Source of the DNA: Axinella damicornis
Lineage: Eukaryota > Porifera > Demospongiae > Axinellida > Axinellidae
Assembly (NCBI GenBank): GCA_963931865.1
Contig: OZ007508.1
Coordinates: 9,546,781 to 9,610,780, forward strand
Direction: 5' to 3'
DNA length: 64,000 bases
Shown: piece after piece, positions 1 to 64,000 of the stretch
Numbering within the stretch: the stretch's first letter is position 1
Layout of the letters: each line of letters begins with the position of its first letter
The notes under the pieces: model-generated
Databases searched by the model: none
What the model saw: only the letters and a program-made list of their open reading frames with translations
What the model was told of the DNA's origin: nothing
Translations under genes and position numbers: made by a program

Positions 1-600
1 GGGGTACCAGTATCCCTAGGGAATTTGGCATGGGGGTGCCAAATTCTCGGGGGTGCCAGATTCCCTATGACACCGGACGGACCAGAAGTAGTAATTAGTG
101 TCTCCACGTGTAGAGAAAAATAGGATCATGAAATAGGCATTGCGAGTAGCCATTGCGGCATTGCCTCGTGCAGGGAAGTCAGAGAACAGTTTAGTCTCGC
201 AAGTTGGCTGATTGGCACAGTATTTTGAAGCAACGAAGCGTTCGCGAGGTAGCCGCGCAGGTCCAAGTCTGCCGGTAGCGACGACCCCGAACTCGAGGAT
301 GACTTGAAGGAGGCAACCAGCCATTTGTTGGCGTTTCACGGTGCTAGGTAAGTCAGAGCGAGTGTGAGTAATCTATACCACAAAAGCATCGAGTACTACT
401 GTCCGTGAACTCGCCCCTTGCTCTGCTAGCTATAAGCTTGACATAAACGCAACACTAACTACAAATGCATACAGACAGTACCTTTGCTGAAGCTCTTTGG
501 GTCCCACAAAACTCCTCCGGCAGTTGTCTGCAAGTGCTAGTTGACAAAACATCCAAGTCGTTTAGCTAGCGCTAAGTCGCTGTACAATAATTATTGCTAC
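1..600. other. Gene-free left edge
   Basis: No convincing exon is seen. A short perfect hairpin lies at 21-46 (stem GAATTTGGCA/TGCCAAATTC). The minus-strand ORF over 16-339 has no recognisable domain, and I treat it as chance. Confidence 0.5.
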
Positions 601-1027
601 AAGTAGCTTCGCTCGCTTCGCTCACTCAGCTACTTCCCCTTGGTGCCGGATAGCTCTCTGTGCAGAGCTGCTGCTCCCCGCGCGATTGCATCGGCTGAGC
701 TCCCGGCTTGCATCCACTTCAGCTGCTGCTCGCCGCTTGCGTCCGCTTCAGCTGCTGCTCTCGATTGCGTCCACTTCAACTCTGCTCCACGATGGCGTGG
801 ATCAGCTTCGGCTGCTGCTCCCCGATTGCGTCCGCTTCGGCTGCTGCTCCCCGCCAGCAGATTCCAGCCATGTCCACTACATTCTACGCAGAGTTCGAGG
901 TTCAATAAATTGAAGTACGAAGGTCGCGCGTCACTAGCACTATAGTCTAGTCCCGCCCCACGAACTTCCCACTTCCGTTACACACAGACAGACAGACACA
1001 CACACGGTTAAAATCTTAATATATTGA
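601..1027 (+). repeat. Interspersed repeat with terminal hairpin and internal ~30-bp minisatellite, copy 1
   Basis: The copy starts with an imperfect hairpin (AAGTAGCT...AGCTACTT). It continues into degenerate units around GCTGCTGCTCCCCGATTGCG, then a conserved tail running through a tatagtctagtcccgccc segment to TTAAAATCTTA. Copies with the same order lie at 20964-21515 and, inverted, at 3955-4434; related segments sit in the 49.6-52.6 kb array. Terminal hairpin plus internal tandem repeats resembles non-autonomous Helentron-type (HINE/DINE-1) elements. That class assignment is inference. Overlapping ORFs rich in Ala/Ser/Leu are repeat artefacts. Confidence 0.7.
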
Positions 1028-1790
1028 TTTCACTTCCGGTCGGTCCGGTCCGGGTTTTCACCACGGCCGCTAACATTATACGAGTGATGTTGTGTACATT
1101 TGCGCCTTCAGAGCAAAATTAATAGTTCGATTTTTACTAAAAATTGCTTTGCCCTTCACTAAATCACTCTTTAAACTTGAGCGAGGCACGCAAAAATTGG
1201 GTACAGGACCTGTTGAGGGAGTAGAGTATGAACTGAACGACTCAGAACAGATGATGGAACTGCAGTACGTATAACCAGTACAACTATCAGCAATACACTC
1301 TGCAAGTTACAGCCAAAATTGTTACTACTCGGCACTCTACCATGCGCACATGGTTCTTGCCAATTCAACCGATAACTGCAAAATTGTGGTACTCTTTTGG
1401 TACACGACATCATGATTCAAGGCAATACTCAGATGAAACAAATTAGCAAGATGTCAACACTGTATATCTAAATCTGCGATGGCTACAGATGCGCTACAGC
1501 CAAGCATCTGCAGAGTGAGGGCTGCTCCATCTAGAATAGAAACACATCTGAAGCAAACTGGTCAACACATCCCAACACACTGAGCATAGAAATACATATC
1601 ACTAATTTGCACATCCTCAGTCCCATCCCCCTTGTTTGACACCAAGGTTTCCATGGCAACCACTACAACACCCACTAGGATTGAAGGTGGGTGTGTTTTT
1701 CAAAGCTGAAGTCTAAGCCCACCCTCCACTTTGAGTGGACATATTTCAACAACACATTGGGACATGTACAGGAAGCCGGAACTTTCTTAC
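1028..1790. other. Intergenic or 3'-flank
   Basis: No domain or clear exon is seen. It lies downstream of the last recognised Death-domain exon and may hold 3' exons or UTR that I cannot recognise. Confidence 0.4.
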
Positions 1791-2065
1791 CTTTTCTCTA
1801 GCCAGCTGCAACAGCTTGTGATATTTCCCATATCCACCACCCATAAATCCTCCATACAGAGCATCGGCAACCAGCATCCAGCTGGGAGCAGGGTGGTGGT
1901 TGCGCCATTCTTCCAACATGGCTTGCATGCGCTGCGGATCATTGGCGTACTTCTTCTTGATCTCACTCCGTATTGGGCCAGGCACATGAAGGAGGTAGCC
2001 CAGACTGTCCCACTCCACCACCTCTTCCAGTTCACTACACAGGTTGGCAACCGTCAGTGTGGCCT
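1791..2065 (-). CDS. Death-domain exon (third of three)
   Basis: A minus-strand exon bounded by an acceptor (ccaattatag) and a donor (AAAAG|GTAAGA) reads open for about 91 codons. It matches the Death-domain pattern: an N-terminal E-W-DSLGYLLHVP segment, then basic helix IRSEIKKKY, MLEEWRNHHP, and PAPSWMLVADALY. Death domains are six-helix adaptor modules used in apoptosis and innate immune signalling. The exon enters in phase 1, which matches the donor phase of the exon at 2560-2796, so the two are probably spliced together. No catalytic function is expected. The start of the protein is not visible here. The plus-strand ORF over the same bases (1731-2174) is a shadow. Confidence 0.75.
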
Positions 2066-2559
2066 CTATAATTGGAGAGTAAGTCACTCACATAATTGCC
2101 GAGCAAAACAGCCACCACAATACACGTGCATGCACACTCTGACACTATTACGTGAGGCTTCTGAGCGAACTTAACCTAGTTAGATTAACAACGTTAACAA
2201 TTCTGGAGACCAAAGTACTCCATCTTTCCAATCATCAAAGCACTGGCCTCAATACCACATCAATCCCGTAAGCGTCAATGTTCATATGACAATCATAATC
2301 ATTGTGTATCATCACATCCACAAAACTAACTCAACCTTATCACAAAATTTGACCCACAAAAATTACCAGCTATACGGCAAATGAACATCTACATACTACA
2401 GTACATACATACGTACATACTTACATAGGTATGTACATAGTGAAAATGACTCTTTGGGCATTAATGCAGGTTGTACCTGATGCGTATGTGGTGAATGGGC
2501 ATGCAGGCCTGTGTTTCTCAGAGCATTACATATACTCCTGAGACCCCACCCACCCATAC

Positions 2560-2796
2560 CTGGCTGATGTTGGAAATACTTTGTCACTCTTTCCAGTGCT
2601 GATTGTTCCTGTAGGCAATAGAGCACCCCAGCAAGTGTTTGCCACGATGCAGTAGGCACGGTCGTGATAAAATCCTCAAGTATCTCAATCCTGGTCCAAT
2701 GCCTGGCGAGTGGCACATCAAGGTTGAGGCCTAGGCGGTACAGGTTCCGAACACTTTCAAAAGCAGTGGTGACATTGAAGAGGGTGAAGGTAGGGT
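2560..2796 (-). CDS. Death-domain exon (second of three)
   Basis: A minus-strand exon with acceptor (ccctacag) and donor (CCAG|GTATGG). It encodes about 79 residues with a Death-fold pattern: AFESVRNLYRLGLNLDVP, then EILEDFITTVPTASWQTLA and GVLYCLQEQSALERV. It exits in phase 1 into the 1791-2065 exon. The upstream Death-domain exon at 5123-5401 ends in phase 0, so at least one more exon must lie between them or the two belong to different transcripts. The family and tandem arrangement are inferred from pattern, not from a search. Confidence 0.65.
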
Positions 2797-3452
2797 CTGT
2801 AGGGAAGGGAGAAAGAGAAACCAGAGGAACTGTGTGTGAGTACTGGAGATGGTTCAGAATACTAGTGGATACACTGGAGACGGTTCAGTATATATACTAG
2901 TGGATACACTGGGGATGGTACAGTAGAATCAGTATATATCCTTATATTACTAAGTAACATGTCTCAAAACAGAGAGGTCACTACCACATACTGTTCCTCT
3001 ACAACCTTTTCTCAGAACTCCTGCAGATCACAGTAAGTGTGCCACAAACTCTCCAGAGCTGTTAGGAACATGCCAGTCATTTCACCTAGCATACCACAAG
3101 GCAGCGCCAAAGGTATTCAGTGTCGTACCGTGCCCTCTCAAGCTTACCCCAGAACGACTGCACAGACGACGTCCTGTGCTTGAAACAAGATACTTCAGAG
3201 AAGTTAATTCCTCTGTCAGTTCAAATGACAAGAATTCCACAGCGAAAAAGTTCATAATTCCAACACAGCCATGTATGCCAAGGACAACTAATAGTGAGTG
3301 ACTTCTCTACTTAGCCATCACCAACAGCTACCTGCCGCGTGAAGTCTAGTAAGGATGTAACACAAATTATGCTGACTGATCACATACAGGAATTTTGCCA
3401 GGCCCTCTTCCATGTTCCACGTGTGGACCTGGGTACGAGGCTAGTTTGTATC
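2797..3452. other. Intron or intergenic, no gene seen
   Basis: No domain-bearing exon was recognised. At the right edge (about 3430-3443) is a solo right end of the TAGCCTCG element family (ctgggtacgaggcta). Confidence 0.4.
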
Positions 3453-3498
3453 TAACCTCGTTCCAATGAAGGCTCCCTCTGCTCTGTGAACGAGGCTA
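3453..3498. mobile_element. 46-bp TAGCCTCG-family mini-element
   Basis: It begins TAACCTCGTTCC and ends GAACGAGGCTA. The flanking 9-mers are gtttgtatc (3444-3452) and gtttggacc (3499-3507), which agree at 7 of 9 positions. It has the same length as the copy at 6628-6673. Confidence 0.6.
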
Positions 3499-3954
3499 GT
3501 TTGGACCTATGATTATTGTCGAAGAAATTAATTCAGGGGTACATACGTACATGTGACCAACACTTCTCACAAGCGTGCGGATCACCTAAGTATAAGACAG
3601 GAATTGAGCTGTTCAGGTGATTATCACAACTTTGCTAAATTGACAATACACGTACATACACACACAGTCAAATTACCAGTACTATAACTAAAATCATCCA
3701 CAAAGATGCCTCCATTTGAACGTGGCGAGAGGCTAGACCGCGAGACTAATTTACCACCACGTGGCTAGTACGCTGAGTGTATTCCCTAGTCCCATTCCCA
3801 GACCCCAATGCTCTGCTGTAAGGTTTGATTTGATCAGATTACACGGAACACCTTTTCCCCTACCAGGAGTTCGATCGATTGTCCAGGATGGTCTGGGTAT
3901 CTCCAGTGAACAGAATACCCAGACACAGGGGGTGATGATGGGAAGGTATTACGA

Positions 3955-4434
3955 TACTAAGATTTTAAGCGTGTGTACATCTGTCCGTGTTTGCATAACG
4001 GAAGTGGGACATTTGGGGGGCCGGACTAACTATAGCGATGCACAACCTTTGCACTTTACTACTGTACCTCTGAACCTCAAACTCTACGAAGATTGCATAA
4101 GAATGATGAGCAATGGCAAGAGAAACATATTCAGAACGGCTGAGGCTGTGAGCTGACACAATCCAGGAACATTAGGTGAAGCAAATGCGATCTGAGGGCA
4201 GCAGCTGAAGCGAATGCAATCAGAGAGTGAAGTGGACACGACTGGTGGGCTGCAGCTGAAGTGGGCGTGATCGGGGCAAAATCAGGGAGCAGCAGCTGAG
4301 GTGGACGCGATCAGGGAGCACCAGCTGAGGCGGACATGTCGGGGAGCAGCAGGTGAGGTGGACATGATCAGGGAGCAGCAGCTGAGGCGGACATGGTAGG
4401 TGAATGAAGTGGAAGTAGCTGAGCACAGCTACTT
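3955..4434 (-). repeat. Interspersed repeat with terminal hairpin and ~30-bp minisatellite, copy 2 (inverted)
   Basis: This is an inverted copy of the 601-1027 element. It starts with taagattttaa, holds agcagctgaggtgg-type units, and ends in the hairpin AGTAGCTGAGCACAGCTACT. Confidence 0.65.
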
Positions 4435-4791
4435 GTTGTAAATCGACAGTGTGCTAGTATTCAAACTGTACCACTCAGAGCAGCAGTTACATGTACATCT
4501 AAAGCTTAATATGCAGTCAACCACAGAACATATTCATGACCTCAGTGCAGTGCCAATACTTGTGCACAGATGCTCCCAGGTGACATGAAGCTGGTACTTG
4601 TGCAGTCGCATGCAATTACAAATGGGTGTGGAGCAAGATAGGAGCAAGATAGGAGTAGCTGAACTAACGACAAAAAGAATCGTCTTGGCTGGTACCAGGT
4701 ACAGAAACGTTCCAGTTTGATATCTGTAAACACCGTAGCTAACCTTCTTGCCGCGCACACGCACAAACAATCAGACTAAGTGCTTTACCCC
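4435..4791. other. Gene-free stretch
   Basis: No supported exon was found. Two overlapping short minus-strand ORFs (4534-4770) have no recognisable domain. Confidence 0.4.
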
Positions 4792-4967
4792 TAGCCTCGT
4801 TCCCAGGCCTCCCCCGTTTTTTCTGTTCTTCGGTTTCCGTTGACAATAATACACGGATGCGGAAGGGCAGCGAAAACCGCGTTTTTCGCCGCCCTTCTTC
4901 ATCCGTGTATTATTGTCAACGGAAACCGAAGAACAGAAAAAACGGGGGAGGCCTGGGAACGAGGCTA
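4792..4967. mobile_element. 176-bp fully palindromic TAGCCTCG-family element
   Basis: Both halves are near-perfect inverted copies running from TAGCCTCGTTCCCAGGCC inward through ttttctgttcttcggtttcc. The flanks are ctttacccc (4783-4791) and ctttatccc (4968-4976), an 8 of 9 match that supports a 9-bp target duplication. The interior is shared with the hairpin at 45739-45861. Confidence 0.85.
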
Positions 4968-5122
4968 CTTTATCCCTGCTGCGCACACACACGTGAGGTA
5001 ATCAGCACTCCCAGGATACCAATTGCATCCAGCCCATGTGTTTCTTCCAGGACTGCAAGCTATTTAAACAGCAGTGCGAACGGGGCTACACTGCAGACTG
5101 AGCATGTACATAGGCAACATAC

Positions 5123-5401
5123 CCTCAACTGTTCTGCATTGTGGCGGAGCTTGTCTGCTGCCCTTTCATCCCACACATCAAGTCCCCGTATGAGCCTCCT
5201 CCAGGAGGGTGCTGGAAACCACCAGTCCAGTAACTTTCGCCTTAGCCTTGTACCCAGGCTACTTTCGCCTTTGATCCTCAGGTATATAGTGATGTTCAAT
5301 TTCTTCACGTTTTGAGTCTGGCGAACACAGGTTGTCGCACAATTTCGTCCACTCCACTTCCTTCATGGCCTCTGTCACTGCCTCTGGTGTCAGTGGAGCC
5401 G
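5123..5401 (-). pseudogene. Death-domain exon interrupted by a 28-bp insertion
   Basis: An acceptor (ctccctgactgcag) opens a minus-strand exon that reads APLTPEAVTEAMKEVEW... up to PEDQRRK. The ORF is then stopped by TAG. Removing 28 bp (element 5243-5261 plus one 9-bp target copy) restores the open frame directly into LLDWWFPAPSWRRLIRGLD and DERAADKLRHNAEQL, a classic second half of a Death domain, and on to donor AGG|GTATGT. The exon was therefore intact before the insertion. As written the product would be truncated in the middle of the domain. A 22-nt GT...AG excision would also be in frame but is far shorter than known metazoan introns. Confidence 0.75.
5243..5261. mobile_element. 19-bp minimal TAGCCTCG-family insertion
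   Basis: The inserted sequence TAGCCTTGTACCCAGGCTA is flanked by perfect 9-bp duplications ctttcgcct (5234-5242 and 5262-5270). It amounts to little more than one terminal repeat closed by the complementary AGGCTA end. It lies inside a Death-domain exon. Confidence 0.85.
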
Positions 5402-5689
5402 CTGCAGTCAGGGAGAACAGAGCATGAAGGTAACACTAAACACAGCAGACAAGATAAAATTATTGTTGACGTACTATACAAAGTTTCTGTTAAGGTGAGT
5501 CTCTCCAAATTCTCACTGAAGTGCTAATTAGCTATGTGATTGAACACAGGAATCTGTTAATACAGCAACATGTTTGCCGTTCTATTAATTAGCTTCATAC
5601 GTTGTACACACGCAATACAGCGCTAGCAGCATGCAGCATACTAGCATGTGGTGCTCCATGGACAGACACAAACCGATGATGGGGTAATA

Positions 5690-6295
5690 ACCAATAACAA
5701 ATAACCATGCAGCCTGTCCCAATAACACTCTCTCCTTCCCAGATACCAATAACCATGTAGCCCTTTCCAACACCCAGACACCAATAACCATGTAGCCCTT
5801 TCCAACACCCAGACACCAATAACCATGTAGCCCTTTCCAACACCCAGACACCAATAACCATGTAGCCCTTTCCAACACCCAGACACCAATAACCATGTAG
5901 CCCTTTCCAACACCCAGACACCAATAACCATGTAGCCCTTTCCAACACCCAGACACCAATAACCATGTAGCCCTTTCCAACACCCAGACACCAATAACCA
6001 TGTAGCCCTTTCCAACACCCAGACACCAATAACCATGTAGCACTTTCCAACACCCAGACACCAATAACCATGTAGCCCGTCCCAATACTCTCTCCACCAA
6101 TAACCTTGTAGCCCGTCCCAACGCTCTCTCCTTCCCAGACACCAATAAATCCAATACTGTCTCCCTTCCCAGATACCAATCAATCACCAGTGTAGCCCGT
6201 CCCAATACTCTCTCCTTCCCAGACACAAATAACCATGTAGCCCGTTCCAAGGCTCTCTCCCTTCCCAGACACAAATAACCATGTAGCCCGTTCCA
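5690..6295. repeat. 35-bp minisatellite
   Basis: About ten near-identical tandem units with a 35-bp period (core accatgtagccctttccaa) run over about 5745-6083, flanked by more degenerate units. Because 35 is not a multiple of 3, the three overlapping minus-strand ORFs (about 180-230 codons) are the same repeat read in rotating frames. I do not call a gene. Confidence 0.9.
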
Positions 6296-6627
6296 AGGCT
6301 AGGGATGAGGCTATAGTGCAGGGGTATACTATGTGGACTTGGGGTCACTCTAAAAGTAGGAATGGGAAATGAGAACTGGAAATGAGGAAATGGGGGGAAG
6401 TGAGGAAAAGGATTGTTTGGTGCTTTGTCTTGTCAAAATTCTCAATTTTCATAGAACCGCCGTTCTGGGTAGTGATTCCAAGGCAGACGACCTTGTCACC
6501 ACTGTAGTTCCTCGCAAGATCGATGAGCGCCATCCGAGCTAGCTGTGCTGGTTGACTTGTCTAGGACACTAGACTCACAGCACGCAAGTGAGGTAACAGT
6601 TTCCTCATTCCTACTTTTAGGTAGAGT

Positions 6628-6673
6628 TAGCACCGTTCCCAGGCTCTTGTTCTCAAGCCTGGGAATGAGGCTA
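6628..6673. mobile_element. 46-bp TAGCCTCG-family mini-element
   Basis: It starts TAGCACCGTTCCCAGGC and ends GCCTGGGAATGAGGCTA. It is flanked by perfect 9-bp duplications aggtagagt (6619-6627 and 6674-6682). Confidence 0.85.
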
Positions 6674-6731
6674 AGGTAGAGTGACCCGTTGCATGGGTTT
6701 GGAGGGTTCATGAGTATAGCTGGGGGGAGGG

Positions 6732-7085
6732 TAGCCTTGTTCCCAGGCCGTTTTGGGAGGGAGAAAAGGCCTGGCAACTTCCGCGAGTAAAAACTGTTAC
6801 TTCTACTGCCAGAGAGTTGGAAGACCCAATCAGATTTCAGATCGCTGTCACATGACAACAGTAAACCAAATTGTGTCATGCGTTGAAACGTCGCAGTCAT
6901 GCCCATTCATCACAATAGTTGATCACTCGACCGTTCTCAGCCGGTAAAAATATCAGAAGTATTACGTGGACTTCACTGCTTGAATGAGGTATGCAATTGC
7001 CGTGACGTTACGTCCGTAAACAGTTTGAACTCGCGGAAGTTGCCAGGCCGTTTCTCCCTCCCAAAACGGCCTGGGAACGAGGCTA
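6732..7085. mobile_element. 354-bp TAGCCTCG-family element
   Basis: The ends are TAGCCTTGTTCCCAGGCC and GGCCTGGGAACGAGGCTA, with inverted arms of about 50 bp (ccgttttgggagggagaaa). The flanking 9-mers gggggaggg and gggagaggg match at 8 of 9. The unique interior shares short stretches (caatcaga...gctgtcac...gcgttga) with the nested element at 26.2-26.7 kb. Confidence 0.8.
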
Positions 7086-7110
7086 GGGAGAGGGGAGAGG
7101 TGTAAGTTAT

Positions 7111-7226
7111 AGTTATATCACGCCTAGGAGGGATGTATCCGGTTTACAGTCACGAGCACGAGGGCGCGAAGCGCCCGAGTGCGAGTGACTGTAAACCGGA
7201 TACATCCCGACTAGGCGTGATCTAAC
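7111..7226. repeat. Long perfect-to-near-perfect hairpin
   Basis: Arms of about 50 bp (atcacgcctaggagggatgt and its complement) meet at a GC-rich loop (gggcgcgaagcgccc). It could be a palindromic MITE, but no clear target duplication is visible. Confidence 0.75.
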
Positions 7227-8443
7227 TGGCTTATCTCACGTTGATTACTGTGGCTACGTCATACTGCAGCACGGTTGCTACGGAGTCTCCTTGGTAACTG
7301 CTTGCGTCACACTGCAGCACGGTTTAGTCTGGCTTCAGTTCAGTGTGTGTTAGCTAGCTAGCTGGCTGTATAGTAGTTGATGTTGTCGTTGAGAAGCAAG
7401 TAGCTAGTTGTTCGCGCGATTCTCGAGGAGTATTGGGCCTATATTCAGTGACGGATGGAGTGACAGCGAGTGATTTCGAAAACAGGACGACTCCTACGTT
7501 GGAATTAAGAAGAAGGGCCGTCTTCGATGTTAGTCAAAGCGGTTTAAACGTAGAAGGAAAGCGAAGAGAGAAGCCTAGTGCTCCCGTAAATGCAAAGGGA
7601 CTGAAGACAAAATGACTGAACGTGAGGTGAGCTGTAAGGATCTAACTCCGTTAGTTTCTGGTCTCCGTGGTTGGTTCTGGCCGCGCGAGTGTGCTTACAG
7701 CATGAAGCAAAGCAATAGTAGCCGAAAGCTCTGTGCCGACCGTCCATCTATCGCATAGACCCATAGCGCTAGTAGCCGAAAGCTCTGTGCCGACCGTCCA
7801 TCTATCGCATAGACCCATAGCGCTTACGCGCGAATATCTTGCTACTTCTCAACTGTTGATCTAGACTACAGACACATTCTCCCCTGATCTGTGTGGACTT
7901 TTGACGTTCACAATGCTACATGTACGACCAAGCGGTTGAACAAACCGTGAACAGTGGGGCTTCCCAGGGCATGTATCAAACATCAAAGGGATATACATCG
8001 CCCCTGTTGCTGTAGCGCGTATACAGTGACTACTGGCACGTGTGATCCGCCCACGCAACGTGAGATAAACCTTTCCATGCAGGTGAAGATAACAGCCTAC
8101 ATGTACACGTAGTTGTCTGCTCAGCCAACAGACGAAGAAACAGCAATGTTCAACAACGCTTCTGTCCCTCACCACACACTTATGCTTCTATCCTCGCACC
8201 ACACATGCACACGCACAGTTAGACTTCATGCACACAAACACACGTACACCACACATCTTGACTTGTATATACATGAAACGTAAGTCATTAGCAGGTATTT
8301 TGCTTTCCATATGTGCATCTCTCTCTACTGTAACACATACGAATACATGCACTCAAATACACCTGTACACAGACACACAAAACACACTACTGCAAAGATA
8401 GTCTCAGCCCCATACCCAAACCAACCCTAGCGTGGATCGCTTT
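7227..8443. other. Gene-poor stretch with a 54-bp perfect duplication
   Basis: A perfect tandem duplication of 54 bp occupies 7717-7770 and 7771-7824 (starts agtagccgaaagctctgtgc). A 60-codon plus ORF (7433-7615) has no recognised domain. The remainder shows nothing supportable. Confidence 0.5.
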
Positions 8444-9323
8444 CAGTATACACATATCCTGAGAAACGGACAACCTCCCTACAGCGGACACAGTCCATGT
8501 TACGAATTGAAATTACCATAGTTGTAATACTAAAGCAACCTCCGGGAAGCGGATGCTTCTGGATTCCGGACAGCGGACAAGATCCACACTCCCTACTGCA
8601 CTTTACAATACAAAATTGCCTCTAAATAACGGACACCAAGGAAACCACACCCTATAAATAGACAAACTGCATACCGCACACACGCGCCAAAAGTAAACAA
8701 TAGCATGCACGCAATTAATTTTATCGATAGTAAACAATAGTAAATTACAGTGTTCAATACAGTTTCCAGACGAACAGTATGACCCACATTTAGATCTACA
8801 TGTATACAAGTCCAGAAGAGCAGAAGCCAGTAGAGAGACAGTGACGATGAAGAAGATGACACTACTAAACAAGAAGAACCCCTCAAGCTGAAGAGTTACA
8901 AGGAGGCTGTAGTTGCCTTGGAAGAAGTTTCTCAATTTCTAGAATTTAAAGGGCATGGAGATGAAGTCATGTCTATCGGTTGCACGATTGACAGGATTGT
9001 GGAACTAAAAGCATGCTTCAACAAGACGGACAACACAACATGACTATTTCCACACTCACTAACAGTTGTTCATACATTATTGTGCTTTATTCCAAGTTGA
9101 TTCATTCAGAACAACATGTAATCACCCATTTAATTGTTCCCTTTGCTGTTTTCCAACATTGAATTTCAATACTGACAGTCATTATCATTACTCTTATCGT
9201 TTTATACATTGTAGAGATGATATGAGATGAAAATAATATGGTGAACCTCCGAGATCGGGACAACCTCCGAAGAGAGGACAAAAGTCCAGTTCCCAAAGTG
9301 TCCTCTCTTCGGAGGTTCGACTG
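8444..9323 (+). mobile_element. Degraded pogo/Tigger-type DNA transposon
   Basis: The right end reads, on the minus strand, CAGTCGAACCTCCGAAG and is followed by TA, as in Tc1/mariner-pogo elements. The left end is a decayed CAGT...cggacaacctcc. The interior holds the 3' end of a transposase-like reading frame (see 8834-9043). Most of the transposase is missing. Confidence 0.6.
8834..9043 (+). pseudogene. Pogo/Tigger transposase C-terminal remnant
   Basis: Sixty-nine codons are open between an in-frame TAG (8831) and the TGA at 9041. They begin with an acidic run (DSDDEEDD) and continue with a helix pair SYKEAVVALEEVSQFLEFKG and IDRIVELKACF. This acidic-then-helical ending is typical of Tigger transposase C-termini. 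No DDE catalytic region is present. The bracketing pogo-like ends support the call; the family assignment rests on pattern only. Confidence 0.5.
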
Positions 9324-9374
9324 TATGCGACTAAAGTTATAGAGAGAGCATGTGAAAATGGTCCCCCACTTTAA

Positions 9375-9956
9375 CCCTTTAGGGCCCATAGCGCCAAAAG
9401 GCGCATAATTAGCGTCCTTTCACACTATGGCTTCTCACTTCGCGGTGACGGACAGCCTTCGACTAGCACTGCTCCTGGAGTCTTGTCAGTAGTCCCCCTC
9501 TGTATAACTACAGAATTAAGGGCGCCAAGCGTCTGGGCTGGCAGCTGTTACAGGCAGAAACAAGGCCGCCGTTGTAAGTTGATCAAACGGTAAGCTAAAA
9601 AGCCTGATCTCGCCGTCAGTATACGCTTACTTGCAATAACGCTCCTGTTTCGACTTACTGTTGGTCTCCCCTCTCCAGCAATAAAGTAAGTAGCGATGGT
9701 CCTCCGCGTACGGCAAAACAACAGTCGAGTTTTAGCAGCTGGTCGAACGGCGCAATAACCACACAGCTAGCTCAGTTATTGGCTCCACCCAGTGCCTCCG
9801 CCCCTTCCTGCCTTGGTCAACGGTGAGTGTAATCATTGCTGTTAACAGCCAGGGGCACCCTCCCGAGTTTAGTTGGACGCTGCGCGCCCTGGGCAACGCT
9901 CAACGCTGCGTGCAGATGCTGTGGGGGAGATTTCAATATTTTTGGACCCTAAAGAG
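9375..9956. mobile_element. 582-bp piggyBac-like MITE
   Basis: TTAA duplications (9371-9374, 9957-9960) flank inverted ends CCCTTTAGGGCCCA and TGGACCCTAAAGAG. TTAA target sites plus CCCTTT-type ends are the piggyBac hallmark. No transposase ORF is present, so it is non-autonomous. Confidence 0.75.
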
Positions 9957-10053
9957 TTAAGCCTTGGCCGAAACCGTGGCACTCAGAGAGGCAATGCTTT
10001 GATTGATGAGTTACCTCAGCTGAACATGCAGGAAGTTTTGGTAAGGGAGATAC

Positions 10054-10098
10054 CTGAGATTGGGCAGGCTTGGGGGTGAGCAGCTGCACAAAGTTGTC
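10054..10098 (-). CDS. SH3 C-terminal micro-exon
   Basis: A 45-nt exon in phase 0 on both sides has acceptor (gaccagacag) and donor (TCAG|GTATCT). It encodes DNFVQLLTPKPAQSQ, the final strand of an SH3 domain followed by a linker. Its phase fits the donor of the 10937-11241 exon. The connecting SH3 segment (normally about eleven residues with LNG..G.FP) is absent, and the DNA between the two is occupied by a 41-bp minisatellite. Joined directly, the domain would lack its central strand. Confidence 0.55.
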
Positions 10099-10129
10099 CT
10101 GTCTGGTCACGTTGACGAACCTGTGTGGA

Positions 10130-10840
10130 GGACGGATAAAGGGAGGAGAGATGGACAGGGGAGGGATGGAGGAAGGATGAAGGGAGGAGAGATGGACAGG
10201 GGAGGGATGGAGGAGGGATGAAGGGAGGAGAGATGGACAGGGGAGGGATGGAGGAGGGACGAAGGGAGGAGAGATGGACAGGGGAGGGATGGAGGAGGGA
10301 TGAAGTGAGGAGAGATGGATAGGGGAGGGATGGAGGAGGGACGAAGTGAGAGATGGATAGGGGAGGGATGGAGGACGGATGAATGGAGGAGAGATGGACA
10401 GGGGGAGGGATGGAGGAGGGATGAAGGGAGGAGAGATGGATAGGGGAGGGATGGAGGAGGGACGAAGTGAGGAGAGATGGATAGGGGAGGGATGGAGGAG
10501 GGACGAAGTGAGGAGAGATGGATAGGGGAGGGATGGAGGACAGATGAAGGGAGGAGAGATGGACAGGGGGAGGGATGGAGGAGGGATGAAGGGAGGAGAG
10601 ATGGACAGGGGGAGGGAGGGATGGAGGACGGATGAAAGGAGGAGAGATGGACAGGGGAGGGATTGAGGACAGATGAAGGGAGGAGAGATGGACAGGGGAA
10701 TGATGGAGAAAGGATGAAGTGAGGAGAGATGGATAGGGGAGGGATGGAGGACAGATGAAGGGAGGAGAGATGGACAGGGGAGGGATGGAGGACGGATGAA
10801 GGGAGGAGAGATGGACAGGGGAGGGATGGAGGAGGAAGAT
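10130..10840. repeat. 41-bp purine-rich minisatellite
   Basis: About 17 units have a 41-bp period (gatggacaggggagggatgg core with variants), all purine on the plus strand. Long Pro/Ser/Leu minus-strand ORFs in all frames are repeat artefacts. It lies between two SH3 exons. A pure GA tract of this length could form triplex DNA (inference). Confidence 0.9.
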
Positions 10841-10936
10841 TGACTGGTGATACAGAGACTCTCCCCCACAAAAACACACGTGCATGTATTACAGTACCTT
10901 GCATTTGTATCCTCTCTCAAAACACACACCACTCAC

Positions 10937-11241
10937 CTCCCACCATCCTTCCTCTGTGTCCTTTGACACCACTTCCAGCACCTCCCTGACAGTGATGGAA
11001 AGCTCATCAGACTCCTTAGCGGTATAGTTGAACAACACCTTTGCCCTGTCCACCTGCTTCTCTGGAGGTTTACCAGGTGGTTTCTCTGGGTGGGAGGGAG
11101 AGGCGAGGGGTGGAGGACTGATCGCTACCAGTTTTACAGGAGTCAGGGGGGAATCCAGTCCAAATGAATTCCCAGGTGGTTTTACGGTGATTTGAGTATG
11201 AAAACTACATTTCTGAAAATGTACTCTCTTTGCTGGGAGCA
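10937..11241 (-). CDS. Exon with first half of an SH3 domain
   Basis: Acceptor (ggatatacag) and donor (GGGAG|GTGAGT) bound 305 nt. After a Pro/Lys-rich linker (SPPPLASPSHPEKPPGKPPE) the exon encodes AKVLFNYTAKESDELSITV and EVLEVVSKDTEEGWWE. This is the N-terminal two thirds of an SH3 domain, with the ALYDY-like start, acidic RT loop and conserved WW. SH3 domains bind proline-rich peptides. The style resembles CIN85/CD2AP adaptors with several SH3 modules. Entry phase matches the donor of the upstream exon 11442-11616. Confidence 0.8.
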
Positions 11242-11441
11242 CTGTATATCCGTATACATAGTTCTGATATTGACGCCAAACATTAATTTATCATGGCCGT
11301 CAAATGGTCACAGGGTTACCCATCCCCACAAGATACAAGAAGTGCCTTCACATGGAAAGCTGGGCACACATAGTCAGTATTAGTCACAACACCTCAGCTC
11401 AGCCTTGTACTTCAACAACTAATGACTAGTCTCTATCTTAC

Positions 11442-11616
11442 TTCTCAATGCAGATGAGCCGCCCATGTCGGCTTTGCGTCGTTCCCCGCTGAGCATGTGT
11501 GTTGGTACTACTTGTGTTGTACGGGCAGGAGGTTTGCTGGAAGAGGCCGGTCGAAAGTTGTCAGGGAACATGCCTCGCACTCCATTCAGTAAACCCTCAC
11601 ACCATCCCTCATGCAC
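11442..11616 (-). CDS. Exon with second half of an SH3 domain
   Basis: Acceptor (cacacacag) and donor (GAGAA|GTAAGA) bound 175 nt. The exon reads VHEGWCEGLLNGVRGMFPDN and F, the C-terminal half of an SH3 domain, closest in style to CIN85/CD2AP. A Ser/Thr-rich linker follows. The exon with the first half should lie upstream, at higher coordinates, but I could not find it. Phase 1 exit matches the next exon, so at least two SH3 modules belong to one transcript. Confidence 0.75.
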
Positions 11617-12455
11617 CTGTGTGTGTGAAGTGAGGAGATATGGCCGGGATGTGAAAGGGTAAGGCAGGGGCGGATACAGGATTTGTGAAAGGGAGGGTCT
11701 AAGCACAATTGAACACTGCCGAAGGCAGCGCATAGAGTGGAAATATTTTTTCACCCTCATTTTTCAGCTGTCAGGATGGGCTCTTGTGGTACCTTCGTGC
11801 TTTGCACTGATGTACATGTATGAGTAGCAACACAAATTCTGAGTGGTCTGGGTCTCGCTTCCTTCAGGTGGGTGAAGAACTAGAGGTGTACACGTATCTT
11901 GGCCTTTACAAAAAAAATGCCGTAGACCACATGCACAGTACAGCTGCACAGTACAGCTGCGTAGTCGCGCCGCGCTCCGCCTAATAACGGGTTGTCTCGA
12001 TTCCAGATCATCGGACTGGGAGTGCGTACTCGTAACTGCGATCAGTAGCCGTGTGAGACGTGAAACCGATGGCTCACCTTTGTGTAGCAAGCAGACAAAT
12101 GGCAGTAACAGACAGAGCTCTGGGTAAGTTCTGTTTAACCACACTCCAAAGACATGCCATCTACCTAGCTTGGAAGTCCTAGCTTGGAAGTCCCCCCCCG
12201 GGATCCGCCCCTGTAAGGGATTGGAACATGAGGACACAACCAGCCAGCAACAGGACCCTATAGACTTATGATTGTCTGTCTTCCAATTGATATCATCACA
12301 CATGTACCCATAGCCTCGTTCCCAGGTGCTCAGAGAAGAGCGCCTGGTATCCACTGTTTGCGCATGCACGGCTATTTGTGGAGAACTTGGAAACTACTGC
12401 TACACTAGACCGTCCGTGTTACACAACCGTACATTACTGAGTTGTTAAGATCTAC
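11617..12455. other. No gene recognised
   Basis: It holds a solo left end of the TAGCCTCG family near 12313 (tagcctcgttcccagg) and otherwise unremarkable sequence. The long minus ORF (11764-12369) shows no domain. Confidence 0.4.
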
Positions 12456-12710
12456 ATGTATATACATGTACAAGACGCAGCTCTGTTCAACCAAGCTGTG
12501 CCGTATGTCCTCGGAAAACTAGGAATGGTGCTGAAGGACGAACAACTGACAGCAATACAGCACGTACATAATGTGATTGTATGGCTACATACACTGAACC
12601 ATTTGTATCGTGCTTCGCATCCACAGAAAGGCAGAAGCAGCGTATCGCCATCCACAGACTTCAAAACAATTGACCTGTATAATGCTGGAGTAGTATATTT
12701 TACCAAATAA
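12456..12710 (+). pseudogene. RecQ-like helicase N-terminal fragment
   Basis: Eighty-four codons are open. Residues 10-45 (FNQAVPYVLGKLGMVLKDEQ then LTAIQHV and IVWL) resemble the Q-motif region just before the Walker A of RecQ-family helicases. The expected GKD segment and the GxGKS motif are missing, and the rest of the ORF is unrelated. I read it as a truncated copy, perhaps from a helicase-bearing mobile gene. It abuts the MITE at 12716, which may have truncated it. Confidence 0.4.
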
Positions 12711-12715
12711 TATTC

Positions 12716-13022
12716 AAGGGGGGGTCACTCCCATAGACTCTATAGTCACAGCTGCGACTGCAGTCGGTCAATGGTCAACGGTCAAAGCCGCCCAAACGGG
12801 TGCAGTCAACGGTCAAAGCGGCTCAAAAGTACAGTCAAAAACGCGCGCCGCTCTCTTTATGGCGACGTGCAGGCAAGTATTACAAGGGCAAATAGCTGAT
12901 CGGTCAAAGGTCAACGGACGAAAATCGGCGTGGTCAACGGTCAAAACTCCAAAAACAGCGGTCCAAGCTTTGACCCGCGGTCGCAGCTGTGACTATAGTG
13001 TCTATGGGAGTGACCCCCCTTG
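12716..13022. mobile_element. About 305-bp MITE, GTCACTCCCATAG family
   Basis: Inverted ends run ggggggtcactcccatagac...tatagtcacagctgcgac and its complement gtcgcagctgtgactata...gggagtgaccccc. The interior is rich in ggtcaacggtcaaa. A second family member is at 46098-46362. The target duplication is ambiguous. Confidence 0.8.
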
Positions 13023-13193
13023 ATATTTATTTGTCTGTGTTATTTCAGCTTACGTATCTCGATAGAGAATGTAATGGAACTGCTCACGCATGTGCACCAG
13101 GCGCCCTTCTCCCCAATTACCGAGCGCTTTGGAAGGAGGCTAATGTACCATTTCTCACCAGACATGCCCCACCCCTCTCCAGAATGTACCTAC

Positions 13194-13522
13194 CACAGGT
13201 ATTGAAAATGGTCTCAAGATTCTCCGCGACGCTTATCAGTGGTGGTTTCTTTTTGAGTGCCAGTAGCAGGTTCCAGAACTTCGCGGGGTCGACAGCAATC
13301 TCGTTTCAGACCGCGCTGAGCAGCCTCGTCTTTCTCTGAATGGCGGACAGACCCAACACGCTCACCTCGTCCACACCTCTGGTACGACGTCATCAGAATA
13401 CAATTCCCAGGCCAGTAGCTCGGGGTCTTGTATCCCTATGAGGAGGTCGGAAGAACATTTTCTGAAGGCCTCGGACGCCGCGCTAGGGCCAGCAACAGCA
13501 GCAGAATTCAGAGCGTTTGCCA
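13194..13522 (-). pseudogene. CARD-like (Death-fold) first exon, decayed
   Basis: From an ATG at 13522 the minus strand reads MANALNSAAVAGPSAASEAF then LLIGIQDPELLAWELYSDDV and VPEVWT, followed by an immediate stop. One base over in frame the homology continues: VSVLGLSAIQRKTRLLSAV, a TGA, then NEIAVDPAKFWNLLLALKKK and a donor (TGTG|GTAGGT). The pattern suits a CARD-like helical bundle. One missing G in a G run and one nonsense codon break it. It could be a true pseudogene, or the missing G could be an assembly indel. The TGA would still need explaining; a CpG transition from CGA is plausible. Confidence 0.55.
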
Positions 13523-13551
13523 TTCAGAAAAGAAATCGAATTTTTTATGAG

Positions 13552-13586
<35 letters not shown>
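13552..13586. repeat. Poly-C tract (35 bp)
   Basis: Uninterrupted C homopolymer next to the CARD-like exon. Its length is likely unreliable in any assembly. Confidence 0.95.
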
Positions 13587-13588
<2 letters not shown>

Positions 13589-15232
13589 ATTTCGAGAAAT
13601 AGATTGGGGGCGTGGTCGGGATTAATTACGGCCATGCAAACATCATAGATAATAAACTACGAAACGGGATTGGAAACGACTCACGTGAGCGCATTGCTCC
13701 CGTACTTGTAGGCGCGTTCACTCCGCGTTGTATTCATTACCACCTTTTCGTTGATGATTGCTTTGATCTGCGTTTTCGCCGACCTAGCTGTTCTACCTAG
13801 CCAGATCAACTTTAAGAAGCATCTACAGAGATCACCACTCTTCTTTCCTGGTAAGTGCAGCACAAGTAGTTTCAGCAAGGTCATTTAAGTGCCCTGAACA
13901 CTATTAGTGGGCTGTAAATGGAATATACACTCGCATAATACAATTTAAAGTACGTGGCACTTTGCAACTGATATGGTGGATATATAAACTGTCTGGGACT
14001 TTTCTAGACAAGGGGGAGCTTGAGAGAAAATTCTGTTGGGCAATTTGTTGACGCAAGTGGTTAAGATATTGCACTGTGTGGTTTGTTTGAGTGGATCTTG
14101 TGTTTGTCTCAGTCAATGGTTAGTCCAAGTGTGAACATGGCTGTACGGTTGCCATTTTTAGTAGTGTTCTGTGTGGGACTTTTCTGAAGTGGTGGGGTGG
14201 TCAGTGACTATTTGCTTACCTTCATAGTGTGTGTCAAGTGTCCTAGTTTTGCACCAGCCAATTGTTTTTGAGTAAGTTACATTCAGTTCATCAAAACACA
14301 CCTTGATGTGGGAGGGGTATTACACAATGGCGGGCTGGGAGACAATGCACTGCATGTACCTTTGATGTGTGCTGTATTTCTAACTTAGTCTTTTTATTAC
14401 TCCAACAGATGGGAAAGCGAAAATTTTCTCTTGGCACTAGTAGGAAGAACGAGGAGCGAAAGAGGTGGGGGTTCTATCCTATCCGGATTCCTCTGAATAA
14501 GGTGTCTGTATTGAATGTCTCCATTCCGCTGGACTTGTTCTCGTTCCGAGTGTCGCTGCCCATTTCTGTTGTCAACCAGACCCTCTTTCCCGCGAGGGGT
14601 GGGGTCTGGGTACGACTACATCAACAGAGGATGCACCTCACGTTTGGGCATTCGGAAATGAGTTACGTGGTAGCAACTTTCCCAATGAAGCCGATACAGA
14701 TGGAGACTGATGCAAGTTAATAGTCAGGGGGAGCAGGGGTGCTCTGTTTGTAATCATGAGATTTTCGGGGGACCAAGCAGATTGCAAGTTGACTTTCCCA
14801 ACGCTACATGTAACTGACTTCCCTACGCTACATGTAACTGGCGCATGGTGGCAGAGGCAGTCACTGTCTCACCTCCCTTCCCTTACTCAACCGGGTTGAT
14901 CTCCATATTACTCTCCCACCTTTTGGTGGGGAGTGCAAAGGGTATCTTCAGCCACAGGTAGCACATGCCTCCCCCAAGTGGTAATAGCATGAACAAGTGC
15001 TAGCTATGTTGAACCTCACAGCAGGATGCTTTTGCTAGAAGCAAGAGCGCATGATGACATCATTGTGATGTCATCATGCGCTCTTGCTAGAAGTAGTGCA
15101 CATTTCTGTCATGTGACATATGCAGCTTGTCTGACACCCCTGCATAATGTTTGCACTCCAAGTGGGTGTGGCATATGCTGCTTGCAGGATAGTTACACAT
15201 TCTTGGAAACAAATTTTGTGCAAGTCTCTGCA
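13587..15232. other. Gene-poor stretch with one candidate exon
   Basis: A plus ORF at 14409-14720 opens right after an acceptor-like ccaacag with a basic start (MGKRKFSLGTSRKNEERKR). It has no recognised domain and its 3' half overlaps TAGTCTCG-like repeat ends, so I do not call it. A 16-bp inverted motif (gcgcatgatgacatca) sits near 15047-15080. Confidence 0.35.
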
Positions 15233-15804
15233 TAGTCTCGTTCCCAGACGTTCACGCCCACGGCGGAGAACGTCTGGTCGTTTGAGTTACATTTCTTGTC
15301 ACAGAGGCGTGGCCAGTGTAGGTGTAATTGAAGCGCTGATTGTGCTAAGAATGCAATTTATCAGAGAAATGTGAAGATAAACGCTCCTTTCTGTACTATT
15401 TGTCGTGCAACCCTACCTTCAAGCACTCAGCGACGTCCCCTAACCCCCGAAACATCCGCTGCTAGCAGAAGGGCAGTGGACTTCTTCGTCATTCCGGTGT
15501 TGCCGTAAACCGTTGTTTTTCGAAGTTGGAGATGGCTGAAAGGTTCTTAGAAGCTACGAAGGGGTGTCATCAACCAACAACGAAGTAAGTCCTCGTTACG
15601 AGCTGTTCAAACTGAGCTGTTTTTGACTCCTCCATCGATCGGTGACGTAATGCACGATGATTAGTAGCAAATTACGCGCGCGCTCTTTGATTTCATTGGC
15701 CATCTCAAATTCCAGATGGGAAAGGTGTTAATGACAAGAAATCGCACTCAAAAGACCAGACCCTCTCCGCGGCGGCGCACGGGACGGGTCTGGGCACGAG
15801 ACTA
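15233..15804. mobile_element. 572-bp TAGTCTCG-subfamily element with perfect 9-bp TSD
   Basis: The ends are TAGTCTCGTTCCCAGAC and GTCTGGGCACGAGACTA. The flanks are gtctctgca at 15224-15232 and 15805-15813, a perfect match. The interior holds an exon-like segment at 15532-15584 (ATG, 17 codons, donor CGAA|GTAAGT), which may be a captured host first exon as in Pack-MULEs (inference). Confidence 0.85.
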
Positions 15805-15949
15805 GTCTCTGCATGCCTATAGCAACACAGTTTACATAAGAGAATGGAACCTGATTGGCTAGCAAGCTCATGTGATGTGGGTAACAGAGATAAAATGTAG
15901 TAAGTGAAAGTGTTCTACATCTACTGTATAGTACCTGTGTACATACCCC

Positions 15950-16472
15950 AGCATGTGAATGGAGCTGACAGCATGTGAATGGCATGTGAATGGAGCTGAC
16001 AGCATGTGAATGGCATGTGAATGGAGCTGACAGCATGTGAATGGAGCTGACAGCATGTGAATGGCATGTGAATGGAGCTGACAGCATGTGAATGGCATGT
16101 GAATGGAGCTGACAGCATGTGAATGGAGCTGACAGCATGTGAATGGAGCTGACAGCATGTGAATGGAGCTGACAGCATGTGAATGGAGCTGACGGCATGT
16201 GAATGGAGCTGACGGCATATGAATGGAGCTGACAGCATGTGAATGGAGCTGACGGCATGTGAATGGAGCTGCCGGCACGTGAATGGAGCTGACAGCATGT
16301 GAATGGAGCTGACAGCATGTGAATGGAGCTGACGGCATATGAATGGAGCTGACAGCATGTGAATGGAGCTGACAGCATGTGAATGGAGCTGTCGGCACGT
16401 GAATGGAGCTGACAGCATGTGAATGGAGCTGACAGCATGGGAATGGAGCTGACAGCATGTGAATGGAGCTGA
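15950..16472. repeat. 20-bp minisatellite abutting a kinase exon
   Basis: About 25 units of gacagcatgtgaatggagct with shorter variants. All three minus frames are stop-free for about 200 codons because the unit has no stop on that strand and 20 is not divisible by 3. The array begins immediately at the 3' edge of the kinase-like exon at 16473-16527. Confidence 0.9.
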
Positions 16473-16527
16473 CTGGTATTTGCTGAGCAATGTCAGGATA
16501 TCTCCGCCCACCATTACCCATCCACAG
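16473..16527 (-). pseudogene. MRCK-like kinase exon fragment
   Basis: Following an acceptor-like tgctgtatag, the minus strand encodes VGGDILTLLSKYQ. This corresponds to the segment just after the hinge of MRCK/DMPK/ROCK kinases. The preceding codons (LVMxYY region in the family) are out of frame by about 2 nt. No donor follows: the sequence runs straight into the 20-bp minisatellite. The exon that should link it to the exon at 18409 and those with HRD and DFG motifs were not found downstream. Confidence 0.5.
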
Positions 16528-17849
16528 CTATACAGCATGCATGTGTGGTGGACAGATAGTGAGTGTAAGGATTCATGAATAGGTGTGTGGCGGGAAAAGA
16601 CACAATCTTCCTCCCTTTCCCACCCTCATTCCCATGACCTTGAGAGAGGAGAGAACAGGCTCATCTCCACTGGTAGTGCACGTGTGTGTGTGTATAGCTC
16701 CACCATAGGTAGTTAGAGGTTACAATGACATCTTGAAATACCACAGTCGCACACTATTAAGTGCAGCTCACTTACAAGTGCTTCTTTGCTGGTAGGTGGA
16801 GGTTCGACTCTTGTCCCAAGCTACTCTTTATTGAGAGCACTTCTTCCAGAAACTCTGCCACTTCCAGATCCTACTGTGTGGAAAATATATAATTCCAAAT
16901 AAAGTGCACTTCCTACACGTCAACAACGCCCTATCTTAGTATTAGTATGTGTGTGAGAAGCACAAAGCAGCTCTTAGATGAACACAGTGCAGGTCAACCT
17001 GGTAGACTTCCAAGAGATAGCTGCTCTACACAGAGAGCCTCCCGAGATCACACTGGGATGGTCTTTACCTAGTAACTACGGTACACATCGATCGTGGGTA
17101 GACCAGACCACCAGTGCTCTTATTGTACTGTCACGATACAGTAGCATTCAATTTTCAAGTACCGCAGTGTCATTAAAGAGCCACACCTTCCACCTTTTGT
17201 TTCAGATTCCTGTTTAGGCTCAAAACATACTCCAATGAGTGCCCACCAGTCTCAGATAAGATGGTGTTGGGCATTTGAGTGAACGTGTCGGTTAGAGTGC
17301 ACTAAAATGGTGGAAAACCAAGCACACCTGTACATGTAGTTTTGCCTCTCATGATTGACCAAACTTTCAGCCTGAGGGCAGTAGAAACTAGCGCTTCCAT
17401 TATTGCCAGCTGCAGGTGTACTATCAGGAGAGCGGTGGATGCTAACTGACAATGCACGAGTGGCACTGGAAACACTTAAAAAGAGCGGCCATTGCCCTCT
17501 TTGGTGAACATGTAAGGCGAACCGTCCATGGGCGCTCTGCTGTTTTGCAAGAATGCGTACATGCAACAACTGCAACAGTGACAAGTTGACAGATAAACTT
17601 TAGTATGCTATGGCCACGAAACTCTGTTATACTCAGAAAGGTTTTCAGCTACATGTAATGAGCCTGTGTTAAGAGCACATTTAGATCCTGAGCCATATCG
17701 ATATTACTATCACAATAGCGATACCGGGAGCACTATCGTGATAATCACATTATCGTTGCTGGGGGCCTAGTCATGAGTGTACATCAGTAGTCAATGACAC
17801 CCTCCCTTCTGGTTTCACTGTTATTCACTATGGAATTAGGCATTGGTCA
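16528..17849. other. Intron-like, no exon recognised
   Basis: The expected kinase exon between 18.4 and 16.5 kb is not visible here. A minus-strand run at about 16820-16880 (VAEFLEEVLSI) is open but not assignable. Confidence 0.35.
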
Positions 17850-18110
17850 GTCTGGAACCAGACTGCTGGGAAGTTGGGCTGAGTGCCGGGAACCAGGCTA
17901 GGTTGAGTGCAGAGTGCCGGGAACCAGGCTAGGCTGAGTGCCGGGAACCAGAGTGCCGGGAACCAGGCTAGGCTGAGTGCCGGGAACCAGAGTGCCGGGA
18001 ACCAGGCTAGGCTGAGTGCCGGGAACCACCCTGTCAGTGAGAGAGCTGCTAACCCTGTCAGGGAGAGAGCTGTTAACCCTGTCAGGGAGAGAGCTGCTAA
18101 TCCTGCCAGG
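17850..18110. repeat. Tandem repeat of gccgggaaccaggctag units
   Basis: Repeated gctgagtgccgggaacca blocks in two lengths are followed by three cctgtcagggagagagctg units. The motif gggaaccaggcta resembles the end of the TAGCCTCG family. Confidence 0.75.
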
Positions 18111-18408
18111 CAGCTGATTTTTCAGGGAGGGGACTGTTTGCATTCAGGCAGCCATCCACCCCAGTCTGTTGCCATGACAACAGCCCACTGGTGTAAACAG
18201 AACAAGTGCCCCAGTTAGCAACACCCAGTGCATGTGCGTAGTGACAGTAATCACTCCTACAAATTGTTCAGTGATTGCTGTTGGCTCAGCAGTGCGAGTC
18301 AGGGAGATACGCTGTGGAATGTTTCTCTAATGGCAGCCAAACAGCTCACCAACAGGTGCTTCCCGTCATAACGTGCTCCTGCAATATGATATCCCTACCA
18401 GTGCTGAC

Positions 18409-18486
18409 CTGGTGTCTCTTGAGCATCTCCCACTTGTTGAGGATCTTGAGAGCGTAGACGTTCTCTGTCCCTTTCAGCTTCACCAC
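18409..18486 (-). CDS. MRCK-like kinase exon 4 (N-lobe, catalytic Lys)
   Basis: Acceptor (cttgtcacag) and donor (CCAG|GTCAGC) bound 78 nt in phase 0. The exon encodes VVKLKGTENVYALKILNKWE then MLKRHQ. This matches the beta2-beta3 strands of CDC42-binding kinases, including the conserved Ala-Leu-Lys that holds the ATP phosphates. It follows the 20485-20582 exon in phase. MRCK kinases act downstream of Cdc42 on myosin and actin; that role is family knowledge. Confidence 0.85.
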
Positions 18487-18788
18487 CTGTGACAAGAGGG
18501 AAGAGTCACAACAAAGTACTAACTCACTCAACTCCCTACTCACCCACTCACCCCTTCCTCTCCACTCCCCCCACCCACACCTCCCTCTGCAACTCCACCC
18601 ACACCTTCTCCATCCCACCCACCCACATCTCCCCCTCATCCACCCACCCACCCCTCCCACCCACACCTCCTCCCAACACACACTACTGCAGCTGCTCTAC
18701 GACGGAGGTCATAAACTGGACAACCAGAGGTACAATCTTCAATTGCAGGAGTCTGGTAAAATCTCAGTAGCTTGCAATTCAATCCACA

Positions 18789-19350
18789 CAGCCTCATTCC
18801 CAGGACAGGATTCGATCACTTGCAGCAAATACACTAGGGGAAGGCATGGGAGATAAGGTTATGTGCAGTGCCATCAGGTACACGGGAGGTAGACACACGG
18901 GAGGTAGACACACGGGGGGTAGACACACGGAGGGTAGACACACGGGGGGTAGACACACGGGGGGTAGACACACGGGGGGTAGACACACGGGGGGGGGGGG
19001 GGGGGGGGGGGGTGGTGCCCAACAAAGAATCTCGATGCCCTTTCTTGTACTGTCACTAGTACTGTCCATCCATAGGCTGATTGTTAGACAAGGCAGACGA
19101 TCAATACTGTTGTCACAACGCCAGGGACAGATGGACGTCAGGGACGGCTGGACGTCAAACAGGTACAATAAGGCCTCCAGTGTGTCTACCCTCTGTCTAG
19201 CTGAACACAGGACTAAGTCTCCAACTGACATCATCCAAAATGCCCAAATCTCGTCATTGCACGTGACCAGATCTCCCAGGCCTTCCCCGCCGTATCTGCA
19301 TGCTGCAAGCGATCAAATACTGGTGGTGGTGCTGGCATGGGACGAGGCTA
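18789..19350. mobile_element. 562-bp TAGCCTCG-family element with expanded interior
   Basis: Ends cagcctcattcccagg and gggacgaggcta are flanked by 9-mers caatccaca and ccaaccaca (7 of 9). Homologous copies lie at 46474-46820, 49846-50213, 51007-51373 and 52181-52552. In this copy the internal gtagacacacgg segment is amplified into about 7 units of 16 bp (about 18878-18988) followed by a poly-G run of about 24. Confidence 0.75.
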
Positions 19351-19411
19351 CCAACCACACTGGATATACCATTGGGGGCTGTAAGGTTACACAGAACTAC
19401 CCTCGTGACGC

Positions 19412-19985
19412 AGGGAGGAGTCTGGGAGGAGGGACGCAGGGAGGAGCCTGGGAGGAGCCTGGGAGGAGGGACGCAGGGAGGAGCCTGGGAGGAGGGACGC
19501 AGGGAGGAGCCTGGGAGGAGGGACGCAGGGAGGAGCCTGGGAGGGACGCAGGGAGGAGCCTGGGAGGAGGGACGCAGGGAGGAGCCTGGGAGGAGGGACG
19601 CAGGGAGGAGCCTGGGAGGAGGGACGCAGGGAGGAGCCTGGGAGGAGGGACGCAGGGAGGAGCCTGGGAGGAGGGACGCAGGGAGGAGCCTGGGAGGAGG
19701 GACGCAGGGAGGAGCCTGGGAGGAGGGACGCAGGGAGGAGCCTGGGAGGAGGGACGCAGGGAGGAGCCTGGGAGGAGGGACGCAGGGAGGAGCCTGGGAG
19801 GAGGGACGCAGGGAGGAGCCTGGGAGGAGGGACGCAGGGAGGAGCCTGGGAGGAGGGACGCAGGGAGGAGCCTGGGAGGAGGGACGCAGGGAGGAGCCTG
19901 GGAGGAGGGACGCAGGGAGGAGCCTGGGAGGAGGGACGCAGGGAGGAGCCTGGGAGGAGGGGCGCAGGGAGGAGCCTGGGAATGA
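19412..19985. repeat. 26-bp minisatellite derived from a MITE end
   Basis: About 21 units of a 26-bp period (gacgcagggaggagcctggg core). The array ends in gcctgggaatgagacta, a family right terminus. The same subterminal sequence in single copy is at 21964-21995 (gatgcgtagggaggagcctg), so the unit is the subterminal part of the element. Long Gly/Glu/Arg ORFs are artefacts. Confidence 0.85.
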
Positions 19986-20222
19986 GACTAACATTGAACT
20001 GACTGAGAAATGCATCTACTTTTTGGGGAATGATTTGGTGGGGTAAACAGGATGTGTGTGTGTAGATTGTCATCCAATGCACACAGCTGTGTGGGGTAGA
20101 CTACCAGTGGCTGGGGTATCTAGCAGTAGACTAAACCAACAGCAGGACACTCTGAATTCAGGGTGGTACACCACCGGCTAACACATTCTATAAATCAATC
20201 ACGAGGCTCACAGCAGTAGAGA

Positions 20223-20470
20223 TTGGGGTCTGGCTCCTCCTACCCCCATCACTCACTCTCCCTCCTCCACCCCACTCTCCCCCCTCCTCTGCCTACCTCT
20301 TCCCTCTTTCCCCCTCCTCTCCCTACCTCTTCTCCCCCCCCCCCCCCCTCCACTGCTCTCCCCCTCCCTCCCTTATCCTCTCCCTTCATCCCTCCTCTCC
20401 CTACCTCCTCCACCCCCCCCCCCCCCCCCCCCCCCCCTTCCACTGCTCTCCCCCTCCTCCCTCTTCCACA
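20223..20470. repeat. Pyrimidine-rich tract with two poly-C runs
   Basis: CT-rich low-complexity DNA with C runs at about 20334-20347 and 20415-20437. It lies in the intron just 3' of kinase exon 3. Confidence 0.85.
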
Positions 20471-20484
20471 TTCTCCCAACTTAC

Positions 20485-20582
20485 ATTGACTTCTCCAAAT
20501 GCTCCCCTTCCAATGCACTCGAGCATCTCAAAGTCATCAATGGAGAGACGGAGCTTCCTGATATTCTCCACCACTGGCTTAG
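20485..20582 (-). CDS. MRCK-like kinase exon 3 (glycine-rich loop)
   Basis: Acceptor (actcacag) and donor (TCAAT|GTAAGT) bound 98 nt, entering in phase 1 and leaving in phase 0. It encodes KPVVENIRKLRLSIDDFEML then ECIGRGAFGEVN. This contains the ATP-binding glycine loop GRGAFGEV and the family's KxLRLxxDDFE lead-in. Both splice phases fit the neighbouring exons exactly. Clear member of the MRCK/DMPK/ROCK group of AGC kinases. Confidence 0.9.
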
Positions 20583-20963
20583 CTGTGAGTGTGTGTTATC
20601 AGCAGCAAATATGGAACCAGCATCTGCTCAGAGCTGTCATTGCCCAAGCCATCCAACACTCCATAATTGCTGGATACAAGTTAGACAAATCAGGATACGT
20701 TTAGTGATTGGCTCATATTTGGGGAAGGTATTCAGTTATTCAAACCACAGTCATTCAACACAAGGAGGCTAGTGAATGAGGCTATTTGATCCGTCCACAA
20801 CCATGGGATGCTGGCCCTGCTCTACACAACAGGAGAACTGCACTACGTGAACAGCACTTGTTACTAACAAGGTGACTGCCAAAGAAGGATCTTGAAACCA
20901 CACTGAGCTATGGTCGTTCAACTGGTTGCTGCTAGGCTGTGAGTGAGTGATATTTGTGAGTAC

Positions 20964-21515
20964 AAGTAGCTGAGCTCGCTTCGCTCGCTCAGCTACTTCT
21001 CCCTCGTTCGCCTACCGTGCGTAATCCGGCGCCGAACTCTCTGTGCAGACTGCAGAGCTGCTCCCCGATTGCATCCGCTTCAGCTGCTGCTTGCCGCTTG
21101 CGTCCGCTTCAGCTGCTGCTCCCAGGCCCGATTGCGGCATCCGCTTCAACTGCTGCTCCCCCTTTGCCTCCGCTTCCAGCTGCTGCTCCCTGATTGCGCC
21201 CGCTTCATCTGCTGCTCGCCGCTTGCATCCGCTTCAGCTGCTGCTCCCGATCGCGTCCACTTCGGCTGCTACTCCCGATTGTGTCCACTTCAACTGCTGC
21301 TCCCCGCTTCGACTGCTGCTCCCCGATTGCGCTTGCTGAATTCCAGCCCATGCCCGAACCCAAAGTTCTCGAACATTCTTCGCGGAGTTCGAGGTTCAGT
21401 AAATAAATTAAAGTACGAAGGTCGCGCGTCACTATAGTCTAGTCCCGCCCCATCAACATCCCACTTCCGTCACTCACACACAGACAGACACACGTTAAAA
21501 TCTTAATGTATTGAT
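20964..21515 (+). repeat. Interspersed repeat with terminal hairpin and ~30-bp minisatellite, copy 3
   Basis: Starts with the hairpin AAGTAGCTGAGC...GCTCAGCTACTT, holds about ten degenerate gctgctgctccc units, then the shared tail to TTAAAATCTTAATGTATTGAT. The same layout as 601-1027. Confidence 0.75.
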
Positions 21516-21545
21516 ACTGTAAAGATCATTTGAGCAGAGGAGCTT

Positions 21546-21935
21546 GTGAAGGACGCATGGCAGACGCTGTCCCCTCCTGCCCCCTCCCCCTCCCACCTGT
21601 GTTTGTATTGAGTGTGGTTGCCACAGGTCACCGATTCATTAGCAAGATGTGTGGGTGTGTGGGTGTGCGACACGTAAGATGTAAGTACCAATGTCAGGAA
21701 CAACTGGAAGGGCGTTATAGCTTCGTGGGGTGGGCCCGAGTGATGCATGCAGCCACATGCAGTAATAGGCTCAGCTTGTAGCCTCGTTCCCAGGCTCCCC
21801 CAGTTCGAGGTTCAGTAAATAAATTAAAGTACGAATCTTGCTAATGAATCGGTGACCCGTGGCAACCACACTCAATACAAACACAGGTGGGAGGGGGAGG
21901 GGGCAGGAGGGGACAGCGTCTGCCATGCGTCTGCC
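21546..21935. repeat. Inverted repeat, two ~100-bp arms
   Basis: Arm 21546-21645 (gcatggcagacgctgtcccc onward) is the reverse complement of 21836-21935. A solo tagcctcgttcccaggc end and a duplicated piece of the copy-3 tail (ttcagtaaataaattaaagt) lie between them. Confidence 0.75.
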
Positions 21936-22110
21936 TCTGCCCCCCCCCCCCCCCCCCCCCGTAGATGCGTAGGGAGGAGCCTGGGAACGAGGCTACTCGT
22001 GAAACACTCCAGAATAGGCAGCAGACAAGATGGCTACCACTGTACCATGACTGGTGACGAGAAGTGCATATGTATTGCATCTCTGACTTGCATACACACG
22101 AACATGTACA
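21936..22110. repeat. Poly-C tract and element end
   Basis: A C run of about 20 at about 21941-21960 is followed by gtagggaggagcctgggaac and GAGGCTA, a right terminus of the TAGCCTCG family. Confidence 0.7.
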
Positions 22111-24074
22111 CACTACCAGATGAGAGCCATGAAATGTATATGAAAATCCACAGGTTTACCCTATGCTTTCCATTGGCAATTTCATGCAATTTTCATGACC
22201 TATGAATTCCAGAAACCTATGAATTTTTAACGTTCCCCAGGGATTTCATAGGTACAGTTTGTTGGAAAATACCATGAAATTTGTGTGAAAACAGTGTGAA
22301 TTAGTATGTGGAATTTCCATGAAAAGTTTCCATGGATTTTCCATGGAATACCCATGAATTTTCTTGGAACTCTTATCATGGTATTTCATGTGATTTTCAT
22401 GCGCAATTTCATGTGATTTTCATCGTCATCCCCCCCAAATTAATACGAATGAAAATGCTATGAAATTGCTTTCATGCTGTTTTCATACATGGAATTTGAA
22501 TGCCATACGTACATGAATGGAATGGGACTGATCAGACGTATAATTACACTCCTGGTAGGGGAAAAATTGTGCCGCGTAATATAAATAACTCATTTGAGTG
22601 ATAGGAATGGCATACAAAGATTCTGACTACACCTTCATGATCGCTATCATGCACTGTCCCAACCGTACAATTTTGGTGCTGAAACTCACCTCGGTGCTGG
22701 GATACAAGCGCTTTTGTTGTGCCGTCGGCCACCATTGTTCGATCACTCCCTTCGACGTTGATTGCCAGTACAGTCTTACGAAGGCCCCACAAAGATTCTG
22801 ACCATACAGCCGTGATTGCTGTCGTTCACTGACGCTCACATGCCGAAACTCACCGTGCTGGCGAAGTTGTGAGCGCTGTATTAAGTTCTTGTCTTCCCTT
22901 CGGACGCCATTGCTGACTCGAACGTGTGACATGTGCATTAATTGGAATGAGCCAATGCAATGCGTAGCTTGCACTACGAGCGAGTTGCAACCGGTTGCAT
23001 CGCGGCTACCAGGAGTGCGGTTGAATAATTATATAATCGGTAGGACTTGGCATCAATGAAGGCACACATACTCTTTATCCTGCACTTTCAGACTTGCTCT
23101 ATTGAAATCCATCGACCCAGCCAGTTACCATCGGTGGTACCCTTCTGTACAGTAATCCAGTCAACTACTGCATTTTGAGTCACAAGGCCTAAGTACCAGG
23201 GCAGTTAGTTGGGTGTTGGTCTTGCAGCTACAGAGCAGTCAGTTCAGATGAAATGTTTCATTTTCCAAACTAGCTATATAGCTGCTTTACCTAACAACCT
23301 ACTGGGATCTTCATCCTGTTACCAAAGATCTTGAGTGACCTAGGGCCCTCACCTGCACTTCTCAGTTCCTTGATTATGAGCCTGATGCAAGTAGAACTTG
23401 TACCACTTATCCAGAAGCTACTACATCCAGAGGCTACCGTTACAGCTGGGATCACAATTGGGAGTGAAATCTAGTGCCAAATTATATGACTGGCTCTCAG
23501 GGTTACAGTATTCTTGCCTACCGTTCAGCAGCAGACTCTCCTTGATAGTCCCAGAACTTCAACAGCAATAGCAGTTCCCAACCTTCTGACCAGCAAACCC
23601 AAGAAAAGTCTGAAAACATGATGCAGCTACCTGGCCTCAATCTCCAACAGCTGCTTACTTTAGATATTTATGCGCCTTTTCATTTCCATGGCGTTTTCAT
23701 GGAAAGCAAGCTCAGACATCAAGACTTTCATGGGATTTCCATGCGATTTTCATGTTACTGATTTTCACAGCATTTTCATACATTGGAATTCACATGGCTT
23801 TCATGGGATTTCCATGTTACTGATTTTCACTGCATTTTCATACACTGGAATTCACGTGGCTTTCATGGGATTTTAAGAGCCGGAACACTCATGTGTTTTT
23901 CATAGCTTTGAAGTCATACCATTTTCATAGGTTGTGAGAATCGAGATCATATTTCATGGATATTTCATATGTAATGAAAATCCTATGACGCGATTTTCAT
24001 GGCCATTTTCATGGGTAGCAACACCTTTTCCTAGGAATTTCATATACATTTCATGGCAATATGACCTGGTAGTG
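22111..24074. mobile_element. About 1.96-kb element with CACTACCAG inverted ends and ATTTTCATG-rich arms
   Basis: Left end cactaccaga...gccatgaaatgtatatgaaa; right end, inverted, gcaat...gacctggtagtg with atttcatatacatttcatgg. The first and last ~400 bp are saturated with degenerate ttttcatgg/ccatgaaa motifs. A second element is nested inside. No transposase is seen. Confidence 0.55.
22548..23025. mobile_element. Nested MITE with CACTCCTGGTAG ends
   Basis: Inverted ends cactcctggtaggggaaaaa and cggctaccaggagtg bound about 475 bp. Solo ends of the same family occur near 3855, 42650, 50900 and 52085. Two similar blocks (22610-22700, 22785-22850) repeat inside it. Confidence 0.6.
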
Positions 24075-24357
24075 ACAGTAGACACAGGCAGAGTGGTCAC
24101 GGTAAGTGGAGCGGACATACTCCCACACATGCAACACAGCTATCCACCTCTGTAATAGATACGTATGTCATTACATCTGACTGCTGAGTGGGTATTGTGA
24201 GCGCAGCTCGTGACGTCCTCTGAAATGGTGGACCTCCTGTGTGTTGCCATGGTAATGGTATGTACATCATACGGAACATTAATTTTACCTACAATACACA
24301 TCTCCATCTGAGGCAGTCCAAGTAAGGCATTCGGTTTCACAAACTGTCACACGACAT

Positions 24358-25010
24358 TTGTGACCCGCTGAGCGAAAACCCAGCACATCCCGCATTTAAA
24401 AAAAATTGAGTTAACACCGGAAAGCATAACAGCTACCTTTCATCTTGCCGTAGAACAAATTTCAAAGCGATCGATTATCCAGTTGCTGAGATACAGCTCG
24501 AAACGCGAGCGGAATACGCAAAACTGCTTTCCGTGTAAATGCAATTTTTGACGTTGCTATGGTATGTGATTATTTTCCGTATACTATCCGTGTTACGTGT
24601 CGTCCATTGTAATAGCTGTAGCTGGACGCGTTTAGTTCGTGCTTTAGCTAGCTAGCCGTGTTTTTCGCGACTCATCCGATAGATAGGTAGGTCAGACGGA
24701 GTGAAAATGGACAGAATAAACCAGAGGACAGCGTGAAATGACACCGTTTGTGGTAAGTAGCTCGTTCTGTGTGGGTAGCAACGCCTTCCGTATACTAATT
24801 TATGCACGACGATATAGCTTGAGTTCGGGCTTATAACGCCGGAATGGAAGTAGATCCAGGCTTTATACTCCGATATCTTGTAGTCCATGGGTCTGCTGAC
24901 CAGTTGCTGTAATAACCGCGTTTTCGCCGAAATGTTGCTTTGTAACTATAATTGCCTCTAACACAAAATCAATAATTGCGGGATGTGCCGGGTAGTCCCT
25001 CAGCGGGTCA
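24358..25010. mobile_element. About 650-bp MITE with TGTGACCCGCTGAG ends
   Basis: Left gtgacccgctgagcgaaaac...cagcacatcccgca and right tgcgggatgtgccgggtag...ctcagcgggtcac are inverted. ATTT adjoins both ends as a possible short target duplication. No coding capacity recognised. Confidence 0.75.
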
Positions 25011-25117
25011 CATTTATCATCATTCTATACAGCCATTCTGTCCTGTTACATACCACATTTGAACACTTCCCATTCCACCGTCTCACGTTCCATGCACAGT
25101 GATATGAATGCAGTACC

Positions 25118-25148
25118 ACACACACACACACACACATACACACACACA

Positions 25149-25206
<58 letters not shown>

Positions 25207-25232
25207 CACACACACACACACACACACACACA
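25118..25232. repeat. (CA)n microsatellite
   Basis: CA dinucleotide repeat over about 115 bp with a few interruptions. Cys/Val and His/Thr ORFs here are artefacts. Confidence 0.95.
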
Positions 25233-25756
25233 AAGTGGACTCATACCGTAAGAGGACACGCTGCCATGCCCATAATTCACACTCCCACAAGGTGGGATTA
25301 CATTAGAACTCTCAGTTGTGATTAAAGTCTGGTCAACTGTATCTTCAGTTTATCGTAATGTCTCGTGGTCAAGGTTTTGACTTTTGATAACAGCAAACAC
25401 TTGGCTATGGGTCTGAGGTCCTGACATGCTACTGGTGGTGGCAATTAGGGGAGGGATTTCCAGACGGTAGGGTAATTCCAGGCATGGCACTGCACGGCTC
25501 TCGCATTTGCTCCTTTAGCAATTATGGTAGGTGCACATGCATACCCTACCTTGAAACTTTCCAACGCTGTGCAAAACTGTACCAAGAGAGTGAGAGCCAT
25601 GTCCGGAAATCCCCTCCCTTACCTAACGATTAACACATTTTAACGGCGAGTGGTGGAACAAAAGTCACATGAGCAGGAATGCAATCTTCATTCATGGGTA
25701 GTCTATGGGAATTACCGCAATAGTGCAAAAGGTGGTAGGCATCATTTGGAACGTAC

Positions 25757-25889
25757 CTCCTGCTACAAACTCTGAGACTGTTTTCTCCTTCTTGAAAGAC
25801 GACGTACAGCACTCATCGTAAAGCACCATTGCTGCGTCCAGTAATGTCTCCACACTGTAGCTGCTATCATGGTCTGTCACATTATGGGT
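25757..25889 (-). CDS. MRCK-like kinase exon 2
   Basis: Acceptor (acaccccag) and donor (GGAG|GTACGT) bound 133 nt, entering phase 0 and leaving phase 1. Residues include SYSVETLLDAAMVLYDECCT and FKKEKTVSEFV. This is the N-terminal capping segment that precedes the kinase domain in MRCK-type kinases (family signature SVETLLD...LYDEC). Phases match exons 1 and 3. Confidence 0.85.
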
Positions 25890-26093
25890 CTGGGGTGTGG
25901 GTAGGGGAGGGGCCCGGGGGAGGGGAGTGAGGGGCAGAGAGGGAGTGAGGGGGAGGGTGCTGGGAGGAGGGTGGAGTCTTGAAGCTCTTCACAGAATCAT
26001 CACTCACACAGACACACATCCATATATATCCACAAAGTTATCAATGACATCTGACGTCCAGGATCAGTATTAGCTACCTATCCTAAGTATTAG

Positions 26094-26790
26094 TTAGAGC
26101 ATGTAACCAAGGTTTCTTAGCAGTATAGTAACCCGAGTGGTGCGTAGTGGCTGAAGCCAGACCACTAAATGACCGAGGCGGAGCGAGGTCATTTAGTGGT
26201 CTTACGTGTCACACTAGTCTAGCGGGCTAGCCCCTCGAATTTTCCCCAGCACGGATCGACTCACGTGACCGCACGGGGAAAAAGAGGGTCTAGAAACTTT
26301 GGACCACTTTGCTTGGGCTCTACTCGAAATCGGGTAGAGCCAATCAGACTGCAGCTGTCACGTGGTGATCTTTCAAATCGCTCGGTACAAGCGTTGAGGA
26401 CTGTCTGAAGTTGCCTGCGATTGCTGTTCTCCTGCACAACGACCAAACAGACAGAAGTACAAACAGCCAACGAGGTTAGCGGGCCTGAATCAACTGACTG
26501 CAGTTGCACTAATTGGAATATTATGAGATAAACGGACGTGATGTAAGCTTTATTGCATTCTTTCGTACCGAGTAAAGTGGTCCAAAGTTTCTAGACCTTA
26601 CTTCTCCGCGCGCGCATACTGAAAGCGATCGAGCGCTGGAGAAAGCGAAGGGCTAGCTTGTTAGACTACGTGTCACACACCCACACATCTTGCTAATGAA
26701 TCGGTGACCCGCGACCAATGGTCTGGCTGAAGCCACTGCGCACCACGAGGGTTACTATACAGCTAAGAAACCTTGGTTACGTGCTCTAAG
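26094..26790. mobile_element. About 700-bp TIR element with a nested second element
   Basis: Terminal inverted repeats of about 65 bp start TTAGAGCATGTAACCAAGG and end with its complement. Inside, GCTAGCCCCTCG...CGAAGGGCTAGC ends at about 26222-26673 mark a nested element. Its interior shares short blocks with the element at 6732-7085. No clear protein gene. Confidence 0.7.
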
Positions 26791-27028
26791 TAATTTAGAA
26801 CATTTAGAGACCTGTGGGTAGGTCTCTAACCCAGTTAGAGACCTGATGGTGGTTCCTACACTATTATAGGATACTCATTAAGGCTACACACATCAAAGCT
26901 TGAATATTCAAAAATAATATTTTCTAATAAATTATACACAATCATAGTCTACTTCTATTTCTGTGTCCGAGCTTTGGATAACAGCACCTGCCGTCAGTAT
27001 CTAAACAGCACTGTGCAAGAGGCAGCTC

Positions 27029-27031
27029 CCC

Positions 27032-27060
<29 letters not shown>
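27029..27060. repeat. Poly-C then poly-A tract
   Basis: About 24 C followed by about 10 A, just downstream of the first MRCK-like exon on its sense strand. Confidence 0.9.
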
Positions 27061-27063
<3 letters not shown>

Positions 27064-27067
27064 GTAC

Positions 27068-27112
27068 CTCGAAGAGCCGTTCGAGGACCTCCACTTCTTT
27101 CGGCACAGCCAT
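27068..27112 (-). CDS. MRCK-like kinase exon 1 (start codon)
   Basis: From the ATG at 27112 (minus) it encodes MAVPKEVEVLERLFE and ends at donor GAG|GTACGT in phase 0, as required by exon 2. The residues fit the short lead helix (E..LE.L) of MRCK-type kinases. Exons 1-4 give an unbroken frame of about 117 residues ending in the N-lobe. The rest of the kinase could not be traced, so the locus may be truncated. Confidence 0.75.
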
Positions 27113-28283
27113 TTCTCTGGTACCCGAGCCTCCGTACTCAGTAACCTCGTAGCTGGCTAGCTCTACCCTTCAAGCACGCGGCTGCATGCAAAGAATGCTA
27201 CCCTACTGCCTACACTGTAGGCTGATCAACTACTGGAATGTTTGGAATGTGGAAATCGATTTCATTCATCTCTTCGTTCCCATACTCGATTTCCAAGTCC
27301 GTTGTCGGAATGAGACTAGCAGCAACCCAGTCTCGTTCCGAGTGGGGTCTGGGAACGAGAATAGCAGCTTTGCTAGCCCCGCCCCCAAATCTTAAACTGA
27401 CGGTGGAAACATCTGATGTCAAGGGCAATAGCATGTCCTGGCAGCAGCCATGTGCAGTTTACTATTTGACATGCGCAGGTCATGCCTTGCAATTTGCAAA
27501 AATTACGTAGTGTACCGCTTGCTAGATACTAACAGAAATAGATCTACTTATAACTCTTACCTGGGAAATATTCCAGTGATGAATGACTTCAGCAACAGGC
27601 TCACTTGCTGTGGAACACCCACACCCAAGAATAGCAATGTTTGGAGTTCCTTCCAACTGGATCTCTCAGAACTCCACACCACGGTTTCAACCTAAACTCT
27701 CCTTGTTTCGGATTCGGAATTGGGTTCTATAGTGGTTGGCCACTTCCCATCCAACACTGATTTGAATTTCATTACTTTTAGGCCGTGAAGCAGACTTGTA
27801 GCTACAGAAATTTCGATGGGCTAGCTGAGATACTTATATCCTTGTACCAAGGCTTTTTCTCAGAATGGAGCCACCAAGTTTCAGGCAGTGGAAGTCAATT
27901 AATGGTTTAATTGAACCCCCAATGTTACCAGGCTCTTTCCTCCCATAGAGAAGCAATCGGGAAACATCGGTCTGAGCATGGCTGGTGTTTCAGAGTGCCT
28001 CAGTGTCATCCCTAGGTTCTTCCTAGCTACCTGTGCAGAAGCTACATGGAACAAGCCATTCGATCGTATGTATCAGCACTATTAATCTTGTTGTACATAC
28101 TTTGTTATGGAAGCTACTGCACTGACAACTTCTTGGACTGGTAACATGCATGCTTTCGATAAGTATATGTCTCAAGTTTCTTTAAGCAGTCAACACTCCA
28201 TCTTGCAGCAGAATCTAAATAGCTGACTGCATGGGAGGTCTCATTTCATAAGTATAACTATGTTGATAGTTTAGGGTTAGGGC
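27113..28283. other. Upstream region of the kinase gene
   Basis: Possible promoter/5' flank between the divergently placed repeats and the first exon. It contains two damaged TAGTCTCG-type ends around 27270-27365. No further exon recognised. Confidence 0.35.
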
Positions 28284-28860
28284 TGGAGTGCATGCATCAG
28301 ATCATGCATCAGCTCACTGCTGGAGTGCATGCATGCATCCGCTCACTGCTGGAGTGCATGCATCAGCTCACTGCTGGAGTGCATGCATCAGATCACTGCT
28401 GGAGTGCATGCATCAGCTCACTGCTGGAGTGCATGCATCAGCTCACTGCTGGAGTGCATGCATCAGATCACTGCTGGAGTGCATGCATCAGATCACTGCT
28501 GGAGTGCATGCATCAGCTCACTGCTGGAGTGCATGCATCAGCTCACTGCTGGAGTGCATGCATCAGCTCACTGCTGGAGTGCATGCATCAGATCACTGCT
28601 GGAGTGCATGCATCAGATCACTGCTGGATCCGGAGTGCATGCATCAGCTCACTGCTGGAGTGCATGCATCAGATCACTGCTGGAGTGCATGCATCAGGAT
28701 CCGGAGTGCATGCATCAGATCACTGCTGGAGTGCATGCATCAGCTCCTTTAGTGCATGCATCAACTCACTGCTGGAGTGCATGCATCAGCTGCTGGAGTG
28801 CATGCATCAGATCACTGCGCATGCTGGAGTGCATGCATCAGCTCAATGGACTGTGATATT
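28284..28860. repeat. 25-bp minisatellite with two unit types
   Basis: About 22 units of a 25-bp period (actgctggagtgcatgcatc core). Units differ at one position, giving cagCTCactg or cagATCactg, and the two types alternate irregularly. Three overlapping plus ORFs (150-266 codons) are repeat artefacts. Confidence 0.9.
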
Positions 28861-29819
28861 GATTGAATACATGTACACCAGGTCCTGCTCAACTTGGCTG
28901 CACTTAATTAGGTGGACCTTGGTCATCATTAATGGCATGGGAAAAAAACAGCTGAAATGTAGGATAGCAGTCAAGAGCTATATAGGCAAGATGAAGCTGA
29001 ACCGAGCACTGAATCTCTGTCCAACTGTACCTGACTGTACCTCCAACAGAGATCGTGATGGGTCTCATTATGTAGGTCATGAATATCATTAACAGCCTAA
29101 TTACTATTGTGTTTGTTGGGGGGTGTCATTGTATGCCGTCGGTATGTCCACTGTACCTGTGAAGCCAACTGTAGCTAACTTTGGTTGTATGCTGACACTT
29201 GACATGGTCTGACCCTAATGGCTGCCAGAATCCTCATGAATATCATTAAATAGCTCCGTTTTAATTTTATTTGCATCCCCATTAAGCATGCTTAAATGTA
29301 TCAATTATTACTTATTATTTCACAAGATCATGTTGAATTTCCCTGTGCTACATAGCTATACTTTCAGCTTACTTGGCTGGGTACAGGGATGAGTAATCCT
29401 ATAGTTCTCCACACACGGCTACGTGTAGAGGTGTCTGCATGACCCCGGCCACTAACTACCAGAAACTGGTATGGTAGCTGCAGCATCTGCTGCACTCATA
29501 CACTCATGTTCACAGGTTTATCAAAGATTACTGAAGGCATACAGGCTGGGCATTATGGACAAATATTTAAAGGCGTATAAAAAAAAACAACTGAAAGCTA
29601 CATGTATATAAACCCAAAGCATAATATTATCAATACAGAAGAGTTGCACAAAGTTCGGGAACACACCTAACACTACACCCTAAACAATGCTGCTCCAATG
29701 AAGTAATCATCAAAGCAGTAAGTAATACACTCAGTGAGTCCACAACTGCTTACAATAGCATCAAATTACAGGTGTCCTGTACAACATGTTGTGCATGGTT
29801 TCCAATTCCAATACTCTAC
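28861..29819. other. No gene recognised
   Basis: Lies 3' of the last visible ankyrin exon. It may contain the 3' end of that gene, but nothing assignable was seen. Confidence 0.35.
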
Positions 29820-29899
29820 CTCTGCCTGCTTGCTTCAAGAAGCTGAACAATGTGCTGGTGTCCTTCAGACCTGGCCATTGACAGTGGGGTGTTGCCATG
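29820..29899 (-). CDS. Ankyrin repeat exon (last visible)
   Basis: Acceptor (ctcacacag) and donor (GCAGAG|GTAGAG). It encodes HGNTPLSMARSEGHQHIVQL then LEASRQR, an ankyrin repeat with the G.TPL and A...GH..IV..LL signatures that ends early, as final repeats do. The exon is 80 nt, unlike the 99-nt internal ones, and leaves in phase 2. Confidence 0.75.
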
Positions 29900-30599
29900 C
29901 TGTGTGAGGGGAGACAGTTGCTGGCATTATAAATGTGCACACCTCATTCAGCAATATATACCTCCACCCAGCAACATAATATTATATCAGATATCTTGTA
30001 TACTGAGGAAACTGCCACACCAATAATTGGGAAGAAAGTAGGACATTATAAATTTCCTAAACTATCTCTTGCTGATTGTCATGTCAGTATAACTATTCAG
30101 CCCTTCCTTCCTGGTCTCATTTGCTGCTCTTTGCTTACTTCCAGGTAGTTGACATCTGGAAGTGTACAGTTAATTGTATGTGGCAGATTTACAATATGGA
30201 TTACAGATCGACATCACTCAACTATGAGTCTTTTGATTAGCTAATTGATTAGCTGTGGCATTAGCCTCATATCACAATGAGATTCATCGTAGGCCATCTG
30301 CTGAGTCTTGTCCAACACAGGCTAGTCATTAGACTCTCGAGATCAAGAGGTTAGAATGAAATCCAACCAGCCAGTTGTCTTCTGCAGTTGCTGCTGCCGC
30401 CAGTGAATCGATCCAAACTGACCACAACAATTGTGGACTATGTGTTTGCCATGGATTGCACTCTGAAAGGGCCGTGGGTTTAGGGTGGGTACATTCTAAA
30501 ACAAAACTGCATGACATTGTCTAGAGATGAGATTGTTGTTATTGTCAAGGGTGGGTATAGCAATGTGGTTGTTATAATTTGGGGCACAAGTACTCTGAT

Positions 30600-32445
30600 G
30601 AGCATCACCTTTGTCTGGTGGTTGACATCAGCTTCTCTACTGAGGAGGAGTTTGACAGCCTGGGTATGACCTTGCCAGCTTGCAAGAAACAGTGCTGTCT
30701 GTCCACCCTGTACATGTGAAGGGGAACAAGATAGGACCGGAAGTACTGAACCACATGAAAACTAGAGGTGCTCAGCAGAGCACGTACCCCGTGCGCAACT
30801 TTGACTTGACAGCTATAGGCCTATTCATATAGCCGCTGCATGCACGATGAGCTAGCTCATGGATAATACAGCGATGTCAGCATGCAGAATGAGATACCGT
30901 AAGTTGTGGCAGTAATGTTAGAAATTGGGTGTGGTCAAATTGTATAAATTAGAAGCACGACTTTCACGCAGCTTTTCTCAGCCTCTCGAGTAGATCTCTG
31001 GTCTGTGAGTTATGTAGACGCTAGTATTTTCTGAATTCTGACACTTCTATCCTGAAATAAGCCTTCAATAAGGCCTTCACTGCTCAAACAGCGCTTGGAC
31101 TGCGGACAGACGGACAGACACAAACCGATCACTCTACCCCCTGCTGCGCATGCACACGGGGTAATAATACCTCCCACCATCTTACATGGTGGAACCTCAT
31201 GATGACAAATTGTGCTGCACACACATCCCTTTTACAAGCCATTTTGTCCATCTGCGTACCGTAATTCTGGTGGTAATTCTATTAATGTGAACTTTGTGAG
31301 TCATTTTGCAGATGGTTTTAAGAGAAAACATTATATTTAGTGCTCTCTTACCTTCAAATAAAGCTCTGGTATGCATGTGTCGAATGCTACTATAGTTAGC
31401 TAGCTGTAGCAGTACGATTGCACAATGGCAGGTTGCTTTGAGTACTGTCAGTGACAGCCCCTACCTAGGAGTGAGGAAACTGGCTTAGGAGAGATTCTCA
31501 CAAAGGAAGCAAACACTGTTGTGGTGGTGGAGGAGTGAAGAATTGAAGTGTTTTATGCCGCAGCAAAGAGTGAAGATAGCCAAGTACAGAGCTGAATGTG
31601 GCAACACTCCCACAGCCACGGTCTACTCCACTTCACATTTATCCACTCAAAACACCATAAACCGCCCATTTGCATTTTTTTACCCACATACTACGTAATT
31701 CCCGAATTACGGAATGTGAATACAGTATACATGCTACCATGAGTCATCCTAGGTTGCTCAGTGTTATGGAGTATACATTACTCTCAGGATGTAAACATAC
31801 TTTACATGACACACTCATACTTGCACAATCTGTTGTCAGGGGAAACAGTTCACTGACTGTGGAAAGCAATCTAGAACTGTTCTGCTAAGTGCCTCCCTAT
31901 ACTGTGTTTGATGATTCAGCAAACAATGTGTGTATGGCCATTACATAGTCAGCAGAGACATGTGGCAATTAAATTGCAAATCCTCATGCAGCTATCATTA
32001 GTAAGGAAGTGACAAGAGTTCTGAAAGAACTCATCCTGACAGTCTAGTCACACCTGTGAACTGTAATTGCGAGCATCTATTTGTTTTCTGTACAAGTGGA
32101 CACAAACTGCATTTCACGTGTTGCATTATCCTAGCAACCTTGGATGTGACAGTGCAAGGACTCTAGTCCTAGTGTGTGCCATCCATCACATTCCAACGAT
32201 TGTGCCACAATCCTTGTCAGAAATATAACAGAATTCAACAGCTAGTACATGTGTATGACACATCATTTCAACTACTACCACTGTCCTGCTTATGCCTTGA
32301 CATTTGGGAGGTATATTGCTAAAGCACTCTCCATTGTGCATTTTGTAGCTTCGAAGCTACTACACATGCTCAATCCAAGTGTGGCTCCATAGGAGAACCC
32401 CACCCACATCCAGTCAGGTTTTGTCCTATCAGTGTTCCAGTGATG
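30600..32445. repeat. Segmental duplication block, copy A
   Basis: It carries the same ordered landmarks as 43380-44640: the ankyrin exon, aggggaacaagataggacc, cctcccaccatcttacatgg, cagcccctacctagga, cacactcatacttgcacaat and ggactctagtcctagtgtgt. The copies differ by many indels. The BEL element begins right at the end of this block. Confidence 0.8.
30609..30707 (-). CDS. Ankyrin repeat exon (99 nt)
   Basis: Phase-0 exon of exactly 33 codons between acceptor (catgtacag) and donor (AAAG|GTGATG). It encodes GGQTALFLASWQGHTQAVKL and LLSREADVNHQTK, one full ankyrin repeat (helix-turn-helix protein-binding module). It is the paralogue of the damaged exon at 43402-43502 and lies within the duplicated block. 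Confidence 0.85.
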
Positions 32446-32450
32446 CTTCC

Positions 32451-32634
32451 TGTTGGAGACAATAATTGTATGAATAATTTATGATCACTGATTTGATTTG
32501 TGCGCATGCGTGTTCATGCAGTTGTGCCATGCCATGTGAAACTGAGAAATGAATTTCTGAACGACGGCCAGTGAACTGAACTGAGTAGTCTAGTACATAT
32601 ACAGTGCATGCTGAAATACGATCGCCTACTAACA
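32451..32634 (+). repeat. 5' LTR
   Basis: 184 bp, TGTTGGAGAC...CTAACA, identical by eye to 38498-38681. An unusually short LTR; promoter elements were not resolved. Confidence 0.95.
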
Positions 32635-32651
32635 TGGTCCTTCGAGCCGGA
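32635..32651 (+). promoter_or_regulatory. Primer-binding site, complementary to tRNA-Tyr 3' end
   Basis: TGGTCCTTCGAGCCGGA directly follows the 5' LTR. Its complement ends in CGAAGGACCA, matching the acceptor stem and CCA of metazoan tRNA-Tyr over 17 nt. Confidence 0.8.
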
Positions 32652-32824
32652 TACTTCGAACCTTGACGAGGAGACTGGATAGGCGAGATAGACACTCGAA
32701 GACTACTCAGCGATTTATTCGAAACGGGAAGAAAACAATGAACGGATCGGAAACAGCCGCTCCAGGCGGCTTGCCATGAAAACGGAGACTAAGAGGAGGC
32801 CACAGAGGCTCTGCAACACGAACA

Positions 32825-35800
32825 ATGAACATTATTGACGCTCTGCTGGCCGAAGAAAGCCCAGATCTCGCCCGCTTGGCACAACTCAAGCGGAGTCTTG
32901 AAGAGAAACTAAGCACGTTGACACGATTGGACTCGGAAATATTGGACCTCACTGAAGATGAGGACTTGGATACTGAAATACAGGAGGCTGACGAGTTCAA
33001 GGACCGTGTGTACGGAGCAATTGTAAGGCTTGATAAGTGCACCCGCACACCCACTGGACCTGTTATACTACCGGTCCCCACACCAGTCACGACTTCGGCT
33101 GCGACACCTCCAGCTGGCGCACCAGTCGTGGTCACAACAGCTCCTACTACTGAACCGCTAGTCACCTCTCCAGTTCTAACAGCTCCTACGGGAGGTGCAG
33201 TTATGACCACGGCTACAGAAACCTCAACGGTTGCTCCGACCACGTCTGCGACAACTCCCATTTCTACCCCAGCTGTCATTCCTACACTTGGAGTGCGACT
33301 ACCCAAGCTCACGATCCAGCCGTTTGATGGTAATGTGACCCTTTGGACCTCGTTTTGGGACTCGTATGACTCAGCAATCCATCAGAATACTGGTCTGAGT
33401 GGAGTCGACAAGTTCAATTACCTTCGTTCACTGCTGAAGGGATCGGCACGAGATGCTGTCTCAGGATTGATGCTCACCGAGGTCAACTACGCGGAGGCCA
33501 TTTCTATTCTGAAGCGCCGTTTTGGGAACAAGCAGCAGATAATATCCAAACATATGGATATCCTCATGAGTATTGAAGCAGTGACGTCCCCCCACAATGT
33601 GAAGGCTCTACGTCACTTTCATGATGTCGTCGAGTCGAACATCAGAAGTCTGAAGGCACTGGGCGTGGCAGCAGAAACGTATGGAAGCCTACTAGCATCT
33701 GTCCTCATGAACAAACTACCTGGAGACTTACGCCTGATCATCGGCCGTAAGATTGGGGAAGCAGATTGGCAACTGGACGCTATCATGACGGAACTGCTGC
33801 AAGAGGTTGAAGCCCGCGAACGAGCAAACCCACTGTCAGGTTCCAGCCTGAGCAATCCGAAGAGGGGCGGGGGAAGAACGCCACCAACAGCTGCCACTTT
33901 GTTCCTGGGAGATAAGCCAAATTGCTGCTACTGCAATCATAGCCACACCCCCGAGAGATGTGACCAAGTAAACAGCCCAGAGGAGCGTAAACAAGCTCTA
34001 ATGAAGTCTGGCAGGTGCTTTGTGTGCTTGAGGAGAGGACACATTGGTCGACAGTGTCGTTCCAAGTTACGCTGTGTTGCGTGTGGAGGAAGGCACCATT
34101 CCTCAATCTGTGCTAAGACAAGGGAGAAGGAACCATCTGGGCAGGTGGAAGCCCCCATGACTGGACTCAACCCAACAGCCCCCTCCTTTCAACCGCCAAC
34201 GACCTCGTCGACGCTCCTAGTCAATGCGAGGGGACCAGTGTTGCTGCAAACCGCGAGAGTAAAACTGTTCAATCCTGAAAATCCTGAGAGAACGGTTGAA
34301 GTCAGAGCCATTCTCGACACTGGCAGTCAACAATCCTATGCGACCAAGAAGGTGAAAGATGTTCTGTCGCTAAGATGTCATGAGAAGCGAACAATGTCTG
34401 TTGTGACCTTCGGAGCAAGTGACGAGAGGACGCAGACCTATGATGTTGTCAGGATTGGAGTTACGACAAGGGACAGCCAGAAGCAAGAGATGGAGTTTGT
34501 TTGTACCCCGTTGATTTGTCAACCACTGACGGTGCAGCCCATTGACCTCTTCCAGAAAAGGTATCGACATTTGGCTGGTCTTGATCTCGCAGACCCCAAT
34601 CAGGGAGGGAATGATCTGATGGAGGTGGACCTCCTGGTTGGTTCAGACTACTACTGGTGGTTCGCAACTGGTGAGACCAAGAGAGGTGAGGATGGCCCCG
34701 TAGCTGTACACACTAGGCTGGGATGGGTCTTGTCTGGCATATTGTCAATGGAGAAGAGCTGCTCGACAGCTCACAACCTCCTCACTACACATTGTTTGAG
34801 AATCGAAGCCATACCGTCCACTCAAGACCCTCTGGACGAAGTCTTGCATTCCTTTTGGAACCTAGAATCAATGGGTGTTGACTCCAAGACAGACTCAGTC
34901 CTAGAAGAGTTTACACAGACGGTGCAGTTCAAGGACGGGCGGTATGAGGTATCACTCCCATGGAAGAGCTCACACCCCATGTTGCCAGACAACTACCTGT
35001 TGAGCAGGAAGCGGCTAGATGGCCTTGTCAAACGACTCAGACATGATCCAGAAGTGTTGAAAGAGTATGACTCAATCATCCAGAGCCAACGAAGCCAAGG
35101 CATCGTAGAAGAGGTCAATCCGCAAGAAGAGTCAGTCGATGGCCAGATACACTATCTACCTCACCACGCTGTTGTGAGAAGAGACAAATCCACTACCAAG
35201 GTGCGTGTCGTGTACGACGCCTCAGCTCGATCGACAGGGTGTTCACTGAATGAATGTTTACACAAGGGACCAAAGTTCGACCAGAAGATTCTGGATATCC
35301 TGATCCGATTTCGGACTCACAAGATTGCTCTAACAGCCGACGTTGAAAAAGCGTTCCTGATGGTATCTGTGCAAGAGTCTGATCGAGATGTGCTGCGGTT
35401 CCTGTGGTTCGACGACGTACACAGTGAGAATTGCAAGATGATTTGTCTCAGGTTTACCAGAGTGGTATTTGGGGTCTCATGTAGTCCCTTCCTGTTGAAT
35501 GCCACCCTGCGACACCACCTTGACAAGTACGTCACTTCACATCCCGAAACGGTCAACAAACTGACTGCATCCCTGTACGTGGACGACGTAGTCACAGGAG
35601 CTAAGGACGAGGAAGAGGCGTACCAACTCTACCTGGAGTCCAAGAGTGTCCTCAAGGAAGGAGGTTTTAACCTCCGCAAATTTGTGACCAACGCCGGCTC
35701 CCTGCAAGTGAAGATTGATGCGAAGGAAGGGTCGGCTCATAGTCCTCGTGATGATCAGTCATCGGTTGGTCCTACAGATGAAACCTACACCAAAGCTACA

Positions 35801-38410
35801 TTGGCCCCAGCCCAACCAGTGCTCTCTGGTGAACAGAAGATTCTTGGTGTCTGCTGGAATGTGGACGATGACCAGCTGCATTTTGGATTTGCCAATATAG
35901 CTCATCAAGCTAGACAGCTGGAACCCACCAAGCGGAACGTAGTGAGTATAGTGGGACGTTTCTATGATCCACTAGGGTTTCTATCCCCAATTGTCATTCG
36001 CTTCAAGACGCTGTTTCAAGAGCTGTGCGAAAGGGGACAAGACTGGGATCAGCCGCTCGCACTGGATTTGTTGGCCAAGTGGAAGGGGCTGATTGATGAG
36101 CTGGAATGCTGTCCAGTGATGTGTCTGCCCCGGTGTATCTGGAATGGATCTCCTACTGAAGGTGTAAGTTGCTCATTGCATGGGTTTTGCGATGCCTCAA
36201 AGCATGCTTATGCAGCAGTTGTGTATCTGGTACTTCAGAGTCCAGTGGGACAAACAGTGAGATTCATAGCATCCAAAACTAGGGTGTCCCCACTGAAGCC
36301 TCAGACAATTCCCCGGCTTGAGTTACTGTCTGCGCTATTGCTAGCCAGACTAATGAAGAGTGTTGCCACAAGCCTAGGATCAGAAATGAAGTTAGAGGAA
36401 CCTACCTGTTATACCGACTCTGAAGTATCCTTGTATTGGATTCAGGGTGTTGACCGTGTTTGGAAGCAGTTCGTTCAGCACCGTGTGATAGAAATTAGGG
36501 ATCTTCTCCCTAGTGCTTGCTGGCGTCATTGCCCGGGTGTTGACAACCCAGCCGACTTGCCCTCTAGAGGTGTTAAACCAGCTGACCTTGCCAAGAATGA
36601 CTTGTGGTTAAGTGGGCCCCAGTGGATTGGAACTGTATTTGATGAAGAATCCCAGTTTGAGATGCCTGCTGAGTGCTCGACCGAACTGCGAGCAAGGGAC
36701 AGGCCGATAGTATTGAGGGTGGATGCCATCAAGGACAATTCAAATGTTGAAGAGCTGATTGATTGCCAACGATACAGCTCACTGCAAAACCTTTTGAGTA
36801 TCACTGGTCGAGTATTAGAGTTTGTCCACAGACTCAGAATGAAGACAAGGCACGCTGTTGACGTGTCCACAGAACTGAACCATAACCAAGGGGCTGAATT
36901 GCTTTGGATTCGAGCTGCTCAGGTACAGCTTTTGCAAGATCCTTACTTTGAGAAGTTGAAGGGACAGTTTGGTCTCTTCTTCGACGAGGAGGGTGTTTGG
37001 AGGTGCGGTGGACGTCTGTCCAAGGCAGAAATCCCATATGGTGTAAAACACCCTATCCTGTTACCCAGACAACACCATCTGACCACATTGGTTGTGAGAC
37101 GTGCACACTCGAGAGTCCTTCACAATGGTGTGAAAGAAACACTCACCGAAGTTAGGTCCAAGTTTTGGATCGTCAAGGGTCGGGCTTTCGTGAAGAAGTG
37201 TATACACCAGTGTGTTGTCTGCAAGAAGTACGAAGGGAGACCCCTCATTGGACCCACTCCTCCTCCACTGCCTGAGTTCAGAGTGCACCAGGAGCCCCCT
37301 TTCACTTTCACCGGAGTGGATTTTGCGGGACCTCTCCATGTCAAGTTTGGAAGCACTGCCTCGGAGAGTAAGGTATGGATATGTCTCTATACCTGTTGTG
37401 TAACTAGAGCAGTGCATCTTGAGGTGGTACCAGATTTAACAACTGCAGCATTCCTACGAAGTTTAAAGCGTTTTACCGCCCGTAGAGGCCTACCCAGAAG
37501 ATTTGTGTCAGACAACGGTAAAACCTTTAAGGCTGCTTCCAAGGCCATCCAGGCAATGATGCAACATGAGGAGGTACAACAGTACTTGGCAGGTGTGGGG
37601 GTACAATGGACTTTCAATCTGGCTAGAGCTCCGTGGTGGGGTGGTGTATTTGAACGCATGATAAGAATGACCAAACGCTGCCTCAAGAAGATTGTGGGGA
37701 GAGCTAGACTCACTCTGGACGAGTTTACCACTCTGATAACAGAAGTAGAAGGAGTCATCAATTCTCGACCCATCTCATACGTGTCATCTGATGACACCGA
37801 GGAACCTCTGACACCTGCTCACTTACTGTGTGGCCGTAGACTTCTCAGTCTTCCTGACTCAATTTGCTACACTGATTCTGAAGAAGAGTACGGTCTCAGC
37901 CGGGAACATTTGACGAGACGATTGGTGCACCTCAATAAACTGCTGAGTGACTTCTGGAGCAGATGGCAAACAGAATATCTCCTGGAATTGAGAGACAGCC
38001 ACAGATATGTGGGAAAAACTTCAGACAAAGACTCTGTACGTGTGGGAGATGTTGTGTTGGTGCATGACACAAAACCGAGAGGCTTCTGGAAGCTTGCCCG
38101 AATCACTAAACTCGTATCAGGACAGGATGGACGCGTGTGTGGTGCCATACTGAAAGTGGCCTCTCCGGGTAAGAAGGCCCACACACTGAAGCGCCCACTT
38201 CAACGTTTGTACCCACTGGAAATACCTCACCCATCATCAGATGAGAGAGTTGAGGAACTGATTCTTGAACACGATACAGAAACCCAAGCTACCGAAGCAG
38301 AAAATGGAACTGTTGAGCGATCTGGTCGACCTATGAGGTCTGCGGCAAAGAAGGCCCGAGACAACATCAGAGCTATCGCCTTTTGTGAACAGGACAGTGA
38401 TCAGGACTAA
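32825..38410 (+). CDS. BEL/Pao gag-pol polyprotein
   Basis: 1861 residues in one frame. Approximate order: acidic N-terminus and Thr/Pro linker (1-155); gag-like DUF1759 region (about 160-330); Cys-rich zinc knuckles (about 369-425, with CFVCLRRGHIGRQC); retroviral-type aspartic protease with DTGSQ (about 498); reverse transcriptase (about 790-950, catalytic YVDD near 918); RNase H (about 1115-1250, GFCDAS and CYTDSE); integrase zinc finger (about 1427-1469, H-H-C-C), integrase core with D...D...E (about 1495, 1562, 1607); and a C-terminal DUF5641 domain (about 1700-1800). All catalytic residues I can check are present. There is no env-like ORF. The product makes cDNA from the element RNA and integrates it. 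Confidence 0.95.
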   Translation: MNIIDALLAEESPDLARLAQLKRSLEEKLSTLTRLDSEILDLTEDEDLDTEIQEADEFKDRVYGAIVRLDKCTRTPTGPVILPVPTPVTTSAATPPAGAPVVVTTAPTTEPLVTSPVLTAPTGGAVMTTATETSTVAPTTSATTPISTPAVIPTLGVRLPKLTIQPFDGNVTLWTSFWDSYDSAIHQNTGLSGVDKFNYLRSLLKGSARDAVSGLMLTEVNYAEAISILKRRFGNKQQIISKHMDILMSIEAVTSPHNVKALRHFHDVVESNIRSLKALGVAAETYGSLLASVLMNKLPGDLRLIIGRKIGEADWQLDAIMTELLQEVEARERANPLSGSSLSNPKRGGGRTPPTAATLFLGDKPNCCYCNHSHTPERCDQVNSPEERKQALMKSGRCFVCLRRGHIGRQCRSKLRCVACGGRHHSSICAKTREKEPSGQVEAPMTGLNPTAPSFQPPTTSSTLLVNARGPVLLQTARVKLFNPENPERTVEVRAILDTGSQQSYATKKVKDVLSLRCHEKRTMSVVTFGASDERTQTYDVVRIGVTTRDSQKQEMEFVCTPLICQPLTVQPIDLFQKRYRHLAGLDLADPNQGGNDLMEVDLLVGSDYYWWFATGETKRGEDGPVAVHTRLGWVLSGILSMEKSCSTAHNLLTTHCLRIEAIPSTQDPLDEVLHSFWNLESMGVDSKTDSVLEEFTQTVQFKDGRYEVSLPWKSSHPMLPDNYLLSRKRLDGLVKRLRHDPEVLKEYDSIIQSQRSQGIVEEVNPQEESVDGQIHYLPHHAVVRRDKSTTKVRVVYDASARSTGCSLNECLHKGPKFDQKILDILIRFRTHKIALTADVEKAFLMVSVQESDRDVLRFLWFDDVHSENCKMICLRFTRVVFGVSCSPFLLNATLRHHLDKYVTSHPETVNKLTASLYVDDVVTGAKDEEEAYQLYLESKSVLKEGGFNLRKFVTNAGSLQVKIDAKEGSAHSPRDDQSSVGPTDETYTKATLAPAQPVLSGEQKILGVCWNVDDDQLHFGFANIAHQARQLEPTKRNVVSIVGRFYDPLGFLSPIVIRFKTLFQELCERGQDWDQPLALDLLAKWKGLIDELECCPVMCLPRCIWNGSPTEGVSCSLHGFCDASKHAYAAVVYLVLQSPVGQTVRFIASKTRVSPLKPQTIPRLELLSALLLARLMKSVATSLGSEMKLEEPTCYTDSEVSLYWIQGVDRVWKQFVQHRVIEIRDLLPSACWRHCPGVDNPADLPSRGVKPADLAKNDLWLSGPQWIGTVFDEESQFEMPAECSTELRARDRPIVLRVDAIKDNSNVEELIDCQRYSSLQNLLSITGRVLEFVHRLRMKTRHAVDVSTELNHNQGAELLWIRAAQVQLLQDPYFEKLKGQFGLFFDEEGVWRCGGRLSKAEIPYGVKHPILLPRQHHLTTLVVRRAHSRVLHNGVKETLTEVRSKFWIVKGRAFVKKCIHQCVVCKKYEGRPLIGPTPPPLPEFRVHQEPPFTFTGVDFAGPLHVKFGSTASESKVWICLYTCCVTRAVHLEVVPDLTTAAFLRSLKRFTARRGLPRRFVSDNGKTFKAASKAIQAMMQHEEVQQYLAGVGVQWTFNLARAPWWGGVFERMIRMTKRCLKKIVGRARLTLDEFTTLITEVEGVINSRPISYVSSDDTEEPLTPAHLLCGRRLLSLPDSICYTDSEEEYGLSREHLTRRLVHLNKLLSDFWSRWQTEYLLELRDSHRYVGKTSDKDSVRVGDVVLVHDTKPRGFWKLARITKLVSGQDGRVCGAILKVASPGKKAHTLKRPLQRLYPLEIPHPSSDERVEELILEHDTETQATEAENGTVERSGRPMRSAAKKARDNIRAIAFCEQDSDQD

Positions 38411-38482
38411 GGAACTCATGTATGTCAAACTGTAATATTATGCTTATTGTCATTTTGTGAACCTCTGTTGACCATCGCTGGT

Positions 38483-38497
38483 CAACCCGGGGGAGTG
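38483..38497 (+). promoter_or_regulatory. Polypurine tract candidate
   Basis: A purine run (gggggag) sits just before the 3' LTR, the expected place for plus-strand priming. It is preceded by a short hairpin, gttgaccatcgctggtcaac. Confidence 0.5.
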
Positions 38498-38681
38498 TGT
38501 TGGAGACAATAATTGTATGAATAATTTATGATCACTGATTTGATTTGTGCGCATGCGTGTTCATGCAGTTGTGCCATGCCATGTGAAACTGAGAAATGAA
38601 TTTCTGAACGACGGCCAGTGAACTGAACTGAGTAGTCTAGTACATATACAGTGCATGCTGAAATACGATCGCCTACTAACA
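38498..38681 (+). repeat. 3' LTR
   Basis: 184 bp, identical by eye to the 5' LTR and followed by target copy cttcc. Confidence 0.95.
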
Positions 38682-38686
38682 CTTCC

Positions 38687-39483
38687 TGCATCCAAATTTT
38701 GCTAGCAGAAGCTATACAGGCCTGAGTATGTAACAGGCAAATGGACGAAGCAGTGTTACCCCCAAAGCTGACAGGAAAGGGGGGAAGAACCTAAATATGA
38801 CCAGATCAAAGAACCTAATGCATTCCAATGACCACATCAAAGGATATTAGGCCAGGAAAGGGGGAAGAACACCCTGATACCTTAACACTGTAAAAATTAA
38901 TTGGTTGTTTTAATCACAGAGTGGTTACCTTGCATGGGTACAGACAGGCTGGAGACAGTGGTTATAGGAGGTTTACTCAATTGGGGTTAGGGTAATTGCA
39001 TAAGACAACCTGCAAGATCACTGGCTCTATAACAGGTTGTCATGGAAATGTCATGCCCTTGTTGACAGCAGAGATATGTTTAGTGCTTAATAATAATATT
39101 ATTAAGATCACATGGATTATGGTTGTAAGAGAATCTGGACCGCTTCCTCTCAAGTTGCCTTATGCAATTAGTCTCTGAAACCCTTCTAACCACCACCTCC
39201 AGCTTTTCTGCAACCAGGGTAACCACTCTGTGGCTAAAACAACTGATTTGTTTTTGCAGTGTTCTCTGCTGGATGAAGGTCACAGCAGAGTTTAATCAAT
39301 CACACAGGGTGCTCAGTTAATGTAGTAGCAGTGCTAGGTTTGTCCATCCCAATCCATTCCCACCTCCAGGTTTTTGTCATTTGCTATATACTGCAAGTGG
39401 CAAACTGGCAGTGGGAATATAGGGTTGGGACAATTGTTGTTTAATCTCACAACCAATGAGCCATTATGGCTCTATACTCCAAT

Positions 39484-39517
<34 letters not shown>

Positions 39518-40053
39518 TATATGTAGACAGTATTCTGTGTTCATAGAGTAGGGTGGGTTTACTCTTATGACTTTAGTTTCATTTAGTTTGAAATTCACAC
39601 ACTGTGCAATCACACTAATGAAGCACATGCCACCTGGGCACAATAAGAGTAGCACACCTTTTAATGCTACACACATTTCTCTACAAGTAAACTTGTGAAT
39701 GGCTAGCTCAGGCTACCAGCCTGGCTAATCCTTGCCCAACCAATGACAGTACGCAGCATACACAGATCCAGAGGTCAAGAAGCTAGAGTGTTTACCAGGT
39801 GATTAAACCCAACTGGCCAGTCACCCTGCTACTGACATGCTGTGTAGTTGCAGTCAGTGAATCAAACAAAATCACTTCCCTCACTCTGGGGCTCCTCTCC
39901 TGAACTATACCATCTGGTTTTAAGCTGGTTTTCAATATGTTGTGGAGATGATTGTCTATGACAACAGCATAATTAGGATATGCATATATGGTAACTTTGC
40001 TGTTCAGTGTTCCACCAGAACACACTCATTCTTGACTGACACCTGCACCTCAC
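38687..40053. other. Ankyrin-gene intron
   Basis: No exon recognised. It contains a poly-C run of about 31 near 39486-39516 and a direct/inverted pair around 38900 and 39230 (gtggttaccttgc / accactctgtgg). Confidence 0.4.
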
Positions 40054-40152
40054 CTCTGTCTCCTGCTCCAGACCAGCTCCAGCCCGGAGAAGCATCTCAG
40101 CAGCACGGTCATGACCTTGCTGGCAGGCAACGTGCAGTGCAGCAAACCCGTT
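40054..40152 (-). CDS. Ankyrin repeat exon (99 nt)
   Basis: Phase-0 exon of 33 codons between acceptor (ctctcacag) and donor (AGAG|GTGAGG). It encodes NGFAALHVACQQGHDRAAEM and LLRAGAGLEQETE, a complete ankyrin repeat with A.LH.A...GH...LL..GA. The BEL element lies in the intron between this exon and 30609-30707. Confidence 0.85.
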
Positions 40153-40667
40153 CTGTGAGAGGGAGATCCAACAAGGTTAAGAATCAAGTATTCACTGGAC
40201 CTCATTCATGTCCGAACTATAGACTTCCTGGCAGTGATTGCCTGTGGAACACTAGCTAATCAACATGTACAAGATTTATTTGATCATGGGGAGACAAACT
40301 TAAGACAAACTGTATGAAAGACTGGTTCATAGGACACTCCATCTGGGGACAGGACACCAAGGAACTTGTTCACAAGCTTAATACTCCAAAGTTGGAGGGT
40401 TTTGGCTTTAATTAGATACGGATAGACAAAAACATAATTTGACAATTGTGTAGAGACTTAGATAATAGAACTAGTATATTTATCTATGGTAGAGAGAACC
40501 CTGGGTACCCCCAGCCCCCTACACACACACACATACCTATGAAACCATCTGAAATGTGGATGCACATGTACATCATGCACACCTTATACCCAGTCAAATC
40601 TTAATCAGCACATGTCTATGATGACAGCTAACAAAGTCAATGTCCAGTGACTGGAAAAACTGACTAC

Positions 40668-40995
40668 AGTCCCTCACAGTCAGACTGAGAGCACTGCATG
40701 GTCCAGTCCCTCACAGTCAGACTGAGAGCACTGCATGGTCCAGTCACTCACAGTCAGACTGAGAGCACTGCATGGTCCAGTCACTCACAGTCAGACTGAG
40801 AGCACTGCATGGTCCAGTCCCTCACAGTCAGACTGAGAGCACTGCATGGTCCAGTCACTCACAGTCAGACTGAGAGCACTGCATGGTCCAGTCCCTCACA
40901 GTCAGACTGAGAGCACTGCATGGTCCAGTCCCTCACAGTCAGACTGAGAGCACTGCATGATCCAGTCCCTCACAGTCAGACTGAGAGTACTGCGT
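40668..40995. repeat. 37-bp minisatellite
   Basis: About nine units of a 37-bp period (agactgagagcactgcatgg core). Each unit contains the self-complementary stretch ctcacagtcagactgagag. Units vary between agtccctc and agtcactc. Confidence 0.9.
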
Positions 40996-41916
40996 GGTTC
41001 AAGTGCAGTAGACTCAAATCTACCACCTGCACTTGCTGGCACCAGCACCACAAGCACTAGTAGTGAACATGTGACTACATTAGATGAGCATGAGGTTGAT
41101 TCCTGGAACAGAGTTGGCTAGTAATCTTTGTCTACTCCCTAACCACAATCTGTTCACTCAGAAACAGTACGTAGGTTCATTTTCTATCCCACTGTTTGGG
41201 AACGACTCCCTGTAAGAGTTCAAAGGTCATGATGACAGGAATGTTGTATTGTTCTCACTGGACATAGGCTTGAGAATATTATGCTGACAAAAGCATGCAT
41301 TGTTCTTTGATGCTCAAACGCTATGGTGATTATGCTACCAATCTGTACAACTATGCTTCGTTTATTTCAAAGCTTCATACAAAGTGCATTTGAATTCATT
41401 ACTATAACCACCCCGTAACAAAAGAAACCATTAACTTATTTTTTATTGCTGGATACCTGACCTTGAGAATCAGGAATGGTAGGTTTAAAAGCTTTTTGAT
41501 GGCATGCCAACTCTCCCTACCCATCCAGCAATAATTTGATTTAGCAAACCTCCTTTCATCGTCAAAAGAAGGCTGTATTCAGTCCTTTTCGTCATCCAGC
41601 TTCATTGTTCTTGAGTTCACTACAAAACAGCTGCCCAAACAATTCAAAAACAAGCTGTAAACTTGTTGCTATGTAACTAGGTTGTTATGGGTGACAAGAA
41701 AATTTTTCTTCAATGTATAATTAGAGGACTACCTTTGAAGTAAAGTAATGTGCCTAGTAAGTCCATTCCTAGCAATTACTGGTAGTTGTATGCCTTCTAT
41801 TATCAGACTTTTAATGCTACTGTGAAACTTCTGAAACAATCTTGGATACCTACTACAAAACTTCTTGAAAGTCATGTTAGACTAGTTAGTGTGTTGACTA
41901 CAATTACTGTTCTCAC
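40996..41916. other. Ankyrin-gene intron
   Basis: No exon recognised between the 37-bp repeat and the next ankyrin exon. Confidence 0.4.
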
Positions 41917-42015
41917 TGTTTTATGGAGGTTAGTGTTGGCCCCTGCTGCCAGAAGGATCTCAACCACCTTCTGGTGACCACCGAAGCTTGCAGACCACAG
42001 TGGTGTCTCACCATC
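41917..42015 (-). CDS. Ankyrin repeat exon (99 nt)
   Basis: Phase-0 exon of 33 codons with acceptor (ttctctgtag) and donor (AAACA|GTGAGA). It encodes DGETPLWSASFGGHQKVVEI and LLAAGANTNLHKT, a textbook ankyrin repeat. Same exon-per-repeat design as its neighbours. Confidence 0.85.
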
Positions 42016-43379
42016 CTACAGAGAATGTGTGTTAGCATTGTAAGGGCAAATGAAGTTTCCTGTCACAAGATAATGAACATGTCCAACATGCTGAGGAGTA
42101 TAACACAAGTACACCAGTGTAATTTATACAGCTATTTGGTTGTCAACCATAATATTATTATCATATAGATTATAATGTATACCTAATGTTATGCTGCAGT
42201 GCTCATGGAAAGTGCCAACTATGCACAATTACGCATGCTCAAGAATGTGAATGAGTTGTCAAGCAAACACATAATGTACAGTAATACATGTATAGGCACA
42301 GGCACAGGTCAAAGGTACTACTAAACATCAATTATGTTATCTTGTATAGTGCAATTAAAATGCACCCACTTGGACAGTTACCCTCAGGTAATTCACTGAC
42401 CAGTCTATGGAGAATGTGTGTTTGAAGGACAAGTGTAGTTTCCTGTCACATGATAAGTGACACATGTCCAATATTAAGAATGAGTACAGACACCACTATC
42501 AAGGGTGGTGGAAGCATGGGGGCTATGGGGGCTGTAGTCCCCTTCCAACATGCACAATTACCACAATACCGGATACCGCTGTGGATTCAAGTTAATACAT
42601 ATTTTGTCCTTAGATTTTGCCACTACTGCGCAATTGGGGTTGCAACGGCTACCAGGAGTGCAGTTGCCCCTCAAAAGTATAATAATACAAGCTGTAGAGT
42701 CGAGTAAGTCATCCAGTTCTACTGTCAGATGATGATCTGTGCTATACAGTCGCTGCTGACATGGACTGCAGTCCTGCATGATGCTAAAACAAAGGTTCAG
42801 TGTGGGTGGTGCATGAGGAGTGGACAGGGATGGGGGCGGGGCTGGCTGGTCAGGGGGTGGGTCTGAATGTTTGAGGGAACCATGTTGTCTAGTGTGTAGT
42901 CCATGCAGGTAATCCATGCAGTGAATGATATCTACTACTACACTCCTTGTAAATGTGCACATCCGTTGTCTGATAAGTACATGCAGTACATGTGCATGTG
43001 AAGTCTGCATGTGACACGTGGCACATGTAGAGCATGTGGATGTCACTTATTGCCATGGCAACCAACAGACTATAGTGTGGCAACTGGGACTTTGAAGATA
43101 ACTATACCCCAGTCTCGGATGTGAAGATGACTAAAATGTTGTGGATAACAATCTCAAGGTTTCCTAAACTACTCGGAATACTACACCAGGGGAAAGATGT
43201 GAATAGGAGAGCTAGCATTGATTGCATCAACATGGAGTAGGAAATGGAGAGCAAAAGGGAGCCTATACACAGCAATGCTGCTTACTGGTATGTTTTATTG
43301 GTTGGATTTTCTCCACTCAACTGTCAGTATAGTTACCGTGAAGAAAAGTCCTGCTCTATGTCATAGTACTGGAGGAACA
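42016..43379. other. Ankyrin-gene intron
   Basis: No exon recognised. It contains a solo cggctaccaggagtgcagtt end near 42650, of the family nested at 22548-23025, and repeats of gagaatgtgtgtt (42021, 42410). Confidence 0.4.
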
Positions 43380-44640
43380 TGCACCACATGAGAATGCTCA
43401 CCTTCGTCTGATGGTTCATGTCTGCTCCTCTGCTGAGGAGCTCCTCAACAATCAGGTCATGCCCCTTCCAGCTGGCAATATATATAACGCTGTCCGGCCA
43501 TCCTGTACATGTAAAGGGGAACAAGATAGGACCAGAAGTACTGAACCAAATGAAAATAATACCTCCCACCATCTTACATGGTGGAACCTCATGATCACAC
43601 ATTGTGCTGCACACACATTCCTTTAGGATCAAGATAACATTCCATTATGTTATACAAACCAGAACCAGTCAAATGTGTTCACTGGATCAAAGTCTGGAAA
43701 TTAATGTGGTAACCTTATCAATGTCAACTTTGAAAGTCATTATGCACAATAAAATATTTCTGGTAGGCATGTGTCGAACGTTACTATACAGCGATTCTAC
43801 AGTGTCAGGTCACACTTCAAGTACTTTCAGCGACAGCCCCTACCTAGGAATGAGCTGTAAAATTGGGATTCTCACAAAGAAAGCAAACGCTGTTGTGGTG
43901 GAGGAGTGAAATGCAAGTACACTCATTTCACACCAGAGCAAAGACAGCCAAGTACACAGCTGAATGTGGCAATACAGCTACGACCTACTTCACTTTGCAA
44001 GTTGTATTTTCACTCATGCAACTACCATAAATTTAGCCCATTCGCATTTCCTTAACCACATACTAATTATGGCATGTGAATACATACGTACATCCTCACA
44101 TGAGTTATCCTAATATTGGTTGCTCGGTGTTATATGGAGTATACATTATTCTCAGGATGTAAACATACACTTAGTGTACCCACCCACACACACTGTACAC
44201 ATGCAAGTCACATGACACACTCATACTTGCACAATCTGTTGTCTGCAGGGGAAACAGTTCACTGACTGTTGAAAGCAATCTAGAACTGTTCTGCTAAGTG
44301 CCTTCCAATACTGTGTTTGATGATTCAGCAAAAACAATGTGTGTATGGCCATTACATACCTAGTCAGCAGAGTTGTGAACTGTAATTGTGAACTGCTAAT
44401 TGTTTGTACAAAGGGACACCAACTGCATTGTCTTAGGCATGTGTTGTATATAGTATCCTAGCAACCTTGGACGTGAAAGCACGTACAAGGACTCTAGTCC
44501 TAGTGTGTGCCATCCATCAAATTCCAATCATCGTGTCAATCGCTGTCACAAATAAAAGGGACAGTCTATGGGTATTGGGACACACCATTTCAAGCTACCA
44601 CCTCTGACATTTGGGAGTGTCTATGGTTGAGGTAACTAAT
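43380..44640. repeat. Segmental duplication block, copy B
   Basis: Co-linear with 30600-32445 (see copy A) and shorter by several deletions. Copies lie about 12.8 kb apart, or about 6.5 kb if the BEL insertion is removed. Confidence 0.8.
43402..43502 (-). pseudogene. Ankyrin repeat exon with a 2-bp frameshift
   Basis: Acceptor (catgtacag) and donor (CGAAG|GTGAGC) are intact, but the exon is 101 nt, not 99. It reads DGRTALY, then the frame is lost at a TATATATAT run. Two bases fewer restores IASWKGHDLIVEELLSRGAD and MNHQTK. The extra TA is best explained by slippage, in the genome or in sequencing. With it, the protein would be truncated or the exon skipped; its 3n neighbours are in phase 0, so skipping would keep the frame. 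Confidence 0.7.
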
Positions 44641-44803
44641 TGTGCAAGTTTGTATAACCAGCTGGTCCCAGTTGTTGTTATGCAGACAAGATTATATTCT
44701 GCTCCAAAAATTACCCATCACGATTTTAAGTATTGATCACAAAATGTACCAAATCTACTAGCCTAGCTTGACTTGCTGCATTCAGTACACTCAGCCCCTC
44801 ACA

Positions 44804-45552
44804 ATGTCCCTTAACACTGTACACCTTGCATTCTTTAGTTTTGCATTGTGTACACTTGACCTCTGCATTATTGACATCAACAACACCAACAAGCCCCCAC
44901 TTGTTTTTGATATGTTTCCAAGGGGTGGAAAAATCAAGATGTGGAATCCAGATGAAATGACTGTCGATAGTAAGCTCAACTCTGGTTTGTAAGTGATACA
45001 GAGAATGGAATGGTTCACAAGTTCACAATCGATGGTCGCTATGTGAAATCTACTGACAGAACAAAAGTAATGCTCAACCGACCCAATGGCCTTTCAGTTG
45101 CTGGAGATGGAAACTTGTATGTGTGCGACAGTAACAACCACTGCATCCGTATTTTCAATCAACACCTTCTCTTGCTACAAACCTTCGGCTCTCTGGGTAC
45201 TGCACCTGGCATGTTCAACTGGCCAGACAATATTGATTTTGATTCCAGTGGACAATTCTACGTGACAGACTGCAGAAACAATCGCATCCAGTGTTTCACT
45301 AGTGATGGACAGCCAAAATGGTGCACTCGTACTGCTGGAGACCAACCAGGAGAACTGAGCCGCCCCAATGTAATGCAAGTAGTTGACAGTAAAATTTTTG
45401 TCACTGATGATAATGGAGTGTCTGTTTTCACCACGAATGATGAGTTTGTGATCCGATTCGCTGATATCAATGACATAAATGGCATTGCTGTGGATGAGGA
45501 TGGGTTTGTTTTTGTGTCTGATGTCCCACACAACAGAATCATTGTGTTTTGA
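44804..45552 (+). pseudogene. NHL-repeat protein, probably frameshifted
   Basis: From 45010 to the TGA at 45550 a 180-codon frame encodes NHL beta-propeller blades: LNRPNGLSVAGDGNLYVCDS then NNHCIRIF; MFNWPDNIDFDSSGQFYVTD then CRNNRIQCF; and a final blade ending VFVSDVPHNRIIVF. The blade also starts 5' of the ATG (VSDTENG), but that frame hits a stop. A second frame (44804-44989) ends ...SKLNSGL* where that blade should start. Loss of 4 nt in a TGTA repeat would explain both. Alternatively an acceptor at gatacag (about 45001) makes this the last exon of a larger gene. NHL propellers usually bind protein or RNA, often in TRIM proteins. Confidence 0.65.
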
Positions 45553-45738
45553 AGATTTTAGCATTAGCAACTGGACTGTCTTTTTGGATAGTTTCTGTAA
45601 TGAAAAGTGTAACAGTTCAACAAAACCATGGAATTGCTGTGGGTAAGAATGAGTTTGTGTTTGCATGCAATATTGTGTCTGATTCCCCACGTACAAAATC
45701 TTGAAGAATGTACTTTTACTGAGCTAACCACGCGGATG

Positions 45739-45861
45739 TAGCCTCTTTCCCAGGCCTACCCTGTTTTTTCTGTTCTTCGGTTTCTGTTGACAATAATACA
45801 CAGAATATTATCAACAGAACCGAAGAACAGAAAAAACGGGGTAGGCCTGGGAACGAGGCTG
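45739..45861. mobile_element. 122-bp palindromic TAGCCTCG-family element
   Basis: Inverted halves start TAGCCTCTTTCCCAGGCC and share the interior of the element at 4792-4967. acgcggat occurs on both flanks but offset by a few bases, so the target duplication is imperfect. Confidence 0.75.
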
Positions 45862-46097
45862 ATTAACGCGGATCGATGTCCAGCAAGCCTTGATTCATAT
45901 GAAGGGGCCTTAGAGGGTGGGTCGGTGCATGTGAAAGCAAGCAAGCATGCTATATCGAGTTGGTGACCCAACCGTTTTCTCTAGCTGATCGATTCCTCCC
46001 CCTACCATCCCCATCGGAACCACATTAGATATAATAGCATGTACCAAAAAGACTTGTTAATTAAAACCCTTTAAGCCCCATTGACGTCATATATATG

Positions 46098-46362
46098 AAG
46101 GGCGTGACACTTCCATAGACGTGACAGTCACAGCTGCGACCGGGCGCAAGAATTATTTGACTGCATTGCAGAAAGACTCTTGACCGTTTGACTGCACTGT
46201 GTTTCAGCCATTGACCGTTTGACCGTATGCACATCTTTTACACTTGAGTATATATAATACAGAAGAATACGTAGCGACTCCACCCCTATGTTAGTATGCA
46301 GGGTCAAAATGCCCAGTCGCAACTGTGACTACAGCGAATATGGGAGTGGGAGTGTCACCTCA
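46098..46362. mobile_element. MITE, GTCACTCCCATAG family, second copy
   Basis: Ends gcgtgacacttccatagac...gtcacagctgcgac and gtcgcaactgtgactac...gggagtgtcac mirror the element at 12716-13022. Confidence 0.7.
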
Positions 46363-46473
46363 CTTGCCTGTGTGGTATAAGGTATAAAAATTATGTCTTC
46401 AGTTCATTCTCTAGGATTACGTCCCTATAAGGATTTGGATGACTGGCAGAATCCTTGAAAAGTACAATTCATA

Positions 46474-46820
46474 TAGCCTTGTTACCAGGCTGTTCCCACC
46501 GCCAGTATAAATACGGTGGGGGAAGGAAAGCCTGGGAGAGCTGGTCAAGTGCGATGACATCCGGTAGACAGACGGTAAACACGGGGGGGGGGGGGGGTGA
46601 CCGACCATTACAATACCTGTATCAATCACCTGCCTTGCTGATATCCAACCTGTGGATGGACAGTACAAGAAAGGACATCAAGAATCTTCGTTGGGCACTG
46701 CCCTCCGTGTGTCTACCTGATGGCACCGCACGTGACCGGATCTCCCAGGCCTCGACCCCACCATATTTCATACTGCAAGCAATCAATACTGGCGGTGGGA
46801 ACGGCCTGGGAACGCGGCCA
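46474..46820. mobile_element. 347-bp TAGCCTCG-family element
   Basis: Ends tagccttgttaccaggc and gcctgggaacgcggcca. Flanking 9-mers are caattcata and aagttcata (7 of 9). A poly-G run of about 14 sits at the same internal place as in the copy at 18789-19350. Confidence 0.7.
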
Positions 46821-47149
46821 AAGTTCATAGATTAGCTAGCTAATTGGATATCCTTTTCTCTATGAAGTGCTTATTAGTCCCGCAGGAATTGCAATGGTTA
46901 GGGTCCATGGCCAGTGCCGAATGAGCATGTGTGTCTACTTTCTGCTGGACCAATATCCACTTCCTTTTGTTAAAGACTTGGTAGTGAAGTTTGTTTTACA
47001 CAATGCATGCAGATCAGTTTCAAGCATACTGCATACCTGGACAGCCCTCTCCGTTGGTAGCCAGTACCTAGTCTCGCAGGCCAGTCTGGCCTGCGGTACC
47101 CAACCCTCGAGATTCTGAAACTGTCAATGGTATATAAATAATGTACCTG

Positions 47150-47410
47150 ACAGTATGCCATTTCTAATCTTGCGTGGCCCAGACCCTTCCTGCAATGCAG
47201 GAAGGGTCTGGGCCACGCGAGACCATTTTATGCTGTGCATAGGTACGACATAGTCAGGTGAATCAATAATTTCCTGTCTGCAAAATATAACGGTTATCGT
47301 GAGTACTTATATATGAGGAACCAATCTGGTCATTTACATGCAGCTAAAGAGTTGGACATTCAAGTTAGCCACTAACGTCACCCTCAGACAGCAGAAAGGG
47401 CGAGATTTTG
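47150..47410. repeat. Duplicated block with hairpin insertion
   Basis: Homologous to 48410-48600. A hairpin of about 55-60 bp (47166-47224; arms tgcgtggcccagacccttcc and complement) is present here and absent at the paralogous point at about 48420-48433. Confidence 0.8.
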
Positions 47411-47865
47411 GGTAGAGACAAAAAATCAATATACGAAATAGTGTTACAGTTTATGAATTTTGGCACTGAGACTGCATAGCATAGTTGACGGATCTTAACT
47501 CAGCCTGTAGGGTTGTTGCTCCTCCTGTAAGAAGCACAATACACACTGCGGGGTTCATATGCAAAGTTACGAGTCGGTGGCCGCTGAAAAGTGTACTGGA
47601 AGTCACTCGGCGGATGACTCGGCAGATAACTTGAAGCTGGTAATACTGATCCAGCACTACTAGCAAAATTAATGGCTCCACTCCTCCCTCCTTGTCACAC
47701 CACCTCCTCCCTCCCCTTTACCTGTGATATATAGGTTGAAAATCGTCCTTGCCCCCTCCTGCTCCCTCCTTCCATTGGCAGTGGAGGTGAGTGGAGGGGA
47801 GAGGGGGCTACAGCAGGGAAAAGACTTGACTGGAATCATGGTGACATGCCAGGTTTCTTTTGGCT

Positions 47866-47874
47866 GTGTGTGTG

Positions 47875-47916
<42 letters not shown>

Positions 47917-47920
47917 TGAA
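47866..47920. repeat. (TG)n microsatellite
   Basis: TG repeat of about 45 bp. Confidence 0.95.
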
Positions 47921-48219
47921 TGAGTGAGTGAGTAAAAGAGAAAGTTCATCACAACGTAAAACACTCATTTCACTACAACTGGATACTATAGTCACTGAGC
48001 CATGGGCATAGGCATTGACCCCATCAGACCATCACTACACAACATGGTGGTGTGCTATTAATCGCAGCTCACATAATCACTTTTACGCACAGGCTCAACT
48101 GTCATACCAAGCGACTATATACAGTACCACACTCCCCCAAATACGCACATGACTTCGAGGGCTTGAAAACCTTTGTGCTTTGTGGTGAGTCTTGGGACTG
48201 TTGTCCAGAGATTCATCTG

Positions 48220-48251
<32 letters not shown>
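48220..48251. repeat. Poly-C tract
   Basis: C homopolymer of about 32 bp. Confidence 0.95.
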
Positions 48252-48253
<2 letters not shown>

Positions 48254-48589
48254 AGCTCCTTGCCCCTGGCCAGCATGTAATCACAGCTAGTACCTTCTGC
48301 ATCGTACTGTACGTCTCGGTAGTATGCCCTCGGAACTCATTCTCCGAAGAGGAAACACTACTGCCTATGCCCTCCGCTGCTTACATGACGGTTTCATGGT
48401 TCAAATGTGCCAGACAGTATGCCATTTCATGCTGTGCGTACACGTATGTACGACATACTCAGGTGAATCAATTCCATTCTGCAAACTATCGAAAGTAGTT
48501 ATACATGAGCCAAAGCATGAACCAACTGGGTCAATTACATGCGAGTTGGGCATTCAAGTTTGAATACATCAACGTCACCCTCAGAGAGA

Positions 48590-49560
48590 AGAACCGCACG
48601 AACCAGTGAACCGCACGAACCAGTGAACCCCACGAATCAGTGAACCTCACGAACCAGTGAACCGCACAAACCAGTGAACCGCACGAACCAGTGAACCGCA
48701 CGAACCAGTGAACTACACGAACCAGTGAACCGCACGAACCAGTGAACCTGCACGAACCAGTCAACCGCACGAACCAGTCAACCGCACGAACCAGTCAACC
48801 GCACGAACCAGTGAACCGCACGAACCAGTGAACCTCACGAACCAGTGAACCGCTTGAAAGAGCGAACCTCACGAACCAGTGAACCAGTGAACCAGTGAAC
48901 CACACTAACCAGTGAACCGCACGAACCAGTGAACCTCACGAACCAGTGAATCAGTGAACCGCACGAACCAGTGAACCTCACGAACCAGTGACCAGTGAAC
49001 CGCACGAACCAGAGAAACCTAACGAACCAGTGAACCAGTGAACCGCACGAACCAGTGAACTTCACGAACCAGCGAACCAGTGAACCGCACGAACCAGTGA
49101 ACCTCACGAACCAGTGAACCAATGAACCGCACGAACCAGTGAACCTCCCGAACCAGCGAACCAGTGAACCGCACGAACCAGTGAACCTCACGAACCAGCG
49201 AACCAGTGAACCGCACGAACCAGTGAACCAGTGAACCGCACGAACCAGTGAACCTCACGAACCAGTGAACCAGTGAACCGCACGAACCAGTGAACCTCAC
49301 GAACCAGTGAACCAGTGAACCGCACGAACCAGTGAACCTCACGAACCAGCGAACCAGTGAACCGCACGAACCAGTGAACCTAACGAACCAGCGAACCCGT
49401 GAACCGCACGAACCAGTGAACCTAACGAACCAGCGAACCAGTGAACCGCACGAACCAGTGAACCGCACGAACCAGGGAACCGCACAAACCAGTGAACCGC
49501 ACGAACCAGTGAACTAGTGAACCGCATGAACCAGTGAACCTCACGAACGCGAACCAGTGA
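48590..49560. repeat. 17-bp minisatellite
   Basis: About 1 kb of a 17-bp period (accgcacgaaccagtga) mixed with short gaaccagt half-units. Val/Arg/Phe/Gly ORFs on the minus strand are artefacts. Confidence 0.9.
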
Positions 49561-49639
49561 CGCACACGAAACACGTACGTACCTGGTGTACTGTGTATAG
49601 TAATGAACAGCACGTGAGTGACGCAGTCATGGGACAAGT

Positions 49640-52600
49640 TATATGGAGACCGCTCCCAAAAGAGGCGAGAGGGCATGCTACTTCCGATAGCACACATATA
49701 GACAGCATTGTGCTGAGTGTTACTAAAAGTAACGTTTCAGCTAGAGCACATGAAAGTTGGTGCCAGTACGTGTACAGGCCCCAAGTGAATGTTTTGGGTT
49801 AGTGTTACTTCCTGTGGTGTATGGATGTGCATTGGGAACAATCACTAGCCTCATTCCCAGGCCATTCCCACCACCAGCATTTCATTGCTTGCAGTCTGCA
49901 AGTACGGTGGGGGAAGGACTGGGAGATCTGGTCGCGTGCAATGCCATCAGGTACACAGATGGCAGACACACGGTGCTTTGCCCAACGAAGAATGTTGAGA
50001 TCATTCTTGTGCTGACGTCAGAGCATAACGGTGAGTGTTGGAACGTTCGCAACAGGTAGACGATCAACAGTTCATTGTTCACAATGCCCTCCGTGTGTCT
50101 GCCATCTGCCTACCTGACGTCATTGCAATGTGACCAGATATCCCAGTCCCTCCCCTGCCATATTCGCATATTGCCTGGGATCAAATAGTGGCAGTGGGAA
50201 TGACTTGGGAACATTATCCTTGTGCTGCAATGTATTGCTACAATCAATACAGTATTGATCATCACTAACAAGCAAGTAACCTTATTCCAGTCCACATCCA
50301 ACATACAGTTGAAAGTAAACCCTAAAAGAAAGAGCATTGTGTCAGCTTCGATCAGCCCAATTGCAACTGTCACTCTACATTGTGTCTGCTTCAGAAGCTG
50401 TTTCCAGCGTTTGTTTCAACTGCTGCTCCTCGATTGCATTCACTTCAGCTGCTGCTCCACAATCAATTGCGTCCTCGCTGCTCCCCGATTGCATCCGCTT
50501 CAGCAGCTGCTCCCCGATTGCATCTGCACCAGCTGCTGCTCCCCGATTATGTCCGCTCCAGCTGCTGCTACCCGAAGTTGTGTCCCCCGAAGTTGCTGCT
50601 TTCCAACTGCGTCGGTGTGCAGGCCCAGCCAGGTTCTAGCCCCTGCCCTACATTCTCAAGCATTCTTTGCAAAGTTCAAGGTTAGGAGGTAGTAAGAGTG
50701 TGCATCCCTATAGTCTAGTCACGCCCCTGAACATCCCACTTCCATTAATCACTCCAAGGGTAAATGTATCGAGCCACCGAAGGAGCGAGAGGGCATGCTA
50801 CTTCTGATAGCACACATATAGACGGCGTTGTGCTGAGTGTTACTAAAAATAACGTTTCCGCTAGAGCACATGAAAGTTGGTGCCGGTACGTGTACAGGCA
50901 CAATTTTTCCCCTACCAGGAGTGTACGTGCCCCAAGTGAATGTTTTGGGTTGTTGTAAGCTAGTGTTACTTCCTGTGGTGTATGGATGTGCATTGGGAAC
51001 AATCACTAGCCTCATTCCCAGGCCATTCCCACCCACCAGCATTTCATTGCTTGCAGTCTGCAAGTACGGTGGGGGAAGGCCTGGGAGATCTGGTAACGTG
51101 AATGCCATCAGGCACACAGATGGTAGACACACGGTGCTTTGCCCAACGAAGAATGTTGAGGTCATTCTTGTGCTGACGTCAGAGCATAACGGTGAGTGTT
51201 GGAACGTTCGCAACAGGTAGACGATCAACAGTTCATTGTTCACAATGCCCTCCGTGTGTCTACCATCTGCCGACCTGACGTCATTGCATGTTACCAGATA
51301 TCCCAGTCCCTCCCCCGCCATATTCGCATATTGCCTGGGATCAAATAGTGGCAGTGGGAATGACTTGGGAACATTATCCTTGTGTTGCAATGTATAAATA
51401 GGATTGTTACAATCAATACAGTATTGATCATCACTAACAAGCAAGTAACCTTAGTCCAGTCCACATCCAACATACAGTTGAAAGTAAACCCTAAAAGAAA
51501 GAGCATTGTGTCGGCTTCGATTAGCCCAATTGCAACTGCCACTCTACATTGTGTCTGCTTCAGAAGCTGTTTCCTGCGTTTGTTTCAACTGCTGCTCCTC
51601 GATTGCATTCACTTCAGCTGCTGGTCCACAATCGATTGCATCCTCACTGCTCCCCGATTGCATCCGCTTCAGCAGCTGCTCCCCGATTGCATCTAAACCA
51701 GCTGCTGCTCCCTCCGGTTGCTTCCGCTCCAGCTGCTGCTCCCCGATTATGTCCGCTCCAGCTGCTGCTCCCAGAAGTTGTGTCCCCCGAAGTTACTGCT
51801 TTCCAACTGCGTCGGTGTGCAGGCCCAGCCAGGTTCTAGCACCTGCCCTACATTCTCAAGCATTCTCTGCAAACTTCGAGGTTCGGAGGTTGTAAAAGTG
51901 TGCATCCCTATAGTCTAGTCACGCCCCTGAACATCCCACTTCCATTCATCACTCCAAGGGTACACGTATCGAGCCACCGAAGGAGGCATGCAATTTCCGA
52001 TAGCACACGTATAGACGGCATAGTGCTGAGTGAAATGTTTCCGCTAGAGACGTAAAAGTGGGTGCACGGTACGTGTACAGGCACAATTTTTCCCCTACCA
52101 GGAGTGTACGTGCCCCAAGTGAATGTTTTGGGTTGTTGTAACCTAGTGTTACTTCCTGTGGTGTATGGATGTGCAATCACTAGCCTCATTCCCAGGCCAT
52201 TCCCACTACCAGCATTTCATTGCTTGCAGTCTGCAAGTACGGTGGGGGAAGGCCATGGGAGATCTGGTCACGTGCAGTGCCTCAGGAAGACAGATGGTAG
52301 TCACACAGAGGGCGGTGCCCAATGAAGAATCTTGAGGTCATTCTTGTGCTGACGTCGAGAGCATCACGGATGTTGGAACGTTCGCAAAGGCAGACGATCA
52401 ATACTGTTCATTGTTCACAATGCCCTCCGTGTGTCTACCCTCTGCCTACCTGATGTCATTGCTTGTGACCAGATCTCCCAGGCCCTCCCCTGCTATATTC
52501 GTATACTGCAAATGATCAAATACGTAGTGGCGGTGGGAATCGCCTGGGAACATTCTCTTTGTGGTGCATTGTACAAACAGGAGTGTTGTTATTGCTGTTC
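49640..52600. repeat. Tandem array of a ~1.2-kb composite unit (about 2.7 copies)
   Basis: Units begin near 49640, 50761 and 51961. Each holds a gagggcatgctacttc segment, then a TAGCCTCG-family element (49846-50213, 51007-51373, 52181-52552). Units 1 and 2 then hold a gctgctgctccc minisatellite with the tail of the 601-1027 repeat. Unit 1 lacks about 27 bp (aatttttcccctaccaggag) present in units 2 and 3. Unit 3 is cut short. Confidence 0.85.
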
Positions 52601-52837
52601 GTGTTCTGTCTTCTATCAATTCAGTATTGATTAGCTAGGTAGCTATAGTTAAGTCTATGTGTTAATAGATTAGCTACTAATACAGTAAACTAGTTAACTA
52701 ACAAGGATTACTGTTCATATCAAGTGCACATGTGTAGTTGAGATATCCTAGAAGACGCTTTAAGTGATTATAAGTAAGAACTTGGACGTTTAAAAGAGGG
52801 GATGAGAGGAGGGTGTGCATTCAAGGCGGGGTATTAG

Positions 52838-53449
52838 TAGCCTCGTTCCCAGGCCTTCCACACCTCCAGCTTTTGATCGCTTCCAGTATGCAAAAACGGA
52901 GGGGGAAGGCCTGTGGAATCTTCTCATGTGATATGCGGCACGACCGCCATACATCGTCATGCCTCATATCAACAGTCAAAGACATGTACGAGACCGATCT
53001 TGCATTCCGCGCTAGCTATGAAGATGGGACAAGCGCCAACTGAGAGCTACACCGAGCGTATGAAGCATACCCAGGCTACAAGGCATGACTCCAAAGGGCT
53101 GCCGAGTGACAAATGTAAAAATACCCAGCTATGACGCAATCTTCCCGTGGAGTGAAAAGACGGCACTATTTGGAGTTTCACCCCTTGTATCACAGCTATC
53201 CCTCAGTGGTTTTGCTTCGAACCTGGATATGTTTTACAGGTAGGACCTACCTCTTCTCTGAAACTTGTTTCAGTTTTCTAGCTTCTCTGTAGCTGTGGAT
53301 GGGAATGTAAATAAGCTATTGCATCTAGAATCCGTGACGTCAGCTGTGCCACGTATCACGTGAGAAGATTCCCCAGGCCTTCCCCCTCCGTTTTCGCATA
53401 CTGGAAGCGATCAAAAGCTGGAGGTGTGGAAGGCCTGGGAACGAGGCTA
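52838..53449. mobile_element. 612-bp TAGCCTCG-family element with perfect 9-bp TSD and long TIRs
   Basis: Inverted arms of about 95 bp run from TAGCCTCGTTCCCAGGCC. Flanks gggtattag (52829-52837, 53450-53458) are identical. The interior has a 74-codon plus ORF with no recognised domain and no transposase. Confidence 0.9.
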
Positions 53450-54316
53450 GGGTATTAGTGGGAGACAATAATGTATGTAGACTTTAGCCATCTTCTCTCC
53501 AAGTGCATGGCCATTTCAAGCATTATCGTAAACGCTGATGTAACGTGACATAACATGGACCGGTCGAAAAGCCATGGATGACAATATGTAGTGGTGACAA
53601 TCGAGTGCTTATGCTATTGCTGCTCTGTTAGTGCAATTTTGAATCTGCTCTCGTAGAGAAGTGTGTCCTGGGAGCAGATTTGATCTTGGGTTCATTGCAA
53701 GAACAAGTGTTTCACCAATCTCGCCACGAAACAAAGTTACATGACCCATTAGCGGTATTTCTAAGAGCAGCATCTTCCAATCAATTTTCCTTGTCCTTTG
53801 GCACACTAAGCTCAAAACGTTTCTTCGATGCTTTTGAATTTGGTAGGCGTCTCATTGTCAGTAGCAAGAACTTTCATCGCTCGCTGGACTCAGTCATGCC
53901 TACATAAAATTTATGGAACCAAACTTCGCAGCTAGTTTACCGTATTTATACTGATACATCCAATCAAGGTACATCCAATCAAGGTAGATCCATCCAATCA
54001 GGTTACATCCAATTAAGAATTCCTTGAATTTCCACTAACCCAATTAAGAGGTAGCCTGATACTAATTATTGTGATTCCAATCTAAGATAGCAGAAATGCA
54101 CTTATCTAAACAGCATGAGTTCCAAGTAGGAATGAGGCTATTGTGCTTTTTTTCTCCAGTTATGCTATTTCACAATGCTCCAGATTATGTCCAATTATCC
54201 TCTTGCTATATTATTCTTATTCTCCGATTATGGTCTTGATATAGCGCACTTGAGATCCGAAGTACTGCTTGTTAGCCAGCGAGGTGGATATATCTTCAGT
54301 CTTCTATTTCTGAAAC
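53450..54316. other. No gene recognised
   Basis: Contains a short direct repeat of acatccaatcaaggt (53950-54010) and a decayed aggaatgaggcta end near 54128. Confidence 0.4.
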
Positions 54317-54442
54317 CTGTGGAGACTTCAGTCGGTCTAGTATTGAAAGTACAGACCGCACAGAGCTATAACCAGAATTACAACTAGCTAGATCACTCGA
54401 GTCTAGACTACTTTCGCTAGCAGCCTCACCACTGGAAGCCAT
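54317..54442 (-). CDS. Candidate first exon, Ser-rich
   Basis: From the ATG at 54442 it encodes 42 residues (MASSGEAASESSLDSSDLAS ... SVRSVLSILDRLKSPQ) to donor CCACAG|GTTTCA in phase 0. Acidic/serine-rich, then a short amphipathic helix. No family recognised, and following exons were not found. Could be chance. Confidence 0.35.
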
Positions 54443-57400
54443 CTTTAGCACTGGAGCCCCGATTATGCCTACATTTCTTCCAGGCATTATGCCAACTGTG
54501 TGAACCTAGCCACATTCCTAGTTCCAAGAAAGACAAAGTATAGCTACTCCGTTACAAAATATATACACACTAGCCCTTGGTCACAATTGAGTTTTCTCGA
54601 ATTCAGCATGTCGAGATGCAGTCGAAATGCAGTGTGTGGTTTAGCAGTGGGTCCCCATTTCCTAGAATAGGGTAGTCACAGTACAACAGTAGCTGAATGC
54701 CAGCCCGTGGCATGGCAGTTGATGTCCTTGTTCCAATGCTCTCTCGTTGATGCAGTACGGCATGGCAGTTCGATGCCCATTTCTTGGAATAACAACAGCC
54801 ACGAAAGAAATTCAGCGAGTGGCAATTTCTAACAGTAGAAATTCAGTGAATCCAATCCTGCAGTAACGAACTATTATTTTTGCTACAGTTTTTAGCATAA
54901 AATACGCTAAATCAAATGGTCGTTGCGATTGATTCACACATTTTATGACTGCGCAATCACACAGAAACAATCGTCGCCGCCCGGCAACGTTTACTCCAGT
55001 CAGGAGATCGAGAACGAGCCAAAATAATTTCCCCCGTTCCGAAATACCCGCCTCGTTCCCAGGTTTCTACACCTCCAGTTTTTGTTTACAGCAAGCATAA
55101 TTACAGCAAGCATAAAATTAGCTATGTGTATATTAAAAACTGGAGGTGTGGGAACGAGACTACACTTCCCTTACCTAGAGTCTGAGGCTAGACCGACCCT
55201 TTCATTGCAGAAGCTACCTCCTTGTCTCCCTCCCCTCCAGCCATCTCGAGCCGGTCAGTATAACACCCCGATCCCAGTTGTTCCATCACGAACCGTTGCT
55301 TCCCCTCACTTCCAACTTGCAATGTAATCGCCTATAGAATCGTTCAATAACGAACTGAAGCTACCTTTCTCTGTAACAGCCTGCAGTAGTAAACTACAGA
55401 CTTACTGGCAATCCGTCTTGACCGGCGCGCTTTTTTGCTTGCAAACGTCACCAACGCAATTTGTTGCTTAGCTATGGAATTATTATCAAATTAGTCTAGT
55501 TGCTAGGGGGTATGGTCTAACAGAGCCCATTGGGGCATTAACCACTTGAGGAAGCCTCAGCTCTGCACACTGCAGGCGGAAAACAGCAATTGGGGCTTCG
55601 CATGAGTCTGCAAATATTGTGCAATCTGGTGAATATGTGAAGGAATGTAACACTCCTACACTTTAATGCCTGTAGCTAGTCTCGTGCCGAATGTGACGAA
55701 TTGTGTCAACGGTTCTACCTACAAGCATTATCATCTGCATTGTGGAAACATGGTGACATCACAATAATGAGATGACAATTCCTGGCTTTCAATTGTTGAG
55801 AGAGAAATTCAATCATGAAAATATTCCGAGAAACGTACTTCCACCTAGGCATCGTAGTCTACCATGGGCATCATCCAGTCTAAGAGCTACCGGGTACAGT
55901 ACATGTCCTTATTCACTGGTAGGCATAGGGAGCTCTTTGGAGAGCGATCTCCAGGAGACCTTTGAGGTCTGTTCTGTGAGTTTGTGGTGTGTGTGGGTGA
56001 GTGTGTGTGTGCATGTTGCTGTACTGTGAGTGTGGACACTTTTGTTCTCAAAGTTTGGATGATTCAATTTCTGCTTCTGGGTTCTTGGCATACCTATAGC
56101 TACTAGCACATGCTTCCGGTCAGCAATGTAGTCAATCAATACCATGATCAAAGTTTAGACAATATCTGAGGACGTTCTGTGGCTGCCACGCTAAAACATT
56201 TGATTAATGTATGGATGGTAGGGCTGTGCAATAATATCATTGTGATAAAGATAATCGGTATATGAAATCAAACACTTGTGACTTGTTTGTTCTAAAAGTT
56301 AATGGAATTAGAGCATAACATGCTGCTTCCTGTGAAGCACTACCATAGTACTAAGAGGTGTTCTATCAGGAATGGCCATGTTGATCGAGGTTAGCTACTT
56401 TTCCCTATACTCCAGCGTGGCCTGGGAATGAGGCAAATCCCAGCTATATACCACTTAGGAGCACCATGCCACTAGGATTGGCCTTTTGGAGGCACATGCA
56501 ATGCCAAGGTAGAACCCCCAAGAACGCCAATCTTTGTTGCGGCTGAGAAGGTATATATAGTGTTGAGAAAATGTAGATTCAGGTTCTTTGGATAATGGAT
56601 AATAAGCGGCCCGCGGGGCACTGAACTTGGGGACCCGATGGCCCATCAGATTCCCAGGGGGGAAAAACGTTAAAGCTGGCTGCCCAACAAACTTACAGAG
56701 CAATGCAATATAAAGTGCTTGTGTGCTGCTAGCTTATGCCTGGACTTGCAATGTGGCCTGCTGACAATTCTTGCATGTGCTTGAGGCCGACCGTTGAACA
56801 GTGGGTTTACACATGCAGGACTGCCTTGAATGCCTTCTGTAGTGCGTGGATGTAGCGTTGGTATGCCTGGCTTAGTCAATGATCTTAGGAGATGCATCTT
56901 AAGCTTTCTAGGTACCCATGCAGTACCTGGCCAGAGGACCAACCCGGATATTGCCGCACCCACTTCCACTGTACTCCAAATGACTCATACCCATGCACGT
57001 GGAAACTACTATGTTAGGGGTTACATATACATTGTTTCTTGTCAGTGCTCCCACCAGCCCCCTCTGAAGAGCCTCCAACTCAGGCAGCACTAATTTGAGG
57101 CTATAGCTACAAGGTGAGAACACTGTTATTTGTGCTTAAAGCCCAAGAATGGCCCACCCAGCTCCAACCAAGGGCTATTCACGGTCAAGCCCATGTAGAC
57201 ACAGTCTTGCTGCTTGCACCCTTCAGGTGCACTTACCCACCTCACCCTGTCCTGCCCTTTCAGCTAATGCAGAACCTATGTCCCAAGGAAGTGACATCAT
57301 GAAGCTGAAAGCCTCATGACACATCATTGGTTGGTAAAAGGGCAAATGGGGAGGCAAAGGTGCATGAAGCTATTGAATGATAGTAGTCAGTAGGATTCTG

Positions 57401-58197
57401 GTGGCCTTTGGGTCAGACATGTCAAGTGTCAGTTTACAACCAAAGTTGACTGCTAATGATATTCACAACCTAGCTATATAATGAGCAGAAGAGGCAATCT
57501 GTCCTGTGGTTTGATGCCTGAGAGTGTGCAGTTTACATATCATGTTAGAAATTCATCCATTAATGGACTTAGCTACCACCTAATTGCATACCACATGCAA
57601 GATTGTGGTCTTCTAAAGTGTTGACCATTGGCACATGTACTTCAGTGATTTCTGCAGTTAGTTTTTTAGTTTAACTCGTTCCGGGAAGTATGCGTATGTA
57701 GCTAGCTGTTGACAGATCTCAGGTCGCTGCGCATTGCCCCCACTACCACCTTGAGGAAGACCTACCCATGTTGAAACATTTTGTGACTAAATTTATTGCA
57801 TCTTGGTCACGAAATTCTGACTACTCCTACCTGCACTATTGACCTAGTAGTCAGCTGTGTTGCTATAGTTGGAGGGCAGAGCCTGAGAACAATCTCAGCT
57901 ATTTGACCAATGTAAGGAGGCATACAGGACTAATTTAGGCAAGGTAACTAAGTAACTAACCAAAAGTTAAAATAGCAAGGTCACAATCCAGAGCATATAC
58001 TGCACAAGTGGGTGTGGTTTATACACTAGATTGCTCTGCATGCCAAGGCAAAACAGTACAAAAAATTGGTTGTGAGCAATGGCAGGTGCAATTCTACTGT
58101 TGAGCAAGTCAAGGATCCAACTTATAAATAGTAGTACCAGTGACAAGATTCTAATAGGTTGCTCCTCCCCTGATATAAGCCTGCACCTGAAGATATC
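54443..58197. other. Gene-poor stretch
   Basis: Contains a small MITE at about 55051-55163 (cctcgttcccaggtttctac / tgtgggaacgagacta). A plus ORF at 55772-56029 ends at a donor-like GAG|GTCTGT, and minus ORFs at 56455-56969 are open, but none shows a domain and none is called. Confidence 0.35.
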
Positions 58198-58289
58198 TCA
58201 CTGCAGCGTCTTCTTCCAGCTCTGTTCTGCAAGGTGGTGGCCTAAAGGGGTGCTCTTCTTCAGGTCCTTCACCATGTGCTGGAACTTCT
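58198..58289 (-). CDS. Candidate terminal exon
   Basis: The minus strand encodes EKFQHMVKDLKKSTPLGHHL and AEQSWKKTLQ, then TGA, after a pyrimidine-rich tract and AG. Helical and basic, with no family recognised. It lies downstream of the PHD-like start exon at 58933-59090 and may belong to it; phases do not match directly, so another exon would be needed. Confidence 0.4.
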
Positions 58290-58932
58290 CTTGGGTCATG
58301 TAAGGGTGGGAGTGGAGGGGGAAGAGAGTAGAAGAAGAAGGGCGGTTACATAGTTTCTCACACATAATTACACACACACACATAATTACACACACACACA
58401 CACACTAATTAAAACAGTAACTGTTGGAACACCAACACCAAAACAACGGACTGAAGACAACTAGCTCACTCAAAACTCACAGCGACAAACTGATTTCTCA
58501 GATACAAAGGAAGTGTGGTACATTATCCCTCTGAACCCCTCCTATTTAATTAAAAGCCTCAGAAAATATTGATCAAGCAGTCAAGGACAATGCGGATCAA
58601 AACTCTTGATCCTGATTGCAATTGTTGACGCTTCTACTGGTAACAAGACTACAACACAACTATGTATATGATCATGAAATCTACAATTCAAAACCAACTC
58701 GGATCAGAGAATGTAGTGGTAAATTATCCATGCACTCTTCACATACCTACAACACCAGTTCTCCCTTTCCTCCCTGCACACACCACTCACTCTCACTTTA
58801 GTTCTTTATCCAACGAGGCCATCTCCACACTGAGCATCATCCTCAGTATTCTCCTTGTAATGAGAAAGTATAATGGAGCAGCACTGTGCATATTTCTGGA
58901 ATCATCAGACACAACTCAAAATCTAGATATAC

Positions 58933-59090
58933 TAGATGGAGTCCTGGCCAGGTTCCTGCTCATTCTGGTCGATAATGATTTCCTCGCATATTGCGCAGTA
59001 GACTGCGGACTCAGTTTCCTTTGATTTGCCTTTCTTTTTGGGATTCTTTTCAGAGGCAGCCCTGGTAAGTCTTGTTGTCTTGGAAGCCAT
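58933..59090 (-). CDS. PHD-like zinc-finger first exon
   Basis: The ATG at 59090 starts MASKTTRLTRAASEKNPKKK, a basic N-terminus, then VYCAICEEIIIDQNEQEPGQ and DSI to donor TA|GTATAT in phase 2. The CxxC followed by an acidic spacer is the start of a PHD/treble-clef finger as found in some mobile-element ORF1 proteins and chromatin readers. Without the splice the frame stops at once (TAG). Remaining zinc ligands were not located. Confidence 0.5.
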
Positions 59091-59454
59091 CACGAGCTAG
59101 TAGCTAGTAGCTTCTTTCTCTCTCACGAATGTCGCTGAGCGGTGGCGGTGACCGTGCCCTCTGTAGGGCGGGGGCGTTTCTCGCTGACTGGTGGCTTGAA
59201 ACGTACCGCCGAACGATTAGTAGCTAGCCCACGGTTAGAGGGACGGTAGAGAGCTTCTTTTAGCGGCCCAAAGGGGAACACAAACAGCAGCTCAAAAGTT
59301 GTCACCTCTCAAATTATTGCTGAAGGCTTTTCCTTGGCTCACCTTCCAACGGTTACTACTCTCCAGAGCTTCGCGAGCGTCCTCCAACTCGCTTCGCAGT
59401 CGCACATTTTTGTGATTGTAGCTATTATCTGCTTAGCTATTAAGTTAGTTAACA
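59091..59454. other. Upstream flank of the PHD-like exon
   Basis: Probable promoter/5' region. No motif stands out. Confidence 0.3.
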
Positions 59455-60230
59455 AGTAGTCCAAACCTTCACAAAATTAATGTTCGCATAGTTGCCCTCT
59501 TGTCATTTGTCATAAAATCTTCATGAGTAGCTAGCTAGACAAAACCTTCACAAAATTTAATGTTCTCATAGTAGCTAGCTAGCTATCTTGTCAGAAAACC
59601 TTCACAAGTAGTCAAAACCTTCACAATTTAATGTTCTCATAGTAGCTAGCTATCTTGTTAGAAAACCTTCACAAAACCTTCAAAAAATTAATGTTCGCAT
59701 AGTTGCTATCTTGTCAGAAAACCTTCACAAGTAGTCAAAACCTTCAAAAAAAATAATGTTCGCATAGTTGCTATCTTGTCAGAAAACCTTCGCAAGTAGA
59801 CAAAACCTTCACATAACTTAGTGTTCTCATAGTAGCTATCTTGTCAGAAAACCTTCACAAGTAGACAAAACCTTCACAAATGTTCGCATAGTTGCTATCT
59901 TGTCAGAAAACCTTCACAAGTAGACAAAACCTTCACAAATGTTCTCATAGTAGCTATCTTGTCAGAAAACCTTCACAAGTAGTCAAAACCGTCACAAATG
60001 TTCTCTTATTAGCTATCTTGTCAGAAAACCTTCACAAGTAGACAAAACCTTCACAAATGTTCTCATAGTAGCTATCTTGTCAGAAAGCCTTCACAAGTAG
60101 ACAAAACCTTCACATAACTTAGTGTTCTCATAGTAGCTATCTTGTCAGAAAACCTTCACAAGTAGTCATAACCTTCACAAATGTTCGCATAGTTGCCCTC
60201 TTGTCATAAAATCTTCACGAGTAGTCACCA
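59455..60230. repeat. About 60-bp minisatellite
   Basis: Roughly a dozen degenerate units joining tcttgtcagaaaaccttcac and caaaaccttcacaaatgttc, with lengths varying between units. Confidence 0.85.
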
Positions 60231-60494
60231 TCACATGCTGTGGGACCAATTTATTCGCAATAGCTACATATCCAAAAATGTTAATTCTCCATGTGTGTAG
60301 TAGATCTATTATGATAGTTGTGGGAATGTTATTGTAAACGTTCACAAACTCCTCCTCCTATAGTTGATATCTTGTGGGAATGAAGTGTAGCTATGTTATT
60401 TGGAAATGTTCAAAATTCGTATACTGAATGTATATAATATATATAATGATGAATAATATATGCATGAATCATGAAGGAATTATGTTGGAGATCT

Positions 60495-60664
60495 TTACAG
60501 AGAGACACACTGGCAACAGACAAACTGGAAGTCCTCTCTTTTGGCTTTTGATATAGGCACACCTGCACAGATGCAGTGCCACCATCCTGTGCACCTGCTG
60601 CACTCCACCCATGACCTCCCCTTTGGATGGCCACAGTTGTGTTGGATGCATGTCGTCTGGTCCC
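60495..60664 (-). CDS. C-terminal PHD finger exon
   Basis: Acceptor (gtgctttag) then a phase-1 entry and 55 codons to TAA. It encodes TTCIQHNCGHPKGRSWVECS, RCTGWWHCICAGVP and EDFQFVCCQCVSL. Pattern C-C-C-C-H-C-C-C with the WVEC..C..WWH core is diagnostic of a PHD finger, a zinc-binding reader often of histone tails. It joins in frame to the exon at 61127-61294. Confidence 0.8.
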
Positions 60665-61126
60665 CTAAAGCACAAACATACTATTGGTTTCTTGGCTCCC
60701 CCATTTATAAGTGTCACATGATATGTAGCTAGTTAGAACATCATCAAACACACTGTATACAGAGGCGCAACACACAGTGCACGTGGTAAGTACTCCATGA
60801 AGAAATGTACTAGCAAGTATCATTTACCTTTTTGAATGCCCACTTTCCTTTTCCTCTGGGATGTTCTAATTCGACATACAGTGCTAGCTTTATATAGTAG
60901 TGAGTATTGTCACATTACATTAACTGCAGCTTTATCTGCAGTCATAGATATTTACCTGATGAACCCTTCTCTCGCACTTGCTGTAGAAACTTTAGTTGTC
61001 CTGTGCATGCAGTACGTACACATTGCTGTTATAATACCGTGCCAGTGCAATAGGTTCCACATTATGGTGTATCTCCTTCCTTAGATTCCATAGTGATGGA
61101 TGGGAACACCAGATTTCTTTTTACAC

Positions 61127-61294
61127 CTACAGAGCAAGTTTGGTGAACCATTGGTGAGCGTGACGATACTGGTGATGCTCCAAGCTGGTAAAGTCGATGT
61201 TGGTTGGAAGCACGTTGATAGATCCGTGAAGCCAGTGCCTTTGCGGGGCTGATTGCTAGCCGAGTATAAACCTTTGCAGACTCAGGATGGTACA
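61127..61294 (-). CDS. Exon of the PHD-finger gene
   Basis: Acceptor (catacacag), donor (TGTAG|GTGTAA), 168 nt, phase 1 both sides. Encodes VYHPESAKVYTRLAISPAKA and SRIYQRASNQHRLYQLGASP, a Ser/basic segment with no known domain. Phases link it to both neighbours. Confidence 0.65.
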
Positions 61295-61700
61295 CTGTGT
61301 ATGAAATAGACAACACACTTAAAGGTTGCCTATCACAGTCAAGCACTATCATGGTGTGTGTGTGTGTGTGCGTGCATACATGATAGAGAATATGGAGGGA
61401 GTAACATGGATAATGGGAATGATAAGGAGCTGGTAATTGAACTGTGAGCATAGTGTAGTGTTTGAAATGCAAAAGAGGACTTGTTCTAATAATGTGTATC
61501 ACCTCTTGGCAAATCAAACTTTGTCCGTTTTGCTGCAATACCTGTATTGTTAAAGCAGATGACCAACATAATTATCTATGACCATGATGATCACAGTGAG
61601 TAATAATGACCTAGAATGATGAAAGATCATCAAGTACCAACATTCAAACTATACGAAGGCCATAGTGCACTCACTGAAATGTCTAAGAAGTGTGACTAAC

Positions 61701-61868
61701 CAATGAGTGCAGATTCAATCTCCATTCCATCGTTGCTTCTGGATCTCTTCCTTGTTGTAGGCTCTGGGTCTGGACAGGATTCTGAATGTGTTTTGGGACT
61801 GGAATCTGGTTCTTGAACAGGATCTGGATCTGGACTGGGATAGCCTTCCTGTCGTTCTTGACCGTGAA
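61701..61868 (-). CDS. Exon of the PHD-finger gene (copy B')
   Basis: 168 nt, phase 1 both sides, with acceptor (ataaccag) and donor (ATTG|GTTAGT). Encodes Pro/Asp-rich SPDPDPVQEPDSSPKTHSES and EPTTRKRSRSNDGMEIESA. The TTRKRS stretch is a plausible nuclear signal. Paralogous to 62613-62729. Confidence 0.7.
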
Positions 61869-61940
61869 CTGGTTATCGATATAAGAACAATAATTATCCA
61901 GCTTGCTAATGGTGAGTTAATTGTGAACAGTAGACCTCAC

Positions 61941-62000
61941 CATGATGTTCTTCACTGTTGTTTTCAAGTTCACCTGCTTCTAAAATGGAATACTCAGTCT
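61941..62000 (-). CDS. Exon of the PHD-finger gene (copy A')
   Basis: 60 nt, phase 1 both sides, with acceptor (catttcag) and donor (CATG|GTGAGG). Encodes TEYSILEAGELENNSEEHH, acidic. Paralogous to 62801-62878. Confidence 0.65.
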
Positions 62001-62064
62001 CTGAAATGGTGGTGCTTTGTTATGTTAGCTACTTCAAAAAAACTAACCCATTAATGTAGACTGA

Positions 62065-62607
62065 ATGTCTTCTGCCCTTTCTCTTTTCTTCTTTTTGTGC
62101 TTGTGTTTGCGCTTTCTTCCCATATCTGCATGTGTATATATAAATTTGGTTTCAGAGTGCAACAGATGGTTTATGATCATCAAGTACCAGTTGATATACC
62201 AAGGACATGTACACAAATTTAAGGTAGGAAACATGGGTACCGCGATCTCCGAAACCAAGTTGATGGATAAAAGGGCAGCATCAAAGCGTACACAAGTTTC
62301 AGCAATACTTTGCATCAAACTGCTCCCTCTGCTTGAAAATGCCCTAAAACTCAATTTTAAGGCCCTCTACGAAACTGAAAATTTGGACCCTCTCCAAGGC
62401 CCCACCCACACTCTGACCCCATCATCAGTACACACACAAAACAGGCCCAAAAACTACGGATGGATTTACCACCTGCTCTCCTCACTTGCAGGCTACAGCC
62501 CAAAACTCACTGCCACCCTCAAAAACAGAGGTTTGGCTACCCTAGGCTTTCAAAAAAAATTCCACACACACCAACTAAAACAGACCAAAGCCTTAAATGA
62601 TTTGTGA
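62065..62607 (+). other. Long plus-strand ORF inside an intron, unassigned
   Basis: 180 codons, antisense to the PHD gene, between exons A'/B' and A/B. The second half (ASKRTQVSAILCIKLLPLLE onward) is Lys/Leu/Thr-rich and ends with its own stop just before exon B. No family recognised; could be a fragment of an inserted element or chance. Confidence 0.3.
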
Positions 62608-62612
62608 CTAAC

Positions 62613-62729
62613 CAACAGATTCAATCTCCATTCCATCGTTGAGTTGGGATCTCTTCCTTGTTGTAGGCTCTGCCTTTAAAAATTCAGAATGTGGTTCTGG
62701 GCTGGGATCTGGTTCCCAGTGACTAGGAT
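62613..62729 (-). CDS. Exon of the PHD-finger gene (copy B)
   Basis: 117 nt, phase 1 both sides. Encodes DPSHWEPDPSPEPHSEFLKA and EPTTRKRSQLNDGMEIESV. Near-identical 3' half to exon B' at 61701-61868, showing a recent exon duplication. Confidence 0.7.
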
Positions 62730-62800
62730 CTGGTTATGGTTATACAAACATTAATTATGATGGTTTGAAAATTACGTTCACTCTGAACAATAAACCTCAC

Positions 62801-62878
62801 CAGGATGTTCTTCATTTGTGATGTCAAGTTCACCTGCTTCATCTAGTTCTGGAATGGAATAGTCAGTCTCTAGATATT
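62801..62878 (-). CDS. Exon of the PHD-finger gene (copy A)
   Basis: 78 nt, phase 1 both sides, with acceptor (accaccag) and donor (CCTG|GTGAGG). Encodes YLETDYSIPELDEAGELDIT then NEEHP, strongly acidic. Confidence 0.7.
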
Positions 62879-63217
62879 CTGGTGGTGCTTTGTTTTTTGT
62901 TATGTTAATTCGAAAACTAACCCATTAATGTAGACTGAATGTCCAAGGAAGGAAGCCCGTGCTGCAAAAATTATACCAATAGATGGCCTCATGTGTACAG
63001 AAACCTTTAGCTATAGACATACTGACCGAAATGTTCTGAAGGTATTTGAGTGGCTGAAACACTTATGACTGCACCTTCCCTTAATTGCTGTGGCTATATT
63101 GGTCCGCAGTGAGTACATACTCTAGGTATAGGTACCGGAAATGCGCGCGCATCCTGGCGGCCCTAATATACCCTAAGCCGCCTGGCGAACCAATAACCAC
63201 TGTATTATTACTAAGGG

Positions 63218-63317
63218 ATTATATCTCTATTACTACTAAGGGAACATAACTCGCAGCCGTGGAGTCTCCACGGCTGCGAGATAAAATCTGCATGGCGGAG
63301 GCCTGGGAACGAGGCTA
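63218..63317. mobile_element. TAGCCTCG-family right end and hairpin
   Basis: Perfect hairpin ctcgcagccgtgga/tccacggctgcgag at about 63250-63283, followed by ggcctgggaacgaggcta. The left end is not identified. Confidence 0.5.
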
Positions 63318-63475
63318 ACCGGTTATGCGTGCATGCTGTACCCGATTCGCGAGCGCATCCGGACTGCCTCGCCGCCGCGCACCTATAGCTCGTCGCGGGT
63401 GCATAAACACCCATCCTGAACGTAAAATATATACATGCATGGAAGTAACCAATACATTCCAAATATCAAACTTAC

Positions 63476-63567
63476 CCTGTGCAAACTTCACTCTCTCCTC
63501 TTGCGTTGCGCTTCCGGTGGGAGACTTCAACCACAAATCCGGCTTCGTTTGGTAGCTCCTTCGGTGC
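63476..63567 (-). CDS. Possible upstream exon of the PHD-finger gene
   Basis: Donor CAGG|GTAAGT fits exon A in phase when read as KPDLWLKSPTGSATQEERVK then FAQ. A competing open frame over the same DNA (EPLTTFGLRLLKHVQAPKEL) is longer, so the frame and 5' boundary are uncertain. Confidence 0.35.
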
Positions 63568-64000
63568 CTGGACGTGCTTCAACAATCGCAAACCAAATGT
63601 TGTCAGCGGCTCAAACTTGCCTACGCCTTTCTTCCCTGACACCCATACCCAATTTGGTGGTCGTGCTGGGTGTACAACTTCTTCCGCTTCCCCATACTCT
63701 CACTGAAGCATGTCGACGTCGTTTCGTCCAAGGGAAAATGTGTGGGGCGCGCGAATACTGGTCTCCTAAGAACATATATAAATAATATTACTGTCGTTGC
63801 CTTTGTCCCTTTCCTTTGTGTACTGTCAGTATCATTGTACGGCGCCAGCGCCTGGCCTCGTCGGAAATAATGAATGAAAGAATGAAAAATTCCATTGAGT
63901 GACAAGCATGCATGGCCAGATCAGGCCTATCAGTCATTATTTAGAATATTACAATAGATAAGTAATTACAAACAGATCGATGGTTTAAGAGTTTACTTCC
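63568..64000. other. Right edge
   Basis: Open minus frames continue to about 63715 (VVHPARPPNWVWVSGKKG) without a clear acceptor. Nothing else supportable. Confidence 0.3.

Follow-up and report, generated by a model that had tools for sequence, protein, structure and literature searches.

The stretch of DNA analysed here (the window, 64,000 nucleotides of the sponge Axinella damicornis) raises the question of how short a mobile DNA element can be. A sequence-only reading of the window had described elements of 19 to 612 bp with shared inverted ends and 9-bp target duplications, and had proposed either that the transposase can mobilise almost pure ends or that interiors are deleted after insertion.

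Ends with a nine-base target duplication

The nine coordinate pairs of that reading, and the match scores of the 9-mers flanking them, were all reproduced exactly (four at 9/9, two at 8/9 and three at 7/9; all are given on the forward strand). Perfect flanks surround the 19-bp copy at 5243..5261, which reads TAGCC-TTGTACCCA-GGCTA and is one self-palindromic end (flanks CTTTCGCCT), a 46-bp element with hairpin potential at 6628..6673 (flanks AGGTAGAGT; 78% of its bases paired in the fold), a 572-bp element of the TAGTC subtype at 15233..15804 (flanks GTCTCTGCA), and a 612-bp element with exact ends on both sides at 52838..53449 (flanks GGGTATTAG). Eight of the nine flanking bases agree for the 176-bp element at 4792..4967, which has exact ends on both sides and long foldback arms (flanks CTTTACCCC / CTTTATCCC), and for the 354-bp element at 6732..7085, the terminal arms of which match (flanks GGGGGAGGG / GGGAGAGGG). 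The three copies scoring 7/9 are probable insertions: a 46-bp element with degenerate ends at 3453..3498 (3 and 1 mismatches; flanks GTTTGTATC / GTTTGGACC), a 562-bp candidate, also with degenerate ends, at 18789..19350 (2 and 3 mismatches to the consensus of the sequence-only reading), and a 347-bp candidate at 46474..46820 (2 mismatches per end). We add an uncertain 832-bp candidate pair at 12311..13142, the ends of which carry 0 and 3 mismatches (flanks ATGTACCCA / ATGTACCAT, 7/9). Good end pairs lacking duplicated flanks exist as well; the pair at 21779-21995 has exact ends and flanks matching at 3/9, and that at 45739-45861, with one mismatch per end, has flanks matching at only 2/9. The window also encodes a BEL-type retroelement protein; the three organisms named among its 120 listed relatives were two sponges, Dysidea avara and Halichondria panicea, and a soft coral, Dendronephthya gigantea.

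Searching the whole 226.5-Mb genome for the 15-base end, TAGYCTCGTTCCCAG, as the sequence-only reading had suggested, gave 31,686 exact occurrences, versus 0 for the reversed end used as a control. Within the window, 51 ends with up to 3 mismatches were found versus 2.35 expected from shuffles. Each end is an imperfect palindrome in itself, with a tendency for base 4 to vary together with base 16 (of 240 ends, 120 combine C with G and 36 combine T with A, while the remaining 84 differ), so a single end can resemble a 19-bp element. Related end types all share TAGYCTCG and diverge after it; one such type, TAGTCTCGCAAGCCAG, bounds a 4,254-bp non-coding element with the duplication AAGCTGGGC. As expected for an animal element, the palindromic pattern had no occurrence in the prokaryotic genome contigs or viral contigs searched. 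The exact end, used as a word, retrieved no paper from the open-access literature searched, and phrases for a smallest element retrieved nothing relevant from it.

We measured the target duplication in a sample of 31 loci (300,505 bases), comprising the window, sixteen 10-kb stretches placed at fixed round coordinates, seven 3-kb loci around ends, and seven loci carrying MULE genes. One locus was left out because it overlaps another (L002 with L001), and two that share 647 bases (L007 and L008) were both kept, there being no counted element in the overlap. Among 1,111 pairs of ends lying less than 6 kb apart, 25 had flanks matching at 9/9, 15 at 8/9 and 15 at 7/9, versus 0, 6 and 115, respectively, among 65,030 control pairs drawn across loci. 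These control rates make the pairs at 8/9 and 9/9 secure and leave about 2 of the 15 pairs at 7/9 to be expected by chance.

To avoid selecting on the duplication itself, we picked 38 pairs solely for the quality of their ends, with upper limits of 130 bp in length and of 2 in summed mismatches. Flank identity in these pairs averaged 0.737 at length 9, versus 0.215-0.308 at lengths 6, 7, 8, 10, 11 and 12; 12 pairs were perfect, 19 matched at 8/9 or better and 24 at 7/9 or better. The target duplication is nine bases long, and the claim made from the window, that the elements form a single family sharing transposon ends and a 9-bp target duplication of constant length, is supported. When 61 duplications (39 from the 31 loci, 11 from the 46-bp family and 11 from the tiny copies described below) were pooled and symmetrised, a weak preference was seen, with G at position 1 in 47% and T at position 4 in 39%.

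Copies of 60 bp and less

Using each end once, and requiring a flank match of at least 8/9, we retained 39 non-redundant elements in the 31 loci, ranging from 19 to 5,520 bp with a median of 89 bp; 14 of the 39 are 60 bp or shorter. Element sizes run from about 30 bp up to kilobases, the longest (5,520 bp, in L026) holding a nested MULE and another of 4,371 bp (in L010) holding the nested 4,254-bp element. Places of 30-60 bp with exact ends on both sides number 1,737 genome-wide, units of tandem arrays counted in; the search pattern is its own reverse complement, and the 1,737 places on either strand are identical. From the first 50 places listed, 40 remained after dropping 10 repeats of one array, and 21 of these 40 are 31-46 bp long.

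Twenty of the 21 were fetched with their flanks (the remaining one was read separately), and their flanks matched at 9/9 in seven, 8/9 in four, 7/9 in two, 6/9 in three and lower in four. Mean flank identity was again high only at length 9 (0.756, versus 0.275-0.320 at lengths 7, 8, 10 and 11). Seven of these 20 smallest copies match at 6/9 or less, and some are therefore decayed, rearranged or no simple insertions; in one copy scoring 1/9 (L101), 8 bases match once the flank is shifted by one base. The single 31-bp element in the sample scored 1/9. The smallest copy with a perfect duplication is a 32-bp perfect palindrome at C1:3384876, consisting of two fused 16-bp ends between flanks AGCTCATTG (9/9). 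This palindrome has 28 exact copies genome-wide, the 9/9 duplication coming from the one copy examined. It is conceivable, though we hold it to be doubtful, that the end in itself constitutes the mobile unit, in which case a pair of 16-bp ends set back to back, with no interior, would form a complete DNA transposon that spreads by itself. A mobile 32-bp palindrome would be far below the persistence length of DNA, so that the transposase would have to pair the ends without a DNA loop, possibly with both of them in one duplex of an extruded hairpin.

A case of probable movement at this size is a 46-bp sequence (from L015) found at 59 places genome-wide with up to 3 mismatches. We fetched 20 of the 59, namely all 16 copies of one identical variant and four of the five copies of a second variant that differs by one base. 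Their flanks matched at 9/9 in six, 8/9 in 11, 7/9 in two and 6/9 in one. Grouping the copies into sites by reading the flanks showed that nine share a common flank pair and represent one insertion copied within a larger repeat, so that copy number overstates movement; two further copies are one site in inverse orientation, and the other nine are single. The family thus occupies 11 independent sites (seven of the first variant, four of the second) with 11 different 9-mers, and the best copy at each site matches at 9/9 in six and at 8/9 in five. Since the asymmetric interior is common to all 11 sites, independent deletions are no reasonable source of the 46-bp copies, and, judged from these sequences, the unit most likely moved as a whole.

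The 19-bp size class fared otherwise. The form TAGYCTCGTTCCCAGRCTA has 268 occurrences genome-wide; we read 20, sampled at every fifth position among the first 100 listed, and found a 9-base duplication at 0 of the 20, none matching above 3/9. We therefore rejected 19 bp as a size class. The window's own copy at 5243-5261 is real, with its 9/9 flanks, and is probably an internal-deletion remnant. The proposal that nearly pure ends can be mobile is supported by the 46-bp family, with its 11 sites, and by the 32-46 bp copies with duplications, all of which appear to move, and is not supported for the 19-bp class. One of the sampled 19-mers (L052) has a 7/8 match in an 8-base register.

Hairpin arms and derived arrays

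Of 26 elements of 30-135 bp, all but one have 55-97% of their bases paired in the fold (the exception has 25%), so that the elements consist mainly of inverted arms, as Foldback elements do. At least 16 arm positions match exactly in 36 of the 40 distinct 30-60 bp elements listed, 15 matching positions (the Y/R base excepted) being demanded by the search pattern. Arms differ at 2.78 positions per 20 within a copy versus 4.79 between copies (36 elements; 0 of 10,000 shuffles reach this), an agreement that could equally stem from shared masters and does not in itself prove arm-to-arm correction.

Tandem arrays of element pieces were found at three loci (L062, L064 and L066). From C1:1337821 onwards, a 58-bp tandem unit joins a 49-bp element to the 9-base duplication belonging to it, AGCCTGGAC; the array, which was read at its two ends, is closed on either side by the same 9-mer. 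Because the unit is element plus duplication, the array grew from an insertion. In the array at C1:1376319, the 25-bp unit combines the first 16 bases of the end with the 9-base duplication, and the array finishes with a whole element as its last unit, the right end of which is degenerate; in that at C1:862744, the unit combines the first 16 bases of the end with 11 bases of flank. The break falls at base 16 in each of the latter two arrays. With every insertion the genome gains a hairpin along with a 9-base duplication, and one insertion has seeded a minisatellite.

Candidate transposases and mode of movement

The sequence-only reading had named Mutator-like transposition, including its Rehavkus type, and Merlin-like transposition as sources of a 9-bp duplication, and had proposed a search for an autonomous relative with these ends. 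The MULE domain PF10551 has 51 matches genome-wide and the hAT dimerisation domain at least 150, while the Merlin domain DDE_Tnp_IS1595 (PF12762) has 0 matches in the whole genome; the control search for the latter was positive in one of 14 control genomes. We read seven MULE loci over 7-10 kb each, a span beyond which more distant ends would be missed, and found no MULE gene bounded by its own TAGYCTCG pair, and hence no autonomous relative in these seven loci.

One locus (L026) looked like an autonomous partner, as TAGCC/GGCTA ends, flanked by a perfect 9-base duplication, enclose a 967-aa MULE there. In five other copies of this gene (L027-L036), however, the stretches where ends were expected contain GGGCGTTTTTTTTTTTTGGAACC (11 T in one of them) as the gene's own end, in four of five on the left and three of five on the right. 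We therefore rejected this MULE as the partner; it is nested in a small TAGCC element. The MULE of L025 likewise has its own ends, GGGCGTATGGAAAAGC, with the duplication CATTTCATC, and that of L039 has its own ends, unlike TAGYCTCG ends, with the duplication ACCTTTTGT. No recognisable TAGYCTCG pair surrounds the MULE gene in the 7-10 kb stretches of L037, L038, L040 and L041. A PHD finger was detected in a second ORF of L039 alone among the five MULE loci scanned with Pfam (L025, L026, L037, L038 and L039), and no coding copy with TAGYCTCG ends and a minisatellite was seen in the loci read. A Rehavkus-type identity is not supported by these loci, since the one scanned locus that has a PHD finger is bounded by other ends. 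The long copies were also rejected as coding relatives: those of L017 (1,975 bp) and L010 (4,371/4,254 bp) are non-coding, and DNA searches showed them to be mosaics of other, nested repeats. Ten ORF pieces from the L010 element had no Pfam match at the family cut-off (best E 0.062).

We consider it likely that the elements are non-coding, with nothing constant about them beyond a pair of inverted ends, each about 16 bases long, and the 9-base duplication, and that the 46-bp copies moved whole, presumably by cut-and-paste through a Mutator-like transposase encoded elsewhere. Such a transposase, acting in trans, would bind the approximately 16-bp end (TAGYCTCGTTCCCAG), pair two ends with little or no spacer between them, cut, and insert the element with a 9-base stagger, leaving interiors free to vary or disappear. 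Long palindromes are unstable, and longer foldback copies may lose their centres to give copies of 30-60 bp; products that keep two intact ends would stay substrates, and some would multiply again, as the 46-bp family may have done. Pairing across 0-14 bases is hard to picture, and an extruded hairpin would bring both ends into one duplex.

Shortening after insertion might alternatively account for all the tiny copies, if the elements jump only at lengths of about 90 bp or more and leave immobile, centre-deleted remnants. The 40 distinct elements of 30-60 bp differ greatly in their interiors, a diversity that random deletions would produce, the 19-bp copy resembles such a remnant, and long foldback copies with related arms are present; yet the asymmetric 46-bp interior recurs at 11 sites with 11 duplications, which would need deletions at the same two points every time. 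Shortening alone is very unlikely for the 46-bp family, and as a general account we regard it as possible but clearly the less probable one. About equally tentative is the suggestion that the mover is a transposase other than a MULE, for example an unusual hAT or a member of an undescribed superfamily with a 9-base duplication. The seven loci read hold no MULE with TAGYCTCG ends, hAT dimerisation domains have at least 150 matches, and the ends begin with TAG/CAG, reminiscent of some hAT ends. hAT target duplications, however, are 8 bases long, and the pairs picked by end quality failed the corresponding expectation, with a flank identity of only 0.27 at length 8 versus 0.737 at length 9; furthermore, the flanks of the three MULE families with readable ends (L025, L026 and L039) fit 9-base duplications.

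Spread of hairpin repeats by template switching or tandem amplification, as replicative palindromes or satellites, would agree with the arrays of element pieces and with the likeness of arms within copies. Dispersed copies with exact 9-base duplications are, however, the signature of staggered-cut insertion, and the 58-bp array itself derives from an insertion, so we judge this origin highly improbable. Hardly any weight is left for Merlin-type transposition: Merlin duplications of 8-9 bases are compatible with the length seen here, but the genome contains no PF12762 match. Movement by a Mutator-like transposase is presumably the appropriate label, given that the duplication is 9 bases long, that Merlin has no match and that the genome contains MULE genes. 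We describe the elements as MITE-like, foldback and Mutator-like in mechanism, and do not file them as MULEs.

Nearest to them in the literature compared is Tm1, a Mutator/Foldback family of root-knot nematodes, for which the published account (PMC3169594) gives 61 elements of 0.17 to 2.5 kb, an average of 431 bp for the MITE-like ones (in a table), a Phantom-like MULE transposase, and one autonomous copy in one species with none in the other. Tm1 shares with the present elements the foldback structure, mostly 9-bp duplications, a predominance of MITE-like non-autonomous copies and the want of a clear target consensus. The two differ in size (down to 32-46 bp here, from 0.17 kb in Tm1), in their ends (symmetric here, asymmetric motifs plus tandem repeats of about 14 bp in Tm1), in abundance (31,686 exact ends here versus 61 Tm1 elements) and in the transposase, which is a Phantom-like MULE for Tm1 (PMC3169594), whereas no coding element bounded by the present ends was found in the loci read.

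MULE duplications are 8-11 bp overall and 9 bp in many groups (PMC6446971), a range that includes the duplication found here; the TIRs of MULEs are described there as long in most cases, often extending over hundreds of base pairs, whereas the invariant part of the present ends is about 16 bp. Rehavkus elements have a PHD finger in the transposase and a minisatellite before the 3' end, and no such transposase with the present ends was seen in the loci read.

With MITEs, the elements share a non-coding nature, inverted ends, a target duplication, high copy number and hairpin potential; their TIRs of about 15-16 nt exceed the 10-nt minimum, and the duplication has one constant length, 9 only. 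We regard them as MITE-like DNA transposons of ultra-short, hairpin-shaped form that are Mutator-like in the length of their duplication and make a natural lower limit to the size of mobile DNA testable. In conventional synapsis by a transposase the two ends must meet, and 32-46 bp leaves a loop hardly any space; for IS50, a helical-length constraint has reportedly been found. The reference range of 50-800 nt given for detectMITE, taken from class II non-autonomous elements of Repbase (PMC4726161), accommodates many of the present copies, whereas those of 32-49 bp with duplications fall below it. With at least one reference set for MITEs starting only at 50 nt (PMC4726161), shorter insertions, although very numerous, may escape notice.

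Tandem arrays and minisatellites

On contig C1 of the same genome (G000), a minisatellite (G000:C1:1337821-1339053; loci L062 and L063) is built of 58-bp units, each consisting of a 49-bp element and its own 9-base target duplication, and that same 9-mer is carried by both borders, closing the array. Two distinct arrays, at C1:1376319 (L064, L065) and C1:862744 (L066), have units made of exactly bases 1-16 of the inverted end plus 9 or 11 flank bases, the break point in both being base 16 of the end. We saw no microhomology at these breaks on inspection by eye.

Within the window, 39-bp units containing an end-like TAGCCTGGTTCCCGG lie in tandem at 17881-18028. Long minisatellites are present at 5738-6122, 10126-10835, 19450-19981 and 48591-49540, and open frames cross them.

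MULE families in the genome

The gene-bearing locus L026 and its copies (L027-L036) form a MULE family with a 967-aa open frame and poly-T ends, GGGCGTTTTTTTTTTTTGGAACC. Its flanks in L026, L027/L028 and L031/L032, compared by eye, suggest a CCGGNNCGG-like target. Another MULE element (L039:2238-7447) is bordered by the 9-base duplication ACCTTTTGT; its second open frame encodes a PHD finger and matches the acetyltransferase family PF03421 at sub-threshold level only.

Other repeats

An uninterrupted BEL-type retroelement frame of 1,876 aa occupies window positions 32780-38410, and a 1,705-aa protein is 94% identical to it over the scored part. Elsewhere, an approximately 565-bp non-coding repeat (L010:6122-6686) has copies with 99-100% identity on several contigs, and was therefore probably active recently.
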